Positions 1 to 64,000 of a DNA stretch of 64,000 nucleotides are shown here, one piece after another. This stretch comes from Plumapathes pennacea (taxonomy: Eukaryota > Cnidaria > Anthozoa > Antipatharia > Myriopathidae): positions 2,489,115 to 2,553,114 of the forward strand of contig OZ038465.1 in assembly GCA_964036295.1 (NCBI GenBank). The letters are read 5' to 3'. Both the position numbers and the translations under genes were made by a program. The notes beneath the pieces were generated by a model. The model did not search any database. It was not told the origin of the DNA and saw only the letters and a program-made list of their open reading frames with translations. How positions within the stretch are numbered: position 1 is the stretch's first letter; every line of letters begins with the position of its first letter.

Positions 1-140
1 AAATTGGTGCAAATAAAACGTTGTTGTTGTTGTTGTTGTTTGAACTCGGGGCTACCGTGCTGCAAATTTAGCAAGTAGTCTGAGTGGGACTTGAACCTGG
101 GACCTCCGGATTTAAGTCCGCCGCCCTAACTCAGCGACGT
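1..140 (-). mobile_element. tRNA-derived SINE, 3' part with CAA tail
   Basis: On the minus strand this reads as a tRNA-like head, with a B-box-like GGTTCAAGTCCC, followed by a tail containing CACGGTAGCCCCGAGTTC and a run of CAA triplets at 17-40. A second copy lies at 60825-60957 on the same strand and shares both the head and the GGTAGCCCCG segment. The head here is more decayed: the stretch matching ACTCGACCACG in the second copy reads ACTCAGCGACG. It is a SINE relic rather than a working tRNA gene. Confidence 0.7.
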
Positions 141-367
141 TATACCTATATTATTTTGATTGACTGTACTTAATTGGTCGTCATAGTTGATTGGCTAGAC
201 TTAATTTGTTGTAATATTCGATTGGCTGCCACAAGGTGACAGGGGGCGGAGTCTGTCTCCCCGTTTCCACGCATCCTCTGCTTTGGCAACCGAAACACGA
301 TTCTCGGAAATAAAGGGAGTGAATTATACTTTTCTGAAAAAGAAACGCTGACGATCCTTTGCTTAAG

Positions 368-1426
368 ATGATGGCTTCAAAGTCAAAGCCACGAAACAAC
401 AGCTGTTCTTTGTGGACGACCAGGACGAAACGAAGACACACAAAGTCGGCGGTGGGTGTACTTCTCGCCTCACTGTTGCTGTATAGTTACATGTATTACC
501 TCGTTCATTGGCACACACCAGACATAAAGCTTTCACCGATGCCAGACGTACACATAGAGCCGGATCTCAGAAGACAAGACTATTTTCTGCTTGCTCTGGT
601 GACTTCCACAACGTGGAGTACGGAGTCGTTTGATCTAAGAGAAACTGTTCGAATCACTTGGGCAGCATCGACAAAAAGCGCGCATTTACCAAAGTGTGTT
701 GTGGTGTTCAACATGGGACGCGCATATTCTAGGCTCGAAGACGAAAGAGTAGCAGCCGAAGCAGATGAGTATGGTGACATTCTGGTCGGAAATTATGAAG
801 ACAAGTACACAAACTTAATAATCAAGGTCCTCTTCTCGTTTCACTGGGCGAGCAAACTCAAAACAAAGTTCGTGCTCAAGGTAGACGAAGATGTGTACGT
901 ACGTCTCCCCAGCTTGGTGCAGTGGATGCAGACACAGGAACAGCCCGATAGACTGTATGCCGGAGTGAAACCGCAATCTTTACGTGTCTTCCGATTGCCT
1001 TGGCAAAGATATTTTGTCAGTTACAAAAGCTACAATGCTTCCTCTTATCCCGAGTACTGCCTCGGACTTTTCTACGTGGTGTCTAGTACACTGATTCCGG
1101 ACATGCTGCGTGCAGTTCGTTTCCACCAAGCTATTCCAATCGAAGATGTCTACATTGGCCTTTTGATGAATCATTTAAATGTGCCACCAAGGCATCTACG
1201 TGTTTGTACCGGAAAAATGGGAGCGCGTTCAAAGCTTAAGGCTTGTGGTGATTGTTTTTACTATAACAGTGTCTGTATTGGGCATTCTTTGGATGTGGAG
1301 AGAATGTTGTATATCCATGCGAGATTCTCGGTAATGAATACAGTCGATCAGAACATTTTGCGACGGCAGTGCGGTCTGGAGAAACTGATAGGAGATCCCT
1401 GGAGGGCTGGCAAATGTATTCACTAA
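368..1426 (+). CDS. beta-1,3-galactosyltransferase-like glycosyltransferase (GT31), intronless
   Basis: This 352-aa type II membrane enzyme is predicted to move a sugar (galactose or N-acetylglucosamine) in beta-1,3 linkage onto a glycan in the Golgi. A basic cytoplasmic N-terminus is followed by one hydrophobic anchor at about residues 27-46, then a lumenal catalytic domain. Family GT31 signatures are visible in order: RETVRITWA near residue 95, the metal and nucleotide-sugar binding KVDEDVYV near 171, and EDVYIG near 259. A Cys-rich C-terminus includes CGDCFYYNSVC. The reading frame stays open upstream to a TTG at 359, but the first ATG is at 368 and fits an animal start. Length and motif order match the family. 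The donor and acceptor sugars cannot be told from sequence. It is single-exon, as many animal B3GALT genes are, and sits on the strand opposite to the receptor array, so a functional link is not implied. Confidence 0.9.
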   Translation: MMASKSKPRNNSCSLWTTRTKRRHTKSAVGVLLASLLLYSYMYYLVHWHTPDIKLSPMPDVHIEPDLRRQDYFLLALVTSTTWSTESFDLRETVRITWAASTKSAHLPKCVVVFNMGRAYSRLEDERVAAEADEYGDILVGNYEDKYTNLIIKVLFSFHWASKLKTKFVLKVDEDVYVRLPSLVQWMQTQEQPDRLYAGVKPQSLRVFRLPWQRYFVSYKSYNASSYPEYCLGLFYVVSSTLIPDMLRAVRFHQAIPIEDVYIGLLMNHLNVPPRHLRVCTGKMGARSKLKACGDCFYYNSVCIGHSLDVERMLYIHARFSVMNTVDQNILRRQCGLEKLIGDPWRAGKCIH

Positions 1427-2336
1427 GGTTGCGGACACTTTTGATTGACTCCTGACGCATGATAAAGTATATATCGTTTTCTCGGGTCGCACAACTTGAG
1501 TGTATGTGAAACCTCTAGTGTTCGGCAAGCGCGCCGGACCATTGGAGGAATTGAGCTGAATGTTTAGTCACAAATTAACACTTTTTAAGCTTTTAACGAT
1601 TTCGTGCGTCTTCAATTGTGCGTTTGCAGTGAGTACGTTTCAGTCTCCGCGTAGGGAGATCAAAATGGATGGGCATACTTCTTGTCTCCCTGATACTCTT
1701 CAGAACAAATTTGAACGGTTTTCTAATATGCGGAAGAACTAAAAACTACAATGAACGAAGACGACTGAACTTAACTCGACTTAACTTATATACGCGAGAG
1801 AAAATTTTGAACTGACCAGTTACATAAATAATTTGCATATAAGCTAGAGTACACGCGGGAAAGCAACAATAAAGGTGTAAATGAAGGCCACTTGAAAGGC
1901 AGTGTTCATAGTTCGGCAAAACGGGTATTATTCACACAGTTTGGCAAAGGGTATTGTTCTTGTTCGGAAAAGGCCGCAACACTCCGCTTATGTTATGCAG
2001 TCCTCAGATAAATTATCCGTTATTGAAAAGTACACAGTGCCTCAGGTCATTACGAACATCTAGCATAGTGTTGATGTTAGAGGGGAAAGGTAAAATTAGT
2101 GTATCGGTTAAATCGTATAAACACAGTGCGAAATCTCCCTGTTCTATCGTGTCTTAGCCAATTATTAAAAGTGACTCAGTCATTATGGAGTCGAAGCAGA
2201 ATCAGTGCAGTTTTATCTGAGAGCACCGAACTGACTGATAAAAAATTTAGTGAAAGAAGAGGATCTCCTGGGATCTCCTCGGACGCGTACATGCTAAGAG
2301 TAAGGATTAGTTGACACGACCTGCATGGCGGACTAT
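1427..2336. other. non-genic spacer with one possible signal-peptide exon
   Basis: No supported gene is seen. A short plus-strand frame at 1560-1630 encodes a hydrophobic leader (MFSHKLTLFKLLTISC...) that runs to an AFA residue trio and a consensus donor GTGAGTACG at about 1629. This has the shape of a first exon of a secreted protein. No partner exon was found nearby, so it is not called as a gene. Confidence 0.3.
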
Positions 2337-2829
2337 ATATATATATGAGGAACAGATAATGTCCAAGGACAATTATCTGTGCATATTTCCGAAGCCAAAA
2401 GTAGTTTATTGTCTTTATTATCCTTCAAATATTTCCTCTCGCAGCGCAAATAACGGCGCGGAAACTGTGAAGCTTTTTAGTGCTCTCTGGAACTGCTTTT
2501 TGCTTGTGACGACACAAGCTTTAAAATGGAACGATTTTTTATTTTTTTTATGCTGGGCCTAAGGGCCCAGCATATAATTGTTTTCACCCGAAAACCACAG
2601 CGTAGGTATCATGACAATTGGTAAAAGAAGTCCCCCCTCTAGGATTTTGAAGTTTGATTGACGTGTAAGCAAAAATACTATATTTTGATTGGATAATGTT
2701 CACGTGCAAGCGGCGTGGAAGCCTTTCTTTTCTTGGCTGAGTTTCAAAGTTATGTAACGTGAGATTTTTGTTGACATCTACCTGCGGTTTTGGTTCATTA
2801 TATTCACTTTCACATTCTTATTCGTCCAG

Positions 2830-3046
2830 CTGGTTAAAACTAAGCGAAGGAAAGCAAACATAATCAAACGATACCATTTCGACAAGCTGAAGTGGCTCCT
2901 GGCTGGGTATTTCAGCTTTAGCCTACGCTCGTCAAACAAACGCGAATTCATCAAAACCGCGGTGATAATAGCTCTGAGATCAAACAGGCAGACTGGAAAT
3001 TTGGAAAGCCTGGTAGAAGAAATGCAATTTAGAAGACGAAAAACAG
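2830..3046 (+). CDS. possible internal exon, unrecognised product
   Basis: A pyrimidine-rich tract ending TTCGTCCAG precedes an open stretch of 217 nt that ends at the strong donor AAACAG|GTAAGT. The translated segment is basic (starting LVKTKRRKANIIKRY) and then amphipathic. No domain was recognised and no neighbouring exon with matching phase was found. It lies inside the inverted-repeat-bounded repeat, so it may belong to a mobile element gene rather than a host gene. Confidence 0.25.
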
Positions 3047-3606
3047 GTAAGTAATGAAGCCACCAGTTATTGAACTAGATTAATCGTGGCCTGTGATTAG
3101 AAACAAATGTTCGAAGTCAAACTGTCAAAACATTTATGCATGAAAATGAGATAAGTCACGCAATTACTCCCAAACTCAAAATGTAGATTCTCTCCTCCTT
3201 TTGAAGCAAATGCACGAGTGTTGTAATTATAACTTATAGTTTAATCCGGTTCATTTGAGTAAATCAAAAGCCAAGTTCCCCATACTGTATAATATTTTTT
3301 CGGGTGAGAAATTGAAAGAGAAAACTGAAGTTGATCACTCTTGGGAGCTCGCACCAGTCCAGAGATTGCTTATTCAACAATTCTTATGGTGCGTGCGGAC
3401 ACTTGCAACACCAAACTTGAATCCCAGCATCTGTCGCGTTTTCACGCGACAAAACTTGTTTATTTTTCTGGGTTACAAATCTGCATGCGGTGATTGGTTC
3501 ATATTATCATGTGATTTGTGATGACGTTGTGATCAAGTGACTTGGCGGGCGAGCAGTTTCGCCATTTTGAAGACAGCAAGTTGCTTGCCTTAGTTGGCTC
3601 TGTGGA

Positions 3607-4479
3607 TTGTTTTATGGACCGCTCATCTTACTTACAAACGCATACGCCGGCTGCGGTAGACACATACTAAATTTCATTGAGCGGTTTTGGCTTGGGTCGG
3701 TCCGTTCAGCCTCAAAAGCCATATTGAAAGCTAGGAAAGCAAATGCAATGAACTTATCAATGAACTGCATAACTATGCACAACTGTACAGAAATGTACGA
3801 AGAATCTGATATCCAGAACCTTGAGAACTTGAAGGAACAAGCTGAACGAAGGCGCTCGAGATACAAGACGAGAACCTGTGTAAAGACGGCGATTCTTGAC
3901 AAGCGCTTGATAGCGGATTATATGGAACTGTTTAGTATGAGGGTGAACTTGAAGGTACTTTGTATTCTTTTACTTTGTATTATTCTTGCTGATACAAGTA
4001 AAGCGTCAGAAAATCTGACTTTTGTTTGGGATCAAAATTTCACTCTTCTGTGCATTTATGTTGTTGTTGCGACATTTTGGCTCGGTGCCATGAAGGTCAA
4101 ACAATCAGTGGAACAGATGGCGTTATTATTTGAAAATTGGGAAATGGCTGAGGAAAAAGTGACCGTTGGTAGATCTCGCTTCGCTCAGTTTTATTGTATT
4201 CCCACAAATGTTTATGTGAAAGAAAACCAAAGCCCTCCAAGACGAAGTCGTGAGCCAAGCCACGTACCCTTGAATAACCTTTCACGCATTTTGAACAAGA
4301 GTAGAAAAAGCAGGCGACTAATACAAGAATACATTTCAAAGAATGTCCCAAAGTCGTCAAAAGTTCATGATTATACCCGAGCTTACGTACTTCACAATGC
4401 TAATGCGTTCCGTGAACGTGCATGTAAACAACATGGAAACGTTAAAAAGCCACAGATGGAAATGGAAAGAGAAAATTAG
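3607..4479 (+). CDS. hypothetical reading frame inside a dispersed repeat
   Basis: This open frame encodes 290 residues when opened at the TTG at 3607; the first ATG is at 3613. I do not recognise it. It has a hydrophobic stretch at about residues 116-128 (VLCILLLCIILAD), a second near 145-160, a basic Arg/Lys/Ser-rich C-terminal third, and an acidic-basic helical region around 70-90. The opening (ERFWLGSV) is shared with frames in related repeats at 28930-29040 and near 4700-4850, which marks it as part of a repeat family. A second, shorter frame follows at 4973-5497 and has a similar SRRFNKSRK segment, so the two could derive from an internal duplication. Coding status is doubtful. Confidence 0.25.
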   Translation: MFYGPLILLTNAYAGCGRHILNFIERFWLGSVRSASKAILKARKANAMNLSMNCITMHNCTEMYEESDIQNLENLKEQAERRRSRYKTRTCVKTAILDKRLIADYMELFSMRVNLKVLCILLLCIILADTSKASENLTFVWDQNFTLLCIYVVVATFWLGAMKVKQSVEQMALLFENWEMAEEKVTVGRSRFAQFYCIPTNVYVKENQSPPRRSREPSHVPLNNLSRILNKSRKSRRLIQEYISKNVPKSSKVHDYTRAYVLHNANAFRERACKQHGNVKKPQMEMEREN

Positions 4480-4972
4480 GATCAATAAACCATCGCTGCG
4501 AGAAAGCTAGAAGCTCAAAAAGAAGATTGCCAAAAGTAACCGAGGTGCTAAGATACGTTTGTATTTTAAAATGTGTTAAAAAACAGGCATTGCAAGATCA
4601 GACGTATTCAGAGATCAAAATCACAGAACCAAGTACAATGGGTTTTCTCTGTCAAGGGATATAGAAAAAAATTCCGGTCCTTCAGTTGTTGATCCAAACA
4701 AAACGATCATCGGTTGGCTTTCTGGATGCACGGAAGCCATACTTTAAGAGCGATTTTGGCTTGCATTGTTTTTAAGCGTCGGAAGACTTGAAAATAGCCG
4801 TACACAAATGCTTGATGTGCTACCAGCGGGATCCCCGTACAGTACGAAGGGTTGTGTTTTGCAAATGCTCGATTATAGATACCGCTTCTACCAATGTATC
4901 TGTGTTCTGAGCAATATTTGTGTGAAAGAACATCGAATAAGTAGTAGAAGACGTGTCGAAACTTAATAGAAC

Positions 4973-5497
4973 TTGAACTTTTCCCTACGGGCAGAGCGTC
5001 TCCCTTTGTCGGAAACTCTGCGGCTTTGTGTAACGCGCGGCGTATACGAACAGTCGGCGTTTAACTTCGTTTTGCGTGCAGTAAAGGTTCTTTGCTTATT
5101 GTCTGAGGATATTGAATTACTAATAGGTTTGAGGAAAATATCACGCGAGATTAAGATACAAGATCCGTCAATGAAATGTCACGAGCATAATATCATAGAA
5201 CGGGGAATCCCGAATCATCAGCTACTTAGCTTTCACTCACGCCGCTTTAACAAAAGCAGGAAAGACCGGCAGGCGATTACATCGAGAATATTTGTCACTG
5301 AATACCTCGAAGTCTTCAAAAGCTCAAGGTTGATATCCGACTACCCGAGCCGTAATGTTCGCTCCAAGCCCGTGATGCACGCCTTTGTTGTCACGGTATT
5401 CAAACGCCTGCAGCTTCCGATAGAGATTAATTTCGTCCGCTCGTTATTTGGTCACGTGTTACGATTCTACCAATCACGCGCGGGAGGAAATATTTGA
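4973..5497 (+). CDS. hypothetical reading frame inside a dispersed repeat
   Basis: An open frame of 174 residues with no recognised domain. Its middle (HSRRFNKSRKDRQAITSR) is similar in order to the C-terminal part of the frame at 3607-4479 (ILNKSRKSRRLIQEYISK), which suggests both come from one duplicated or repeated unit. Its end runs into the GATAACCCCCGCCTGGCG segment that is repeated at 58500. It begins with a non-ATG codon, so a real start is not evident. It is more likely a relic of a repeat than a host gene. Confidence 0.15.
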   Translation: MNFSLRAERLPLSETLRLCVTRGVYEQSAFNFVLRAVKVLCLLSEDIELLIGLRKISREIKIQDPSMKCHEHNIIERGIPNHQLLSFHSRRFNKSRKDRQAITSRIFVTEYLEVFKSSRLISDYPSRNVRSKPVMHAFVVTVFKRLQLPIEINFVRSLFGHVLRFYQSRAGGNI

Positions 5498-5719
5498 TGG
5501 GTCATAACAGCGAATAACCCCCGCCTGGCGAACTAACGCTGTTTATTGACAATATCCGAACACAGTTCTATTTATTTAGTCACAAAAATTATTACAAGAT
5601 GACTACTGAGGAGGACATCAATTTATTGGTCGAAAATGCAGTTCCAGAAAGCACTAAAAAGCTTCACAGTTTCCGCGCCGTTATTTGCACTGCGAGAGGA
5701 AACATTTGAAGGATTAAAG

Positions 5720-8070
5720 TGGCTCGTAATAGTTTCTGGCAGTTTATAGACCGGGAAATGACCTGCTGTTTAGTTTAATCGGCTTTTACTTTCTCAAAAG
5801 GGTTTTATGTCTATGGCATTGAGTCCTTATGAAGAGTGTGTTCTCATAAATTTTGAGCAGATATCGGTTACCATGGCGACACAACGTCACCTGTTGTGAG
5901 TGATATAAAAGCGGGAAAAAGTTACGAAATCTTGGACGTCCATTACTGAGTTTACGGACGACATTGAGGACAAACTCGAGAATTAGCTAGAATTTAAATC
6001 GCATCGTGATGAGGAAACCTATAAGTTGTATGGAAAAGTATTCCTCTCGAATTAATTGTTTTACAATGGAAGTACTACATGTCTGGCCTGAGAAACACTA
6101 CAAACCGGATTCGTGAAAGAGTGTAATTTTTACGGTGAGTCATTTGTGAGACTTTGGACTGAAGTACGCCTGTGCACGATGAAAGCAATATGACAGCGGG
6201 AAAAATACACAATATTCATCAGTGGACGTTCAGGTATGCCTGGTTTTTCTTATCCAGTGTTTACTATTTTCATCGTTTCATCATTTGCGGTTTCCTACCG
6301 AATTACAGTCGCAAAGTGAAGTTTATGCAATCGAGTTCAAGTTCAGCTGTGTTATTGCGCTCTTGACTCGTTTCTTGTCACTACTGTCAACACTATAAGC
6401 CAAGAAATTGAAGGAAAAAATAAATAAATATGTTTTTTACCGGGCTTGGTCGGTCCGTATAGGGTAAAACTGTGCTATCGGCATTGATACGGACCGAGGC
6501 AACTACTATATTCAGGCACAATTTTCCTCTATTACGGACCTCCTGCCCGGTAAATAACCTATATTTCTCGAAGGTGGAAAAGGTTTCTTGTGTTTGCCAG
6601 GTATTTGCCGGTCGCACTTGTCCCTTGTGTGATCGATGTCTTTCGGAGTAAGATTCTTGATGTGGAAGACGAGTGGGCCAAGATGATGAAATTTCGACTT
6701 ACTCAGTGTTTCGCGCGTGAAAAAACTATTTCGAGCCACCTTAAAGGTGGTGTTACACTGGTCGATTTGCAACGATACGATGTTGCGCTAAAAATTGCTC
6801 AGGTGAGACACCCCATTGCGAACGATTTTTCGCGATGTTTGCAGTGTTGCAACGCGTTGCAAGTTTTTGAAAGCAATTCATAAACTGGCAACACCGTTGC
6901 GCGAATTTGGAGCAAATCGACGTTGCAAATCGTCGCTGCAAATCGACCAGTGTAACACCAGCTTAAGGATTTGAAGGATGTGTGCGCTGAATAGAGCGGC
7001 GTAAGTATGATAGGCTCCCGGTTATTTCTATTCATTGGGCCTAACATGGAATATTTAGTTCTCTCCCCCCCCCCCCCCCCCTTTTTTTTGTCAGTGTTCG
7101 TTGTCGCTATTCCGGGAATAAATCAAGTTGGCTACAAATCAAAGTGCAGGGGAACACAAATATGGCGACGTCATCCAAAGGGCGTCATTCGAAATTAAAT
7201 AATTAGACTCCCTTTTAGAAGAATAGATAGGTGAACTTTACTAAAGTGATAAATAGTACATGAACTCATTTCATATTTTTTCCAGGCTGATCAGCTCTAT
7301 TGATTATGTAAAGATTATGGAGTGCAAAACTTAATTAATTAGGAGCACTTTGTACCCATTAAGCTGGTTTATTATCTTTTGTAAATACAACGTAAATGAT
7401 TTAGCGTACATGTCCAACCAATAGCAGTTTTATTTTGCGGTCCGCTAGTTTTCGAGGAGGTCTCGGGTGCGTTAATAAACTTACTCTTATGTGTTTAAGT
7501 TTCGCCCAAAATATTTGAGAAACGCACGGACTTGATGTAGTAAGACCGCAATCTCCCACGAGCTTAACCCCCGAAAAGCCGGAACATAATATTTTGCTAC
7601 TCCTCTGAAAAAGAAACGCCACAAACTATAGGAAAGGTTTATACTTTATTATCTACCTATTTAGGGAAGTTTGGAGGGAATTTTGTGTTTTCGGTTTTCA
7701 GAACTGACTATGATCAATCGCCGTGACGAATTATCATTCCGTCTATTCCTATTCCGGAATAGGAATAACAGAATACACAAAATACCAGATCCCAAAAGAA
7801 CAGACTTCGTGCTTTTCCGAAAACAGATTAGCTGACGTGACAGAATACGGAAGAAAAACACTGAAAGAACACGATTACCGGCTATTCTGTCCATTCCGAA
7901 TAAGCTGCTATTTGGCGTAGAGTAATATGACTACAAAAAGGGAATTTTAATGGATTATTTTGATAGTGTCGAGAGCTTTGCTCCTGTTTGCGATAAAAAC
8001 AGCAAAAATATTTACAACACCCAAAGCTAGAGCAGAGCTCGTTTAAAATATTGCGCCTACAAGGGCTAGC
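5720..8070. other. non-genic stretch
   Basis: No gene is supported. The stretch holds one MITE-like element (6741-6965), a C/T homopolymer run at about 7063-7088, and moderately AT-rich sequence with short palindromes around 7740-7770. All open frames here are short and either overlap the MITE or lack homology to anything recognised. Confidence 0.5.
6741..6965. mobile_element. MITE-like element with terminal inverted repeats
   Basis: The left end GGTGTTACACTGGTCGATTT is mirrored on the right as AAATCGACCAGTGTAACACC. TTAA-like sequence flanks both ends (ttaaaggtgg and cagcttaagg), consistent with a TTAA target site. The 225-bp body has no coding capacity, and small frames across it are shadows. 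Confidence 0.75.
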
Positions 8071-8074
8071 CGCT

Positions 8075-11000
8075 TTACTCAGCTTCGACCACATTGTACA
8101 CAGGTTCATCTGGGGTGTGGTTCTCCTGTGGGGGCCCTTCTCCTTCTCCCTGTTCAAGCACCTGGTATACTGGGTCCTTTGTACCATTAGTGTTATCACA
8201 AGGGTCCTCAAGAACCACATAATCCTGTCCTGTGTCTCTATTGTCGTCTTGATTTTCCCTATCTGTTGAAGGAATTGAAACAAAAAAATTAAGCAATTGC
8301 GCTGGCATGAGCTTGAATGTTCTCCAATAGGTATGGAACTTCCTTTATGTGAGATAAAAATTAATTTCATAATGTATCATCAGAAAATTGACTCTTGAAC
8401 CTCATGTAGCCACGCGTTCATTGACCATATTTGTCCACCCATTGGATATGAGCTGATAACCCATGTCCAAGGAACAATCAAAAGCCTATAAATCCAATAT
8501 CCGTGATCCAGTTTTTAATAATGCTTATTATCTAATTATATTGATATGCGAATCTGAGTTGTATCAGCACAGAAAGACAGTGATGTTTGACAATAATATC
8601 TTGATACTCGTAAAGACTTAATTCACCCTGTTTTGTCTAAATTGCACATTTTGAGACTATCCACGCATCATGCTAAAAGAAGTAGCAATTAGCGATGTGT
8701 TGCAAGCACCAAGAAGAATTCTGGCCGGGAACGTAACTAGCTTGCGTCGGATCCGAACCCAACACCAGCAGCTGCATAGCTTAGTTGTTTAATATATTTA
8801 GTTTGTTATTTCTTGCTCAGTTTATCAGTTAATTTGTTCTAAGTTTGTTTTACTAGATTAAGGCCCGAGCGAACGAACGCAACATGTTGGCACAACATCG
8901 CCCAACAATGTTACCCAATGAAAGAATGAATCGCAATTGCTGCTCTTACCGTCGCATGAAACATTCAGTGCACACAGTGTTGGACATTTTTTGGGTAACA
9001 TTGTTGGGCGATGTTGTGAACATGTTGCGTTCGTTTGCTCGGGCCCTTATAGTTAGTAAATTTTGTCTAGTTCGGATGCGACGTAAGCAGGCTAGGTCGT
9101 AACTGGCAGACCCCGTAGTGCGTCAGCTAAAACCTAAACGCAGGCCAATCTTAAACGTCTAAGTCATCACACCAGACTCGGTGAAAAAGAACACGACATT
9201 GTGTGCGGTGCTTTGCATTGAACGGTTCATTAGCGGGCTACTTGTTTGTCAACAAAATTTAAATAATCTGTATCTATTTGATGGGGAAAAATAGCGGAAC
9301 ATGCGTGCCAGACCTTTATGAAGAGCGCGGCTTTGCTTGAAGAGCGGCTGGTAATAATCTTCAGTTTTGATTTCTTGGGGTTTGCTGGTATCCAGAGCTT
9401 GGTAAATGGAAGGATCTTTGGCAGGTTCTCGGTGTTTCTCTCTTTGTAAGGATTCGTATGTTGGTTGGTCACTTGATGCTGCTCGTGTATTCTGGACGAT
9501 GGGTTGGTATGTGCTGTCTAGTTTCTCAGTGTATGCAGCGTTTACGTTCTCGCTCATCATTATATTGTCGACACCTCTTTCGTATATCGGATTGACTGCA
9601 AGGAAGGAGATGCGCATTCATATTTTTTTTTCTAGAAAACAGAATTGATTAGTTGTTATGTGGACTAATTAGCCCCGTAGCTGGCGGTTTTTAGTGGATG
9701 CTGGTGAAATACACGTTCGCCATGTTGCATTTCGAGAGGGGAGACTGCATATATTGCTTCACAGATTTGTGGACAGGATATAATTATTGGGAAAGTACTC
9801 CATTTTTAAAATATCAGGGTTTATAACCGTGGTTAGTCATGATGTATGTGTTAACAGCTTACTTGAGTTGTTTAGTTCATTTCCTTTCTTCGCTGCGTCT
9901 CTTTCACTGCAGTAAAAGCGTTGGGGAGTGGAGTTATTATACCAGGGGGCAATTCAATAAAGCATTTACAAGTGTATTTTACAAGCTGGACTTAATTCTT
10001 CTGCACGTTAAAACACGCTTCAATCCAATAACATGGCCAAATTCTGTTACAGTTTTGCATGTGAAACCGGTATCTGTAATATTTTGCAGACTTTAGCTTT
10101 ATTAGAGTCTGTTTAGTGGTGGTTGACTAATGGTCCAACATGTAAAATACACGTGTAAATGTTTATTGAATTGGCCCCAGCACTACTATACTCCTCGTGC
10201 ACTTCGTGAGTAACAATTAATAGCCGAGATGTTGCACTCTACCTTTTTCGTCGCTTTCTTGTCAGCAGAGATACGGAAACGCAGATCACAATGACAAAGC
10301 CGAGACCACCGACTACAGACAGAGCAATGGTGACGCTTAATTCGTTCCCTGCTGCACGTGTCCCCCTTTTTTCCGCCATTTTTCCTTTTATTGTCGACGT
10401 AGCAGCATGCGCAGTGGTATGGGCAGTGGATTGAATGGTAAGGTAATCGGTTTTAGTTAGTCCAGTAGTGGTAACAGAATGTTTAGTGTTACTTGCACTA
10501 AACGAATAACTTGAGGTAATATGAGTGCCAGTAGTCGTAGTTTCAAATTCCGAGGTGGTCACCATGGATGCAGTGTCTGGTAACCATGGCAGCAAAGCAA
10601 CAGTAGTGGTAGCAGCAAGATACAGCGTGCTGCTTGCGGTCGCAGTTATGGTTTTAGAATGTTCAGTGGAAGTTTCCGTAGATGGAGTGATTTCATCAGT
10701 AGAAACTAAAGACCGGGTGATAGCAGCGGTGGACTGGGTTGTGTTCCCAAAAAACATGACCTCTGACACAGAGCGGCTCATTGTTGTTGCCGATGCCTTA
10801 ACGGAAGGAAGGTCCCCTGGTGGTGCAAAATAATCAGTTAAATAGGCACCTGGAGGTCACACATGACCCAACATTTGTCTTTACATTTACCACGGCTATC
10901 ACACTGTACAATGCAAGCGATTGTCACTACAACACCGATCTTATTGGAAGCGTTGCTTTGTCATACTCACATTGTTTGCTTCCTGAGATCTTCACAAGAA

Positions 11001-14000
11001 GGCGCCCATAATATGATTGCTTCTTTTCTCCGCAAGCAAAGTTGATCAATGCAATCGCTCCAATCAGAGGTGATTTAGAGCCTCTGTTAGACCACTGATG
11101 ACGAAAAAGCTTGTTAATGTCTTCATAAACACAATGGATGGTTAACGTATTCGATGGCCACTAAACATTATCTAAATAGATAGAGTAGAGTTTTGTCAGT
11201 CAGTTCATACTATCAAGCTATAATTTATAGCATTGTACATTTACTAAATTGGGCGGGAAGGTCTACCCTGGTTCTAGAGGTCCTTATATTACTCCTTCAA
11301 GGTTTTCCGACAAGAACGGCGGCGGCGAAGCGAACGGAAAGGACATTCTGGGCGCGACATATAGCAGCATCACTTCCGTGAGTTCAACCGAACTTCGTCG
11401 CTGATTGGTTGATGTTTGACAAACACAATGGCGATTGTGAGCGAGAGGAACTGGCATGAAAGTGAGGTTACCTCGCGCACCTAGAGGTTTCCTCGCCACC
11501 GTTCGCCTTTGCCGCTCTCTGCCGAGCCTTTTTCGCCGCTCTTCATTGGCAAGCGAGGAACCTCTGGAACCAGGGTAGGGGAGGACGGGATCATAAAACG
11601 TTACGCTTTTAAAATGTGAAACAAGTAATTCTAAGCGGACACCTCTCTAAAGCGGACACCTTTCTAAGGCGGACAGCATGCAGATTTGGTCCGTCTCTCT
11701 AAGGTGTCCGCCTTAGAGAGAGTTGACTTTGCCAAGTCGGCAGGTCAGCACCAGGTCTCGAATTTCACATTGTTCATTTTGAAAGTGCAACTCGGAATGT
11801 ATCTTGATGTGAATTTGGTCATTTAACTACAGTGAAACCTCCGATAGGCGCGGACCATTCTTGGTGGTCGCAATTACGTTTATTTGTTACCATGACCTAA
11901 ATGAGATCAAATAGTTGGGTCCAGCTTTTACGCCACAGGCACTAATATCAAATGCCGCGGTTCCTTGACTGAATATCAACTCGAATCGTAAGAAATGAGC
12001 CCTTCGTCTTCACATTACGTACGTCAGTGTTTTGTCTGGTCGGTGTTTCTGCAACGCAGTCTGGCCGTCTTCCTTAGAGAATTGCTCTTTGGGTGCACAA
12101 GGTGGCCGCTTACCGGAGGTCAAAAACAATATTAAACTCAAACGGTGAGCCTCAAAGGTGGTCGCAGCCGCTTATGAGAGGTTTCACTAATAATAATCAT
12201 TAGACCGAGGAACAGTCGGTACTTTAGTCAGGACAATATTAATTTCTGCCATTCCCGCGGAGAAAACAACCATTCCAACAAACAAACAGACAAACAATTA
12301 ACATTTTTACTTAATATGCCTTACCTTTAACGACGGGTAACGATTTTGAACGCGGAACTTGAATACAGTTTTGCCTTGCTCAGTTTCCTCCACGAAAGTT
12401 CCAATTGTACTTTCATAAAGATAGTACACATCTGTCAAGGCACACGGCTTGATGTTTATGACCGTTCTATTGTTTCCTTCGCAAAGAGCAAGTTTCTGCC
12501 GTGATCCACTTTTCCTTATGTCGATAGTTGGGAGATCTCTTGGTGGACATGGATGAATGTTAAACGTCCCATTATACTGTTCGACTGAAAATGTTGGTGA
12601 CTCTGAAACACAGAATTGCACATTTGGTGAATAGCTGGGGGTCGACGACGTCATCCAAAATGGACGTCATTTGAAATGAAATACCGTATATAAGACTTGA
12701 TCTCGTGTACAGCAGGTGAGAAAACTGACAAGATAAAACTGTACATACGTTTTTCACATTTATAATAACGTCATTGTGCGAGGAACAGCTGTATTGTAAA
12801 CATGATTATGGTCTGATTTTATGTTTGGACCGCGGTTAGGTCCTGTTTAAACAATAGCCATGCTCATCGGACCACGGGTAAACGTGGTGTTTAGAAACCG
12901 ACGCCGATCCATGTTCTAAAAATGCAATTTTATTTTTGGCTAACATTGGCGAGCGGAGTCCGTCTAAACTTCAATTTATTTATAACTCCCAGGTCTAAGG
13001 CTTTGTATAAAAAATTGGACCCACGAATTTACGTTTAGAGTACAAAAAGGGCCAAAATGTTTGTACAAATATATGAGCATATTGCACTCGTCAACTGAAG
13101 AAAACAACAGTATTATCGTATTTTTATTTGGTGCATTTCTAGTTTCATGGAAGGAGTCATCTCATTCACAATTATATGCACGACTGAAACCTCGATCCAC
13201 CGTCTTCGGGGGCCCCGAAAATTCAAATTATTTCCATCTGACTCTAGAGAAGAAGATCGGGGTGTTATTCACAGAAGCGTGCTCCTGCCTCGCTTTTCCG
13301 TTTGATGAATCGCGTTGATTTTGGGCGTGCGGTCACCTTATTTTTGAGTCAGCAATCATTACACAAAACTGTGGATTCAGGTATAAATTTTATAGTTCAG
13401 TGTAACGCTTGTAAACTCTCAAATCCAGGACTCGATACTCAATTATAAGTTAGTTCAATACATTTTCTGCGAAATAAATTGTGCACAATGGAAACATAGC
13501 TGGCACACGAGGTGATCATAAAATTCTTTCTCAAACACCGAGCTACATGGCAATGGCAAAGAACCGCTGACCAACGAAAGTGACGCCAAGAACGTACAAC
13601 TGTATTTCCGAGGGGGGTAGTATTAGGCTCAGTCCCTAACCACCTGCTGCTGGCCTCTGCGAAACATCAGTGGCTGGGGACTGAGTCCAATAACAATGCC
13701 AGTAGTGTATATTGCCGCTCAAATTAAATATACTAGAAACGAAAACATTTCATGATATTACGATGATTATATAGAAGTGTGGACTGTACGGCCATAGTTT
13801 TCAATACAAAACTCTGGTTTGTATTCACATTTTGTGCATTTGCAAGGTTTGTAACTTCTCCGTAATCTTTTTAAATTCTTAAAAAAGCAATTTTTTTTTA
13901 CAACTTTGGGTTTCTGGTTCCGAGTAGACTTCCTTGTTTGCTTCAGCTGCAGTTGTCAGCCAGCTCTAAAGAGAACTGGATTGACTGCGTCGGCGTGGAC

Positions 14001-16312
14001 AAATACGTGTAACTTGGATCGACTGAGGGTCGGTGTGTTGATTGATTGACCTTTTGAACACGGAATTTACATCAGTTAATAAGAGATAACTGCGTTACAT
14101 GAAAGCCGTGACAATATAAAATTTCTCAATATCGTACAAAGGTATTTAGGTGTGATAGTTACAAGAGATAAAATATAACTGTACAAATTTGGAGCATGCA
14201 AACTACTCTACCGCAAAGAATCTGGGTGGCAATCTCCTGATTTTGTCCCTGAAAGTGCTATAAGAGTTACATGAGCGTATTTCATTTGATAGGTTGTTCC
14301 ATAGAACGGCTCCGCTGTAACTTATGCTGCGATTGCTGTAGTCTATCCTAACTTTAGGTACAGCCAGTTTAGAGTTGGCCTCTCTCAAATCATACTTAGT
14401 AGTTTCATGAAGTTTTTTGAATTTGACAGTTAAGTAGTCTGGAGCAGCATTGTGGACTATTCTATACATTTGTTTTGTTTTCAGTTTTGCCCTTCTGGTA
14501 CATCTAGTCATCTAGGTTGAGAGAATTTCTTAAAAGTTTAGAGCTAGTGTCATAATTATGTATATGATTATCCTGATTATCCTACTTTGTAGCTTCTGTA
14601 GCTTTGGCGTAAGAACTACACCTATACTGCCCCAAACCTCACTGCAGTAATCGAAATGTGGTTCAATCCATGGTACATGGAGAGTAAAGTTGACTTGGTC
14701 ACAATTGGTCTTAATCTCTTCATGGCCCCGATAGCAGCTGATACTTTTTTGATGATGTGATCTGTATGCTTGTTCCATGAGAGAGTGTTGTCTATGTGCA
14801 AGTCTAGTGATTCACTAACATCAACTTCAGTAACTGGTTGTCCATTGATATTTAGTTTGGGGTATGTTGCCATTGTTCTGAGTTTCTGGCGTGATGCTAT
14901 CAGCATAAACTCCGTCTTAGTGATGTTTAGGCTTAACTTTTTTGCATATAACCATCTGTAAATATTTCAGAGATCATCAATAATCTTATATTTGATTTCT
15001 TTTGTTGAGATACCGGCTATTGTTAGACCGGTATCATCGGCGTACATTCTTGGTTTAGAGTGTTGTACACAGTTGGGTAAGTCATTAGTGTAGATAAGAA
15101 GAGTAGTGGTCCTAGTGCTGAACCCGGCTTGGGGTACTCCACATGCAATGGGCCTTGGGTTTGTTAGAGCCCCATTAATATCGCATTTTTGTTGTCGATC
15201 TTTTAGGTAGGATTCAAATAGCTTAAGGCTTATGTCACGTACTCCGTACAGTTCAAGTTTCTTTAGTAGTATCTTGTGATCGCCTGTATCGAATGCCTTT
15301 TTTTAGGTTGATAAATACTAAAGCGTTGACAAGCCCTTTGTCGATGTTTAATGACCATTCATCAGTTGCATCTAGCAGAGCTGTCATAGTGGAGTGATTT
15401 TTTCTAAATCCGGATTGGCTGTCTGATAGTAGATTGTTTGTCTGTAAGTAAGCAGACAGTTGGTCGAAGATAATCTTTTCAAATATTTTGGCTACTGCCT
15501 ATATCACCGATATGGGCCTGTAATTGTTTGGATCGTCTTTGTCGCCTTTTTTGAAAATAGGGGCAACTTTTGCTAGTTTCCAGTCAGTTGGCAAAACGCC
15601 CTTTGAAATGGCTGCATTGAATATCATGGTAAGGGAGTCGGAAATTATCGGAGCTCCTTTCAGCAGTTTGCACGAAATATTGTCAAGACCAGTGGCTTTA
15701 GCTGTGCATATATTTGAGAGGAGTTTAAGGACAGTTTGTTGATTGGTGTGTGATAGTGAGAATGTGCTTTGGCATGGTGGTATATAGTTACTGAATGCTC
15801 CATTATAATTAGTTCCAGAAGTTTTGCGTGCTAAAGAGGGGCCGATTTCGGTAAAATGTTGGTTGAATTCATTCGTGTGTAAAGAAAAGTATCGGAAAAA
15901 TGTTCATGCAACCAACTTCAAAATATTAAGAAATATATAACGCGTTCGCGACAAGATATAAGGAGAATAAAGTAACTGTCAGTAACAGAAGTGTGAGCTA
16001 CTTACTGTCAAAGAGTCCACAAACTTCCTTGTCTTCTACACACTTTCCCAAGTAAGTTATAAACGTCGGTGTTTTCACATCGCAGGTGCAGCTACATAGT
16101 GCAGTATCATTTCTACAGCTTCCCGGCACAGACGTAAATCCAGAACTGGCGGCGCATGTCTCGTCAGAAGGTTGTGATATTTCATCTAGGTTTGTAAAGG
16201 TAAAAGAATCAGGCTTCCCTTCCGCAACACGAGTCACTTCAACGGCGTCTGCAACGTATAAATAACTTGGAGTCGCAGAGCTAAGTGCCCAGAGAACAAA
16301 ATACAACTTCAT
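8075..16312 (-). CDS. receptor gene A: type I membrane protein with multi-tyrosine (ITAM/NPxY) tail
   Basis: Seven coding exons, read on the minus strand: 16312-16006, 12602-12325, 11094-10971, 10816-10243, 9900-9863, 9595-9314, 8262-8075. They join in frame to 596 aa. The start at 16312 aligns with gene B and gives a signal peptide beginning MKLYFVLWAL. Exon 1 has a Cys-rich module (CSCTCDVKTPTFITYLGKC). Exon 2 carries LALCEGNNRT and DVYYLYES. Exon 3 carries LIGAIALINFAC. Exon 4 is a long Thr/Ser stalk, a transmembrane helix near residues 398-421 and the stop-transfer RKRRKR. The tail carries NPIY, then YQPI, YESL, YQAL, YQPL, YVVL, YQVL and YNVV. The first pair is separated by 13 residues, slightly longer than a classical ITAM. 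The donor after exon 6 (GTCTGG) is weak. A LINE relic fills intron 1 and a MITE sits in the intron after exon 4. The role as a signalling receptor is inferred, and the ligand is unknown. Confidence 0.8.
8860..9049. mobile_element. MITE-like element, long terminal inverted repeats
   Basis: The left arm GGCCCGAGCGAACGAACGCA is mirrored by TGCGTTCGTTTGCTCGGGCC on the right, and the inverted similarity continues through CAACATGTTG. The element lies in the last intron of receptor gene A. It is non-coding. Confidence 0.8.
9945..10178. mobile_element. MITE-like element in gene A, between micro-exon and transmembrane exon
   Basis: GGGGCAATTCAATAAAGCAT at the left end is mirrored by ATGTTTATTGAATTGGCCCC on the right, and inner sequence (TGTATTTTACA) also pairs. 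It is about 230 bp long and fills most of the 342-bp intron between exons 4 and 5 of gene A. Confidence 0.75.
11636..12187. mobile_element. two MITE-like fragments in gene A intron 2
   Basis: From 11830 to 12187 an element begins AGTGAAACCTCC and ends GAGAGGTTTCACT, an inverted pair, with several copies of a GGTGGTCGC-like word inside. Just upstream, 11636-11722 holds repeated AAGCGGACACC words that face each other (AAGGTGTCCGCCTTAGAGAG), a partial relic of a related element. Neither encodes protein. Confidence 0.55.
13926..14060. repeat. dispersed repeat shared with 62400-62620
   Basis: CGTGTAACTTGGATCGACTG and the nearby AGCTCTAAAGAGAACTG-like words occur both here and at 62390-62610, where the second word is in the opposite orientation. 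The second copy also contains GACGTTTCGAACGCTAGTGC, a word type found in coral Penelope-like or related repeat ends. No coding capacity is seen. Confidence 0.5.
14203..15890 (-). pseudogene. LINE reverse transcriptase relic (jockey/CR1-like non-LTR retrotransposon)
   Basis: Read on the minus strand across several frames this gives a non-LTR reverse transcriptase. In order: a segment containing KATGLDNIS, WKLAKVAPIFKKGDK, NNYRPISV, the SGFRKNHST block, LKKAFDTGDH (normally DxxKAFDxVDH), the catalytic MYADDT at about 15036, and the C-terminal connection region ending near 14203. It is broken by frameshifts near 15500, 15300 and 14950-14600 and by in-frame stops, and the upstream endonuclease part is missing, so it cannot move by itself. 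It lies in intron 1 of receptor gene A in the same orientation. Assignment to jockey or CR1 rather than another LINE clade is uncertain. Confidence 0.85.
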
Positions 16313-17691
16313 CTGCAGGTTTCCTCTCGGCATAACTTGCCACAATGTACGAGCTGCGATGTACGTGTAACTTTCTTATCTGCGTAGTTGTTGATAGTGA
16401 CACTTCGTCGGATGAATTGGCGATGCTTCAATGACGTTTTGTGCCCATGACATGCAAATATCAACACAAATGTGACGACTGGTTCGAAAGAGCCGGAAGC
16501 AACCCCTCAAAAATAGCACATCGGGTGTGGAATAAGTTCGGCTTTTTCATCAACTCGTTATTTTAAAGTGAATTTAACAAGTTTGATTATTTGGTAGAAC
16601 AAAAACTGCGCAGTCAAGAATATAACATACTTGGACAGAATCAAGCATGCGTGAAACACAACTTTCAGTTTCGTGGTGCGTCACTGTAAAAATATATTCT
16701 TATGTGCTTACGGCACAACAAAAATATTTAAGGCGCGCACTTTACTCCCGGGGGAGGGGAGGGGGGGGGGGTTTGGTTTGTTTATTTACCATTCAATTAA
16801 TCACAATGTTAAATTTATCACGAAATAGGTATACACTCTGACTCACATACACATACAACTCCCCCCGCATTATCTTTGTACCTACATGGAGTTGCAATAT
16901 TACATGCATGTTGTCATAAAGGATCATAACCACAATAACTGGATTGTATTGTAATGTCGGAGTGTTCTGACAATCACGTGAGAAACGATCATCATCATTG
17001 GCTGATATATTACTCTTTTATTGGGATAGTTTAATCCTTCCATTCTGGACAACACCTTTTAATTTTCTGCCTGTCCAATAATTTCCTCAGGAACATTGAC
17101 TGCATTTCTCACTCTACTAGCCAGGTATCATGACCCCTGTACCGTCCGTGTACAAGTAAAGGATGACGGGTGCAAACAGCTCAGCTTATCTCTAAAGCTA
17201 TATACATCGCCTTATTAGTTACCTATAATAACTTAAGCTTTAGAGAGATAACTACACAATTTCTGTAAGTTGGTTGTGATCGTCCGGGTTAGAGTAGTCT
17301 CCAGAAAGACTGTTGTTGGTGACTGACGTTTCGACTACCTGAGCGGAAGTCATCTTCAGAGTCTGAAGATAACTTCCACCCTGAAGATGACTTCCGCTCA
17401 GGTAGTCGAAACGTCAGTCACCAACAACAGTCTTTCTGGAGACTACTCTAACCCGGACGATCACAACCAACCTACTATTCACACTCCTGGGTTCAAACCA
17501 TTTGCCATACACAATTTCTGTAAACATTAACAAGTTCACTCCCTGATCGAGCTCACAATAGTAAAGTTTCCCAACCATTCAAGAAATAAAATTGTATTAT
17601 TAATGTAATGAGAATTGACAGTTCAATCAGATTTCATGAGATAATTATTGAAGTATCAGTTGCCGAAGTCTCTTCAGTTCGTGATTCAACT
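16313..17691. other. A-B intergenic spacer
   Basis: The spacer between the start of gene A and the stop of gene B holds a G-run at about 16749-16771 and a large hairpin at 17269-17471. No extra exon of the receptor family was found. The promoter of gene A should lie just upstream of 16312, but no core element could be assigned with confidence. Confidence 0.5.
17269..17471. repeat. near-perfect hairpin with 91-bp arms
   Basis: Left arm 17269-17359 and right arm 17381-17471 are reverse complements over about 91 bp with a 21-bp spacer. The arms contain TGACGTTTCGACTACCTGAG, a word type often seen at ends of cnidarian Penelope-like or foldback repeats. The spacer also repeats part of the arm (TCTGAAGATAACTTCC). 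Confidence 0.9.
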
Positions 17692-19503
17692 TTATTCAGC
17701 TTCAAGCACATCGTATATTGGTTCGTTTGGCATGGTACTCTCCTGTGGGTACCATTTTCCTTCTCCTTGTTCAAGCACCTGGTATATTGGGCCCTCTGCC
17801 TCATCCATGTCCTCAGATGGATCCTCTAGTACCGCATACTCCCCTTCTGTGTCGTCTTCTCGACTTCCGTTATCTGGCGAGGAATATGAAGCAAAAATGA
17901 TTCCGTGCCGACCTTCAGGACGTCAAGTGTGACGTCGGACAATATGATAGGAAAATGTCTTCCGACGGTCCGCTTTTTGGAGCATCGACTCAATTTTTTA
18001 ACTCAAGATGCACATCTTGCTCTACGATGCGATCATATTATGATTGCTGTTGAGTAAGCATAGAGTGTCACTCCATTTCGATTCTCTAACAAGAACGAAT
18101 TCAATATAAACGATTGGCTGAGGGCAATATAAAAACAAAATGGATTGTGGGAGCCCTAGGCGATATAGCTGTAACACTAAGCCTGTTTGTCCTGCTCTTT
18201 TTTTTTCTGACTTAAAGTAATACGCTTTTTTGTACAAGTTACATTCAGTTACTACTTAGTATATTCAAAAGTTATCGACTAACTTTACAGCTGACGCATA
18301 ATGGTGACGTTCATGCCTGATTTGCAGTGTCAATATTCGTTCTGACGCATGGAAAAAAAAATCCACTTTACTGAGGACAAAACTACATCCTATTTGCTCC
18401 CCACATTTCTGGGCTAAGAAACCAGATACGGTGCCCTAACAATCTCCTATACTTTGTAAGTCCACTGTAGTTTGAACACTTACATCATTTTATATTGCCA
18501 AGTCAGGACAATTTGAACCACCGGGCCGGAAAAAATATTCATCGAGTTCAAGTCGCAGAAGGTGTTGGGAGATTGTGGTGACGTGTTTGCTTGGTCAGCT
18601 GATTGGAAACAGCGAATTCAGTTTGCCTGACAGTTTTAGAGGGGCCCTCTCAACCACAGTCCTTTGCGCGCCGAAATCCTTGATCCGCCATTTTTAGGGC
18701 CCCGAAAGTCGAAAGATGAATGCAATCAACTTTCATTCAATTCGTTAGAACAGTAGATAATTTTCTTTTGACCTAAAAGTGCTACTTGCCTATTTTTCTT
18801 TTGATTTATTACAGTTTTTTTTTCACACATTTCTAGATGTAAACACTAAAAACATTGAATGGCTGAGAAGGCCCCTTTAAGCTCAGTGAGAGATGCTTAC
18901 TTTTTAATCCCAGGCTATTTCGGCTTTCCTTGAAGAGAGGCTGATAGTGACTTTCCTGTATAAACTCCGGGCACTTGCTGGTATCCAGCGCTTGATAAAT
19001 TGACGGATCCTCACCGGGGTTGTTCTGTTTGTGTCTTTGAAGAGTTTCATATGTTGGTTGGTCACTCGTCGCTCGTGCGTTCTGTACAATTGGTTGGTAC
19101 GTGCTATCCTCCTCTTTGTATGCAGCATTAAGCTCCCCGTTTAACACCGTTAGATCGACACCTCTATCATACGTTGGGTTGGCTGAAAAATATAATACTA
19201 AACTCATAATTGACACTCTTTCCTCGCTATAGTATCTGTCAATCAAATAGAAATACAAACAACTCTTAGAAGGCTAATATGTATTAAGACTTACACTTTC
19301 TCAAGTGACCATCATGATGTTATTATAAATGAGAAATCAATGGAACAAGTTGGGAATTGTGATCAGATTTAGAACTTAGAAACACATGGAAACTGCGCCT
19401 TCAGTGCTGAGGCATTGCATTTAAAAGTTCTCAAGTTTTTTTAATTTTATTTTACCTCAGTCATTATTATTTTATTCTATCTTACCCTCCGTTGCCCTGA
19501 CTC

Positions 19504-19556
<53 letters not shown>

Positions 19557-21912
19557 TTATTATTTTTTGACTAACTCACTTTGATAGCTTTCGGCGGTTT
19601 CCTTTGCAGTGTTCCTTTCCCTGCTGACAAATGTGATATCACATTAATCAGTTCTTTGTGAATGCGTACAACAACTTATCCCAGTTGTCCCGAATAATAA
19701 ATAGGATTTCTGCCCGCGTTAAGATAATGACCGTAATATGTATGTTTATAAAGATCCTTTTACGTTACGGAATACAGTGGAGGACATAAGAACAAATGTA
19801 CCGCAATTTCTAAAGAAGAAAAATTAAGTTGCTGTCTCCTGCAAACTAGCTGTATTCCCATGACGCGAAAAGAATCTATATAATTTTCTTCCCTAAAATT
19901 CGGGCTAAACACAACCATACTGAATTCTGTTGCATAGTTACCTCTTCCGTCTTCTCTTCGTAAGCAAAACTGCGGATAGACAAATTGAAATAACAAGGAC
20001 CAGGGTCCCGAGAATGGACAGGGTTATGGTGACAGTATTTGCCTCTTTTACTTCTGTGTGTGGCTCCTGTTTCCGGCCGCCGGCTTTTTGCCCCTCCTTC
20101 CTCGATGTAGTGGGAGATTGAGTGATGATAACAGCTGATGTAGTGACTTTCACTGTAAAGCGAGCAGTAGGTTGCCTGGTAACGGTGGGCAATACATCTG
20201 CTGCCACAGATTGAGTGGCGTTTGTAATAGAACGCGTAGTTACAGAGGTACGTTGCCTAGTAACAGTGGGCAATGTATCGGCTGCCACATATTGAGTGGC
20301 GTTTGTAATAGAACGCGTAGTTACAGAGGTAGGTTGGATAACAGGCGATGTCTTTGTAGGTTCAACATCTGTTGCGTGTACCACGATGGAGGAGAAGTTC
20401 CCTAGATTCAAATAACGAATTAAGACGCAATCAGTTTCTTCATAGGGAATATAGCCTTATCTAGTATATATATGAAAAGTTTATTCTTTGAGAGAACTCA
20501 CAACATTCAAGATAATTATATTATCAGATGATGAACTTGAAGTTTTATACACCTCAGGTCACTTTCTAAAGCTACCTTCACCCAAAACACGATTTACTAT
20601 AATTATGTCCTGAAAAAAGCTACTAACACTTTCTGGTGTTTTAAACAACGGTAGCAAGTGATAACGGGTAGATACTGTCGCTATTAGCACAGATAACTAT
20701 ATCGATATATCTTTCCACGTACATTGTAACTAACTTTAACAGGAAGATGGTAAACTAACTCGACAGTCCTTGAGACGTTGTGGTATTCTTGAAATGGAAA
20801 CTAAGGATTTCTTTGTCTCACTCACACCATCTGTAAACTAGTACTAAACTGTTTATGTAGGTAAATCAATTTAATGTATTACAACGTAGCTCTACTTACA
20901 TTGTTTTTCCCCGGATATCTTGATGATAAACTGCGCATTCTTTTTCTTCCTTTTGGTACAATTGAAGTTGATCGATAGAATCGCTCCAACAAATGGATGT
21001 GTCGTGTCAAATGTATCCCACTGTCATAGAATCAAAGTTAAGAGAATTCAATAAATATCACGTCTGTCTTGACAACATCTGAGGTACTAACTTAATTTTT
21101 CATGCCGTTCAGTTTTGTCTGCCAGTATGTTACACATCTCCTCCTCGATTAGTAGACTACTTGTGGCCCGCTAGAAATTTGACACTTAAAAATGTTTGTG
21201 ATCGAGAAGGCAGCTAGTCTAATGAGTTAAGATAAAATTAAATTGTTTGCATTGTCATTCTGAATTGAAAAGCGTGTACTTTTAGCTTTGCTTACGATTT
21301 CAGCTTAAAATACATATTCTCGTAACCCTTATATACTTTTAAAAACATATATGAAGTGATGTAGTGAAATGAAATTTATAGTTTATAGCAGCTTTCATCT
21401 GAACAACCTATCAAAACCCGAGTTCTCCACATGATACGTCTCTGGTGCGAAGCTGAAGGATAAATTGTGGTTGGTCACTCTTGGGAGTGAAATGATTAAA
21501 CTTAAGTTGCGACAGCCTAATTTCCAGTATCTTGTAAGAAACGATAACGACATGCAGATGTTATGAATCAGCAGTTAATAGTGGTTAGGGAAATAATAAT
21601 TAAACGAATGCTATACCTCAAACACCGGTGATTTTTTGCCGTTCTTCTTCATAAACTTGAGCTTAAACATTTGCCTGTTATCCACAAACTGTTCTTCTTC
21701 TCCAAAAGACCCATTTTGGTGTTGAACAAGATATTTCACACGTGCTACGTCACAATTGATATTCTCATAGCCTCTAAGTTCGGTTCTATACTTATTTCCC
21801 CTACAGATTACAAGTCCTTTGAGTTTTTTCTTTCCCGTAGCTGAAATGTTAATGGAGGGGAGTTCCTTTGGTGAACAGGAATAACCAACACTCCAATTGT
21901 TTTGTGAACCTG

Positions 21913-21993
<81 letters not shown>

Positions 21994-22809
21994 TTAATTC
22001 TATTTCTTCAATAATATTAATAGCAACAGTGATAATAATAGTTATAATAAACTAGACTAATTTGAAAGACATGGATGGAACTTTGATAATCTGAAGAACG
22101 TGTTTCGTCAAAGAGTTTGTAAATTATCTATATCACTTTTATACGGCGTTCACTTATTCTTTGTTATCCATTGTTTTATCCTCATTTCTTAGCCATCAGT
22201 GTTGAACTAACCAGTATACGTTAATCTGAATTGGGGCACTGAGCACAGTATTGTTGTAAAAAGGAAATAATAGAATTCGACAAATGCTGTTAATCAGTTA
22301 TTTGTGTCAAACTTTCGTTTATTATGTATGATTTACTGCTAATACTCTTCTATTTCTATACATTAACATAATCATGCAGAAATATAACTCGTTGAATCAG
22401 TGTCACAAATCTGCCAAATGGTCGATTAAACCTCACGCGTCGATTGCCCACTGCGTTTAAATCATCGCGAGTTTATGTCACATTTTAGTGAACGCTTTGT
22501 GAACGTAAAATAATTTGTACGGAATGATTATTATGAACCCTACTTACTGTAGAACAACTGGCGAACGTCTTTATCTTTGACGCATTTTTTCCACTGAGCG
22601 ACGAAAGTAGGTGTATTCTTGTTACAGATACACATTGAGCATCCAAAGTTATGACATTCTCCCTTCATGTCTTCGCATCTTGAATTTGCCGGGCCCAGAT
22701 TCGTTAACAGATCGGGTCCATCTAACCTCCGAGTTACTCTAAACACATCCACAGTGTACGAGTAAGCTGTGACAACCAAAAGAGCCCAAAGGATGTAAAA
22801 GAAACTCAT
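17692..22809 (-). CDS. receptor gene B: type I membrane protein with multi-tyrosine (ITAM/NPxY) tail
   Basis: Coding exons on the minus strand: 22809-22548, 21909-21617, 21020-20900, 20401-19942, 19620-19580, 19182-18901, 17873-17692. They join to 546 aa with all phases matching gene A. Exon 1 starts MSFFYILWALLVV (signal peptide) and carries CSMCICNKNTPTFVAQWKKC. Exon 2 has no long ATG frame and was found from paralogy. It contains LVICRGNKYRT and VKYLVQHQNGSF. Exon 3 begins WDTFDTTHPFVGAI. Exon 4 has a 27-residue direct duplication in the Thr-rich stalk, then a helix near residues 349-372 and TKRRRKR. The tail carries NPTY, YQPI, YETL, YQAL, YQPL, YAVL, YQVL and YDVL. The first YxxI/YxxL pair is 12 residues apart, within the usual ITAM range. 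An (AAT)n run lies directly before exon 2. Confidence 0.8.
19505..19560. repeat. (ATCT)n microsatellite
   Basis: About 13 tandem copies of the tetranucleotide TCTA lie in the intron between exons 5 and 6 of gene B. Confidence 0.9.
20171..20332 (-). repeat. 81-bp direct duplication in the stalk of gene B
   Basis: Two 81-bp units (20171-20251 and 20252-20332) lie in tandem inside exon 4. Each encodes 27 residues with the core TTRSITNATQ followed by VAAD and LPTVTRQ. The units differ at few positions, so the duplication is fairly recent. It lengthens the Thr/Ser-rich, probably O-glycosylated stalk and adds an N-glycosylation sequon (NAT). Confidence 0.9.
21915..21990. repeat. (AAT)n microsatellite beside a splice acceptor
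   Basis: About 25 copies of AAT (TTA on the gene strand) end directly at the acceptor of exon 2 of gene B, forming its T-rich tract. Confidence 0.95.
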
Positions 22810-25188
22810 GTTGTTAAGCCAGTATACAGTTTGTGCCTTGACTCCTCAGATAAAGCGCTGCCACGTCCTTGTGTTTCCTTAGTCGTTTCTGCTGGAACGG
22901 ATCAATCTTAGTAGTGACGCTTTAGTGAGGTTTAATGTTTATTAAAACATGCAAATTTGTCAAATTCGAAACAGGAAGTGGTGTGCTATAACACTGCGAT
23001 TACGTGCGTCAAATACTTGCCTTTCTATTTACTAGTAGCAGGAACTAAACTATTGAACTATAAAAATGACCCATTTTCGGTATTACTATCAAAACATCCT
23101 TTACTGCTGAAAAGGCCGTTAGTAGCTAACCATTTAGCGCTCATGCGTGCTTCAAACGCACAGTTTCTGTTTCGAAGCTATGTGACGTCATGGCGGCCAT
23201 GTAGGCTGATATTTAACAAGCCTTGCTCATTAACCTTTATTGTAAATGGCTCTAACGCCTCCACTTTCTGCTTCCTGTTTCCTTCATTACTTAGGAGTGA
23301 AAGCCGCCAACACATTGTTTAATTTACGTATGAAATCTTCTTTTAGTGTTAGATATTCGAGGTAGGGTCAGCCATTTGTGAGATTTTTCAGTGCTAATTG
23401 TTCCGCAAAAACAAAAGTGAGAGAAATGTCAATTTCTGTATCATTATCTCAGTGTCCACCTTTCGGTGCGTGAGTAATAGTCGACGGTTGAAAACTTGGT
23501 ATATGAGACTGCACGGCACCCGCCCCGCCTCATGCACGTACTCTCTGTTTCCTTTATTCATTACTCAGAAATGGTTAAAATTTATGACTATTTAAAACCG
23601 TTAAAACAAACATACAGTTTAGCAAATGTTCTTCTGTTTGAACCGTAACTGATTGTTTAGTCTTTGAAGCTTGGGAACAAGTACCCTGTGCCATTTATTG
23701 GACTTGTTTCCATTCAGCGCCAAAGCGTTTTTACCCGTGACAGCTGCATGAGATTTCGTAAAGGACAAACACGCCTGTCGCTTGACGTATGCCGCTCTCA
23801 GCTTGAAAATCAGTTTCACGTGATTACGTTCCTTTGATATTTTAAACCTCGAACAAACCCCCATTATTCGGACGAAACGGAGTGAAAGATTAGTTCCCGT
23901 ACAGAGAACATTTTGAGAATCTTTCTCGCCTTTTGTGATATTTGAAATGATATACTTAGTTAATTCAAAAGATAAACCAGGCCTATATCGTGATGTTATG
24001 AATTGTACTTAATATTCAGTTGTAATGCGTTGTAGTTTCATAACCAGAATTCATAACAGCCGGCCATCGACTGATCATTGCATCGTTGCTGGGTCCGCAC
24101 TGGTAAATGAGTATTGAATCATTCTCTTTGTACCCAAAGCATACGAATAAATTTTGAATCCTAAAACCAATATCATGTGTTTGCCTAAGATAATTACGCT
24201 TTGATTTCTCTGAACTGCGCTGTGACCTTTCTGCTGAAACGGCTGTCACACGTGACGGAAGTGGTGGCGACCATAACTATTGTTGCGTACGTCAAATCAT
24301 TTGACATGACAATATGCATGCGCGTTCCGCGTAAAAGGAACGACATTTAATCGAAAGGAGAAACTAAAAATAGCAGATCTACATACAATACCTACTTAAA
24401 CTGACTGAGAAAGCTTTTTCGGAACACAAAGTGCCAACGAGACTGAGTCATGATCTGACACAATATTATGAGTAATGCGTGCTTTAATGTAGTACCCTCT
24501 TTTGTTTCACTCAAGCCCTTGCTCAATATCGTTTCATGATGTGTTTAGTGACACACCTTTTATAAATGTTCTTTTGGTGGGATTTTTGACTATTCCATCT
24601 GTTTTTTCCCTTTCCGTTTAGTCAAGATATTGACCCACAGGACTATACTTGTTAAACATGCAGTGCGCTTTTGAAGAGGTATCACCTTTAATGAGTAGTT
24701 TGCACGTCAGTTCTAAAAACACTATACAAAACGACAGTGAAGGGTCTCTTAAAAACGTTACTGCAACGACGGTTGGTTGTACTTATAAAACAAAAAATTG
24801 GAAGCAAATGAATCTCTACGTTTGCTTCGGGACAACTTCATAATTAACCAAACCAAGAAGACATACGCTTAAGTAGAGTGCATGGGTTTGCAGAGCAAGG
24901 ATAAATTAAATATCCATAATCGAAACCTGATTTTGGCTGAAAAACAGCACACGCACAATAACAGCCACTACAAAAACTAAGGCACATCAGGCCCGCATTT
25001 AGTTTTGTGATTAAAGCAACACACAATAAAATTATTAATATATATATATAACAATTCCTCAATCGTTCAGGAGGATATAAAAAAGTCAAGCATCAGTTCT
25101 TGTTAAGCATTATATGTGAACCCTTTACTTAACTTCTGGGTCATAATGTCACAGGCTCATCATTCTGTAACGATTATAGGTCTTCTTC
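22810..25188. other. B-C intergenic spacer
   Basis: No complete gene is supported. The right end (about 25150-25188) contains the decayed in-frame remnant of the last part of gene C. The small frames at 22957-23322 and 24649-24843 have no recognised domain and no exon signature of the receptor family. Confidence 0.5.
25150..25188 (-). pseudogene. decayed C-terminal coding remnant of gene C
   Basis: Past the TAA at 25189-25191 the same frame continues through a second stop to NDEPVTL and then TGA. In genes A, B, D and E the matching position reads DEPVYNV, NEPIYDV, NEPLYNV or NEPVYNV, so this is the former last motif with Tyr changed to Thr. This shows that the stop is derived and that the tail was once full length. 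Confidence 0.75.
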
Positions 25189-28100
25189 TTACTGTTCAAC
25201 CACGTGATACACTGGGTCCCCTGCGGCGCCATCAGGATCCTCGGAGGGATCCTCTAGAACTGCATAATCTCGTTCTGTCTTTGGAGTGTCGTCTTGATTT
25301 TTCTCCCCTGTTTGGTACAAGTTGAAATGTAAAACAATTGCGTGTGATACTTATAATAAATGGTTTACGTATTATGCATCTATTAAGACTGCGGTTGCGG
25401 CATATGTTCCAGAATTTATCACCCGTACTGCATTTGCAGGCTTGCTCACATGCATATATATTTTGCGAAGAAGCAGAGTAGAGCACTGATATGCATTACG
25501 CTAAAGGTTGTTGACCGTTTTGTTTAATTGCACCATGGAAAATTCTTATCAATACCTAAGTCTTCCATGTTTGTCGGTCAACAAGAGAGGATGTGGATAT
25601 GTCTGAATGGCTTATAATTATAATGGAGGTGTTGGAGTTTTCACCATGAGTTCGTTGAAGACTGCCAACGTACTAAATCGAAAATGTATCCGGTTAGACA
25701 GCTGCAATAACTAAAAAATTTACTGACAGTGACCCTTACTGTCTAAATCCTGGAGAACTGTCCTTTGCTTGAAGAGTGGCTGGTATTGACTTTCTTGTTC
25801 AGTCGTTTCTTGGGGTTTGTTGGTATCTGGAGCGAAAATCGGTTCCTCCGCAGGGTTTCGACTTACATTCTCGTCTTGCGGAGTTTCGTATGTGGTTTGG
25901 GCACTTGTTGCTTGTGTATTTTGTGTAACCGATTCGTATGCGCTATCTTCTTCGGAGTCTGCTACGCTTCGTTCCCCGTTCATCTTGAATATGTTAGAGT
26001 CTCTTCCATATGTTGGGTTGGCTACAAGAAAATAATGTAAATCAGCGTGATGTAAATGAACGGTTTTTTTTAATTGAAGACGTAGCCGACATGTAATCGA
26101 CCGGGAGAATCAAGTAGTGAAAACGTCTATTGAGAAAGTTTGGAGACCACATATGGAGCTCGTCCTTTTCATTTTTAGTAAATGGCAAACTAAAACATCG
26201 TGGAATCCTCAAGCTTTGACAGCGTTTGTCTAACGGTACGTTCGCTTACACCACTTTCCGTATAAATATATATAGTACATTCGAAATTAATGGATACAAA
26301 ATTGACAGTTGAAAGTGCGTGTATGGTAATAGTGAAACAGCTTCCTAAATTTACAACTCACTTTGGTTGCTACGTTCGATTGACCTTTCCTTTGCTGCGG
26401 CATTTTCACTGTAAACGTAAATGACAAGATGGACGGTTTGTTGCATTTTGTTGCATTGTCAAACGACAATATACTATTTTGTTGTGTACTTTACCGTTTT
26501 CGTTGCCTCCTTCTCAGCAAAAATGCGACACCACAAATTGAGAATAATACAACCAGACTTCCCACCACAGACAGAGAAACGGTGACACTGCTTGCTCTTC
26601 TCATGGCTGCGGCAGTTGCAGCTTCTGATGCTGTTGGAGCCTCAGTGGTGAAAACGTCCCCTGATGGCATACAAGTAAAGCGTTATGATGTTATGATAGA
26701 ACTGCGGTAAGACTTTTCCACTGCGGGTTTCAAGTCATTGAGATAAAACGAAACAAATGTTTTTGGCATCTCTTTTTCTTATAATTTATGGATTTTTCAG
26801 AATTGCTGGATTTGTTGATGCCATGCTTCGCTCTGTACTACACTGAAATATAACCCGCAAAAATCTTCGCCAAACAAGATAACGTCGAATATGCCTACCA
26901 AAATCTATTTTTATTTAATGCACATTTTTAAGTCAAACAAGAAGCCTTGCATGATTATGGGAAGGTCCTCTGGTAGTGATAAACTGTGAAACTGCAGGCA
27001 GTGTCTGTCCGTAGTACTTATCGACACTTTCAAATTCTGCTTCAAAAGAACACTCAGGAAAGTTACAAAGAAAATCTCTGTAAAGATCCTTTTCACCTTC
27101 AAAATTATTCATTTTACAATAAATACCAAACAAATCTTGAGGATATGCTTACATTGCTTCTGTCCGGCTATTTTGACAATAAGGCGCACAGCAAGCTGTG
27201 TTGTAGGCCCTTTCTTATTCGTTTGGCAGTTGAATAGTATTAGCAGAATTGTTCCAACTAGTGACGAGGATCCTTTCACCTTTTGTGCAGACCGCCACTG
27301 ATGAGAAGACAAAATCTGTCAGAGATTCAGAGGAATATTTTGCGCCATTTGCCATTGTAATATTAACATGATTTAATACATTGAGGGCGGGATCTAACGC
27401 GCGGCGTGTTTACATTGCCTAATGCAAACACGAGAAGGAGTTTGGGAGAACTCGAATGAAAAGTTCTGATCAAATGAAAAATTGGGAATTTGACTGTCTT
27501 CGTACACTAAAGTAGTCAAAGTCCAAGTTTTGGTGCGTGCAATATGACACACTCATTGGAGCGCGCGTCATATGATTTGTATTTTATATGATATAATTTT
27601 TCAGTCACTTAAAAGATCACCTTTTGACGAACAAACTTCCATCTCACTACATTTTATTTGACCCTGGGTGCTGGACAACAACAAAATGGAAGGTCGAATC
27701 AATCGATTACAGCTGAGAGGATGTGCCCATATGGGGTAGTTTTAGTGAAAACATAATTATATTTTGGTGGTAACAAGATCAACGAGGTGTAGTTGCAGGT
27801 GAATTTACAAATTCCGTACTTTCTGACGAGCGTTATGTATTTATTTTTTACTTTGGTGTAACTTTGCCAGCCGTCAAAGCAAAGGAAAGCATGAACCTCG
27901 AAATACATACTACTAAGTAGGTGAATTAACCTATTAAATCAATAAAACAGATTTCAATTATACGAACAGCCGTATTAAATAATGTCTACATTTTTGCGTA
28001 TGACAGGCCAATCAGAGAAAATTGTAACTGAAATTACGTTAAAAGTACTTCAAAAAAGAAAGTATACTCCACCTTTAAGAATAGCTTTAGCCGCCCATTT

Positions 28101-31033
28101 TGTTCTTGCACGGCCGTGAAGAATGTGAATGTACTTTTGCCTTTCTCCTCTTCCGGGACAATTCTATTTGTACTTTCATTTAGATATTTCACATCTGTTA
28201 CGGTACACTTCAGTACAGGTACTGTAGCTTGAGAAGACTGTTTAAGGGCTCCTTTATGTCCTTTATTTCCTTTGCAGATAGCGAGCCGTTTTCTTTGAGT
28301 TTTGATCTGGTTATTAAATGCAATGGTTGGAATTCGTTTTGATTGGCACAGCGGCTTACCGGCAGAATAAATTGTCGCATTAAGGTATTCGACCAAGCCA
28401 TTTGGTGAACCTAAAATTAAAATACAATAAATTACTTGTTTGTGAAGGGTTTAATTAAGAATATACTTATACTTGTGGCAGAAAACTGAGTGATATGCTC
28501 ATGCGAATTGCATGCGAAAATAAACTCCCGAGAAAATTTCATGCCACACGGTAGTGGATGGATTACGAGACGTCGAATCTCAGTCGTGCTATTGAGTTCA
28601 CAAACCAGAACGTTGCAGATTATACTTCATAGGTTCAGTTTCACCTTTCATGCATTATTCGATCTCTTATGTAATTGCTCGCGAGGGCCTGGGGCCCAAG
28701 CGAGCTTAAAAACGCAAATTTTTATTTAATTTTTTTTCCTTTTTGTGGGTCGAGAATCAGCACACGGTGATTGGTTCATATTATCACGTGCTGGGGGATG
28801 ACGTAATTGACTTCGCTAAACAACTCGAGATGTGGCCAGTGAATTGCTCGTTACTTGTGTGTAAAAGTTAACTGCATCCCATCCAAACTCAACACCATTT
28901 GGCTCTGTGGAATAGGCACGGATAAACTGGATTTTCGGGAACGATTTTGGCTTGCGTTCACCGCGGAAGCTTTGAGAATAGCCGTAAACAAATATTTGAT
29001 GGATACCGCTGTCGCTGATAAATATTTAGTCCCGACGTAACTTTCTGTGGCGACACGAAATACTTTTGGGAAGATAACAGGGCGAAAACAGAAACCAAAG
29101 CTACGGTGAGCTTTAGCCGTAAAACAATGACGCTTTATGCTTTACTCTGTACATGACATCTGTTGCCTCATAAAATTCTTCTGCGTATCGTACATTGCCT
29201 GTTGAAGTGTTTCTTTCATTCGATCATGTAGCCTTTATTTCGCAATGGTCATTGAATACCAGAAATGAAAAATACACCGAAATAGTTCTGAGGATTGAGT
29301 TTGCAGTCACAAATGGACTGAACACACTGTGAACAAAACCGCAATAATATTGTAAACATCTCTCGTGTGACATTCCTCGCTTTCAATTTTATATTTGTTA
29401 CAGAGCATGAATACCCGAAAGCCTGATAGAAAAAACGTATTGAGTTAATAAAAGAAAACACATAAGTAGTGAAGCGAAAAAGTTAACTGCATCCCATTCA
29501 AACTCAACGCCATTTGGCTCTGTGGAATATGCACGGATAAACTTTCGGGCTGAGTGGTCCAGAAAATCCCGTGTCCCCTCCCCTTGACAAACGAAGAACC
29601 AAGTACCCTCACACACTCGGGAAACTAGCAGCCGAAACAGACTAGCCATACTCTCCCCCTCGGGAAATTTTGTCAAAATTCGATGTTTCAATTTTTGTAT
29701 GTACGAAAATTGAAAATTGATCTCCCATTCGAAGCATACGAAGTATGCGTCCGTTTTTGTCGCTTTTCAGCGGATGGAAAAGGGAAACTGGTGGTTAGAT
29801 TTCTGATTTTCGAACACATCGGAAAGGAGAAATCGGAAAACCAAATTCAATTTTGGATTATTGAAAATATACATCGATGCAAAGTCCAAGAGGAATTTCT
29901 AATTTTCATTGCCACATAAACGATAAAATATGAAAATTGGAAACTTCAATATTCAATTTTTGATTTTGTAATTTATACGAAAATTGAATGGACGGAAGAC
30001 CCACGGACCTACTCTGTACACGACATCTGTTGCCTCATAAAATTCTTCTGCGTATTGTACATTGCCTGTTGAAGTGTTTCTTTCATTCGATCATGTAGCC
30101 TTTGTTTTGCAATGGTCATTGAATATCAGAAATGAAAAATACACCGAAATAGTTCTGAGGATTGAGTTTGCAGTCACAAATGGATTGAACACACTGTGAA
30201 CAAAACCGCAATAATATTGTGAGCATCTCTCGTGTTACATTCCTCGCTTTCAATTTTATATTTGTTACAGGGCACGAATACTCGAAAGCCTGATAGAAGA
30301 AACGTATTGAGTTAATAAAAGAAAACACATAAGTAGTGAAGCGAAGGCTGGATTAATCGTGGCCTCTGATTAGAAATAAGAGTCGAGGTCAAACTGTCAA
30401 AAATCGATTGTGCATAAAAAGATATTTAACGCATTCTCAAAATTCAGGGTCGGACTCCTTTAAGAAGCAAGTGTATGAGTGTTGTAATAATAATTTTTTA
30501 GTTTAATCAAGGTGTCAAAAGCCAAGTTCTCTATACTGTGTGATATTTTTATGGTGAGAAACTGGAAGTCTCTCTTGGGAGTTCCGCTCTTGTCCCCTAC
30601 TTTTCATTTTATATTCTGGTCTCGACCCAACTCACGCCGCGAGCTCACTGGCAAGGCCAGTCTAGTTGATGTAGTGAACACAGATCAGCATTTGTGGGAC
30701 ATAAATTTACCAACGGAAGGAAAAGTGAAACAAGAGGCACTTACTGCTGCTGTCGAAAATTTCACGAACTTCTTGATCTTTAACACATTCTCTCCGGAAA
30801 GGTATAAATGTTGGTCTATCCCTGGGGCAATTGCACTGCATACATAGAGTTCCGGGCCGACAGGATCCCTTCATTCTTGTGCATACTTTTTGGCGAGCTG
30901 ATTGAGTTGTTCCTTTGGTTGTGAATATGTCAGGTTCTTTGCCGCGAGTCACGCTCAAAGCATTTACAGCGCACAGACAACTTAAGGTCACAAGAAGTGC
31001 CACGAGAGCGTAGGATACCATAGTCAGTCGCAT
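25189..31033 (-). CDS. receptor gene C: paralogue with shortened stalk and truncated, eroded tail
   Basis: Coding exons on the minus strand: 31033-30745, 28410-28073, 27297-27153, 26660-26495, 26408-26362, 26021-25740, 25307-25189. They join to 461 aa. Exon 1 has a signal peptide (MRLTMVSYALVALL) and CMQCNCPRDRPTFI. Exon 2 carries LAICKGNKGHKG and DVKYLNES. Exon 3 is WRSAQKVKGSSSLVGTI and is longer than in paralogues. Exon 4 encodes only about 55 residues, so the stalk is very short before the helix near 283-306 (VTVSLSVVGSL) and RRRQRKR. The tail keeps NPTY, YESV, YQPL, YAVL and YHVV. YETP replaces YETL, a Phe replaces the Tyr of the SIYQAL site (EPIFAP), and a TAA removes the final YNVL site. 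It could be a decoy or a dampened copy, or an early pseudogene, but the rest is intact. Confidence 0.75.
28690..30620. repeat. dispersed repeat blocks in gene C intron 1
   Basis: Several blocks recur. TAAAATTCTTCTGCGTAT and CATTCGATCATGTAGCC occur near 29168-29232 and again near 30038-30104, with more than 300 bp in common. The block at 28740-29150 (CAGCACACGGTGATTGGTTC) recurs inverted at 49500-49860. The block at 30353-30620 resembles 3070-3320 and recurs inverted at 46260-46640. The small frames in them are not receptor exons. The repeated blocks make this intron a plausible site for unequal exchange. Confidence 0.7.
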
Positions 31034-32932
31034 CTTTAAATTCTTGTCGCTGTAATGGTTCCAATTCACTTACTTGTGCTTTCGTCGATGTCTGAGTCGA
31101 AACTGTGCTAGTGTCACGTGGGAGCGGCGTCAGTCTCAACATGTAAGTTGCAGGCAAATGTATTCTGCCCAGCAAGGCAGGAACTGAACGACTCAAACTA
31201 AAAAGAAAATTTCCACTGACGCACAAGAAAAATCCCAACAACAAATAATTATAATGATGGCGTGCAGTAAGGTTCCGGAACTTGCGAAATCATTTTTCCT
31301 TTAGTATCGTTCTCTGAAACAAAGGAGTGTCTTGTCAATTTGCCAAACGGCCTATTCATAGCACGAATCGAGTCACCTTTGTGGTGATGAAACAAACGCA
31401 CGAAATTATTACTTCTACTTTCGACGATTGAATGAGTCAGTGTTTTATCTCAAAACCGATGAACAAGGTCGACTGCATTGGAAAAAGTACAGCGGACCTG
31501 CTGTCATCCTGAACTTCCTGATTTGATTGAGTGAACATTATTATTTGGTGCAAATTATACATGGAGTAACTTAGGGCCCGGTCGCACTAGGAAGTTTAGT
31601 CGATAATAACTCGGCATCGACCGCAATGCGACGGCTTCTTCAATGTTTAGTAGCAACTTGCTGACATATATTTCTGGTGACAAGCGCGTTCGCTTCAAAT
31701 GATGCAAATGTCGATATTAATGTGCTACCGGAGCTTTACACTTGATTGTTGAGCAAGAAACATTCTTCATTAGCCTTAGTTCATCTTCACAGACAATGCG
31801 TTTAGCTTTCGATGTCTCGTGACCAATATATAGTGTAGTTAAAAAGAATAGTGAAGGTAAAATAGTGTATGATTGATAGAAGTATAAAACACCTCACAAA
31901 ATTCTAATCTCACGAAGCATACCGCGTTGAAGCCATCCGCGCGCAATTTTAAATGGGATTACATTAAATATAATAAGGCGAAGAATAGGGAGTCAGGTTG
32001 ACCGATGGAATTGGGAAAAAACATTTGAGTTGCCTCCTTGGATAAGAAACCTTACTGCTGTCGGCCGACTGGCAATTGACATGGTTTGGAGCTTCACCAC
32101 CCCAGACCGCTCGACGCTGGAAACACACGTTGAAGTTTCTGTCAAAACTCTTCCGCCACCGAACGACGTTTCAGTGCGGTATTAATTTTAGATGTGCAAC
32201 TACTGTATTGTGATTATTGATTTGACCAAAACGAGTTTCGTTCGTTTAGGAAGTGAAACGGCATGGTGAATTCATTCGAGAAGCGCGGCGATAATTCTTT
32301 TTCCGTAAAGAGACAAAAGGAAAACACTGAACTTATTCAAAGTAGGGGAAGACCCCGTCACTATCCAGAATACGGTTCACCGGGAAGAAAAAGAAAGCCT
32401 AAAATCATGGTAGACCGTCAAACAAACAAGAGTATACTCGCTTCCCGTTCCCTTATCGATGTTTTGCTGAAAATGATTATGCTCTGGAGTATTATGCCGT
32501 GCAACACAAAATTTCAAGATAAATTCGATCAACTTTGACTGAAGACACTATACGGCAACAGACTTCATACATGTACGGATTGGGTTGTTGAGTTCTGGAA
32601 CTTAGAAACCATATTATATTTTAATATCGCTCTTGAAAGTCACTGGTGCTATTCAAGTTTAATACTGATCTCTTTCGTGTCTTTATCCCAGCCCCAGTAC
32701 CTTCACGATATTCTCTCTCATCGCTCTGACGAAGGGCTAGCGCTCGAAACGTCAGCTATTGTCTCTTTGACGGCGTTCCATTACCTTCATCAACACTTAG
32801 TTGATACACCAGTTTGAGTACCTTCATGATAGTCAAGTTGTCTTGGAACGGGGCTTTATTTAACCCGACTATAGTTCGGAAGTACACATTGAGCTCGCAA
32901 CCAATCATCTGTCGTGTTATTGGTCACTTTTC
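31034..32932. other. C-D intergenic spacer
   Basis: No receptor exon or other gene is supported. Near 32725-32765 lies GACGAAGGGCTAGCGCTCGA followed by AACGTCAGC, a word characteristic of a dispersed cnidarian repeat. The plus-strand frame at 32263-32538 is basic and of unknown origin. Confidence 0.5.
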
Positions 32933-35900
32933 TCATTCAGCTTCGAGCACATTGTACAGCGGTTCATTCAGGGTATTGCTCTCCCGTGTGGGACCTTCTT
33001 CCTCTTCCTGTTCAAGCACCTGGTACACTGGGTTATCTGCTGCACCGTCAATGTCGCCAGAAGGACCTTCTAAAACTGCGTAATGTTCTTCTCCGTTAAA
33101 TTTGCCTGTTAGAGAAGACATATAGGGATGCAAGTATACAAATGATGTTTTTATTCGCACTCGATATATGACGTACACATAATATACACCATGATATATT
33201 CAAACAGTTACTACCTATGATGATCTAAATAAGCGAAAATGATAACTCAAGCATGTTTGGCGAGGAAATTTGTGAAGCAAAATGTATCGGCAAATTCTCA
33301 AATAACTTTTCATTCTGACAATATGTGACTATGATGTATACAGTCAGCCAAATGTTCTTTTTTATATATTTGGACAAAACAGTGGACCAGAATATATTAT
33401 TTATAGATATCATGCAGCAGTCAGTATAAACAGAAAATACGCTCAGCTTAAAATTCTACTACTGACCTTCGTATGGAGGCCATCGAGGCACGGAATTCCT
33501 TGGTCTGATCAGGGACTGGTAATAATGTTGCGGCTCATCGGTGTTCAGTGATTGACAAGTTGGAGAACTCTGGGCAGGAAGTCTTTGTGCGTTTCTTCTC
33601 AGAGCTTGGTACGCCGGCTGGGCACCGCTTGTTTTTGTGTTTTTCGCTATCGGCTGGTAGTTTGTGTTTTCCACAGTATATTCACTTGCAATCTGCTCTC
33701 TCATCATAATGTTGTCTGAATGCCGGAAGTGGGATAAACGGTTGTAAAAAGTCAGACTGACATTTAGTACAGGATTGTTAACTATTTTAACAATCAACTT
33801 ACCTGAATTCTCAACATTTTTGCTTGGTGTCTTCCTTCATTTGGAAACAATTTAGCACAACAAATCAGTAACAATGACTGTATTTTTACTGGATCGTGAG
33901 AGTATACTCTATTCATTCCTTTGCCTTTTTGGAGTCCATATGACTTCTTTACCTGCTCTATTTCCTCTTTCCTGTCTTGGTCTCAATTGCGTTCATATAT
34001 CACTCCTTCAATTCGTCTACACCCTTTCTTTTCTACTTTATTCCGATCAGTTCTCCGTTTACGTGCGTTCGCCTCCTTAGCCCACCCTCCACCCGAATAC
34101 TCGTACTTTAATTCCGACTGAAGTACATTAAATAACCAAACATCCTTACCTTTTTAGGCTGTTTCTTATCATAAGCCACACGAATATGCATAGTACGATA
34201 ACACCAAAAACGCTTCCGATCACTACCGGGACAATAATGAACGCTTCGTTTTCCGGGTTCCCTGCCCCGTTTTTCTTTTGCCAATTTGTGTGATTTTCTG
34301 CATTAGATTTGGTGATGAATCCAGTTGGTTTTACATTGTCAGAATGAAAAGTTATTGAGGAATTTGGCGTCGAAGATAGGTCATGTTCAGCCGTGGCTGC
34401 TTTCGTTGATGACGCCGTAGTTGGAATGTAACTCCCTGAAAATAAATTAACATATTTTTGAATTTTTGTGAAATATTGATTGAATGTATGGGAAAAACAC
34501 TTTCTTTATAAAACCATTACTAGATAGATAGATAGATCGAATAAAACGTTTAGTATATACCACACGAGTGAATAGTGCTTTTCGCGCTATTTGATTGGCT
34601 CCTCAAAGTAAGTACTATTCACCTCCCGATTTTTGCACATTTTTGTCACAAAATATAATAGCTACTTAACTTGTGTGGTATTATACTAAAACAATTATTT
34701 GCCTCAGTGTTGGTGATTAGCGGTGTGGCTATTTACCTTGCCGAAGCGGCTCGGTAAATAGCCACCGCTATTGCCCTTTACTGCGGCGAATAATAAATTG
34801 TTAATTATTTTGACAGGGTGATCCTTTCAACCTAAACTGATATCATCAGGACACTATAGCATGGGTACTCAAGATTTATCGAGACGGGACTATAGGTCGG
34901 ACAAGTTATTGGCGATGTTTTGGCTGACATTTGACCATTTAATACCCTCATGATTTTTATGCAGGGCGTCTTTCAGATAGAAACCTCAAGAACACAGTCT
35001 TTCAGAGAAGGACACCACAGGGACGCATGCTGGGTGAATGACAGAAGTTGATCGTACAGGAGGAGAAAAACACGTATCAATATATCATTTTATGTATATC
35101 CGAGTCATAAGGAAATTAAATGTGTAAGGGTGAAAACTTGCCGATATCTTGGCAGAAATTGGACAGTTTTATGCGTGAATTCTTTCCTGGCGTGCCTATT
35201 TAAGGCCCAGGTCAAACGACGTATTCAGACGAGACGAACTAAATTGAGCAAATTAAGTTCATGATAAGATCGACGTTTGAATCAATTAAGTTTGACTGAT
35301 TGTATTTGGATCAATCAAGACGTTCTTTCCACGTCGTTTGACCTGGGCCTAAGCTATCAAAATTTCCTAAAAAATATCTTGGTCAAGCCGCCCTACATAA
35401 CGCAAAAAAATTGAGGTGCGATTATATGTTAGAAAAATTGGTGCGGAACTCGTCTTAATGACCCAATTAAGCTAGGGTTGATTCAACAACGTTTTTTTCA
35501 AGTGTATCAGTCATGATAATTGTAAAGTCAGTAGATAAGCAGTACTCACATGATTTTTCTCCAGCAGTCTTAAAAAGTAGACGTCCTTTCGTGTTGTGAC
35601 ACTGGACATCAATCTTTATAATCGCTCCAAGAAATCGCCTATCATTAATCGCTGACCACTAATAAGAAACACAGCATTGAAAATAATAGATTAGCATCAG
35701 TAGCTGTGCATGTATGCTTGAAGACAACAATCATGGCAAAATTCAGTGTATTAGTCCGACTATAGTCGAAGATCTCTGGGCGGACACTCCTCGTAAATGG
35801 ACAGCTATACTTATGGGTGCCTGACGAAACCCCGTTTAAACTGTAGAAGCTGACAGTCAAACTTTCTCGTAAACGGACAGTTCTAGTTACCTACACTAAT

Positions 35901-37528
35901 TTTCTGCTTCCCAAGAGTGTCCGCTGAATAAGCATGAGTTTGTGAACAATTATTTAAACAACGGGAGACATTCAATAAATAAAGTCCACTGAGGATAATT
36001 GTTATAGTTAATAAGACAGTGTTATGGTGAAGCTGACGACAAATGTATACAACCAATGTTTTACATCGTTCAATTTTTTTATACTTTATACCAAAGACCT
36101 CAATAAAATCTTTGACTGACACAATTAAAGTGTCCATTGTGATGTTGTTGTTGTTGTTGTTGTTGTTGTGTGTGTTATTTTCATATCAGGTCCACAGAAG
36201 CATATATCAGGATCATAGTACATACTTAACCTTAAACTCAATATTTGGATCCTTGGTTCCAGAGTTATTCAGGATTACACTGAACGTTCGGGCGGTCATC
36301 ATTGCTGGTACATTTACCCAGTTTGTCGTGATCTCGTCGAGATATGTCGCATTCACTACAGAACATTTCCTCTTATTGTCATGTATAGCAGTGTTCTTGT
36401 TTCCGTTGCAAGTACAGAAATTGTTTCGTCCAGTAGTAGTGATGTCAAATGTCAGAAAATGGGGAGAACATGAAGCATTCCATCCATCTTGGCTTTTAAG
36501 AGTGACGAAAGCTGATGGAAACCAAAAAGAATATACATACATTAAAATGCAGATATAAAACATTTTGTTACATGTGCTTCTGTTTTGTGTTAAAAGATAC
36601 AGCCACATGAGCCTGTAAACACGTTGTGCAGAAGTATGACAAGCACGTATTCATCATGATATAACTCAACACAGCAGGTAACCGTTTAACACGGCTCCTT
36701 GTTCCCAGGCTCCAGATTTTCGAGCACCACAGGTTGCGTAACAATGATGATTTGATTCTCAAATTCTTATGTATGAGAGATGTTAGTCGATCAAAAAACA
36801 GGAGTTCATTTTAACGCGTTTTTTATCGCAGCTGCCCCCCCCCCCCCCCCCCCCCCCGGCTGTCCCGATTTCAGCTTGCTCCGCTCCGCGCTTTCGGCTC
36901 GTCCTGATTTCCATCACATGTTTATCATTGCTGCAGACTAGCGTAGACTCTCCGGCCCATACGGGACATGCAGTTTCGTTTCTTTTGCAAACGAGACGCT
37001 GAGAGGACGGTCTTTGGTCTTTGAATTTTTCTGAAACTCAAGCGATGACATCGGCAAAGCAATGGCTGGCGGTATTAGATCAGATTGGCGACCGGCAAGA
37101 AATTTAAAACTCTCGCTTATGTTCCATTAAAAACCAGCACGGATAACAACAATGCAACTATGCCTTGTCCGCGTGCTTCTCATCGGGAGTGTTATGAATT
37201 GAGCATTGGTTATTTGGCTGGGAAGCGGTATGTACTAAATAATCGATGTTTACGTACCTTTGAATCCCATTTTCGCTAAAATTATCCCGTCACTGGCACA
37301 CCTTAACATATCCAATCGAACCATAAATGTACGGCTATTTATATCACATTGACATCTATTCGCTGACCAGCTGCCGGCGCCGAACGTCTCACAGGACGCT
37401 TTAGAGTTCGGGTTTGTAAATACGTCTCCAACGTGTTCTTGGCGAGTTACTGTAGCGCCATCCAAATAAGCGAAGGTTGAGATTATGGCGTCTGACACGA
37501 GAACTATTATCAGACTTTGGAGATTCAT
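32933..37528 (-). CDS. receptor gene D: paralogue lacking the NPxY site
   Basis: Coding exons on the minus strand: 37528-37258, 36511-36231, 35658-35550, 34435-34150, 33834-33803, 33715-33467, 33105-32933. They join to 466 aa. Exon 1 begins MNLQSLIIVLVSDAI and carries NRCQCDINSRTF. Exon 2 has FCTCNGNKNTA and NATYLDEI. Exon 3 is WSAINDRRFLGAI. Exon 4 encodes a Ser/Thr stalk with NxS/T sites and a helix near 288-311 (VIGSVFGVIVLCIFVWLM). Exon 6 is 249 nt against 282-285 in A, B, C and E, because its 5' part with NPTY is gone. The tail keeps YQPI, YQAL, YQSL, YAVL, YQVL and YNVL, with the first pair 12 residues apart. A Cys replaces the Tyr of the SIYQAL site (SPTCQSL). It is closest in exon sizes to gene E. 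A receptor role is inferred from the tail only. Confidence 0.8.
34500..34800. repeat. repeat-rich part of gene D intron 3
   Basis: A short GATA run at about 34522-34538 is followed by GTGAATAGTGCTTTTCGCGC and TACTATTCACC, an inverted pair typical of small foldback elements. No coding signal is seen. Confidence 0.4.
35200..35352. mobile_element. MITE-like element in gene D intron 3
   Basis: TTAAGGCCCAGGTCAAACGA on the left is mirrored by TCGTTTGACCTGGGCCTAA on the right, with about 150 bp between the outer ends. It is non-coding. Confidence 0.85.
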
Positions 37529-38167
37529 GTTGTAAAAATGTCTTTACCTGTCCGATTGAAAGTTTTAGATTTGTAAACACTCCACGAACGACGAACAGAC
37601 GTTATTTGAACCGTGGTTCGAAAGCAGTTAATTATTTCTGTAGTCACAAACTACGTCAGCGTTAATGATTAGTTTAGCAAAGATTGTTCACTCAGCACAG
37701 TTTTGCCAAACTCATCCCTGGAGTATTTATTTGTTTTTAATAAGTTTGTTGCGCGTCTCTGAGGTAGTTAACCCTTTTTTGAGAATTTAGCCAAACAGAG
37801 CACCACTTTTCAATTTGTTGTGTTTTGACATCTTTATTTATCCACCTTTCATAAAATATAAAGATTGTGTGTATATTCTTATCTCTTAGTGAAAAAACAT
37901 TCAAAAATACCTAGCTACCTACTCAAATTTCTTTTAGCAACCGTTTGTTGATTTTTGTTGATTTGGTTGCCATGGGTTTTTTTCCACCGACAATAGCGAT
38001 ATTTTTCTAAAAACGGTAGTCCGGAGTCCTATTTGCTTCCAATTTTTGGATCCAATTCGATATTTCTGTCCCACAATGCAGTGCGTTCATTGAGCGTCGT
38101 TTTGCGCTGATCTCTGAAGTCGCGAGTGGGAATATTTTTCGAAGCTGTATTGAAATTTTCAAGTTAA
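37529..38167. other. upstream region of gene D
   Basis: No gene is supported between the gene D start and the transposase relic. Any promoter of gene D should lie here, but no TATA or initiator could be assigned with confidence. Confidence 0.35.
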
Positions 38168-39822
38168 GTGGGAAAACCAGACAAAAGAAAGTTCAGATCG
38201 CAAAGGAGGAGGAAAAGAAAGGGTTTTTGTGGACCTGTCGGGGCAAATGAGCGCCAGAAACTCGACGAAAGCGACAAAAATGAAGTCCACGCGGCCACCA
38301 CTTCGACCACAACAAATCACGATGAAAGTAAGGAACTTCAATCCAGGCCAAACATGTCAGCCCAGAAGCTGCAGAATTCATCCTTCTCTACACACGAAGA
38401 GAAAGAAGGCGTATATACGCGAGCAACGTTCGATCGTTTGGGCCTTGGATCACGAAAAAGGCAGCGAGTTCCTGCACACGGCTACAAATTACAAGATACC
38501 GATCTCCTGAGTGACTGCATCTCTTCAGCAACAATCTGCAGCTCCTGCCGAAATCCCAAGTCAAAGTTGCAGTTATATTAGTGTGATTCCCAGAGGGAAG
38601 GTCTAGCCGAATCTCTGGTGCTGATATGTTCACTGTGTGACAAGGAGACCCCCCTGAAAACCAGCAAGAAGCTTGGTGGTGTTGGAGGGGGAGCTCATGA
38701 AGTCAACAGGAGGTCCGTGTTGGCTTCTCATAAGTTAGGATTGGCTGGACTTAATGACTTCTGCTCAAGGATGAACCTGTCACCACCTGTAACCAAGAAG
38801 GCTTACTATGATCATCTGATTCAAATAGAGAAGGCAGCTGTTGAAAATGCCACTGTGCAAATGCAAAATGCTGCTGACAGACTTTTCAAAAGAATAGAAT
38901 GGGAAAGTCCAGAGAACGTGGAGGATGAAGAAGGTACATGAATAGCAAAAGTAGCTGTTTCAGTTGATGGAACCTGGCAGAAAAGGGGCCACTCATCAAA
39001 GATTGGTGTTGTGTTTTGTGATTTCAATCCGTACAAGGGAAATCCTTGACTATGAGGTCAAGTCACTTGCCTGCCATGGGTGCAAGGCTAAGGAACACTT
39101 GGACAAAGATAGCAAAGAATACAGACGGTGGAGAGATGCTCATGAGGGAAAGTGCCAGATCAACCACACTGGGAGCTCAGAGAAAATGGAAGCTAGTGTA
39201 CAGCAGCTATTGAGATCTTCAGCCGAAGTGTCAAAACACGGCATCTGAAGTATGTACATCACATTTGTGGGAGATGGTGACAGCAGCTGCTTTGGAAGAG
39301 TGAGAGATGCCATGCAGAAACAATTTGGAGACTGATATGCCATCCAAAAAGAGGAATGTGTTGGCCATGTTCAGAAGAGGCTTGGTACTGCTCTGAGAAA
39401 ATACAAGAAGGATAGAAGAGGACAGAAGCTGGCAGATAGAAAGGGAGTTGGTGGAAAGGGGCAGTTGACAGATAAAGTCATTGATCGCATGCAGAACTAT
39501 TATGGCAAGGCAATCAGGAACAATAGTGGGGAACTAGAGCATATGAAGGAAAGCATTAAAGCTGTAGAGTGCCACATGATTGTAGATGAAAGTCTTCCTC
39601 TTGAGAAACAGCACCAGCACTGCCCCAAGGGAGAAGACACTTGGTGCAAGTTTTGGATTGACAAGCATCAAGGGACAGACACATCTGTATGATGATAGTA
39701 AGAGACTCCTGGAACTTTTTATGAAGGAACTACAGCCAATTTTCAAGAGGTCGTCAAATGATGACCTCTTGTCAAGATGCCTCAAGGGGGATTCACACAG
39801 AACGAAAATGAAAGTGCCATAA
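38168..39822 (+). pseudogene. Mutator-like transposase relic
   Basis: Across frames this reads as the Mutator-like transposase family that is widespread in cnidarian genomes. In order: a zinc-knuckle-like CSLCDKE, FCSRMNLSPPVTKKAYYDHL, VSVDGTWQKRGHSS (DxTW motif with the first catalytic Asp), a CHGC plus GKCQINHTGSSEKME block, FVGDGDSSCFGRV (second Asp region) and EECVGHVQKRLG. It is broken by a TAG at about 38580, a TGA near 38940, a frameshift near 39040 and further stops near 39246 and 39334. It is therefore inactive. It lies between genes D and E in the opposite orientation. The family call is strong, but the domain accession (I recall PF20700) should be checked. Confidence 0.85.
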
Positions 39823-40539
39823 GTTGGTTGTTGCCATAAGAAAGTGATAAGACTGAGAGGACTACTAAGTTTAGTGTAATTTTCTCAATATAGAACCTTG
39901 ATGGCTAGAAATGGTTAGGTACTGTATTTATGTCTGTCACATTTGTTTGATGAAAATTCACTGTGTTGTCTTTTTACTTGCATTGAGACTCGATACAGCT
40001 TTAGCAACACTTGCATCAACTTTTACATCGATTTTCTCAAAATTAGTTTTTTTGGAATTTTCATATGACAGCAGCAGTGTTTCTGTTGCTTTGCAATGGA
40101 TTTTGATAATTTTTTCAGCAATTGTGTACTTCTGTACACACTACACAATGAGTGAGACACATTGTCTTTTTTTGGTGGTAGAAGTGGTTGCCATGGAAAC
40201 TTGCTACTTTTAGTAAATGTCACTTGGATTATGCCGCTCCAAAATTTTGTTCACTCATTGCATAGATAACATACTCAGAAATAAATAGTAAAGTTTTATT
40301 CAAAAATCTTTTGTATTTATGAAGATATTTGTGCCAAAAGATTAGCCAAAAGCTTACTGTTACTGTTGTTACCATGGCAACAAACGCCTTGGTGACTATT
40401 TTGTATGTTCCAAAGTTTTTCTTGTATTAAATGCTTTCTTTGATCAAAATTTGACTTAGTTTGGTTAAATCCTCTAGAAATAGCACAATTTTATCAATTT
40501 CAGTACCAAAAGGGTGAACAACCTTAAGTTAAAGCCTGC

Positions 40540-43320
40540 GTTTTCACAAGTGACCTGAAGGCATGAAACTTTCAGGAAATGTTCCTGGGAGTATGCCAAC
40601 GGCTTTTGCATAGTTTTCGTAAACTTTAAGCCCGCGCGTCGTGAGAAATTAGAGCAAATCATCGACTAATTAAAACATCACACCATTCAAAGTTTTAAGC
40701 AGTTTTGCTGCTATATCTAGCCAACGGATGAAGTTACGTAAAGCAAATGTATTGCAGAAGGTCTTCAGTTATAGTCCCAGGAAGGATTCCTAAAAGTTTC
40801 AAGAGTTTTCAATTTTTAGTCAAAATCGGCAAAAAAAACCCTGGGCTATAGCCTTATAGTATTTTGTCAAAATCCGGTCATTTTTCGACCATCTGAGAAT
40901 CGCATGAAACTTTGAGGAATGTTCCTGGGACTATGCCAACGGCTTTTGCATAGTTTTTGTAAACTTTGAGCACGCGTCGTGAGAAATTAGTGCAAATCAT
41001 CGACTAATTTTAAAAACGTCACACCTTTCAAAGTTTTAAACGGTCTTGCTGCTATATCTAGCCAAAGGACGAAGATATATAAAGCAAATGTATTGCAAAA
41101 CGTCTTATAGTCCCAGGAAGTTTTCCTAAAAGTTTCAAGAGTTTTCAATTTTTGGTCAAAATCGGCAAAAAAAACCCTGAGCTATAGCCTTAGTATTTTG
41201 TCAAAATCCGGTTATTTTTTGACCATCTCAGAATCGCAAGAAACTTTCAGGAAAAGTTTCTGGGACTATGCCAACGGCTTTTGCATAGTTTTTGTAAACT
41301 TTAATCGCGCGCGTCGTGAGAAATTAGAGCAAATCATCAACTAATTAAAACATCACACCTTTCAAAGTTTTAAGCGGTCTTGCTGCTATATCTAGCCAAC
41401 GGATTAGGATACATAGACTAAATGTATTGCAGAAAATCTTCTTATAGTCCCAGGAAGTTTTCCTAAAAGTTTCAAGAGTTTTCAATTTTTGGCCAAAATT
41501 GGCAAAAAACCCCTGGCTTATAGCCTTAGTATATTGTCAAAATCCGGTCATTTTTCGACCATCTCAGAATCGCATGAAACTTCGAACAAATGTTCCTGGG
41601 ACTATGCCAACGGCTTTTGCATAGTTTTTGTAAACTTTGAGCGCGCGTCGTGAGAAATTAGAGCAAATCATCGACTAATTAAAACGTCACACCTTTCAAA
41701 GTTTTAAGCGGTCTTGCTGCTATATCTAGCCAAAGGACGAAGATATATAAAGCAAATGTATTGCAAAACGTCTTCTTATAGTCCCAGGAAGATTTCCTAA
41801 AAGTTTCAAGAGTTTTCAATTTTTGGTCAAAATCGGCAAAAAACCCTGAGCTATAGCCTTAGTATTTTGTCAAATCCGGTCATTTTTCGACCATGTCAGA
41901 ATCGCATGAAACTTTCAGGAAAAGTTTCTGGGACTATGCCAACGGCTTTTGCATAGTTTTTGTAAACTTTAATCGCGCGCGTCGTGAGAAATTAGAGGAA
42001 ATCGTCAACTAATTAAAACATCACACCTTTCAAAGTTTTAAGTGGTCTTGCTGCTATATCTAGCCAAAGGACGAAGATATATAAAGCAAGTGTATTGCAA
42101 AACGTCTTCTTATAGTCCCAGGAAATTTTCCTAAAAGTTTCAAGAGTTTTCAATTTTTGGCCAAAATCGGCAAAAAAACCCCTGGCTTATAGCCTTAGTA
42201 TTTTATCAAAATCCGGTCATTTTTCGACCATCTCAAAATCGCAAGAAACTTTGAGGTAATGTTCCTGGGACTATGCCAACGGCTTTTGCATAGTTTTTGT
42301 AAACTTTAATCGCGCGTGTCGTGAGAAATTAGAGCAAATCATCAACTAATTAAAACATCACACCTTTCAAATTTTTTAAGCGGTCTTGCTGTTATATCTA
42401 GCCAAATGACGAAGATATATAAAGCAAATGTATTGCCAAACGTTTTCTTATAGTCCGAGGAAGTTTTCCTAAAAGTTTCAAGAGTTTTCAATTTTTGGTC
42501 AAAATCGGCAAAAAACCCTGAGCTATAGCCTTAGTATTTTGTCAAAATCCGGTCATTTTTCGACCATGTCAGAATCGCATGAAACTTTGAGGAAATGTTT
42601 CTGGGACTATGCCAACGGCTTTTGCATAGTTTTTGTAAACTTTGAGCGCGCGTCGTGAGAAATTAGAGCAAATCATCGACTAATTAAAATATTACACCTT
42701 TCAAAGTTTTAAACGGTCTTGCTGCTATATCTAGTCAAATGACGAAGATATATAAAGCAAATGTATTGCCAAACGTTTTCTTATAGTCCGAGGAAGTTTT
42801 CCTAAAAGTTTCAAGAGTTTTCAATTTTTGGTCAAAATCGGCAAAAAACCCTGAGCTATAGCCTTAGTATTTTGTCAAAATCCGGTCATTTTTCGACCAT
42901 GTCAGAATCGCATGAAACTTTGAGGAAATGTTTCTGGGACTATGCCAACGGCTTTTGCATAGTTTTTGTAAACTTTAATCGCGCGCGTCGCGAGAAATTA
43001 GAGCAAATCATCAACTAATTATAACATCACACCTTTCAAAGTTTTAAGCGGTCTTGCTGCTATATCTAGCCAACGGATGAGGATATATAGAGGAAATGTA
43101 TTGCAGAAAGTCTTCTTATAGTCCCAGGAAGTTTTCCTAAGAATTTCAAGAGTTTTCAATTTTTGGCCAAAATTAGCAAAAAACCCTGGGCTATAGCCTT
43201 AGTATTTTGTCAAAATCCGGTTATTTTTCGACCATCTCAGAATCGCATGAAACTTTCATGTTTCTGGGACTATGCGAAGGGCTTTTGCATAGTTTTTGTG
43301 AAGTTTAAGTACGCGCGTTT
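40540..43320. repeat. tandem satellite, about 335-bp monomer, 8 close copies
   Basis: Words such as GCCAACGGCTTTTGCATAG and CTGCTATATCTAGCC recur at intervals of 331-341 bp (for example 40708, 41049, 41383, 41717, 42050, 42389, 42720 and 43056). Copies are about 90% alike by eye. No open frame is shared between monomers, so it is non-coding satellite DNA. Confidence 0.9.
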
Positions 43321-45490
43321 TCAGCACAAGGTTTCTTGAAAATTTAAAGAGCTTAAAATCAACCATTTTTGGCTAAAAGCATGGGTTATAGCCTTACCAT
43401 GTTTTAAAAAAATATAGTTAGTTTTGGTCTAATCTCAGAATCGCTCGAAAAGTTCAGTACGTAGTATTCTTGGTGTATCTCGTCAACGGCTGAAGAAAAA
43501 TAAGACAAATGTATAGCAAAAAGTCTCGTTATAGGCCCAGGAAGGTTTCCTGAAAGTTTCAAGAGTTTCAAAATCGGTCATTTTGGCCAAAAGCATGGAC
43601 TATAGCTTTACTAATTTTTCCAAAAAATGGCTATTTTTGGCCTAATCTCAGAATTGCGTGAAAATTTAAGGAAATGTTCCTGGGAGTATAGCGAAGGTTT
43701 TGGTATAAAATTTGCGGTGTTTTATAGAGCGGGTCGCGTGTAATATAAGCAAATAATTGCCTCACACATCACGTCTTTTTCAAACAAAACAATTTACCAA
43801 AAAATGCGTAGTATTCTTGGTATATCTCGTCAACGGCGAAAGAAAATTCAGACAAATGTATAGCAAAAAGTCTCGTTATAGCCCCTGCAAGGTTTCCTGA
43901 AAGTTTCAAGAGTTTTAATTTTTTGCTCAAAATCGGCCATTTGTGGTCGAAAGCATGGGTTATAGCTTTACCATTTTATCAAAAAATGGCTATTTTTGGC
44001 CTAATCTCAGAATCGCGCGAAACTCTCAGGAAATGATTCTGTGAGTATAGCAAAGGTTTTCATATAAAAATATTGTGGTGTTTCATAGGGCGGGTTGCAT
44101 GTAATAAGAGCAAAACATCGCCTCATACATCACGTACTTTTCGAACAAAATAACCAAAAAAAATTGATAGTATTCTTGGTATATCTCGTCAACGGCTAAA
44201 GAAAAATAAGACAAATGTACAGCAAAAAGTCTCGTTATAGCTATAGCTAGTTCTGCTAGAGTCACAGGAAGGTTTCCTGAAAGTTTCAAGAGTTTTAATG
44301 AAATTCATGAAAAGTTTCCAGGGTTAACGTTAGAGAAATGGCCGTTTTTGCTATATCTTTTCAACGGCTGAAGACATACACAGTCGAACACCGTTATTTC
44401 GAAGTCCCACGGGACATGAAAAAAAGTTCAAAATAGCGGGGTTTCGTAATAACCAAGCCTGTCAAGCTGCTCAAGCTAAACTCAAGGGGATTCGGCTTGA
44501 CTTCGAAATAACGGGCACTTCGAATAAATTAACCAAGTTCGAAATAGCGGGGTTTGACTGTACAATGTAAGTTAACTGTTTTTCAGCAAGTCTCGTTTTA
44601 GTCCAATGAAGGTTTTCCTGAAAGTTTCAAAAGTTTTAACTTTTTGGTAAAAATCGTCCCTTGCATTTTTCAGAAAATACCCATTTTTGGCCTAATCTCA
44701 GAATCGCTTGAAACTTTCGGGAAATGTTCCTGGGAGCATAACGATGATTTCCATGTGATATTGTACAGCGGTTAGTGATAAATAGGAGTAAATCATCGAC
44801 TAACCCATCACACTTTTCAAAGAAAGGAGCCTAAAACTATGCATTGTTATCTTGCTACATCTCGTCAACGGCTGAAGAAAAATAGGACAAATGTATTGCA
44901 AAGGGTTTCGCTGTTGTGCAATGAAGGTTTCCTGAAAGTTTAAAGTGTGAAATTTCAAAAGAAAGAAATTTAAAAGAAAAAAAGGATAAATGTATTACAA
45001 AGGGTTTCCCTATTGTGCAATGAAGGTTTCCTGAAAGCTTCAAGAGTTTAAAAATTTTTAAGAAAATAGCATGGGCTATACAACCTTTTCAATTTTTTCA
45101 GAAAATGTTCATTTATGGCCTAATCTCAGAATCAAGTGGAACTTTCGGGAAATGTTCCTAGGAGCATAACAATGATTTCCATCTGATATTGTATACAACG
45201 GTTAGTGATAAATAGGAGTAAATAATCGACTAACCCATCACACTTTTCAAACAAAGGAACCTAAAAACTATGCATTGTTATCTCGCTACATCTCGTTAAC
45301 GGCTGAAGACAAATAGGACAAATGTGTTGGAAAACGTCTCGCTGCTGTGCAGTGAAGATTTCCTGAAAGTTTCAAGAGTTTAACCATTTTTAAGAAAATA
45401 GCATGGGCTGTATAACCTTTTCATTTTTTTATAAAATGCTTATTTATGGCCTAATCTTCGAATCGAATGAAACTTTCAGGAAACGCTCTT
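43320..45490. repeat. diverged flank of the 335-bp satellite
   Basis: Monomers here are degraded and of uneven length, but keep the words CTAATCTCAGAATCG, GAAACTTTCAGGAAATG and CATCTCGTCAACGGCTGAAG. The array reaches to within about 60 bp of the stop codon of gene E, so the 3' untranslated region of that gene may include or adjoin satellite sequence. Confidence 0.8.
44380..44562. mobile_element. MITE-like insertion inside the satellite
   Basis: ACAGTCGAACACCGTTATTTCGAA at the left (only in part mirrored) faces TTCGAAATAGCGGGGTTTGACTGT at the right. The sequence interrupts the satellite rhythm and has no satellite words, consistent with a later insertion. Confidence 0.7.
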
Positions 45491-45547
45491 GTGAGCATAA
45501 CAAAGATTTGTGGGTTGTCGGCTAAACAAACTCTGTCTTTTCAAGCT

Positions 45548-48500
45548 TTACTCAGCTTCAAGCACATTGTACACAGGTTCATTATGATTATTTTCCTGTG
45601 GGGATCCTTCTTCTTGTCCTTGTTCAAGCACCTGGTATACTGGGGCCTCGGCTCTATCCGTGTTCTCAGAAGGACCTTCCAGAACTGCATAATCTCTCTC
45701 TGTATCTCCTTGACCTTCATGGCTTGATTCACCTGTGTATATCAGTGGAGAAAATGTGGAAATGAATTAATGAATCACGACGACGACGACGACGACGATG
45801 ATGATGATGACGATGATGATGATGATGACGATGATGATGATGGCAGTGATGATGATGACGATGATGATGATCACTTCTGTAGTCAAATGTCGGCCTTTAA
45901 CGTACTTTCAGGCACGTACTTTGTTATGGTAACATAAACCAACATCGGAATACTAGTGAAAAGTTGCTGCGGTCTTTCTGTTTACTATCACAACAACTTA
46001 GATGTGTTATATAGAAAGTGAATTATACAATGTAATCCACAATTATATTGCAGTAAATACTATTGGATGCAATAACTTTTGATTAAACCATTAAGTATGT
46101 AAGTAGTACACTTGTAGCTGCATGTATATCGGGGCGGGCGTAACTTGATTTTAAGTGTACGAAATTTATACACCTGCCTCGCGGCTTCACATTTCCTGGG
46201 CGCGCAATATAACAACGCCTGTTATACTGACATGTTATTGTAAAATGTAAAGAGAACAAGACTGGAATTTCCAGTGAGCTCGTTGGGTGGGGTCGAGACC
46301 AGATGAAACTAAAATGGAAAGAAGTAGGGACAAGAGCGAAACTCGCAAAAGAGGCTTTCAGTTTCTCACCAGAAAAATATCAAACAGTATAGAGAACTTT
46401 ACTTTTGACACCTTACTCAAATGAAACCTATTACTATAAATTGTCATTACACCACTCATACACTTGCTTCTTAAAGGTTGAGCGACTCTGCATTTTGAGC
46501 TTAGGGGTGGAAAGGTTAGCCAGCGAGAAAAGAGTAATGCGTGACTTATCTTTTCATGCACAGTCGATTTTGACAGTTTTGACTTTGAACACTTTAATCA
46601 GAGGCCACAATAACCTAGCCTTCGCTTCAATACTTATGTATTTTTTTTACTGAATGCTTTTCTTCTGTGAGGCTTTCGAGTATCCGCGCTCTGTAACAAA
46701 TACGGGGATGTAGCTAATAATTTTGACAGGAGGGCGAAATGCATTGAGAGGGTGTCCACAGTAGTTGAGCGGCGCCAGGCGCGAACCTCTAGGGGGGTCC
46801 GGGGCGATGCTCCCCCGGAAAATTTTGAAATGTGACTTTCTAAAAACAGCAGTTTCATGCATTTTCAGGTCATCAAGTAAGGGTTTCAATTAAAAAAAAG
46901 ACATTCAATTTTACTAGAAAAAGTATGCTTTACAAAGCAAATTAACACTAAATAAAAATATTTTAACCTTTAAAAAGGTTGGAACAGGATAAATAATATT
47001 GTGAAGTTGAAAAAACAGTTTCAATTTAATATAACTTTGAGACAAATCGAGAAAATCATTTGAAAAATTTCACTTCCGATCAAAGTTATCAAGTAATATC
47101 ACAGATGGTGAGCCTTTGCAGTCTTAAAACCTGAAATTCTTTAGTCTTGTATTTAAAAAATCGACTGTTAAGTGTTTCAATGCGATTTTATGAGCGAATC
47201 AATGTTTCACTTCCGGTCAATTGAGCCAGTATTTCTTTGTATTTCATTTGTCATTTGTACATTTCATTTGTACATGTAATCTACTATATTTGAAAAAAAT
47301 AAAACAGAAAAAAATGATCCTATAGGGGTCTCATATTTCTTGTTTTCAAGTCCCTCCCCCTCCCCTCCATTCAATGTTGGCCCGTGGTGCAGCTATAAGC
47401 CAAACCATGCTCAACTGCCCAACATTGAATGGGGGGAGGGGGTAAACTTGAAATCGTCCCAACAATTTTGACCATGATTGTAGACTATCAATTTTCCACA
47501 CGTCACATCTTGTATTTCGCAAGAGACACAGACTTCTCAGATATCAAATTTCCCACATGTCCCATCTCGTATTTCGCACCACAAAAAATCATTGTATATG
47601 TTATTTTACAAGGCAATTCAGTTTTAAACTACCGAAAACGTACTATATAAACTAGAAATACGATAATCGCAGATACCCCCTCGCTCTGCCATTGATTGGA
47701 CTTTTACTTTAGTACTGCTCAACAAGAGCAGCCTTTGTTTTACCGAAATGCTGACTCAATCTTTTCTTCGAAGTCAAGTGCTACACGCAAAGGAAGGAGA
47801 AAAAGAATGGTGTGTTTTGCGGTACTTTTGCGTTGAAAAAAGAGTCGATTGCGTGACGCCGTACGTATTTCCCACGGTCGGCGAGTCAAATTAATTCATA
47901 CAGTCTGCTAAGCACGTTCTCCAAATTTAATACTTAAATTTTGAAGTTGGTCGGTCGCCGTAGTACGGGAAAAAAGGAACACTGATTTCCCAATTTTGAA
48001 TTTATAGGCAGTACAATTAAATAGGCTTCCTGTGCGATCTTTTTTTACTTTGGACTGCATGCACTAGACTCAGACATGCATATTTAATGAGCTCGAATTG
48101 TTTTGTATGCCGCTCAAAACAGCATGATTTCTCCCAAAATCAAAGCAAAACTTGAACGGCTTACTTCAAATTATACACGGGCTTCAGACCTAGTCATACT
48201 TCAAAGGGCTTGTGAACGATTCGCGCTGCAATCACCGCGTCTCTGATTACAGCATCTGTTACAGTTTTAGTCTTGAAAGAAAAATAAGACATCTGACTAA
48301 ATCATTCAAGACTCCAAGTTCCGATTGCTCTGAGCGAATACGGTAGCCGAAACTGGCAACAGAAGCGTATTAAAACAATACTTCGAGGGAAATGATAAGC
48401 ATACAGATTTTAATACATTCTTGAAGTGATCGAGTTACAAGATACGGGATAGAATATATTTGTCATGGTGATTGTTCGATTTCCACTGACTGACCTTTGT

Positions 48501-51500
48501 TGCTTGTCCTTTCTGAATAAGTATCTGAGTTTAACACAAAACGGCGTCTGAAGCTCCCGATTTGCTTTCAAGTGCTGTTCCCTTTGCGGAGCCGTTTCTT
48601 CGGCACGCTTCCCGCGTTCATGATGCTGTCGGAAAAAAACATGTTTGTCGTCTTTTGGCGATGTTCGATCGTTTCACGATTTCGCCTTGCCCGTGCCTGT
48701 TCCCTTCTCTTTTGAAGACGAGCTTCGTGAGACCGTTCTGTTTCACGTTTTCCAGTTTTTTCAAATTCATTTTCGTGAGGAACGAATTGCCTTATAAGGA
48801 GTAGAATAGTTTTCCGTTAGTCTTTACATGAAGTGCTGTCCGCCCCTTGACTGACTGACTGACTTACTGACAGACGAACATTCACTGGATCAAATGCTGT
48901 CACGGTTAATAACCCCTCACTTCGCTCGGGGGATAAATGTCTCCAAGTATAATAGTGTTATGAAATTTCAGGAGTAAGTTTTTAAACGACATGAGAGCGC
49001 ACAGACGGTCCGGAACGGCAAACAGCCGGGACCTTGGCCCGTTGCCCGGCTATTAGCTACATCCCTGATAAATTGAAAGCGAGGAATGTAACACTAGACT
49101 TGTTTATGTACAATATTATTGTTCACAGCATGTTCAGTCATTTGTGACTAACAAACTCAATGTTCAAGACTATTTCGGTGTATTTTTCATTTCTAGTATA
49201 CAATACCACTGCGAAGCAAAGGCTACTTGATCGAATGGAAGAAATATTTCAACATGCACTGTACGATAAGCCGAAGCATTTTGACAACTGTCACACTCGT
49301 GCGGAGCATAACACATGTAATATATTCACAGAGATGCATTCGTCGAGTCTTAAGCCCTGAGAATAAATAGTCTCAAAAACGGATATACTTTTGGCGAAAA
49401 AACTTTACAAAACAGCTACAGTATGTAGGAGGCACCAGATGTCATTAACAGTGTAAAGCATAAATCATCATTGTTTACGGCTAAAGTTCATCATGGCTTT
49501 GGTGTTCCGTATTCAGCCTGATATCTTCCCAGAAGTATTTCGTGTCGCCACAGATAGTTCGTCGAGACTAAATAATTAGCGGCGACAAAGTTATTTGCAA
49601 CCTTGTAGCGGTAGCCAACATAATCGAATCAATCAAACATTTTTTGCGGCTATGACGGTGAACTTAAGAACGCAAGCCAACCGTGCATGTTCCACAAAGC
49701 CAAACGGTGTTGAGTTTGGATGGGATACAGATAACTTTATACACAAGCATTAACGTACAATTCAATCGACTACGTCTCAAGTTGTTCGCGAAGTCACCTT
49801 ACGTCATCACATACCACGTGGCAATGTGAACCAATCACCGTGTGCTGATTCGTAACCCAGAAAAAAACTAACACGAAGATAAAGACACGCTGTGCAATCC
49901 TAAGCTCGTTGGGGCGTAGCAACTAAATTTGAAAGATTTCAAAGGTATTTTCAGTCTCATTACATGGATAAGTTCATTTAGTGTAACAAAATAAATTTCA
50001 CTGACCTTCATGTGGTAACTCCTTGTGATGCGGGTTCCTGTGTCTGACAAGGGGCTCGTAATTACTTTGTTGCTGGACAGGCGCGGGTTTGTCAGGATTC
50101 AGAGCTTGATAAATGGACGGATTCTGGGGAAGTTGTCTCTGTTTATTTCCTCTCAGAGCTTCGTATGTCGGCAGGCCGCTTGCTCTTGTGTTTTGTACTA
50201 TCGGCTGGTAGTTCGTGTTTTCTTCCGTATTTTGATTGCTTTGAGCAGTCGTCATAATGTTGTCTGGACCTCTCCCATAAGTGGGGTTTTCTGTATGAAA
50301 ACATAGTAGCCCGGTTCTTACTAACACTCACCATCTTTGCCTAGCGAGTCGCAGCGATAGACCACGAGGGGAGAGAGATTGAAATAATGAGGGCTATAAA
50401 TATGGAGATGATGAACGAAGGTGTAAAAGAATAGGGTGTTACGATGTTACTCTTCCGTGGACTGAATATAGCTCACCTGAATCTTCAACATCTTTGCACG
50501 GCGTGTTCCTTTCATTTGAAAAACAACAAGGCGATAAATCAGTCACACATATTCAACTAGTTCCTAGAATTAATAATACACAATTTATAGAGCCCGAGGG
50601 TGAGTGTGGGTTTTTGTGTAAAACTCCACAGCTCTTTCTGTGTTGATTCAGCTGGGTTATCCCAAAATATTTGCTAGCGAAAGAAAAACCTCACTCTAAA
50701 CCAAAAAAAACAAAAACAAAACAAAACAAAACAAAGAAAACAAAGCAAAGAATGATTTCCCCTGAATATTCAATATTGATTAGATTCAGGTGGTAGTTAC
50801 ATCTACAGTTTCTCACGATCTCGGATCGGCGTTTACTCCGTTCAGCCAAAGCAATGTGCAACTGGTTTCACTATAAAAAAGAGACCCGAATGGACCAACC
50901 AGACCCGAATGATGCCAAACTTGTTGTTTAGGCCAATTAAATAAAAAAATAGGAACCATACGAGTACCCTCAGCAATCATCCAAATACAGTTATCTTTCA
51001 TTCCCTCCTTCCTTCCTAATCCTTTCTTTATCCGTCTGTCTGTCTGAAACATCCTTCCCTCCTTCGCAGAATTATATTTCTTCCATGTTTCTTCTTCTCT
51101 CAACCTGTCTATTGTAATAAATCGTTCTAGTTTTGCCAAACTCACCGTTTTCTGCGCCTTCTGATCATAAACCATGTGAAGATGCAAATTAATATGACAG
51201 CGACAATACTTCCGATCAAGATCGCTGCAATAGTCACAGCCTTGGTTTCTTTTTGACCAGACGTGCGATTTTCTGTACGTCTTGATGTTGTGGCAAACCC
51301 ATTTGGTGTAGTTCTTGACGTTATTGCAGGAGTTGGCGATGTTCCACTGGATTTTTTCTCTGTCGTAACTGTTTTTGGTATCGTGGTTGGAATAGAATTA
51401 CTCCCTGGGTATAAATAAAATCATACTCGATAGTGGCTCAGCTGTACAAATTTGTCATTTTACTCAAAGTAAACTCGGACAGCTGGGTGATCCTCACGAA

Positions 51501-54500
51501 TATATAAAACAATGTAAATTAACCATAGAAGACGAAAAGAATTATACTCACAGGTTTTCTTTCCAGCTGTTTTAAATAGTAAGTGTCCTTCGTAGCTACC
51601 GCACAAAACACTAATATTTACAATCGCCCCGAGAAATTGATTGTCAATCTTGGAGCACTGTCAAGAAAACAAAAAGCAAACTCAGTGTAAATATTATACA
51701 CAATGAATTAAATTAAATAAATGAAGTAAGCGGTGAATGCTGCTGTGGTACGGTGTGGACCGTTTGGTAAGAATAATTATCCATGCACTCAAAACTCTCT
51801 TGACTCGTTATATGAGCACGGAACAAGTTAGCGTCAACTTTTAAACAAGAAAAGTTCAAGTTTAAAGTTCTGTATTTAAAGGTAGAGGTTCTTGCTTATG
51901 TCAATAAGTCATGAAAGACTGTTGAGGTTGAAACAGTCCTCTGCTCACTGCCCTTGGCCGTCTTCAGGAATAGTGTCAAGATAAAACTACCTTTTCCACA
52001 TAAGTAAAACTAGCCTGGCCTACCATAACTGCATAAAAGAGCATCCTTTTAACACCTCTTTCTAGATGAGATCAAACCCATACCCAATAGTACAGTCCGG
52101 GGCTCATGGTCCCTGCTCCTTCCAGCTTCAATTTAATAAACGTTTCAGGTGTTCTATTTATCCACTTTTCTGTTCCCTCGTCCAGATAGTGTTTGCTTGT
52201 CACAGAACAGTTGTAATGCTGCCAGCTTGACTGTATAGTCTTGTTCCCTTGGCAATTAAAATATAACAAATTCTTTGTTCCATCCCCGCATGCAATGTCA
52301 ACGGTCCTAATTGTACGAGAGCATGCAACATTCCAGCCATTTGGGCCTTTCAGATTGAGGGAAGCTGATGGACCGAAAAGTACACGTAAATACATGCATT
52401 GGTTGATCCGTGAACAAATACGAACAAAAACAGAACTTAAAGTATACTGAGCTAAAGTTAAGGTTTTAGCTTAAGTTCAAAGCGGCAATTTAAATTGATT
52501 AATTGCTTCTTAGGGTTTCTGGCAATCAATACTACAGAGTGAACCGAGAGGGGAATTAGTCCTTCTGGAACAGCTAGGCCTTGTTTTTACAACTTCTTTT
52601 AATCCTTCCGCTGAGTTTATAATCACAAATTCTTTAATTTCTTTCTTCATTGTCAACTAAGTACTCTAAAATGCATGGTCAAGCAGCTAATCGGTACAAT
52701 TTACTCTCTATGCTTTTCCTTGTGCAACAAATTTAAAGTGACGGGATGTTTATTTCCCTGGATCGATCAAGACCCTTTCATCCCAAAAATATGCAAATTA
52801 TAAACCGAGAAGTTCGTCCCTCTTACATGAGGCATGGGTCTCAAGCCGGAAATACTACAAAAAGTATATCAACGGCAACGCTACGCCATTTTGAATTTGA
52901 GTAGTAAGTTTTCATTAATTCGGATCTTGACATCAGGTCCTGAGATCCCTATAAAATGTCACGTTACATTCGCAAAGTTTCCCTTGGCCAAACGAAACTG
53001 AAACTATACAGCTGCTTATAACGATTTCCAAAAATATTATAATCATCAACTCTATGAGGCATAAACTAAACCGTAGTGGAAGTGGGTAGCAATGGCGCAT
53101 TTCGGTTACCCACAAAAATGTTACAACTAACAACAATAGCCGTGGTTACACACGGCCCTTTTCCCGTGAGTTTTGGCACTTTTACCACGGGAAACATTTT
53201 TTCGGTGTGTAACCGCGATTTCCCGAGCTAAATTTCCCGAGGGCATTCCCCATGGATACATCAGAAAGAACAAAAGGAAAGCCCGTGACAGTTCCCGAGC
53301 AAGTTACCTAAGGTTTTCTGATTCCCACGGCAAATACACCAATCCGCGAGCAGCGCGGATAGTGACTAAAAGAACACACGAGTGACCACGAGTGACCACG
53401 AGTGACCACGAATGACCACGAGTGACCACGAATGACCACGAGTGACCACGAATGACCATGAATGACCACGAGTGACCACGAATGACCACGAGTGACCACG
53501 AATGACTACGAGTCAAAATAAGCTCCTCACGTGACTGTAACGTCATTTTATTGTCATTTTAAATTTAAAACGCAATATCATGCACCCATGATAAAGTGTA
53601 AAAATTTCACTAGCGTCATTTTAAAAAACAAACACTTTGAAGAAAACGCCGACCACAAGGCGTAAAGTACACACAAATATGTCCCTTGCGTGACGAATCA
53701 CGTGTCAGCGTCGGCTGTAGACAACGTGACACAGCGTGCTGTATTTAACTCAAACTCGTGACCCTACCGAACAGATTTGGCTCTTTTAAAAGTCCCCGTC
53801 CACACTACGCCGGATAAATTTGAAAACACAACTTTCACTCTGAAAACGCAAGAAATGTTTTCCGTCCACACTGGAAAACGGATAAAATGTTTCCGGGCCC
53901 AAATGTATTGTTATTGCTCTACAAACGTCCGGACAATCTTTGAAACCGCTTGACGTGACCACGTGAGTCAGAGTTTTCGAAAAGTTCCGTTTTCAAAATG
54001 TTTTTCGTCCACACCAAAACGCAAAGCCGGCGTTTTCAAATTTATCCACTTTGAAGAGCGTTTTCGAAAAGTTCCGTTTTCGTGGACAATTTATCCAGAT
54101 TAGTGTGGACGGTAGGCCTAACCGTAAGAATAAAGTTGCGTTTTCAAATTTATCCGGCGTAGTGTGGACGGGGCCTAATTAAGTCGTGGGAATTGCTCAC
54201 TAAATTCACATGGCGTGGGAACCTACATATAATTGGCTGATCGCAGAGATAAGGCTGCTGAGATGTCAAAAAAATTTGCATTTCTGGTCCTCTTGCCATG
54301 GAAGTCCGGATAAAAAAAACGGAAAGATTTTACTCCGAAAAAGTACGACCAAAGTAAAACAACGAAAAGACCTAACACTGGAGTGAAGGACGTGGAGGTT
54401 ATTACTATCGGCGACGTGGAAAGTAAATAGGGAACCGGCGGAAGAACAGAATTTCAGTAACTGAACAGAAACGTGAGAAAGGTGCTGCAGTCAGACGCCG

Positions 54501-56003
54501 AAAGTGATGATTCTGAATCACTACCAAATGCTGCACAGCAAAGTCCCGGCAGTCGATTGTATTTAGTAAAACTTTCCAGACTCGGGGACACCCGATAAGC
54601 CGGTCATATTACAGCTTATGTTTAAAACAGTATATCAATAAAATTGATGTCACAGTCACGCGAAGGACTTTTTAAGTCCTTAAATTAAAATTTAACTCTT
54701 GGGGCCAGTTGTTCAAAGTGTGAATAGTGGATAAATGTTAAAATTTAGCCTTATAGTATCAACTGGATAAGAATTTCTCCTGTGGATAGCGCTATCCGCT
54801 CTTTGAACAACTGGGCCCTGGTCGTTTGTAGACTGTTCTGCAGTGAGTTGGTAATGACGTCACTGTCACGCTATTAATACTTTACGCCTTGTGGTCGGCG
54901 TTTTCTTCAAAGATTTTGTTTTACACTTCACGAGCGAGTGATTTTACATTTTATATTTAAATGATATTAAAATGACGTCACAGTCGAATGAGGAGCTTAT
55001 TTTGACTCATGGTCACTCATGGTCACTCGTATTCACTCGTGGTCATTCGTGGTCACTCGTGGTCACTTGTGGTCACTCGTGGTCACTTGTGGTCACTCGT
55101 GGTCATTCGTGGTCACTCGTGGTCACTCGTGGTCACTCGTGGTCACTCGTGGTCACTCGTGTGTTCTTTTAGTCACTATCAGCAGCGCGTGACAGTTCAG
55201 GAAATCGGTAAATCCTAAACAACTTCACGCCGGAGAGACATGCCTCAGTTTGCCACGAATTTAACTCTACAACTTATCCGAACTTACGGCTGGATTCCGC
55301 GCATCGCTGTGAATATCATTTCACAGATCTCATTGACCGTTTGGCTGGAATTTTTCCTCGCGAATGCTAAAATCGTGCTTGCTTTCTCAAGGAACTCAAT
55401 CCCCGATCCCGGTGAAGCTCTGTACAACGGGTTCTTTTTTAACAGAGAAAGAAACGCCGGTGTTGAAGCAGTCGTGTTTTCTCGACTCTTTGCGGTTCGG
55501 ATTTTGCCGTGGGAATTGTCGTTACAGTTTGACCGGAAAAATCTCGGGCACCGGAAATTCCCAAGATAAAATTCCTGTGGTCAATTTACCCTCGGGATTT
55601 ACTAATACCACGGTGTGTGTAACCACAGCTATTATAAAATCCTATAAATGCACACATAACAACGAGTATATATTTTCATACACTGAGCATGGAATAGAGA
55701 ATTATTTAAACAAAAGCACAGATACACTGTACCTTGGAATCCAAGATCCCTTTGTAATATGGCGTCAGTGACACACTTATTCCGTTGAAATATATATGTT
55801 TGTCCCGACGAGCACTCGCAGCTACGGGGCTCGCTGCCTATGTCACTGGCGTTGAACGACCGACACGGCGCTGTCGCGTTCGGCTTTGTGAACACGTCCT
55901 GACTGTCTTGTTTACGAGTTACCGTTACGTTTTCCACCGAATAAGCAGAGGCTGAGATCAAAGAGTAAACCATAAGAACTGTTGACAATATTTGGAAATC
56001 CAT
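45548..56003 (-). CDS. receptor gene E: type I membrane protein with complete multi-tyrosine tail
   Basis: Coding exons on the minus strand: 56003-55733, 52364-52084, 51657-51552, 51404-51146, 50508-50477, 50290-50006, 45732-45548. They join to 472 aa with phases as in A-D. Exon 1 starts MDFQILSTVLMVYSL and carries RSCECSSGQTYIFQRNKC. Exon 2 has YFNCQGNKT and KHYLDEGTEKW. Exon 3 begins with Cys (CSKIDNQFLGAI) where the paralogues have Trp. Exon 4 gives a Thr-rich stalk, a helix near residues 277-300 and IRRRRKR. The tail has NPTY, YQPI, YEAL, YQAL, YEPL, YAVL, YQVL and YNVL, with the first pair 11 residues apart. It thus has the most classical ITAM-like tail among the complete copies. The last intron (4.3 kb) and intron 1 (3.4 kb) are swollen by repeats. 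A downstream satellite adjoins the 3' end. Confidence 0.8.
45778..45871. repeat. (GAT/GAC)n trinucleotide run
   Basis: An imperfect run of GAC and GAT triplets in the last intron of gene E, just upstream of its final exon. Confidence 0.9.
46260..49870. repeat. dispersed repeats in the last intron of gene E
   Basis: The block 46260-46640 is the inverted counterpart of 30353-30650, and 49080-49870 is the inverted counterpart of 28740-29480. Both pairs match over several hundred bases by eye. Between them, 47351-47442 is a hairpin (CTCCATTCAATGTTGG facing CCAACATTGAATGG) with C-rich and G-rich outer arms. The rest, including 47450-49080, holds no supported gene. Confidence 0.65.
53793..54176. 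mobile_element. nested MITE
   Basis: CCCCGTCCACACTACGCCGG at the left is mirrored by CCGGCGTAGTGTGGACGGGG at the right, followed inward by mirrored ATAAATTTGAAAAC. Internal words such as TTCGAAAAGTTCCGTTTTC are also repeated. It lies inside the larger 53138-55629 element. Confidence 0.9.
54702..54819. mobile_element. short MITE
   Basis: GGGCCAGTTGTTCAAAG at the left is mirrored by CTTTGAACAACTGGGCCC at the right, with ATAGTGGATAAA and CTGTGGATAGCG inside. It is about 118 bp and non-coding. Confidence 0.85.
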
Positions 56004-57596
56004 ATCCACATTCGACGGTGCGCTTTCACTTTCATGAGTACCCCGTGACCCCGTTGCTTGACGTTTGACGCCTCACTTCCCGGATTGTATTTATGATAGC
56101 TTATAATTACCAATTCCAAAAATTCTTTTGTTGCAGAGTGAATGGTCGAATAGAGCTGGGGCGGGTTTTGTTTGACTTATAATATCAGTTGCATTATTGG
56201 ATTTTTGAGAAGTAAGACACAAAACTATTTTCTAGCCGTTTATATCGTGTCAGATCGAGCTCGAGGTCCGACAAAGACGCCTATTAAACCCGCAAACAGA
56301 AGTTACCTAGAACTCCGTATGAAATACACTACACCTTTCGGAGAAACTGCATATGCTCTGTTATTGCGAATATTTCCGATAACTAAAGAAATCACGCAAA
56401 CAACTGCTGAGACAATCATGACAGGGCTAATTTAAAGCCTATTGATTTAGACAAATATATTTGATCGGGCCGAGAGGATCTGCGAATTATTCTCGTATTT
56501 CTAGTTGAATTCGGAACCAATCCCAAGAAACAAGCCTTGTAGTAGTAGTAGTAGTGTATAAAAGAACTGGAATTCGTGACGGTGTTTCCGCCAGAGAGTC
56601 AAAGTTCACCGAAACTGGCACGAGCTAACATAATATTCCGGAAAATGGTCCGAATGAGCCAAAACGCGACCAGTTACTATTTTTTTTCCTCTCCAGCATC
56701 GCGCGCTGAAGGAAGTTTCCCCCACAAACCCTCGTCAGGCCTTGCCAGAAATGTTGCTCGAGTTGAAACGGAAACAGGGATATATATATATAGGTGCATT
56801 TTAATATTGCTGGCTTAATTTGTGAGAGATGATATTTTACAGTAGATAGTCGACGCGATTTCTTCTCCGCGGCCCGTTTCAGCGCGATCAAGAAGCGTTG
56901 TCTCACGCCACCTACTCGGCCCTTTTCCGAGTCAGAAAAACAAATATTGTTTTCCGCTTCAAACCTTTTTAGCATCTTTTCCGTTTTTCGAATTGATATT
57001 TGATGATCAGATTAAGTCTTGTTGCTGGACCACCTAATTTCGCAAAAAATTGTCAGATCAAATCGCTATATAATCACTACAGGTGCGGAAAGAAGATGTC
57101 GAGCGATCCAAATAATTTTAATCGTTAACCGCTTTCAATTGGGCTTGACGCAATCGGTCTGAGCACTATAGAAAGCTCCCAAGCCCCTCAGGTATCTCAT
57201 GCAGTTTCCTTGAGCTTGATGCTACCGATTACAATAGAGTACTAGTAGATATTGTGTCAGACACAACGAAGTTTGGTAGCACAGTATATAAACACTTATA
57301 CTGAAACGTCGATTTACCTTGCTTCATTGCAGCCAGTAGTGTTCCTACATTTCTAAATCTGCTGGCATAGTTTTATGATCTAGTCATCAGAGCGTCTAGA
57401 ACAGTTTCCAACATACACTGGTCGGTTACGGCTAACTGATATAAAATAATTTCTGCAGGGCATTTACTTTGTGGCATCATAACTCACCTGTCAGTCCTTT
57501 ATAAACTCTTATGTAGTTAATTAACATTTCCCGAGGGACTTAGTCCCAAATAATATAGATATTAGACTTTTTTTTTCAACCGCGCGCCAACATGCT
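56004..57596. other. E-F intergenic spacer
   Basis: No gene or receptor exon is supported. A short (AGT)n run lies at about 56538-56555 and a (AT)n stretch near 56780. The small frames at 56172-56435 and 56576-56975 have no recognised features. Confidence 0.5.
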
Positions 57597-60500
57597 TCAG
57601 TTAATGATTCCATCTTTCACGACATTGTACAAATATTGATCAAGCTCCTGATAAACAGGCTCCTCCACATAAGTGCCTACAGAGAGTCTACTTGCGGTCT
57701 GAGATATTGGTCCTATATTCGAGCTCGGAAAGCACCAAGCCTCCTCGTACACTTCCACAGACGTACACCCTGTTGGATCTGTAACAAAAGAAAAAAAAAA
57801 AAAAAAAAGTGGTAGAAAGTGGAACCTTCCGTAACCGACCACACTTCGTTCGGCTATAATTTGTCGCTTACGGGAATTTCTCACCATGGGAGGTCTAAAT
57901 GAGATCCAGCTTTGAACCACATCCAGTGTCAAAAAATGCAGTTTTAGTGAGTGAATAACACTTTGAGTTTTAAGAAATCAATTCAACTTTGTGTCCTGGT
58001 GCAAGTTACATTTGTAATGTTAGTGTTTTGTCCGGTCCGGTTTCTGCAAGGAAATTAGTCCTTGCGCAGAAAATTGCTCTCTGGGAGCATAGAGTGGTCG
58101 CTTACTGGAGGTGTTTCTGTGTTTTCGCTAAGATTGATATATTCCAGGGTGAGTCCTTATTTTTCGTTCCCACGGTGTAGTCTCGCACAATCATCTTCCA
58201 ATAAACCTCGCCCTCTGAACCAATACCGGAAATACACAAACTCGCCTGACAAAATATATCTACACGAGGAAGAAATCAAAAGTCCCAGAACTGTACGCAC
58301 CTATATCAATGTATTTCTAGTCAAAATGATTGTTTATTTTTGACTTAGCTTCTGGACATACGCTTAGCCAGTGTGCAGCTACATGCACCCATAATGTATT
58401 ACAGTTTATGACCCATCAAATATTTCCTCCCGCGCGTGATTGGTAGAATCGTGACACGTGACCGAATAACGTCCGCTCGTGAGCGGACGTTATCAGCTAA
58501 TAACCCCCGCCTGGCGAACTAACGCTGTTTATTGACAATATCCGAACACAGTTCTATTTATTTAGTCACAAAAACCATTACAAGATAACTAGTGAGGAGG
58601 ACATCAATTTAGTGGTCGAAAAAGCAGTTCCAGAAAGCACTAAAAAGCTTCTCACAATTTCCGCGCCGTTATTTGCGCTGCGAGAGGAAATATTTGAAGG
58701 ATAATAAAGACAATAAACTACTATTTGCTTCGGAAATATGCAAAGATAATTGTCCTTGGACATTATCTGTTCCTCGAAGCTCACAGTTGCCCTCGAGCTT
58801 CGCTCTCGGGCAACTGTCCACTTCGGAACAGATAATATCCTCGGACAATTATCCGTGCATATTTCCTCGCCAAAAGTAGTTTATTGTTTATATAACACTG
58901 TAGCACTGACCTGTTATCAATAAGACGGGGTTGCTGCTTTTGCGATCCTCCTTTGCATTCGAGTTCAATTTGGGGTCCTGCAAAGACTGTTTCAATCAGC
59001 GTTACACGATGAAGGATATTACTAAACTGACACTTGTATAGAACGCAAACAAGATAAATTAAATGATAATAATATAATACCTTTTAATGAGATTAATACT
59101 TTTAGATACAGTTACAGCTTACGTTATGACAAGTTAGTAGTTCTATATCTACGGAAAGACCGTTACGTGAAGGAATTGAACCTGGGGACAAGCTGGGACA
59201 GAAACAGCCCTCTCACAGACTACTACATCTCCTTAACCAATCGCATTGTTTAAAGTATCGCGTCTTGATCAATCGCACTATGGGTAAATGCAGCACAATT
59301 AAATACCCTACCATCGCCTTTTATATACATTTTAGTGTGGCTGTCCCGCGGGGTGTAGAGTGTGGTAAGCATGGCGTGTAGCACCAGCTACAGCACGGGT
59401 TGCAAGTGAAGTTGCGCCATATGAGTTGTTATATGTAGATTTGAATTAGGAAACATTTGTACTCACTGATTGCGGCATGCTCGTTGCTGGCTTGAGGACT
59501 TCATAGGCTTGTGGGTCTATTGTGTTCTGAACAATCTGTTCATAAGTTCCGCTTGAATCTGAGACGCTAGTTGTTGACTTGGAGCTGCGCATTATGGTAT
59601 CAGGGCCCCGCTCATACATGGGGTTGGCTGAAGAAATGGACATTCAGATTATTTTATTATTTGTAAAAAATGCCCATGCCAAGGGTCAAAGTACACCATG
59701 TAAAAATATTAACTGTTCTTACTATAGTTGTTATAATAACAATAACTAAGATAGAGCCGTTTTCGGATGACTGTCGAAAACCAAAACCAAAGTAATCACA
59801 CAAGCCAATCACAGAGCCTGAGAGAAAACAGTTCAGCCAATTGGAAGCCAAAGTAATTTGTGTTTGGTCTTGCGTTTGGTTTTACTTTCCAATCAGCAGT
59901 GCGAGTACACGCCATCGCTTGCGTGAGAAGTGTTTGGTTTTGGTTTTGGTTTTGTTCCTGATTGGCTGAGCATGCTGACAAACTCGTGTGGACCAATCCG
60001 AAAGCGAAGCAAACGCAAAACCAAAGCAATCACACGATTACTTTCGACAGTCATCCGAAAACCGCTCTATTATTCAGACTAACATAGGCTACTTATTTAA
60101 AAGTTATTATATTATTTTATTGGGCTGTTATTCATCTATTGTATTTGTTTTATCAACGTTTTTCCTTTCTCTGGCCGTGTATCTATACTTTTAGTGTGTA
60201 TTAAATTTAAACACCTTTCATCTAACCGTATATATTTTGCTTATTTTACTTACCTGAGCCACAATGTAGCTTGATTTCTGAGTCTGCTTGAGTGATTGCG
60301 CTGGAAGTAAATTAAATGCGTATCAGCCGAATTTGAAGATTGGAGTACAAGGTGCAATCATGCATTTTTCTGAACTAAGGTTTTATTGGCATTTCTGTAT
60401 TCAATGATTAGTCTACGAGCACTTTATCATTTAACAACACAACGATGTACACAGTGTCACAAATGAGTGTAATCTTTCTCCATAAAACTATCATGATATG

Positions 60501-63095
60501 TGAAATTCTGTGAATTACTATTATCTGCTTTGAGCAATTTACAGCTTTCACGTATCTTATGTTGCTTGAATATTATTTTGTGTTACGCCTTTTCGACGAA
60601 TCAATCAGTCAATGAATAAATGAGGCAAAAACAGGCAAGGAATTAATGAACAAGACACAAATTAGCGGAATGATTGGCACAAAACGGGTAAAAAAAAGTA
60701 AAGTATCGTTATTTATACACGGTAAGTAATTCAGCAGAGCTGGTGGGGCCGTGTTTTAAACTCAACGTAAATCTGTTAAAAATCCCAACTGGTCGAAGGC
60801 TAACCAGTTGGCTATTTACATAACGTGGCCGAGGATTTGAACGCGGGGCTACCGTGTTACAAATTCAGTTAGTGCTCAGAGCGGGACTTGAACCTGGGAC
60901 CTCCGGATATCAAGTCCGGCGCCCTAACCACTCGACCACGCTGCCTCGTTGAATGAATCAATGAATGAGGACAAGGAAGGTGGACAAGAGGGAGTGCGAG
61001 AGTAAACAAAAGGTAAATGTCATGGAAAGTGAATGCGGAGTGAGAAAGTGAATTGAACAGGTGACTTGTCAGAAAATAAACATGACTCAGAAATTTCAAG
61101 TGAAAGATCAACTAGCAGAGAGATTGTTACAGTAAATAGAGTGCACCAGCGAGGACTGTAGGTTCCTTGTAGTACGTTATCCTCTGCCCCATGTTGATAT
61201 CTGCTTGACTATTATGCGTACATAAACACAAACAATATAAAACTAACCTTTCCTGTTTTCCTCTTCGTATCGAGATAATCACAAGTACAACCAGTGTGAC
61301 TGCAACTAAGGCGCCAAAAAGAGCAATAAGAGCAACGATGTTCACTCTGCTCTCAGCCCGTTTTCTGTCCGCTGTGTCCGCTGTGTCCGCTGTGTCTTCT
61401 GTTTCTTCCTCGACTTCAACTTCACTATCCGGCTTTTCTATTTTTACTTGCACGCCTCCTCTTTGTTCATCTTCGTCTTTCGTGTGCTTTACTGTGGATG
61501 TCGTTGATTGAGTTGTGGTAGTTGCCTTGGTTGGTGTTGTATTACAGTCTTCTCTGCTGTGTAGTATGTCTCTTTCAGCGGATGGGATGGTGGATGGAAC
61601 AACTGGCAGCATAGACTTTGTATCTATTTTAGCTGAATGACAAGAACATAAAAGCAATTTATTTGTTTCATGCCCAGACCAACCAAAACTAGACGCGCAT
61701 TGAAATTTTACTCACTCACCCAACTATTGCTATCTCGTTCACTCATAATCATTCACTTATCACCGAATCACTATTTACTGTCTCGTGCATTTCTCAGTTC
61801 ACATGTACACTAATATTTTCTCTGTTGCATTCATCGCCTTTTTCATCTATCCATCTATACTGATTAAAATCACAATTACTTATTAGTCATCAATCACAAA
61901 TTAGTTACATTTATCAGTGTAACAAAAGCCTTTTCAAATTCCAGACCCCAGTCACAGGTACATTCCTTGGACAGTTGTCATCCACAGCCTGTTTCATTCA
62001 CCCATTCACTACACTCCCTTTCTCACTTTTTCCACGAAGCAATGGAAAGACTCAGCAGTCCATCAATCCATCCTTCTCTCATTATTCGCACGGCTCTCAT
62101 TGTCACACGGCTCTTTTCTCTGTTCAGAAAGGTGGTAGCCGCAATAAACACATTTTTCATTCACTCAGAGAGATTCTGGATTATGTTTGTGTCATACACT
62201 CACATGTTGCTACACGTGATCCATGTATCTTTAGAAGCAGACAAGATTCTAGTCCTTTCCGGCCGCATAGCTCGTTGAACCAGCACTTGATACCAACAGA
62301 CACGATGAAGCCAGGATACAACGACGTCAAATTACTACCCCACTAAAGGGGGAGCAAAACAAATCAGCATGCAAACAAATCATTTAATACGTATAACTTG
62401 GATCGACTGAGAGTCGATGTGTGAAAGGTCAGCTGGAAGCCGTAAAAGAATTTGAAACTGACGTTTCGAACGCTAGTGCATCGTCTGAGCAAATAGCTCA
62501 AATTCTTTCACGGTGTCCAGCTTTCACAAATCAACCCTCGGTCAATTCAAGTTATTATACGTATTTCTCCACGCCAACGCAGTCAATCTGTAGTTCTCTT
62601 TAGAGCTGGTTTTCCATTAAATAATTTAATAATCTATTGATTTAGCCATCACGTCTGTCCATTTATCTATTAGTCAATACTGATGGTAAAATGAAGGGAA
62701 CAGTGAATCCTAAAATCAATATCATAAACGACAGCATTTACGTTTGTACTTGGGGAATGTTGGAATAGGTGGCATTGTTGTATTTTTGGACGAGAAACAC
62801 TAATATGGGCTTTGACAAAAAATACGTGGGTACTTCACCTGTAATGATAAATTGGACATAAAGAATATATCTTTAATTCCTTCGTCCATCCTCCAAATTC
62901 CATCGTTGGAAAGGTACTTTATGTTAGATCTGATTAGTCGGCACTCGCGTATTTCAAGATTCGTCCTTTTTCTCGTTGTATTTTTAGGGCAAAAAAGGAT
63001 TTTCCTTGTATCCTCCACCTTCTCGTGCAGAAGGGGAAGATTTGGTCCGTGACACGAAGAAGTCCAAGGATGCTTGGTTAGGTGAAAGTGACAAC
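57597..63095 (-). CDS. receptor gene F: divergent paralogue, 5' end not found
   Basis: Exons found on the minus strand: 63095-62839 (exon-2 type), 61632-61249 (stalk and transmembrane), 60300-60254 (47-nt micro-exon), 59627-59467 (tail), 58977-58911 (extra exon) and 57778-57597 (terminal). Phases fit at each junction I could test. The exon-2 match is shown by LFCPKNTTRKR and IKYLSN. No signal-peptide exon or GAI exon was found. The stalk is acidic and carries a TADTADTAD triplet, followed by the helix IVALIALFGALVAVTLVVLV. The tail begins NPMY and has YEQI and YEVL only nine residues apart, a canonical ITAM spacing. The terminal exon has YEEA, YQEL and YNVV. It may start beyond the window or be a partly decayed copy. 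A SINE and a MITE lie in its introns. Confidence 0.6.
58400..58880. mobile_element. inverted-repeat element related to the 2337-5712 repeat
   Basis: The segment 58500-58690 matches 5510-5715 almost throughout (for example CTGGCGAACTAACGCTGTTT). Next to it, 58725-58870 forms an imperfect hairpin in which GGAAATATGCAAAGATAATTG faces CAATTATCCGTGCATATTTCC, matching 2340-2400. It lies between the last two exons of gene F. Confidence 0.7.
59751..60070. mobile_element. MITE-like element in gene F
   Basis: ATAGAGCCGTTTTCGGATGA at the left is mirrored by TCATCCGAAAACCGCTCTAT at the right, with GACTGTCGAAA also paired inward. Multiple ACCAAAACCAAAG-like words lie inside. It sits in the intron between the micro-exon and the tail exon of gene F. 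Confidence 0.85.
60825..60957 (-). mobile_element. tRNA-derived SINE
   Basis: On the minus strand a tRNA-like head starts at about 60957 (GCAGCGTGGTCGAGTGGTTA, A-box-like), with a D-arm, an anticodon-like stem-loop CCGGACTTGATATCCGG (TGA in the loop, as in serine tRNA), and a B-box GGTTCAAGTCCC. It continues into a non-tRNA body ending GGTAGCCCCGCGTTC. The acceptor arms do not pair well, so it is a SINE, not a tRNA gene. The copy at 1-140 is the same family. It is located in an intron of gene F. Confidence 0.75.
62390..62620. repeat. dispersed repeat, longer copy of 13926-14060
   Basis: Contains ACTTGGATCGACTGAGAGTC, then GACGTTTCGAACGCTAGTGC and AGTTCTCTTTAGAGCTGG. The first and last words are shared with 13926-14060. 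It separates the exon-2-like and stalk exons of gene F. Confidence 0.55.
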
Positions 63096-64000
63096 CTGAA
63101 AATAAATTGGTAGCAGCAATATTTTAACAGTCTTTTCCTATCCCCTGACCAACAAATTCGAGCGGATAGATAAAATAGCACAATAAATACCGTATAGATA
63201 ATAGAACATATGTTTTGGGTAATACCCTCACGAAAAAAGTTTTTATATCAGTTTAGATAACTTTTTAGTTCTATTAACAAATAAGTCATCACTTTTGGAT
63301 ATCCACACAACGGGATTGAGAAGTCAGTTTTCGGAAATATTAAGAGGTGCGGATCAGTGAAGCCATTTTAGGAAGTTGAAAGTCGGAAACTGATATATTG
63401 TTGTCAGCCGGAGTGGACCACTTGATGCTTATATACAGAGTGTCTGACTTTTAGTTGACTACCAAATCCCAAAAAAACTAACGCCTGAATGCAAAACTTC
63501 ATAAAATACCTGTATGCTTCAAGATATAAGGTGGACTATGATCGGCATTAGAATAAAATTTCTGAACCAGGGGCTGGATTGTAGGCAGAGTTGTATCAAG
63601 CCAAAGTTGTGAACTGAAAGTTCACTAAGTTAAGACACTCTGATTTATTTATCTGTTTACTACAACTAAACATTTTCAGGGTTTAAGGTTCGTTACCATG
63701 TAGACTCTACTTTTACGTGTCGTACTCGAGTTGTTGACAGGAAAGTTCAAGGAGATACTCAACAAATATTGTACTTCGTGGTAACCTTGTATTTCGAAAT
63801 TACAGCGTCTCTTCCGTTAATTTGTCCTGTGATTTTAAAACTAGTGTACTTCGAATTATGTGTTTCACTCATTAACCTGCTAGCTTGCTAATGACTGACG
63901 TAAAGTTTGGAGTAAAAGTTCGATGCGCTGAAACAATCTCTCGTCAACTGGTGTTGCGTCCAATATAATACGCGTCAACCAGATGTGTTTTTCTAATAGC
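63096..64000. other. right edge, no supported feature
   Basis: This is where the first exon of gene F would be expected if the gene is complete, but no signal-peptide plus Cys-rich exon with a phase 1 donor was found. The missing exon may lie beyond the window. Confidence 0.4.

Follow-up and report, generated by a model that had tools for sequence, protein, structure and literature searches.

Repeated YxxL/I/V motifs are carried in the tails of vertebrate ITAM/ITIM receptors and of multi-phosphotyrosine adaptors, and NPxY and YxxL/I/V motifs can also serve as endocytic sorting signals. Alr1 and Alr2 of Hydractinia are linked type I receptors with Ig-like ectodomains and long tails that contain phosphorylation-type motifs, as described in excerpts of two papers (PMC7563517, PMC12065747); within these excerpts, cnidarian allorecognition genes are named only in Hydractinia and none in anthozoans. 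Tandem expansion of coral receptor families is, according to an excerpt of another paper, already known in general (PMC10236652). The fly protein Shavenoid (sha/kojak, Drosophila; PF23328) is an effector of epidermal hair formation, and an excerpt of one paper calls sha insect- and arthropod-specific (PMC9375228). A literature search limited to open-access papers found no description of a receptor family that combines the Shavenoid isoform B N-terminal domain (Sha_B_N) with multi-tyrosine tails.

The locus described here is a minus-strand tandem array of related receptor genes. In layout its nearest analogues are the Hydractinia Alr proteins, although no Ig family was found in the array by sequence and membership is not claimed. 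With vertebrate ITAM/ITIM receptors it shares the repeated YxxL/I/V motifs, and SYK- and SHP-2-class genes are present in the genome; the motif spacing in the array is mostly wider, however, with more sites per chain and an unrelated ectodomain. The order of Ser/Thr stalk, transmembrane (TM) helix and NPxY recalls LDL receptor-type proteins, to which there is a weak PDB match, but the array has no LDLR ectodomain repeats (Pfam scan) and many additional tyrosine motifs. The likeness to Shavenoid lies in the exon 1 module, with 11 genome-wide matches over the cut-off; in contrast to the fly effector, the genes here form a tandem and dispersed family whose proteins also carry a further module of no recognised kind and tails with several tyrosine motifs.

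A tandem array of at least eight genes

The window, i.e., the whole stretch of DNA that was analysed (64,000 nucleotides, C4:2489115-2553114), was originally predicted to contain six of these genes. Models A-E were built on the minus strand from stop-to-stop open reading frames and splice sites, and sequence beyond the window is given in extended positions (extended position + 2489114 = C4 position). The tandem genes were confirmed, but six is too low a number: the array is bigger than first stated, with at least eight genes (A-H). Its predicted end points were exact, position 8075 being the end of the gene A stop codon and position 63095 the gene F exon 2 acceptor.

Gene A, 8075..16333, minus strand: spliced model, predicted protein of 605 aa; exons 16333-16006, 12602-12325, 11094-10971, 10816-10243, 9906-9863, 9595-9314, 8262-8075
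Gene B, 17692..22809, minus strand: spliced model, predicted protein of 547 aa; exons 22809-22548, 21909-21617, 21020-20900, 20401-19942, 19623-19580, 19182-18901, 17873-17692
Gene C, 25189..31033, minus strand: spliced model with its start at 31033, predicted protein of 461 aa; exons 31033-30745, 28410-28073, 27297-27153, 26660-26495, 26408-26362, 26021-25740, 25307-25189
Gene D, 32933..37528, minus strand: spliced model, predicted protein of 466 aa; exons 37528-37258, 36511-36231, 35658-35550, 34435-34150, 33834-33803, 33715-33467, 33105-32933
Gene E, 45548..56003, minus strand: spliced model, predicted protein of 472 aa; exons 56003-55733, 52364-52084, 51657-51552, 51404-51146, 50508-50477, 50290-50006, 45732-45548
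Gene F, exons 2-7, 57597..63095, minus strand: exons 1-6 in phase; exons 2-7 at 63095-62839, 62342-62204, 61632-61248, 60300-60254, 59627-~59467, 57778-57597
Gene F, exon 1, C4:2553252-2553567, beyond the window: Sha_B_N match
Gene G, exons 1-3, extended positions 70385-67535: joined over exons 1-3
Gene H, exons 1-3, extended positions 80619-77165: joined over exons 1-3

Each of the models A-E comprises seven exons and encodes a predicted type I membrane protein. All of their introns are GT-AG, each frame has one terminal stop, and the coding lengths are multiples of three with intron phases 1,0,1,2,1,1 in five of five models, as originally put forward. In this shared plan, exon 1 encodes a signal peptide and a Cys module, exon 2 a second Cys module, exon 3 a short W...GxI...C...K..G ('GAI') module, and exon 4 a Ser/Thr-rich stalk (30-161 aa, depending on the gene) followed by a single TM helix with basic residues directly after it. 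Exon 5 is a micro-exon (32-47 nt), and exons 6 and 7 are the tail exons.

Gene F keeps phases 1,0,1,2,1 over exons 1-6, and a trial join of its exon 6 to exon 7 yields stops. Only exons 1-3 were joined in G and H, where like tail exons were seen singly; exon 2 of gene G contains an insert of ~90-100 residues, many of them acidic or Ser/Thr. An early stop in gene C deletes the last tyrosine motif, and a later start of exon 6 in gene D leaves that exon without its NPxY. Splice sites are weak at the gene A exon 6 donor (AAAG|GTCTGG) and, in D and E, at the exon 5 acceptors, which are pyrimidine-poor; several donors of exon 2 depart from the consensus. Retroelement and Mutator debris is present within the array locus.

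Exon 1 encodes a Shavenoid-type domain

30745..31033, minus strand: exon 1 as seen in gene C, with a signal peptide and the Sha_B_N module

The ectodomain had been described as one that was not recognised. For exon 1 this does not hold, as a profile match identifies it as the Pfam Sha_B_N domain (PF23328; curated cut-off 24.4 bits), and a wholly unknown ectodomain is accordingly rejected; the description stands for exons 2 and 3, which have no convincing Pfam or PDB match. The profile search suggested as a check returned Sha_B_N for exon 1 and no Ig domain by Pfam/PDB sequence.

When the proteins were scanned singly, A (30.1 bits) and C (31.2 bits) scored over the cut-off, B (22.1 bits, E 1.8e-4) and D (19.8 bits, E 9.4e-4) scored under it, and gene E alone had no Sha_B_N match in the Pfam scan. 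Gene B reached 24.8 bits in the genome-wide search, in which gene F exon 1 (26.8 bits) was also over the cut-off. PF23328 matched 12 of 13 family exons at E<=1, the single non-matching exon presumably being that of gene E, and none of 26 exon 1 controls (13 reversed, 13 shuffled) at E<=10. One shuffled control did reach E 0.0023 to another Pfam family; because of this, and because only two of the five proteins A-E pass the cut-off, little can be concluded from any one of the weaker matches by itself. Six positions (an R, a D and four Cys) are invariant across the 13 exon 1 sequences.

A structural model of gene C exon 1 had a mean pLDDT of 68.9, with ten-residue blocks at 70-82 from residue 41 onward. 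The model gave no Foldseek or VIA fold match, and the exon 1 profile had no match in PDB sequences. The occurrence of Sha_B_N in a cnidarian family would contradict, at domain level, the description of sha as arthropod-specific, and an 'arthropod-specific' domain on a non-arthropod receptor family would suggest an older, different origin for Shavenoid.

Exons 2 and 3 encode a second module

36231..36511, minus strand: exon 2 as seen in gene D, the second and unrecognised Cys module
35550..35658, minus strand: exon 3 as seen in gene D, the W...GxIxxI..C...K..G ('GAI') module

In an alignment of exons 2 and 3 from 11 genes, the C, K and G of the exon 3 module are invariant, and its W and G are near-invariant. 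These exons had no PDB sequence match at E<=10 and just three single-member Pfam matches, none of them convincing (best E 0.0076). A Pfam scan of the A-E ectodomains listed Sha_B_N, one sub-threshold viral capsid match and nothing else; neither an LDLR class A repeat nor any other known endocytic ectodomain was found by it. An AlphaFold model of gene D exon 2 alone was unusable (pLDDT 46.9). No Ig domain was listed by Pfam or PDB sequence searches of the family, in which the fold is judged from sequence only, and a known fold, Ig-like or other, may be hidden in the second module.

Dispersed relatives of the array genes

The PF23328 profile had 15 matches genome-wide, 11 of them over the cut-off (23.8 bits, or 24.4 with neighbours, to 38.2 bits). 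Contig C4, which makes up 27.2 of the 290 Mb in the 24-contig assembly, holds 14 of the 15. Genes A, B, C, F and G of the array were found by this search, and D, E and H were not. At least eight further exon 1 loci lie outside the array on the same contig, at 1.37; 4.28, 4.30, 4.32; 4.87, 4.88, 4.90; and 9.77 Mb. The locus at 4.90 Mb scored under the cut-off with PF23328 (19.1 bits) and E 4.5e-6 with the family exon 1 profile. Two weaker PF23328 places were found besides these eight, at 7.86 Mb and on C1, and exon 1 of the 9.77 Mb gene as query gave weak places off C4, on C3 (two stops, E 0.054), C5 (E 0.12) and C1 (E 4.9).

Among the frames searched, an exon 3 counterpart was found at six of the eight loci, four with E 1.6e-4 to 2.1e-3 and two that were weak (1.37 Mb, E 0.019; 4.87 Mb, E 0.16), and none at 4.28 or 4.90 Mb. 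Paralogues outside the array show the same ectodomain layout by sequence. The 9.77 Mb gene has phases 1,0,1,2,1, a Thr/Ser stalk, a TM helix, a 50-nt micro-exon and a multi-tyrosine tail with four YxxL sites (YQHL, YTTL, YQGL, YQSL); one of its introns is GC-AG. Open frames 3' of exon 3 contain eight YxxL/I/V sites at 4.87 Mb, and at 4.88 Mb such a frame begins with NPTY and contains several YxxL/I/V (neither was spliced). No multi-YxxL/I/V tail was found near the 1.37, 4.28, 4.30, 4.32 and 4.90 Mb loci in the stretches examined, which covered 465 bases past exon 3 at 1.37 Mb and 645 at 4.32 Mb; a stalk/TM-like frame was seen without a tail at 4.30 Mb.

The array exon 6 search returned seven places, all within the array, and the exon 7 search five. 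The exon 6 profile reached E 0.25 against the 9.77 Mb gene, whose own stalk-to-tail query matched itself only. As the dispersed tails are unlike the array tails by score, the two are alike only in motif content, place and intron phase.

When the alignment of the five genes was used to look for whole-protein homologues, 7995 candidates were scored, none of them at E<=0.001. Single exons as queries gave one match each: exon 1 found P0001 and exon 6 found P0002. P0001 is 75% identical over 113 aa to the 4.87 Mb gene. P0002, a frame of 134 aa in another public assembly, shares 50% identity with gene E exon 6 over 94 aa and keeps all five sites (NPTY, YQPI, YQAL, YQSL, YQPL).

Multi-tyrosine tails and their candidate partners

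The tails of A, B, C, D and E (153-180 residues) contain 7, 7, 4, 6 and 7 YxxL/I/V motifs, counts that were equalled by 0, 0, 0, 1 and 0 of 2000 shuffled tails, respectively. Five tail tyrosines are invariant across A-E. NPxY opens exon 6 in seven of the eight array genes (A, B, C, E, F, G, H) and is present in all five full models, in gene D only in exon 7; the gene A tail carries NPIY, and those of B and E carry NPTY. A genome-wide search for the exact coding pattern of 'PVYNVLE' gave a single place, in gene E; it bears on that heptapeptide alone.

These tails had been called ITAM-like. The description is partly right: strict ITAM spacing (YxxL/I-x6-12-YxxL/I) is present at one place in each of the genes B, D and E and is absent from A and C; gene A misses it by one residue and gene C through motif loss. 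The dispersed 9.77 Mb gene likewise has no strict ITAM. Only three of the 26 neighbouring YxxL/I/V pairs in A-E are at the classical ITAM distance, and neighbouring tyrosines are 15 to 51 apart. Matches to the ITIM consensus ([VILS]xYxx[LVI]) in A, B, C and E are all via S at -2, with none in D, and an ITSM-type TxYxxI is present in D and E. Canonical ITAMs throughout are rejected on the strict spacing in three of five genes, and for the same reason 'multi-site SH2-docking tail' seems to fit these predicted proteins better than 'ITAM'.

A search of the same genome for SH2 domains gave 56 matches, and three of the sites with neighbouring SH2 matches were followed. The adjacent pair of SH2 domains at C5:26.162 Mb has SYK as its best PDB match (E 5.8e-45 and 5.1e-33) and ZAP-70 as the next, and tyrosine-kinase motifs are found in frames downstream. 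One of two SH2 pieces at C9:14.486 Mb has SHP-2 (PTPN11) first in PDB (1.1e-30), and the third neighbouring pair lies at C2:27.115 Mb. The genome is thus predicted to encode a tandem-SH2 kinase of the SYK/ZAP-70 class as well as an SHP-2-like protein, both classes being assigned from the best PDB match. In the part of PMC5978004 that treats them, vertebrate-like Syk/Zap70 with ITAM-binding SH2 domains are limited, among invertebrates, to those having CARD-CC/Bcl10, and cnidarians count among the Bcl10-containing species.

Divergence and selection

Exon identity and dN/dS were compared over the ten pairs of A-E. Pairwise identity in exons 1, 2, 3, 6 and 7 ranges over 24-43%, 23-40%, 29-57%, 24-65% and 51-63%, respectively. 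In none of the ten pairs is exon 6 less similar than exon 1 (two pairs are equal), and in five pairs the similarity of exon 3 exceeds that of exon 6. In exon 7, dN (0.24-0.30) is lower than dS (0.44-1.83) in ten of ten pairs, so that this exon is under purifying selection as coding sequence; the dN of exons 1-2 (0.52-1.15) lies above that of exon 7. Exon 1 of the D/E pair stands out (dN 0.59, dS 0.60). As many exon pairs have a saturated or undefined dS, positive selection is not claimed.

Eight of the 11 inner branches of an exon 1 tree were open, and A-B-C was recovered at 86/91. The array genes did not form one clade (three label changes), and a single origin is compatible with the tree. 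Two pairs were starred, L023 with P0001 and L020 with L021.

Possible functions of the array

The array may well encode diversified recognition receptors that signal through tyrosine phosphorylation. Exons 1-2 that diverge faster than exon 7, tandem copies and the loss of tyrosines in C and D fit receptors with one signalling route and diversified binding. Of the receptor interpretation in the original prediction, the clustered, diversified, single-pass proteins with a Ser/Thr stalk, TM helix and multi-tyrosine tail, built on a shared exon plan, were borne out; the unrecognised ectodomain and the ITAM-like tails hold in part, and a self/non-self role is so far a conjecture. Such receptors would stand at the cell surface, recognise diverse ligands and be clustered by ectodomain ligation. 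Their tail tyrosines would be phosphorylated by Src-family kinases, which are presumed to be present, and the phosphotyrosines would dock SH2 proteins; docking of a SYK/ZAP-70-class kinase would lead to activation and docking of SHP-2 to inhibition or scaffolding. The signalling route would be kept and binding diversified, e.g., in innate recognition, whose targets could be microbes, symbionts or neighbouring cells, and an immune or allorecognition function is plausible for the predicted proteins. The question is made approachable by the exon coordinates, the recognisable N-terminal domain and the testable link to SYK/SHP-2.

Because the tail motifs double as sorting signals, and because the sole named domain comes from a fly actin-organisation protein, two other readings remain to be weighed. 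Endocytic or scavenger receptors would use NPxY and YxxL/I/V as clathrin-adaptor sorting signals, for ligand uptake and not phosphotyrosine signalling, and this would suit the NPxY that opens exon 6 in nearly all of the array genes. The best PDB sequence match of the profile is also to the membrane-proximal stretch of the LDL receptor (E 0.0015), but it is weak and covers the stalk, the TM helix and the juxtamembrane part. For uptake one or two signals are enough, and the four to seven sites, the five invariant tyrosines and the multi-site dispersed relatives would exceed what sorting requires; uptake is considered unlikely. A morphogenesis or cell-protrusion family, functionally akin to fly Shavenoid and with tails linking to actin regulators, would be in keeping with the Sha_B_N domain and with the action of Shavenoid in trichome actin organisation, as described in excerpts of PMC9375228 and PMC9331688. 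However, the likeness to the fly protein was compared over the ~60-residue N-terminal domain only, and tandem diversification and ectodomain divergence would be odd for a structural component, so that such a role appears somewhat less likely than uptake.

Clustered, diversified receptors with tyrosine tails could also constitute an allorecognition locus that controls colony fusion, as a non-Ig counterpart of Hydractinia Alr, and an excerpt of PMC12065747 reports ITIM and ITAM/hemITAM motifs on candidate Hydractinia allorecognition genes. The paralogues are old, however, with dS high or undefined in many pairs, and the dispersed copies at 1.4-9.8 Mb point to a broad family over a single histocompatibility locus, which makes control of fusion improbable, more so than a morphogenetic role. 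Decaying duplicates with little function would be compatible with the early stop and lost tyrosines of gene C, the lost NPxY of gene D and the transposon debris in the locus; set against five open spliced frames, an exon 7 under purifying selection and an exon 6 retained in another assembly (P0002), decay is very improbable. Diversified recognition receptors that signal through tyrosine phosphorylation remain the preferred explanation. A more far-reaching version, in which Shavenoid-domain receptors would be an ancient animal family that in cnidarians provides germline-diversified, SYK/SHP-2-coupled recognition, with the array as an anthozoan non-Ig histocompatibility or immune complex, is doubtful, its likelihood lying between those of uptake and of morphogenesis.

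Profile matches of the stalk, TM helix and tail

Over the stalk-TM-tail region, A (28.8 bits) and E (29.2 bits) pass the cut-off for TMEM51 (PF15345, 25.5 bits), B scores 24.9 and D 16.5 bits, and C has no match at E<=0.1; all five proteins match at E<=10. When the flanks were shuffled and the TM helix kept, one of the five controls (E) still passed TMEM51 with 26.2 bits, and one control passed DUF6479 (30.5 versus 25.4 bits), so the TMEM51 match is not relied on. TMEM154, Glycophorin and DUF6479 were rejected, as the real matches of the region to them were all under the cut-off. A distant relation of the stalk-TM-tail region to TMEM51 may nevertheless exist.

Tyrosine tails of dispersed paralogues and of the array

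Multi-tyrosine tails were examined in relatives of the receptor genes dispersed along contig OZ038465.1. The paralogue in L023 (4866000-4875999) carries eight YxxL/I/V sites in its downstream frame, from approximately 8722, among which EPEYQ[IV]LEEGPSND units are repeated, and in exon 1 it shares 75% identity with P0001, which comes from another assembly. In L027 such a frame lies upstream of a Sha_B_N-like exon at 4491, and may encode the tail of an adjacent gene:

L027 1389-1955 (contig position 4.893 Mb), plus strand: multi-tyrosine frame containing YWVLEGP, YQCL and YQTL

Intron 4 of the L025 relative (9.769 Mb) is GC-AG and keeps the family phase 2 junction.

Within the array, the stalk-transmembrane-tail regions encoded by exons 4-7 of gene A (window 8075-10816) and gene E (window 45548-51404) exceeded the Pfam cut-off for TMEM51, which was also passed by one of five flank-shuffled controls.

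Other features of the array and its flank

2557279-2557835 of the contig, extended array: gene G exon 2
Window 14206-15903, minus strand: broken retroelement fragments, gene A intron 1
Window 38582-39692, plus strand: Mutator-like transposase (PF20700) in the interval separating genes D and E, spread over three frames
Window 3571-5497, plus strand: two open frames, of 302 and 175 aa

Gene G exon 2 has an insert of approximately 90-100 aa between two conserved cysteines, in which acidic residues and Ser/Thr are abundant. The retroelement fragments gave one Pfam reverse transcriptase match, under the cut-off. Neither the 302-aa nor the 175-aa frame matched any Pfam family at E<=0.01. An uninterrupted galactosyltransferase open frame (PF01762, E 4.1e-36) also adjoins the array, at window 371-1426 on the plus strand.
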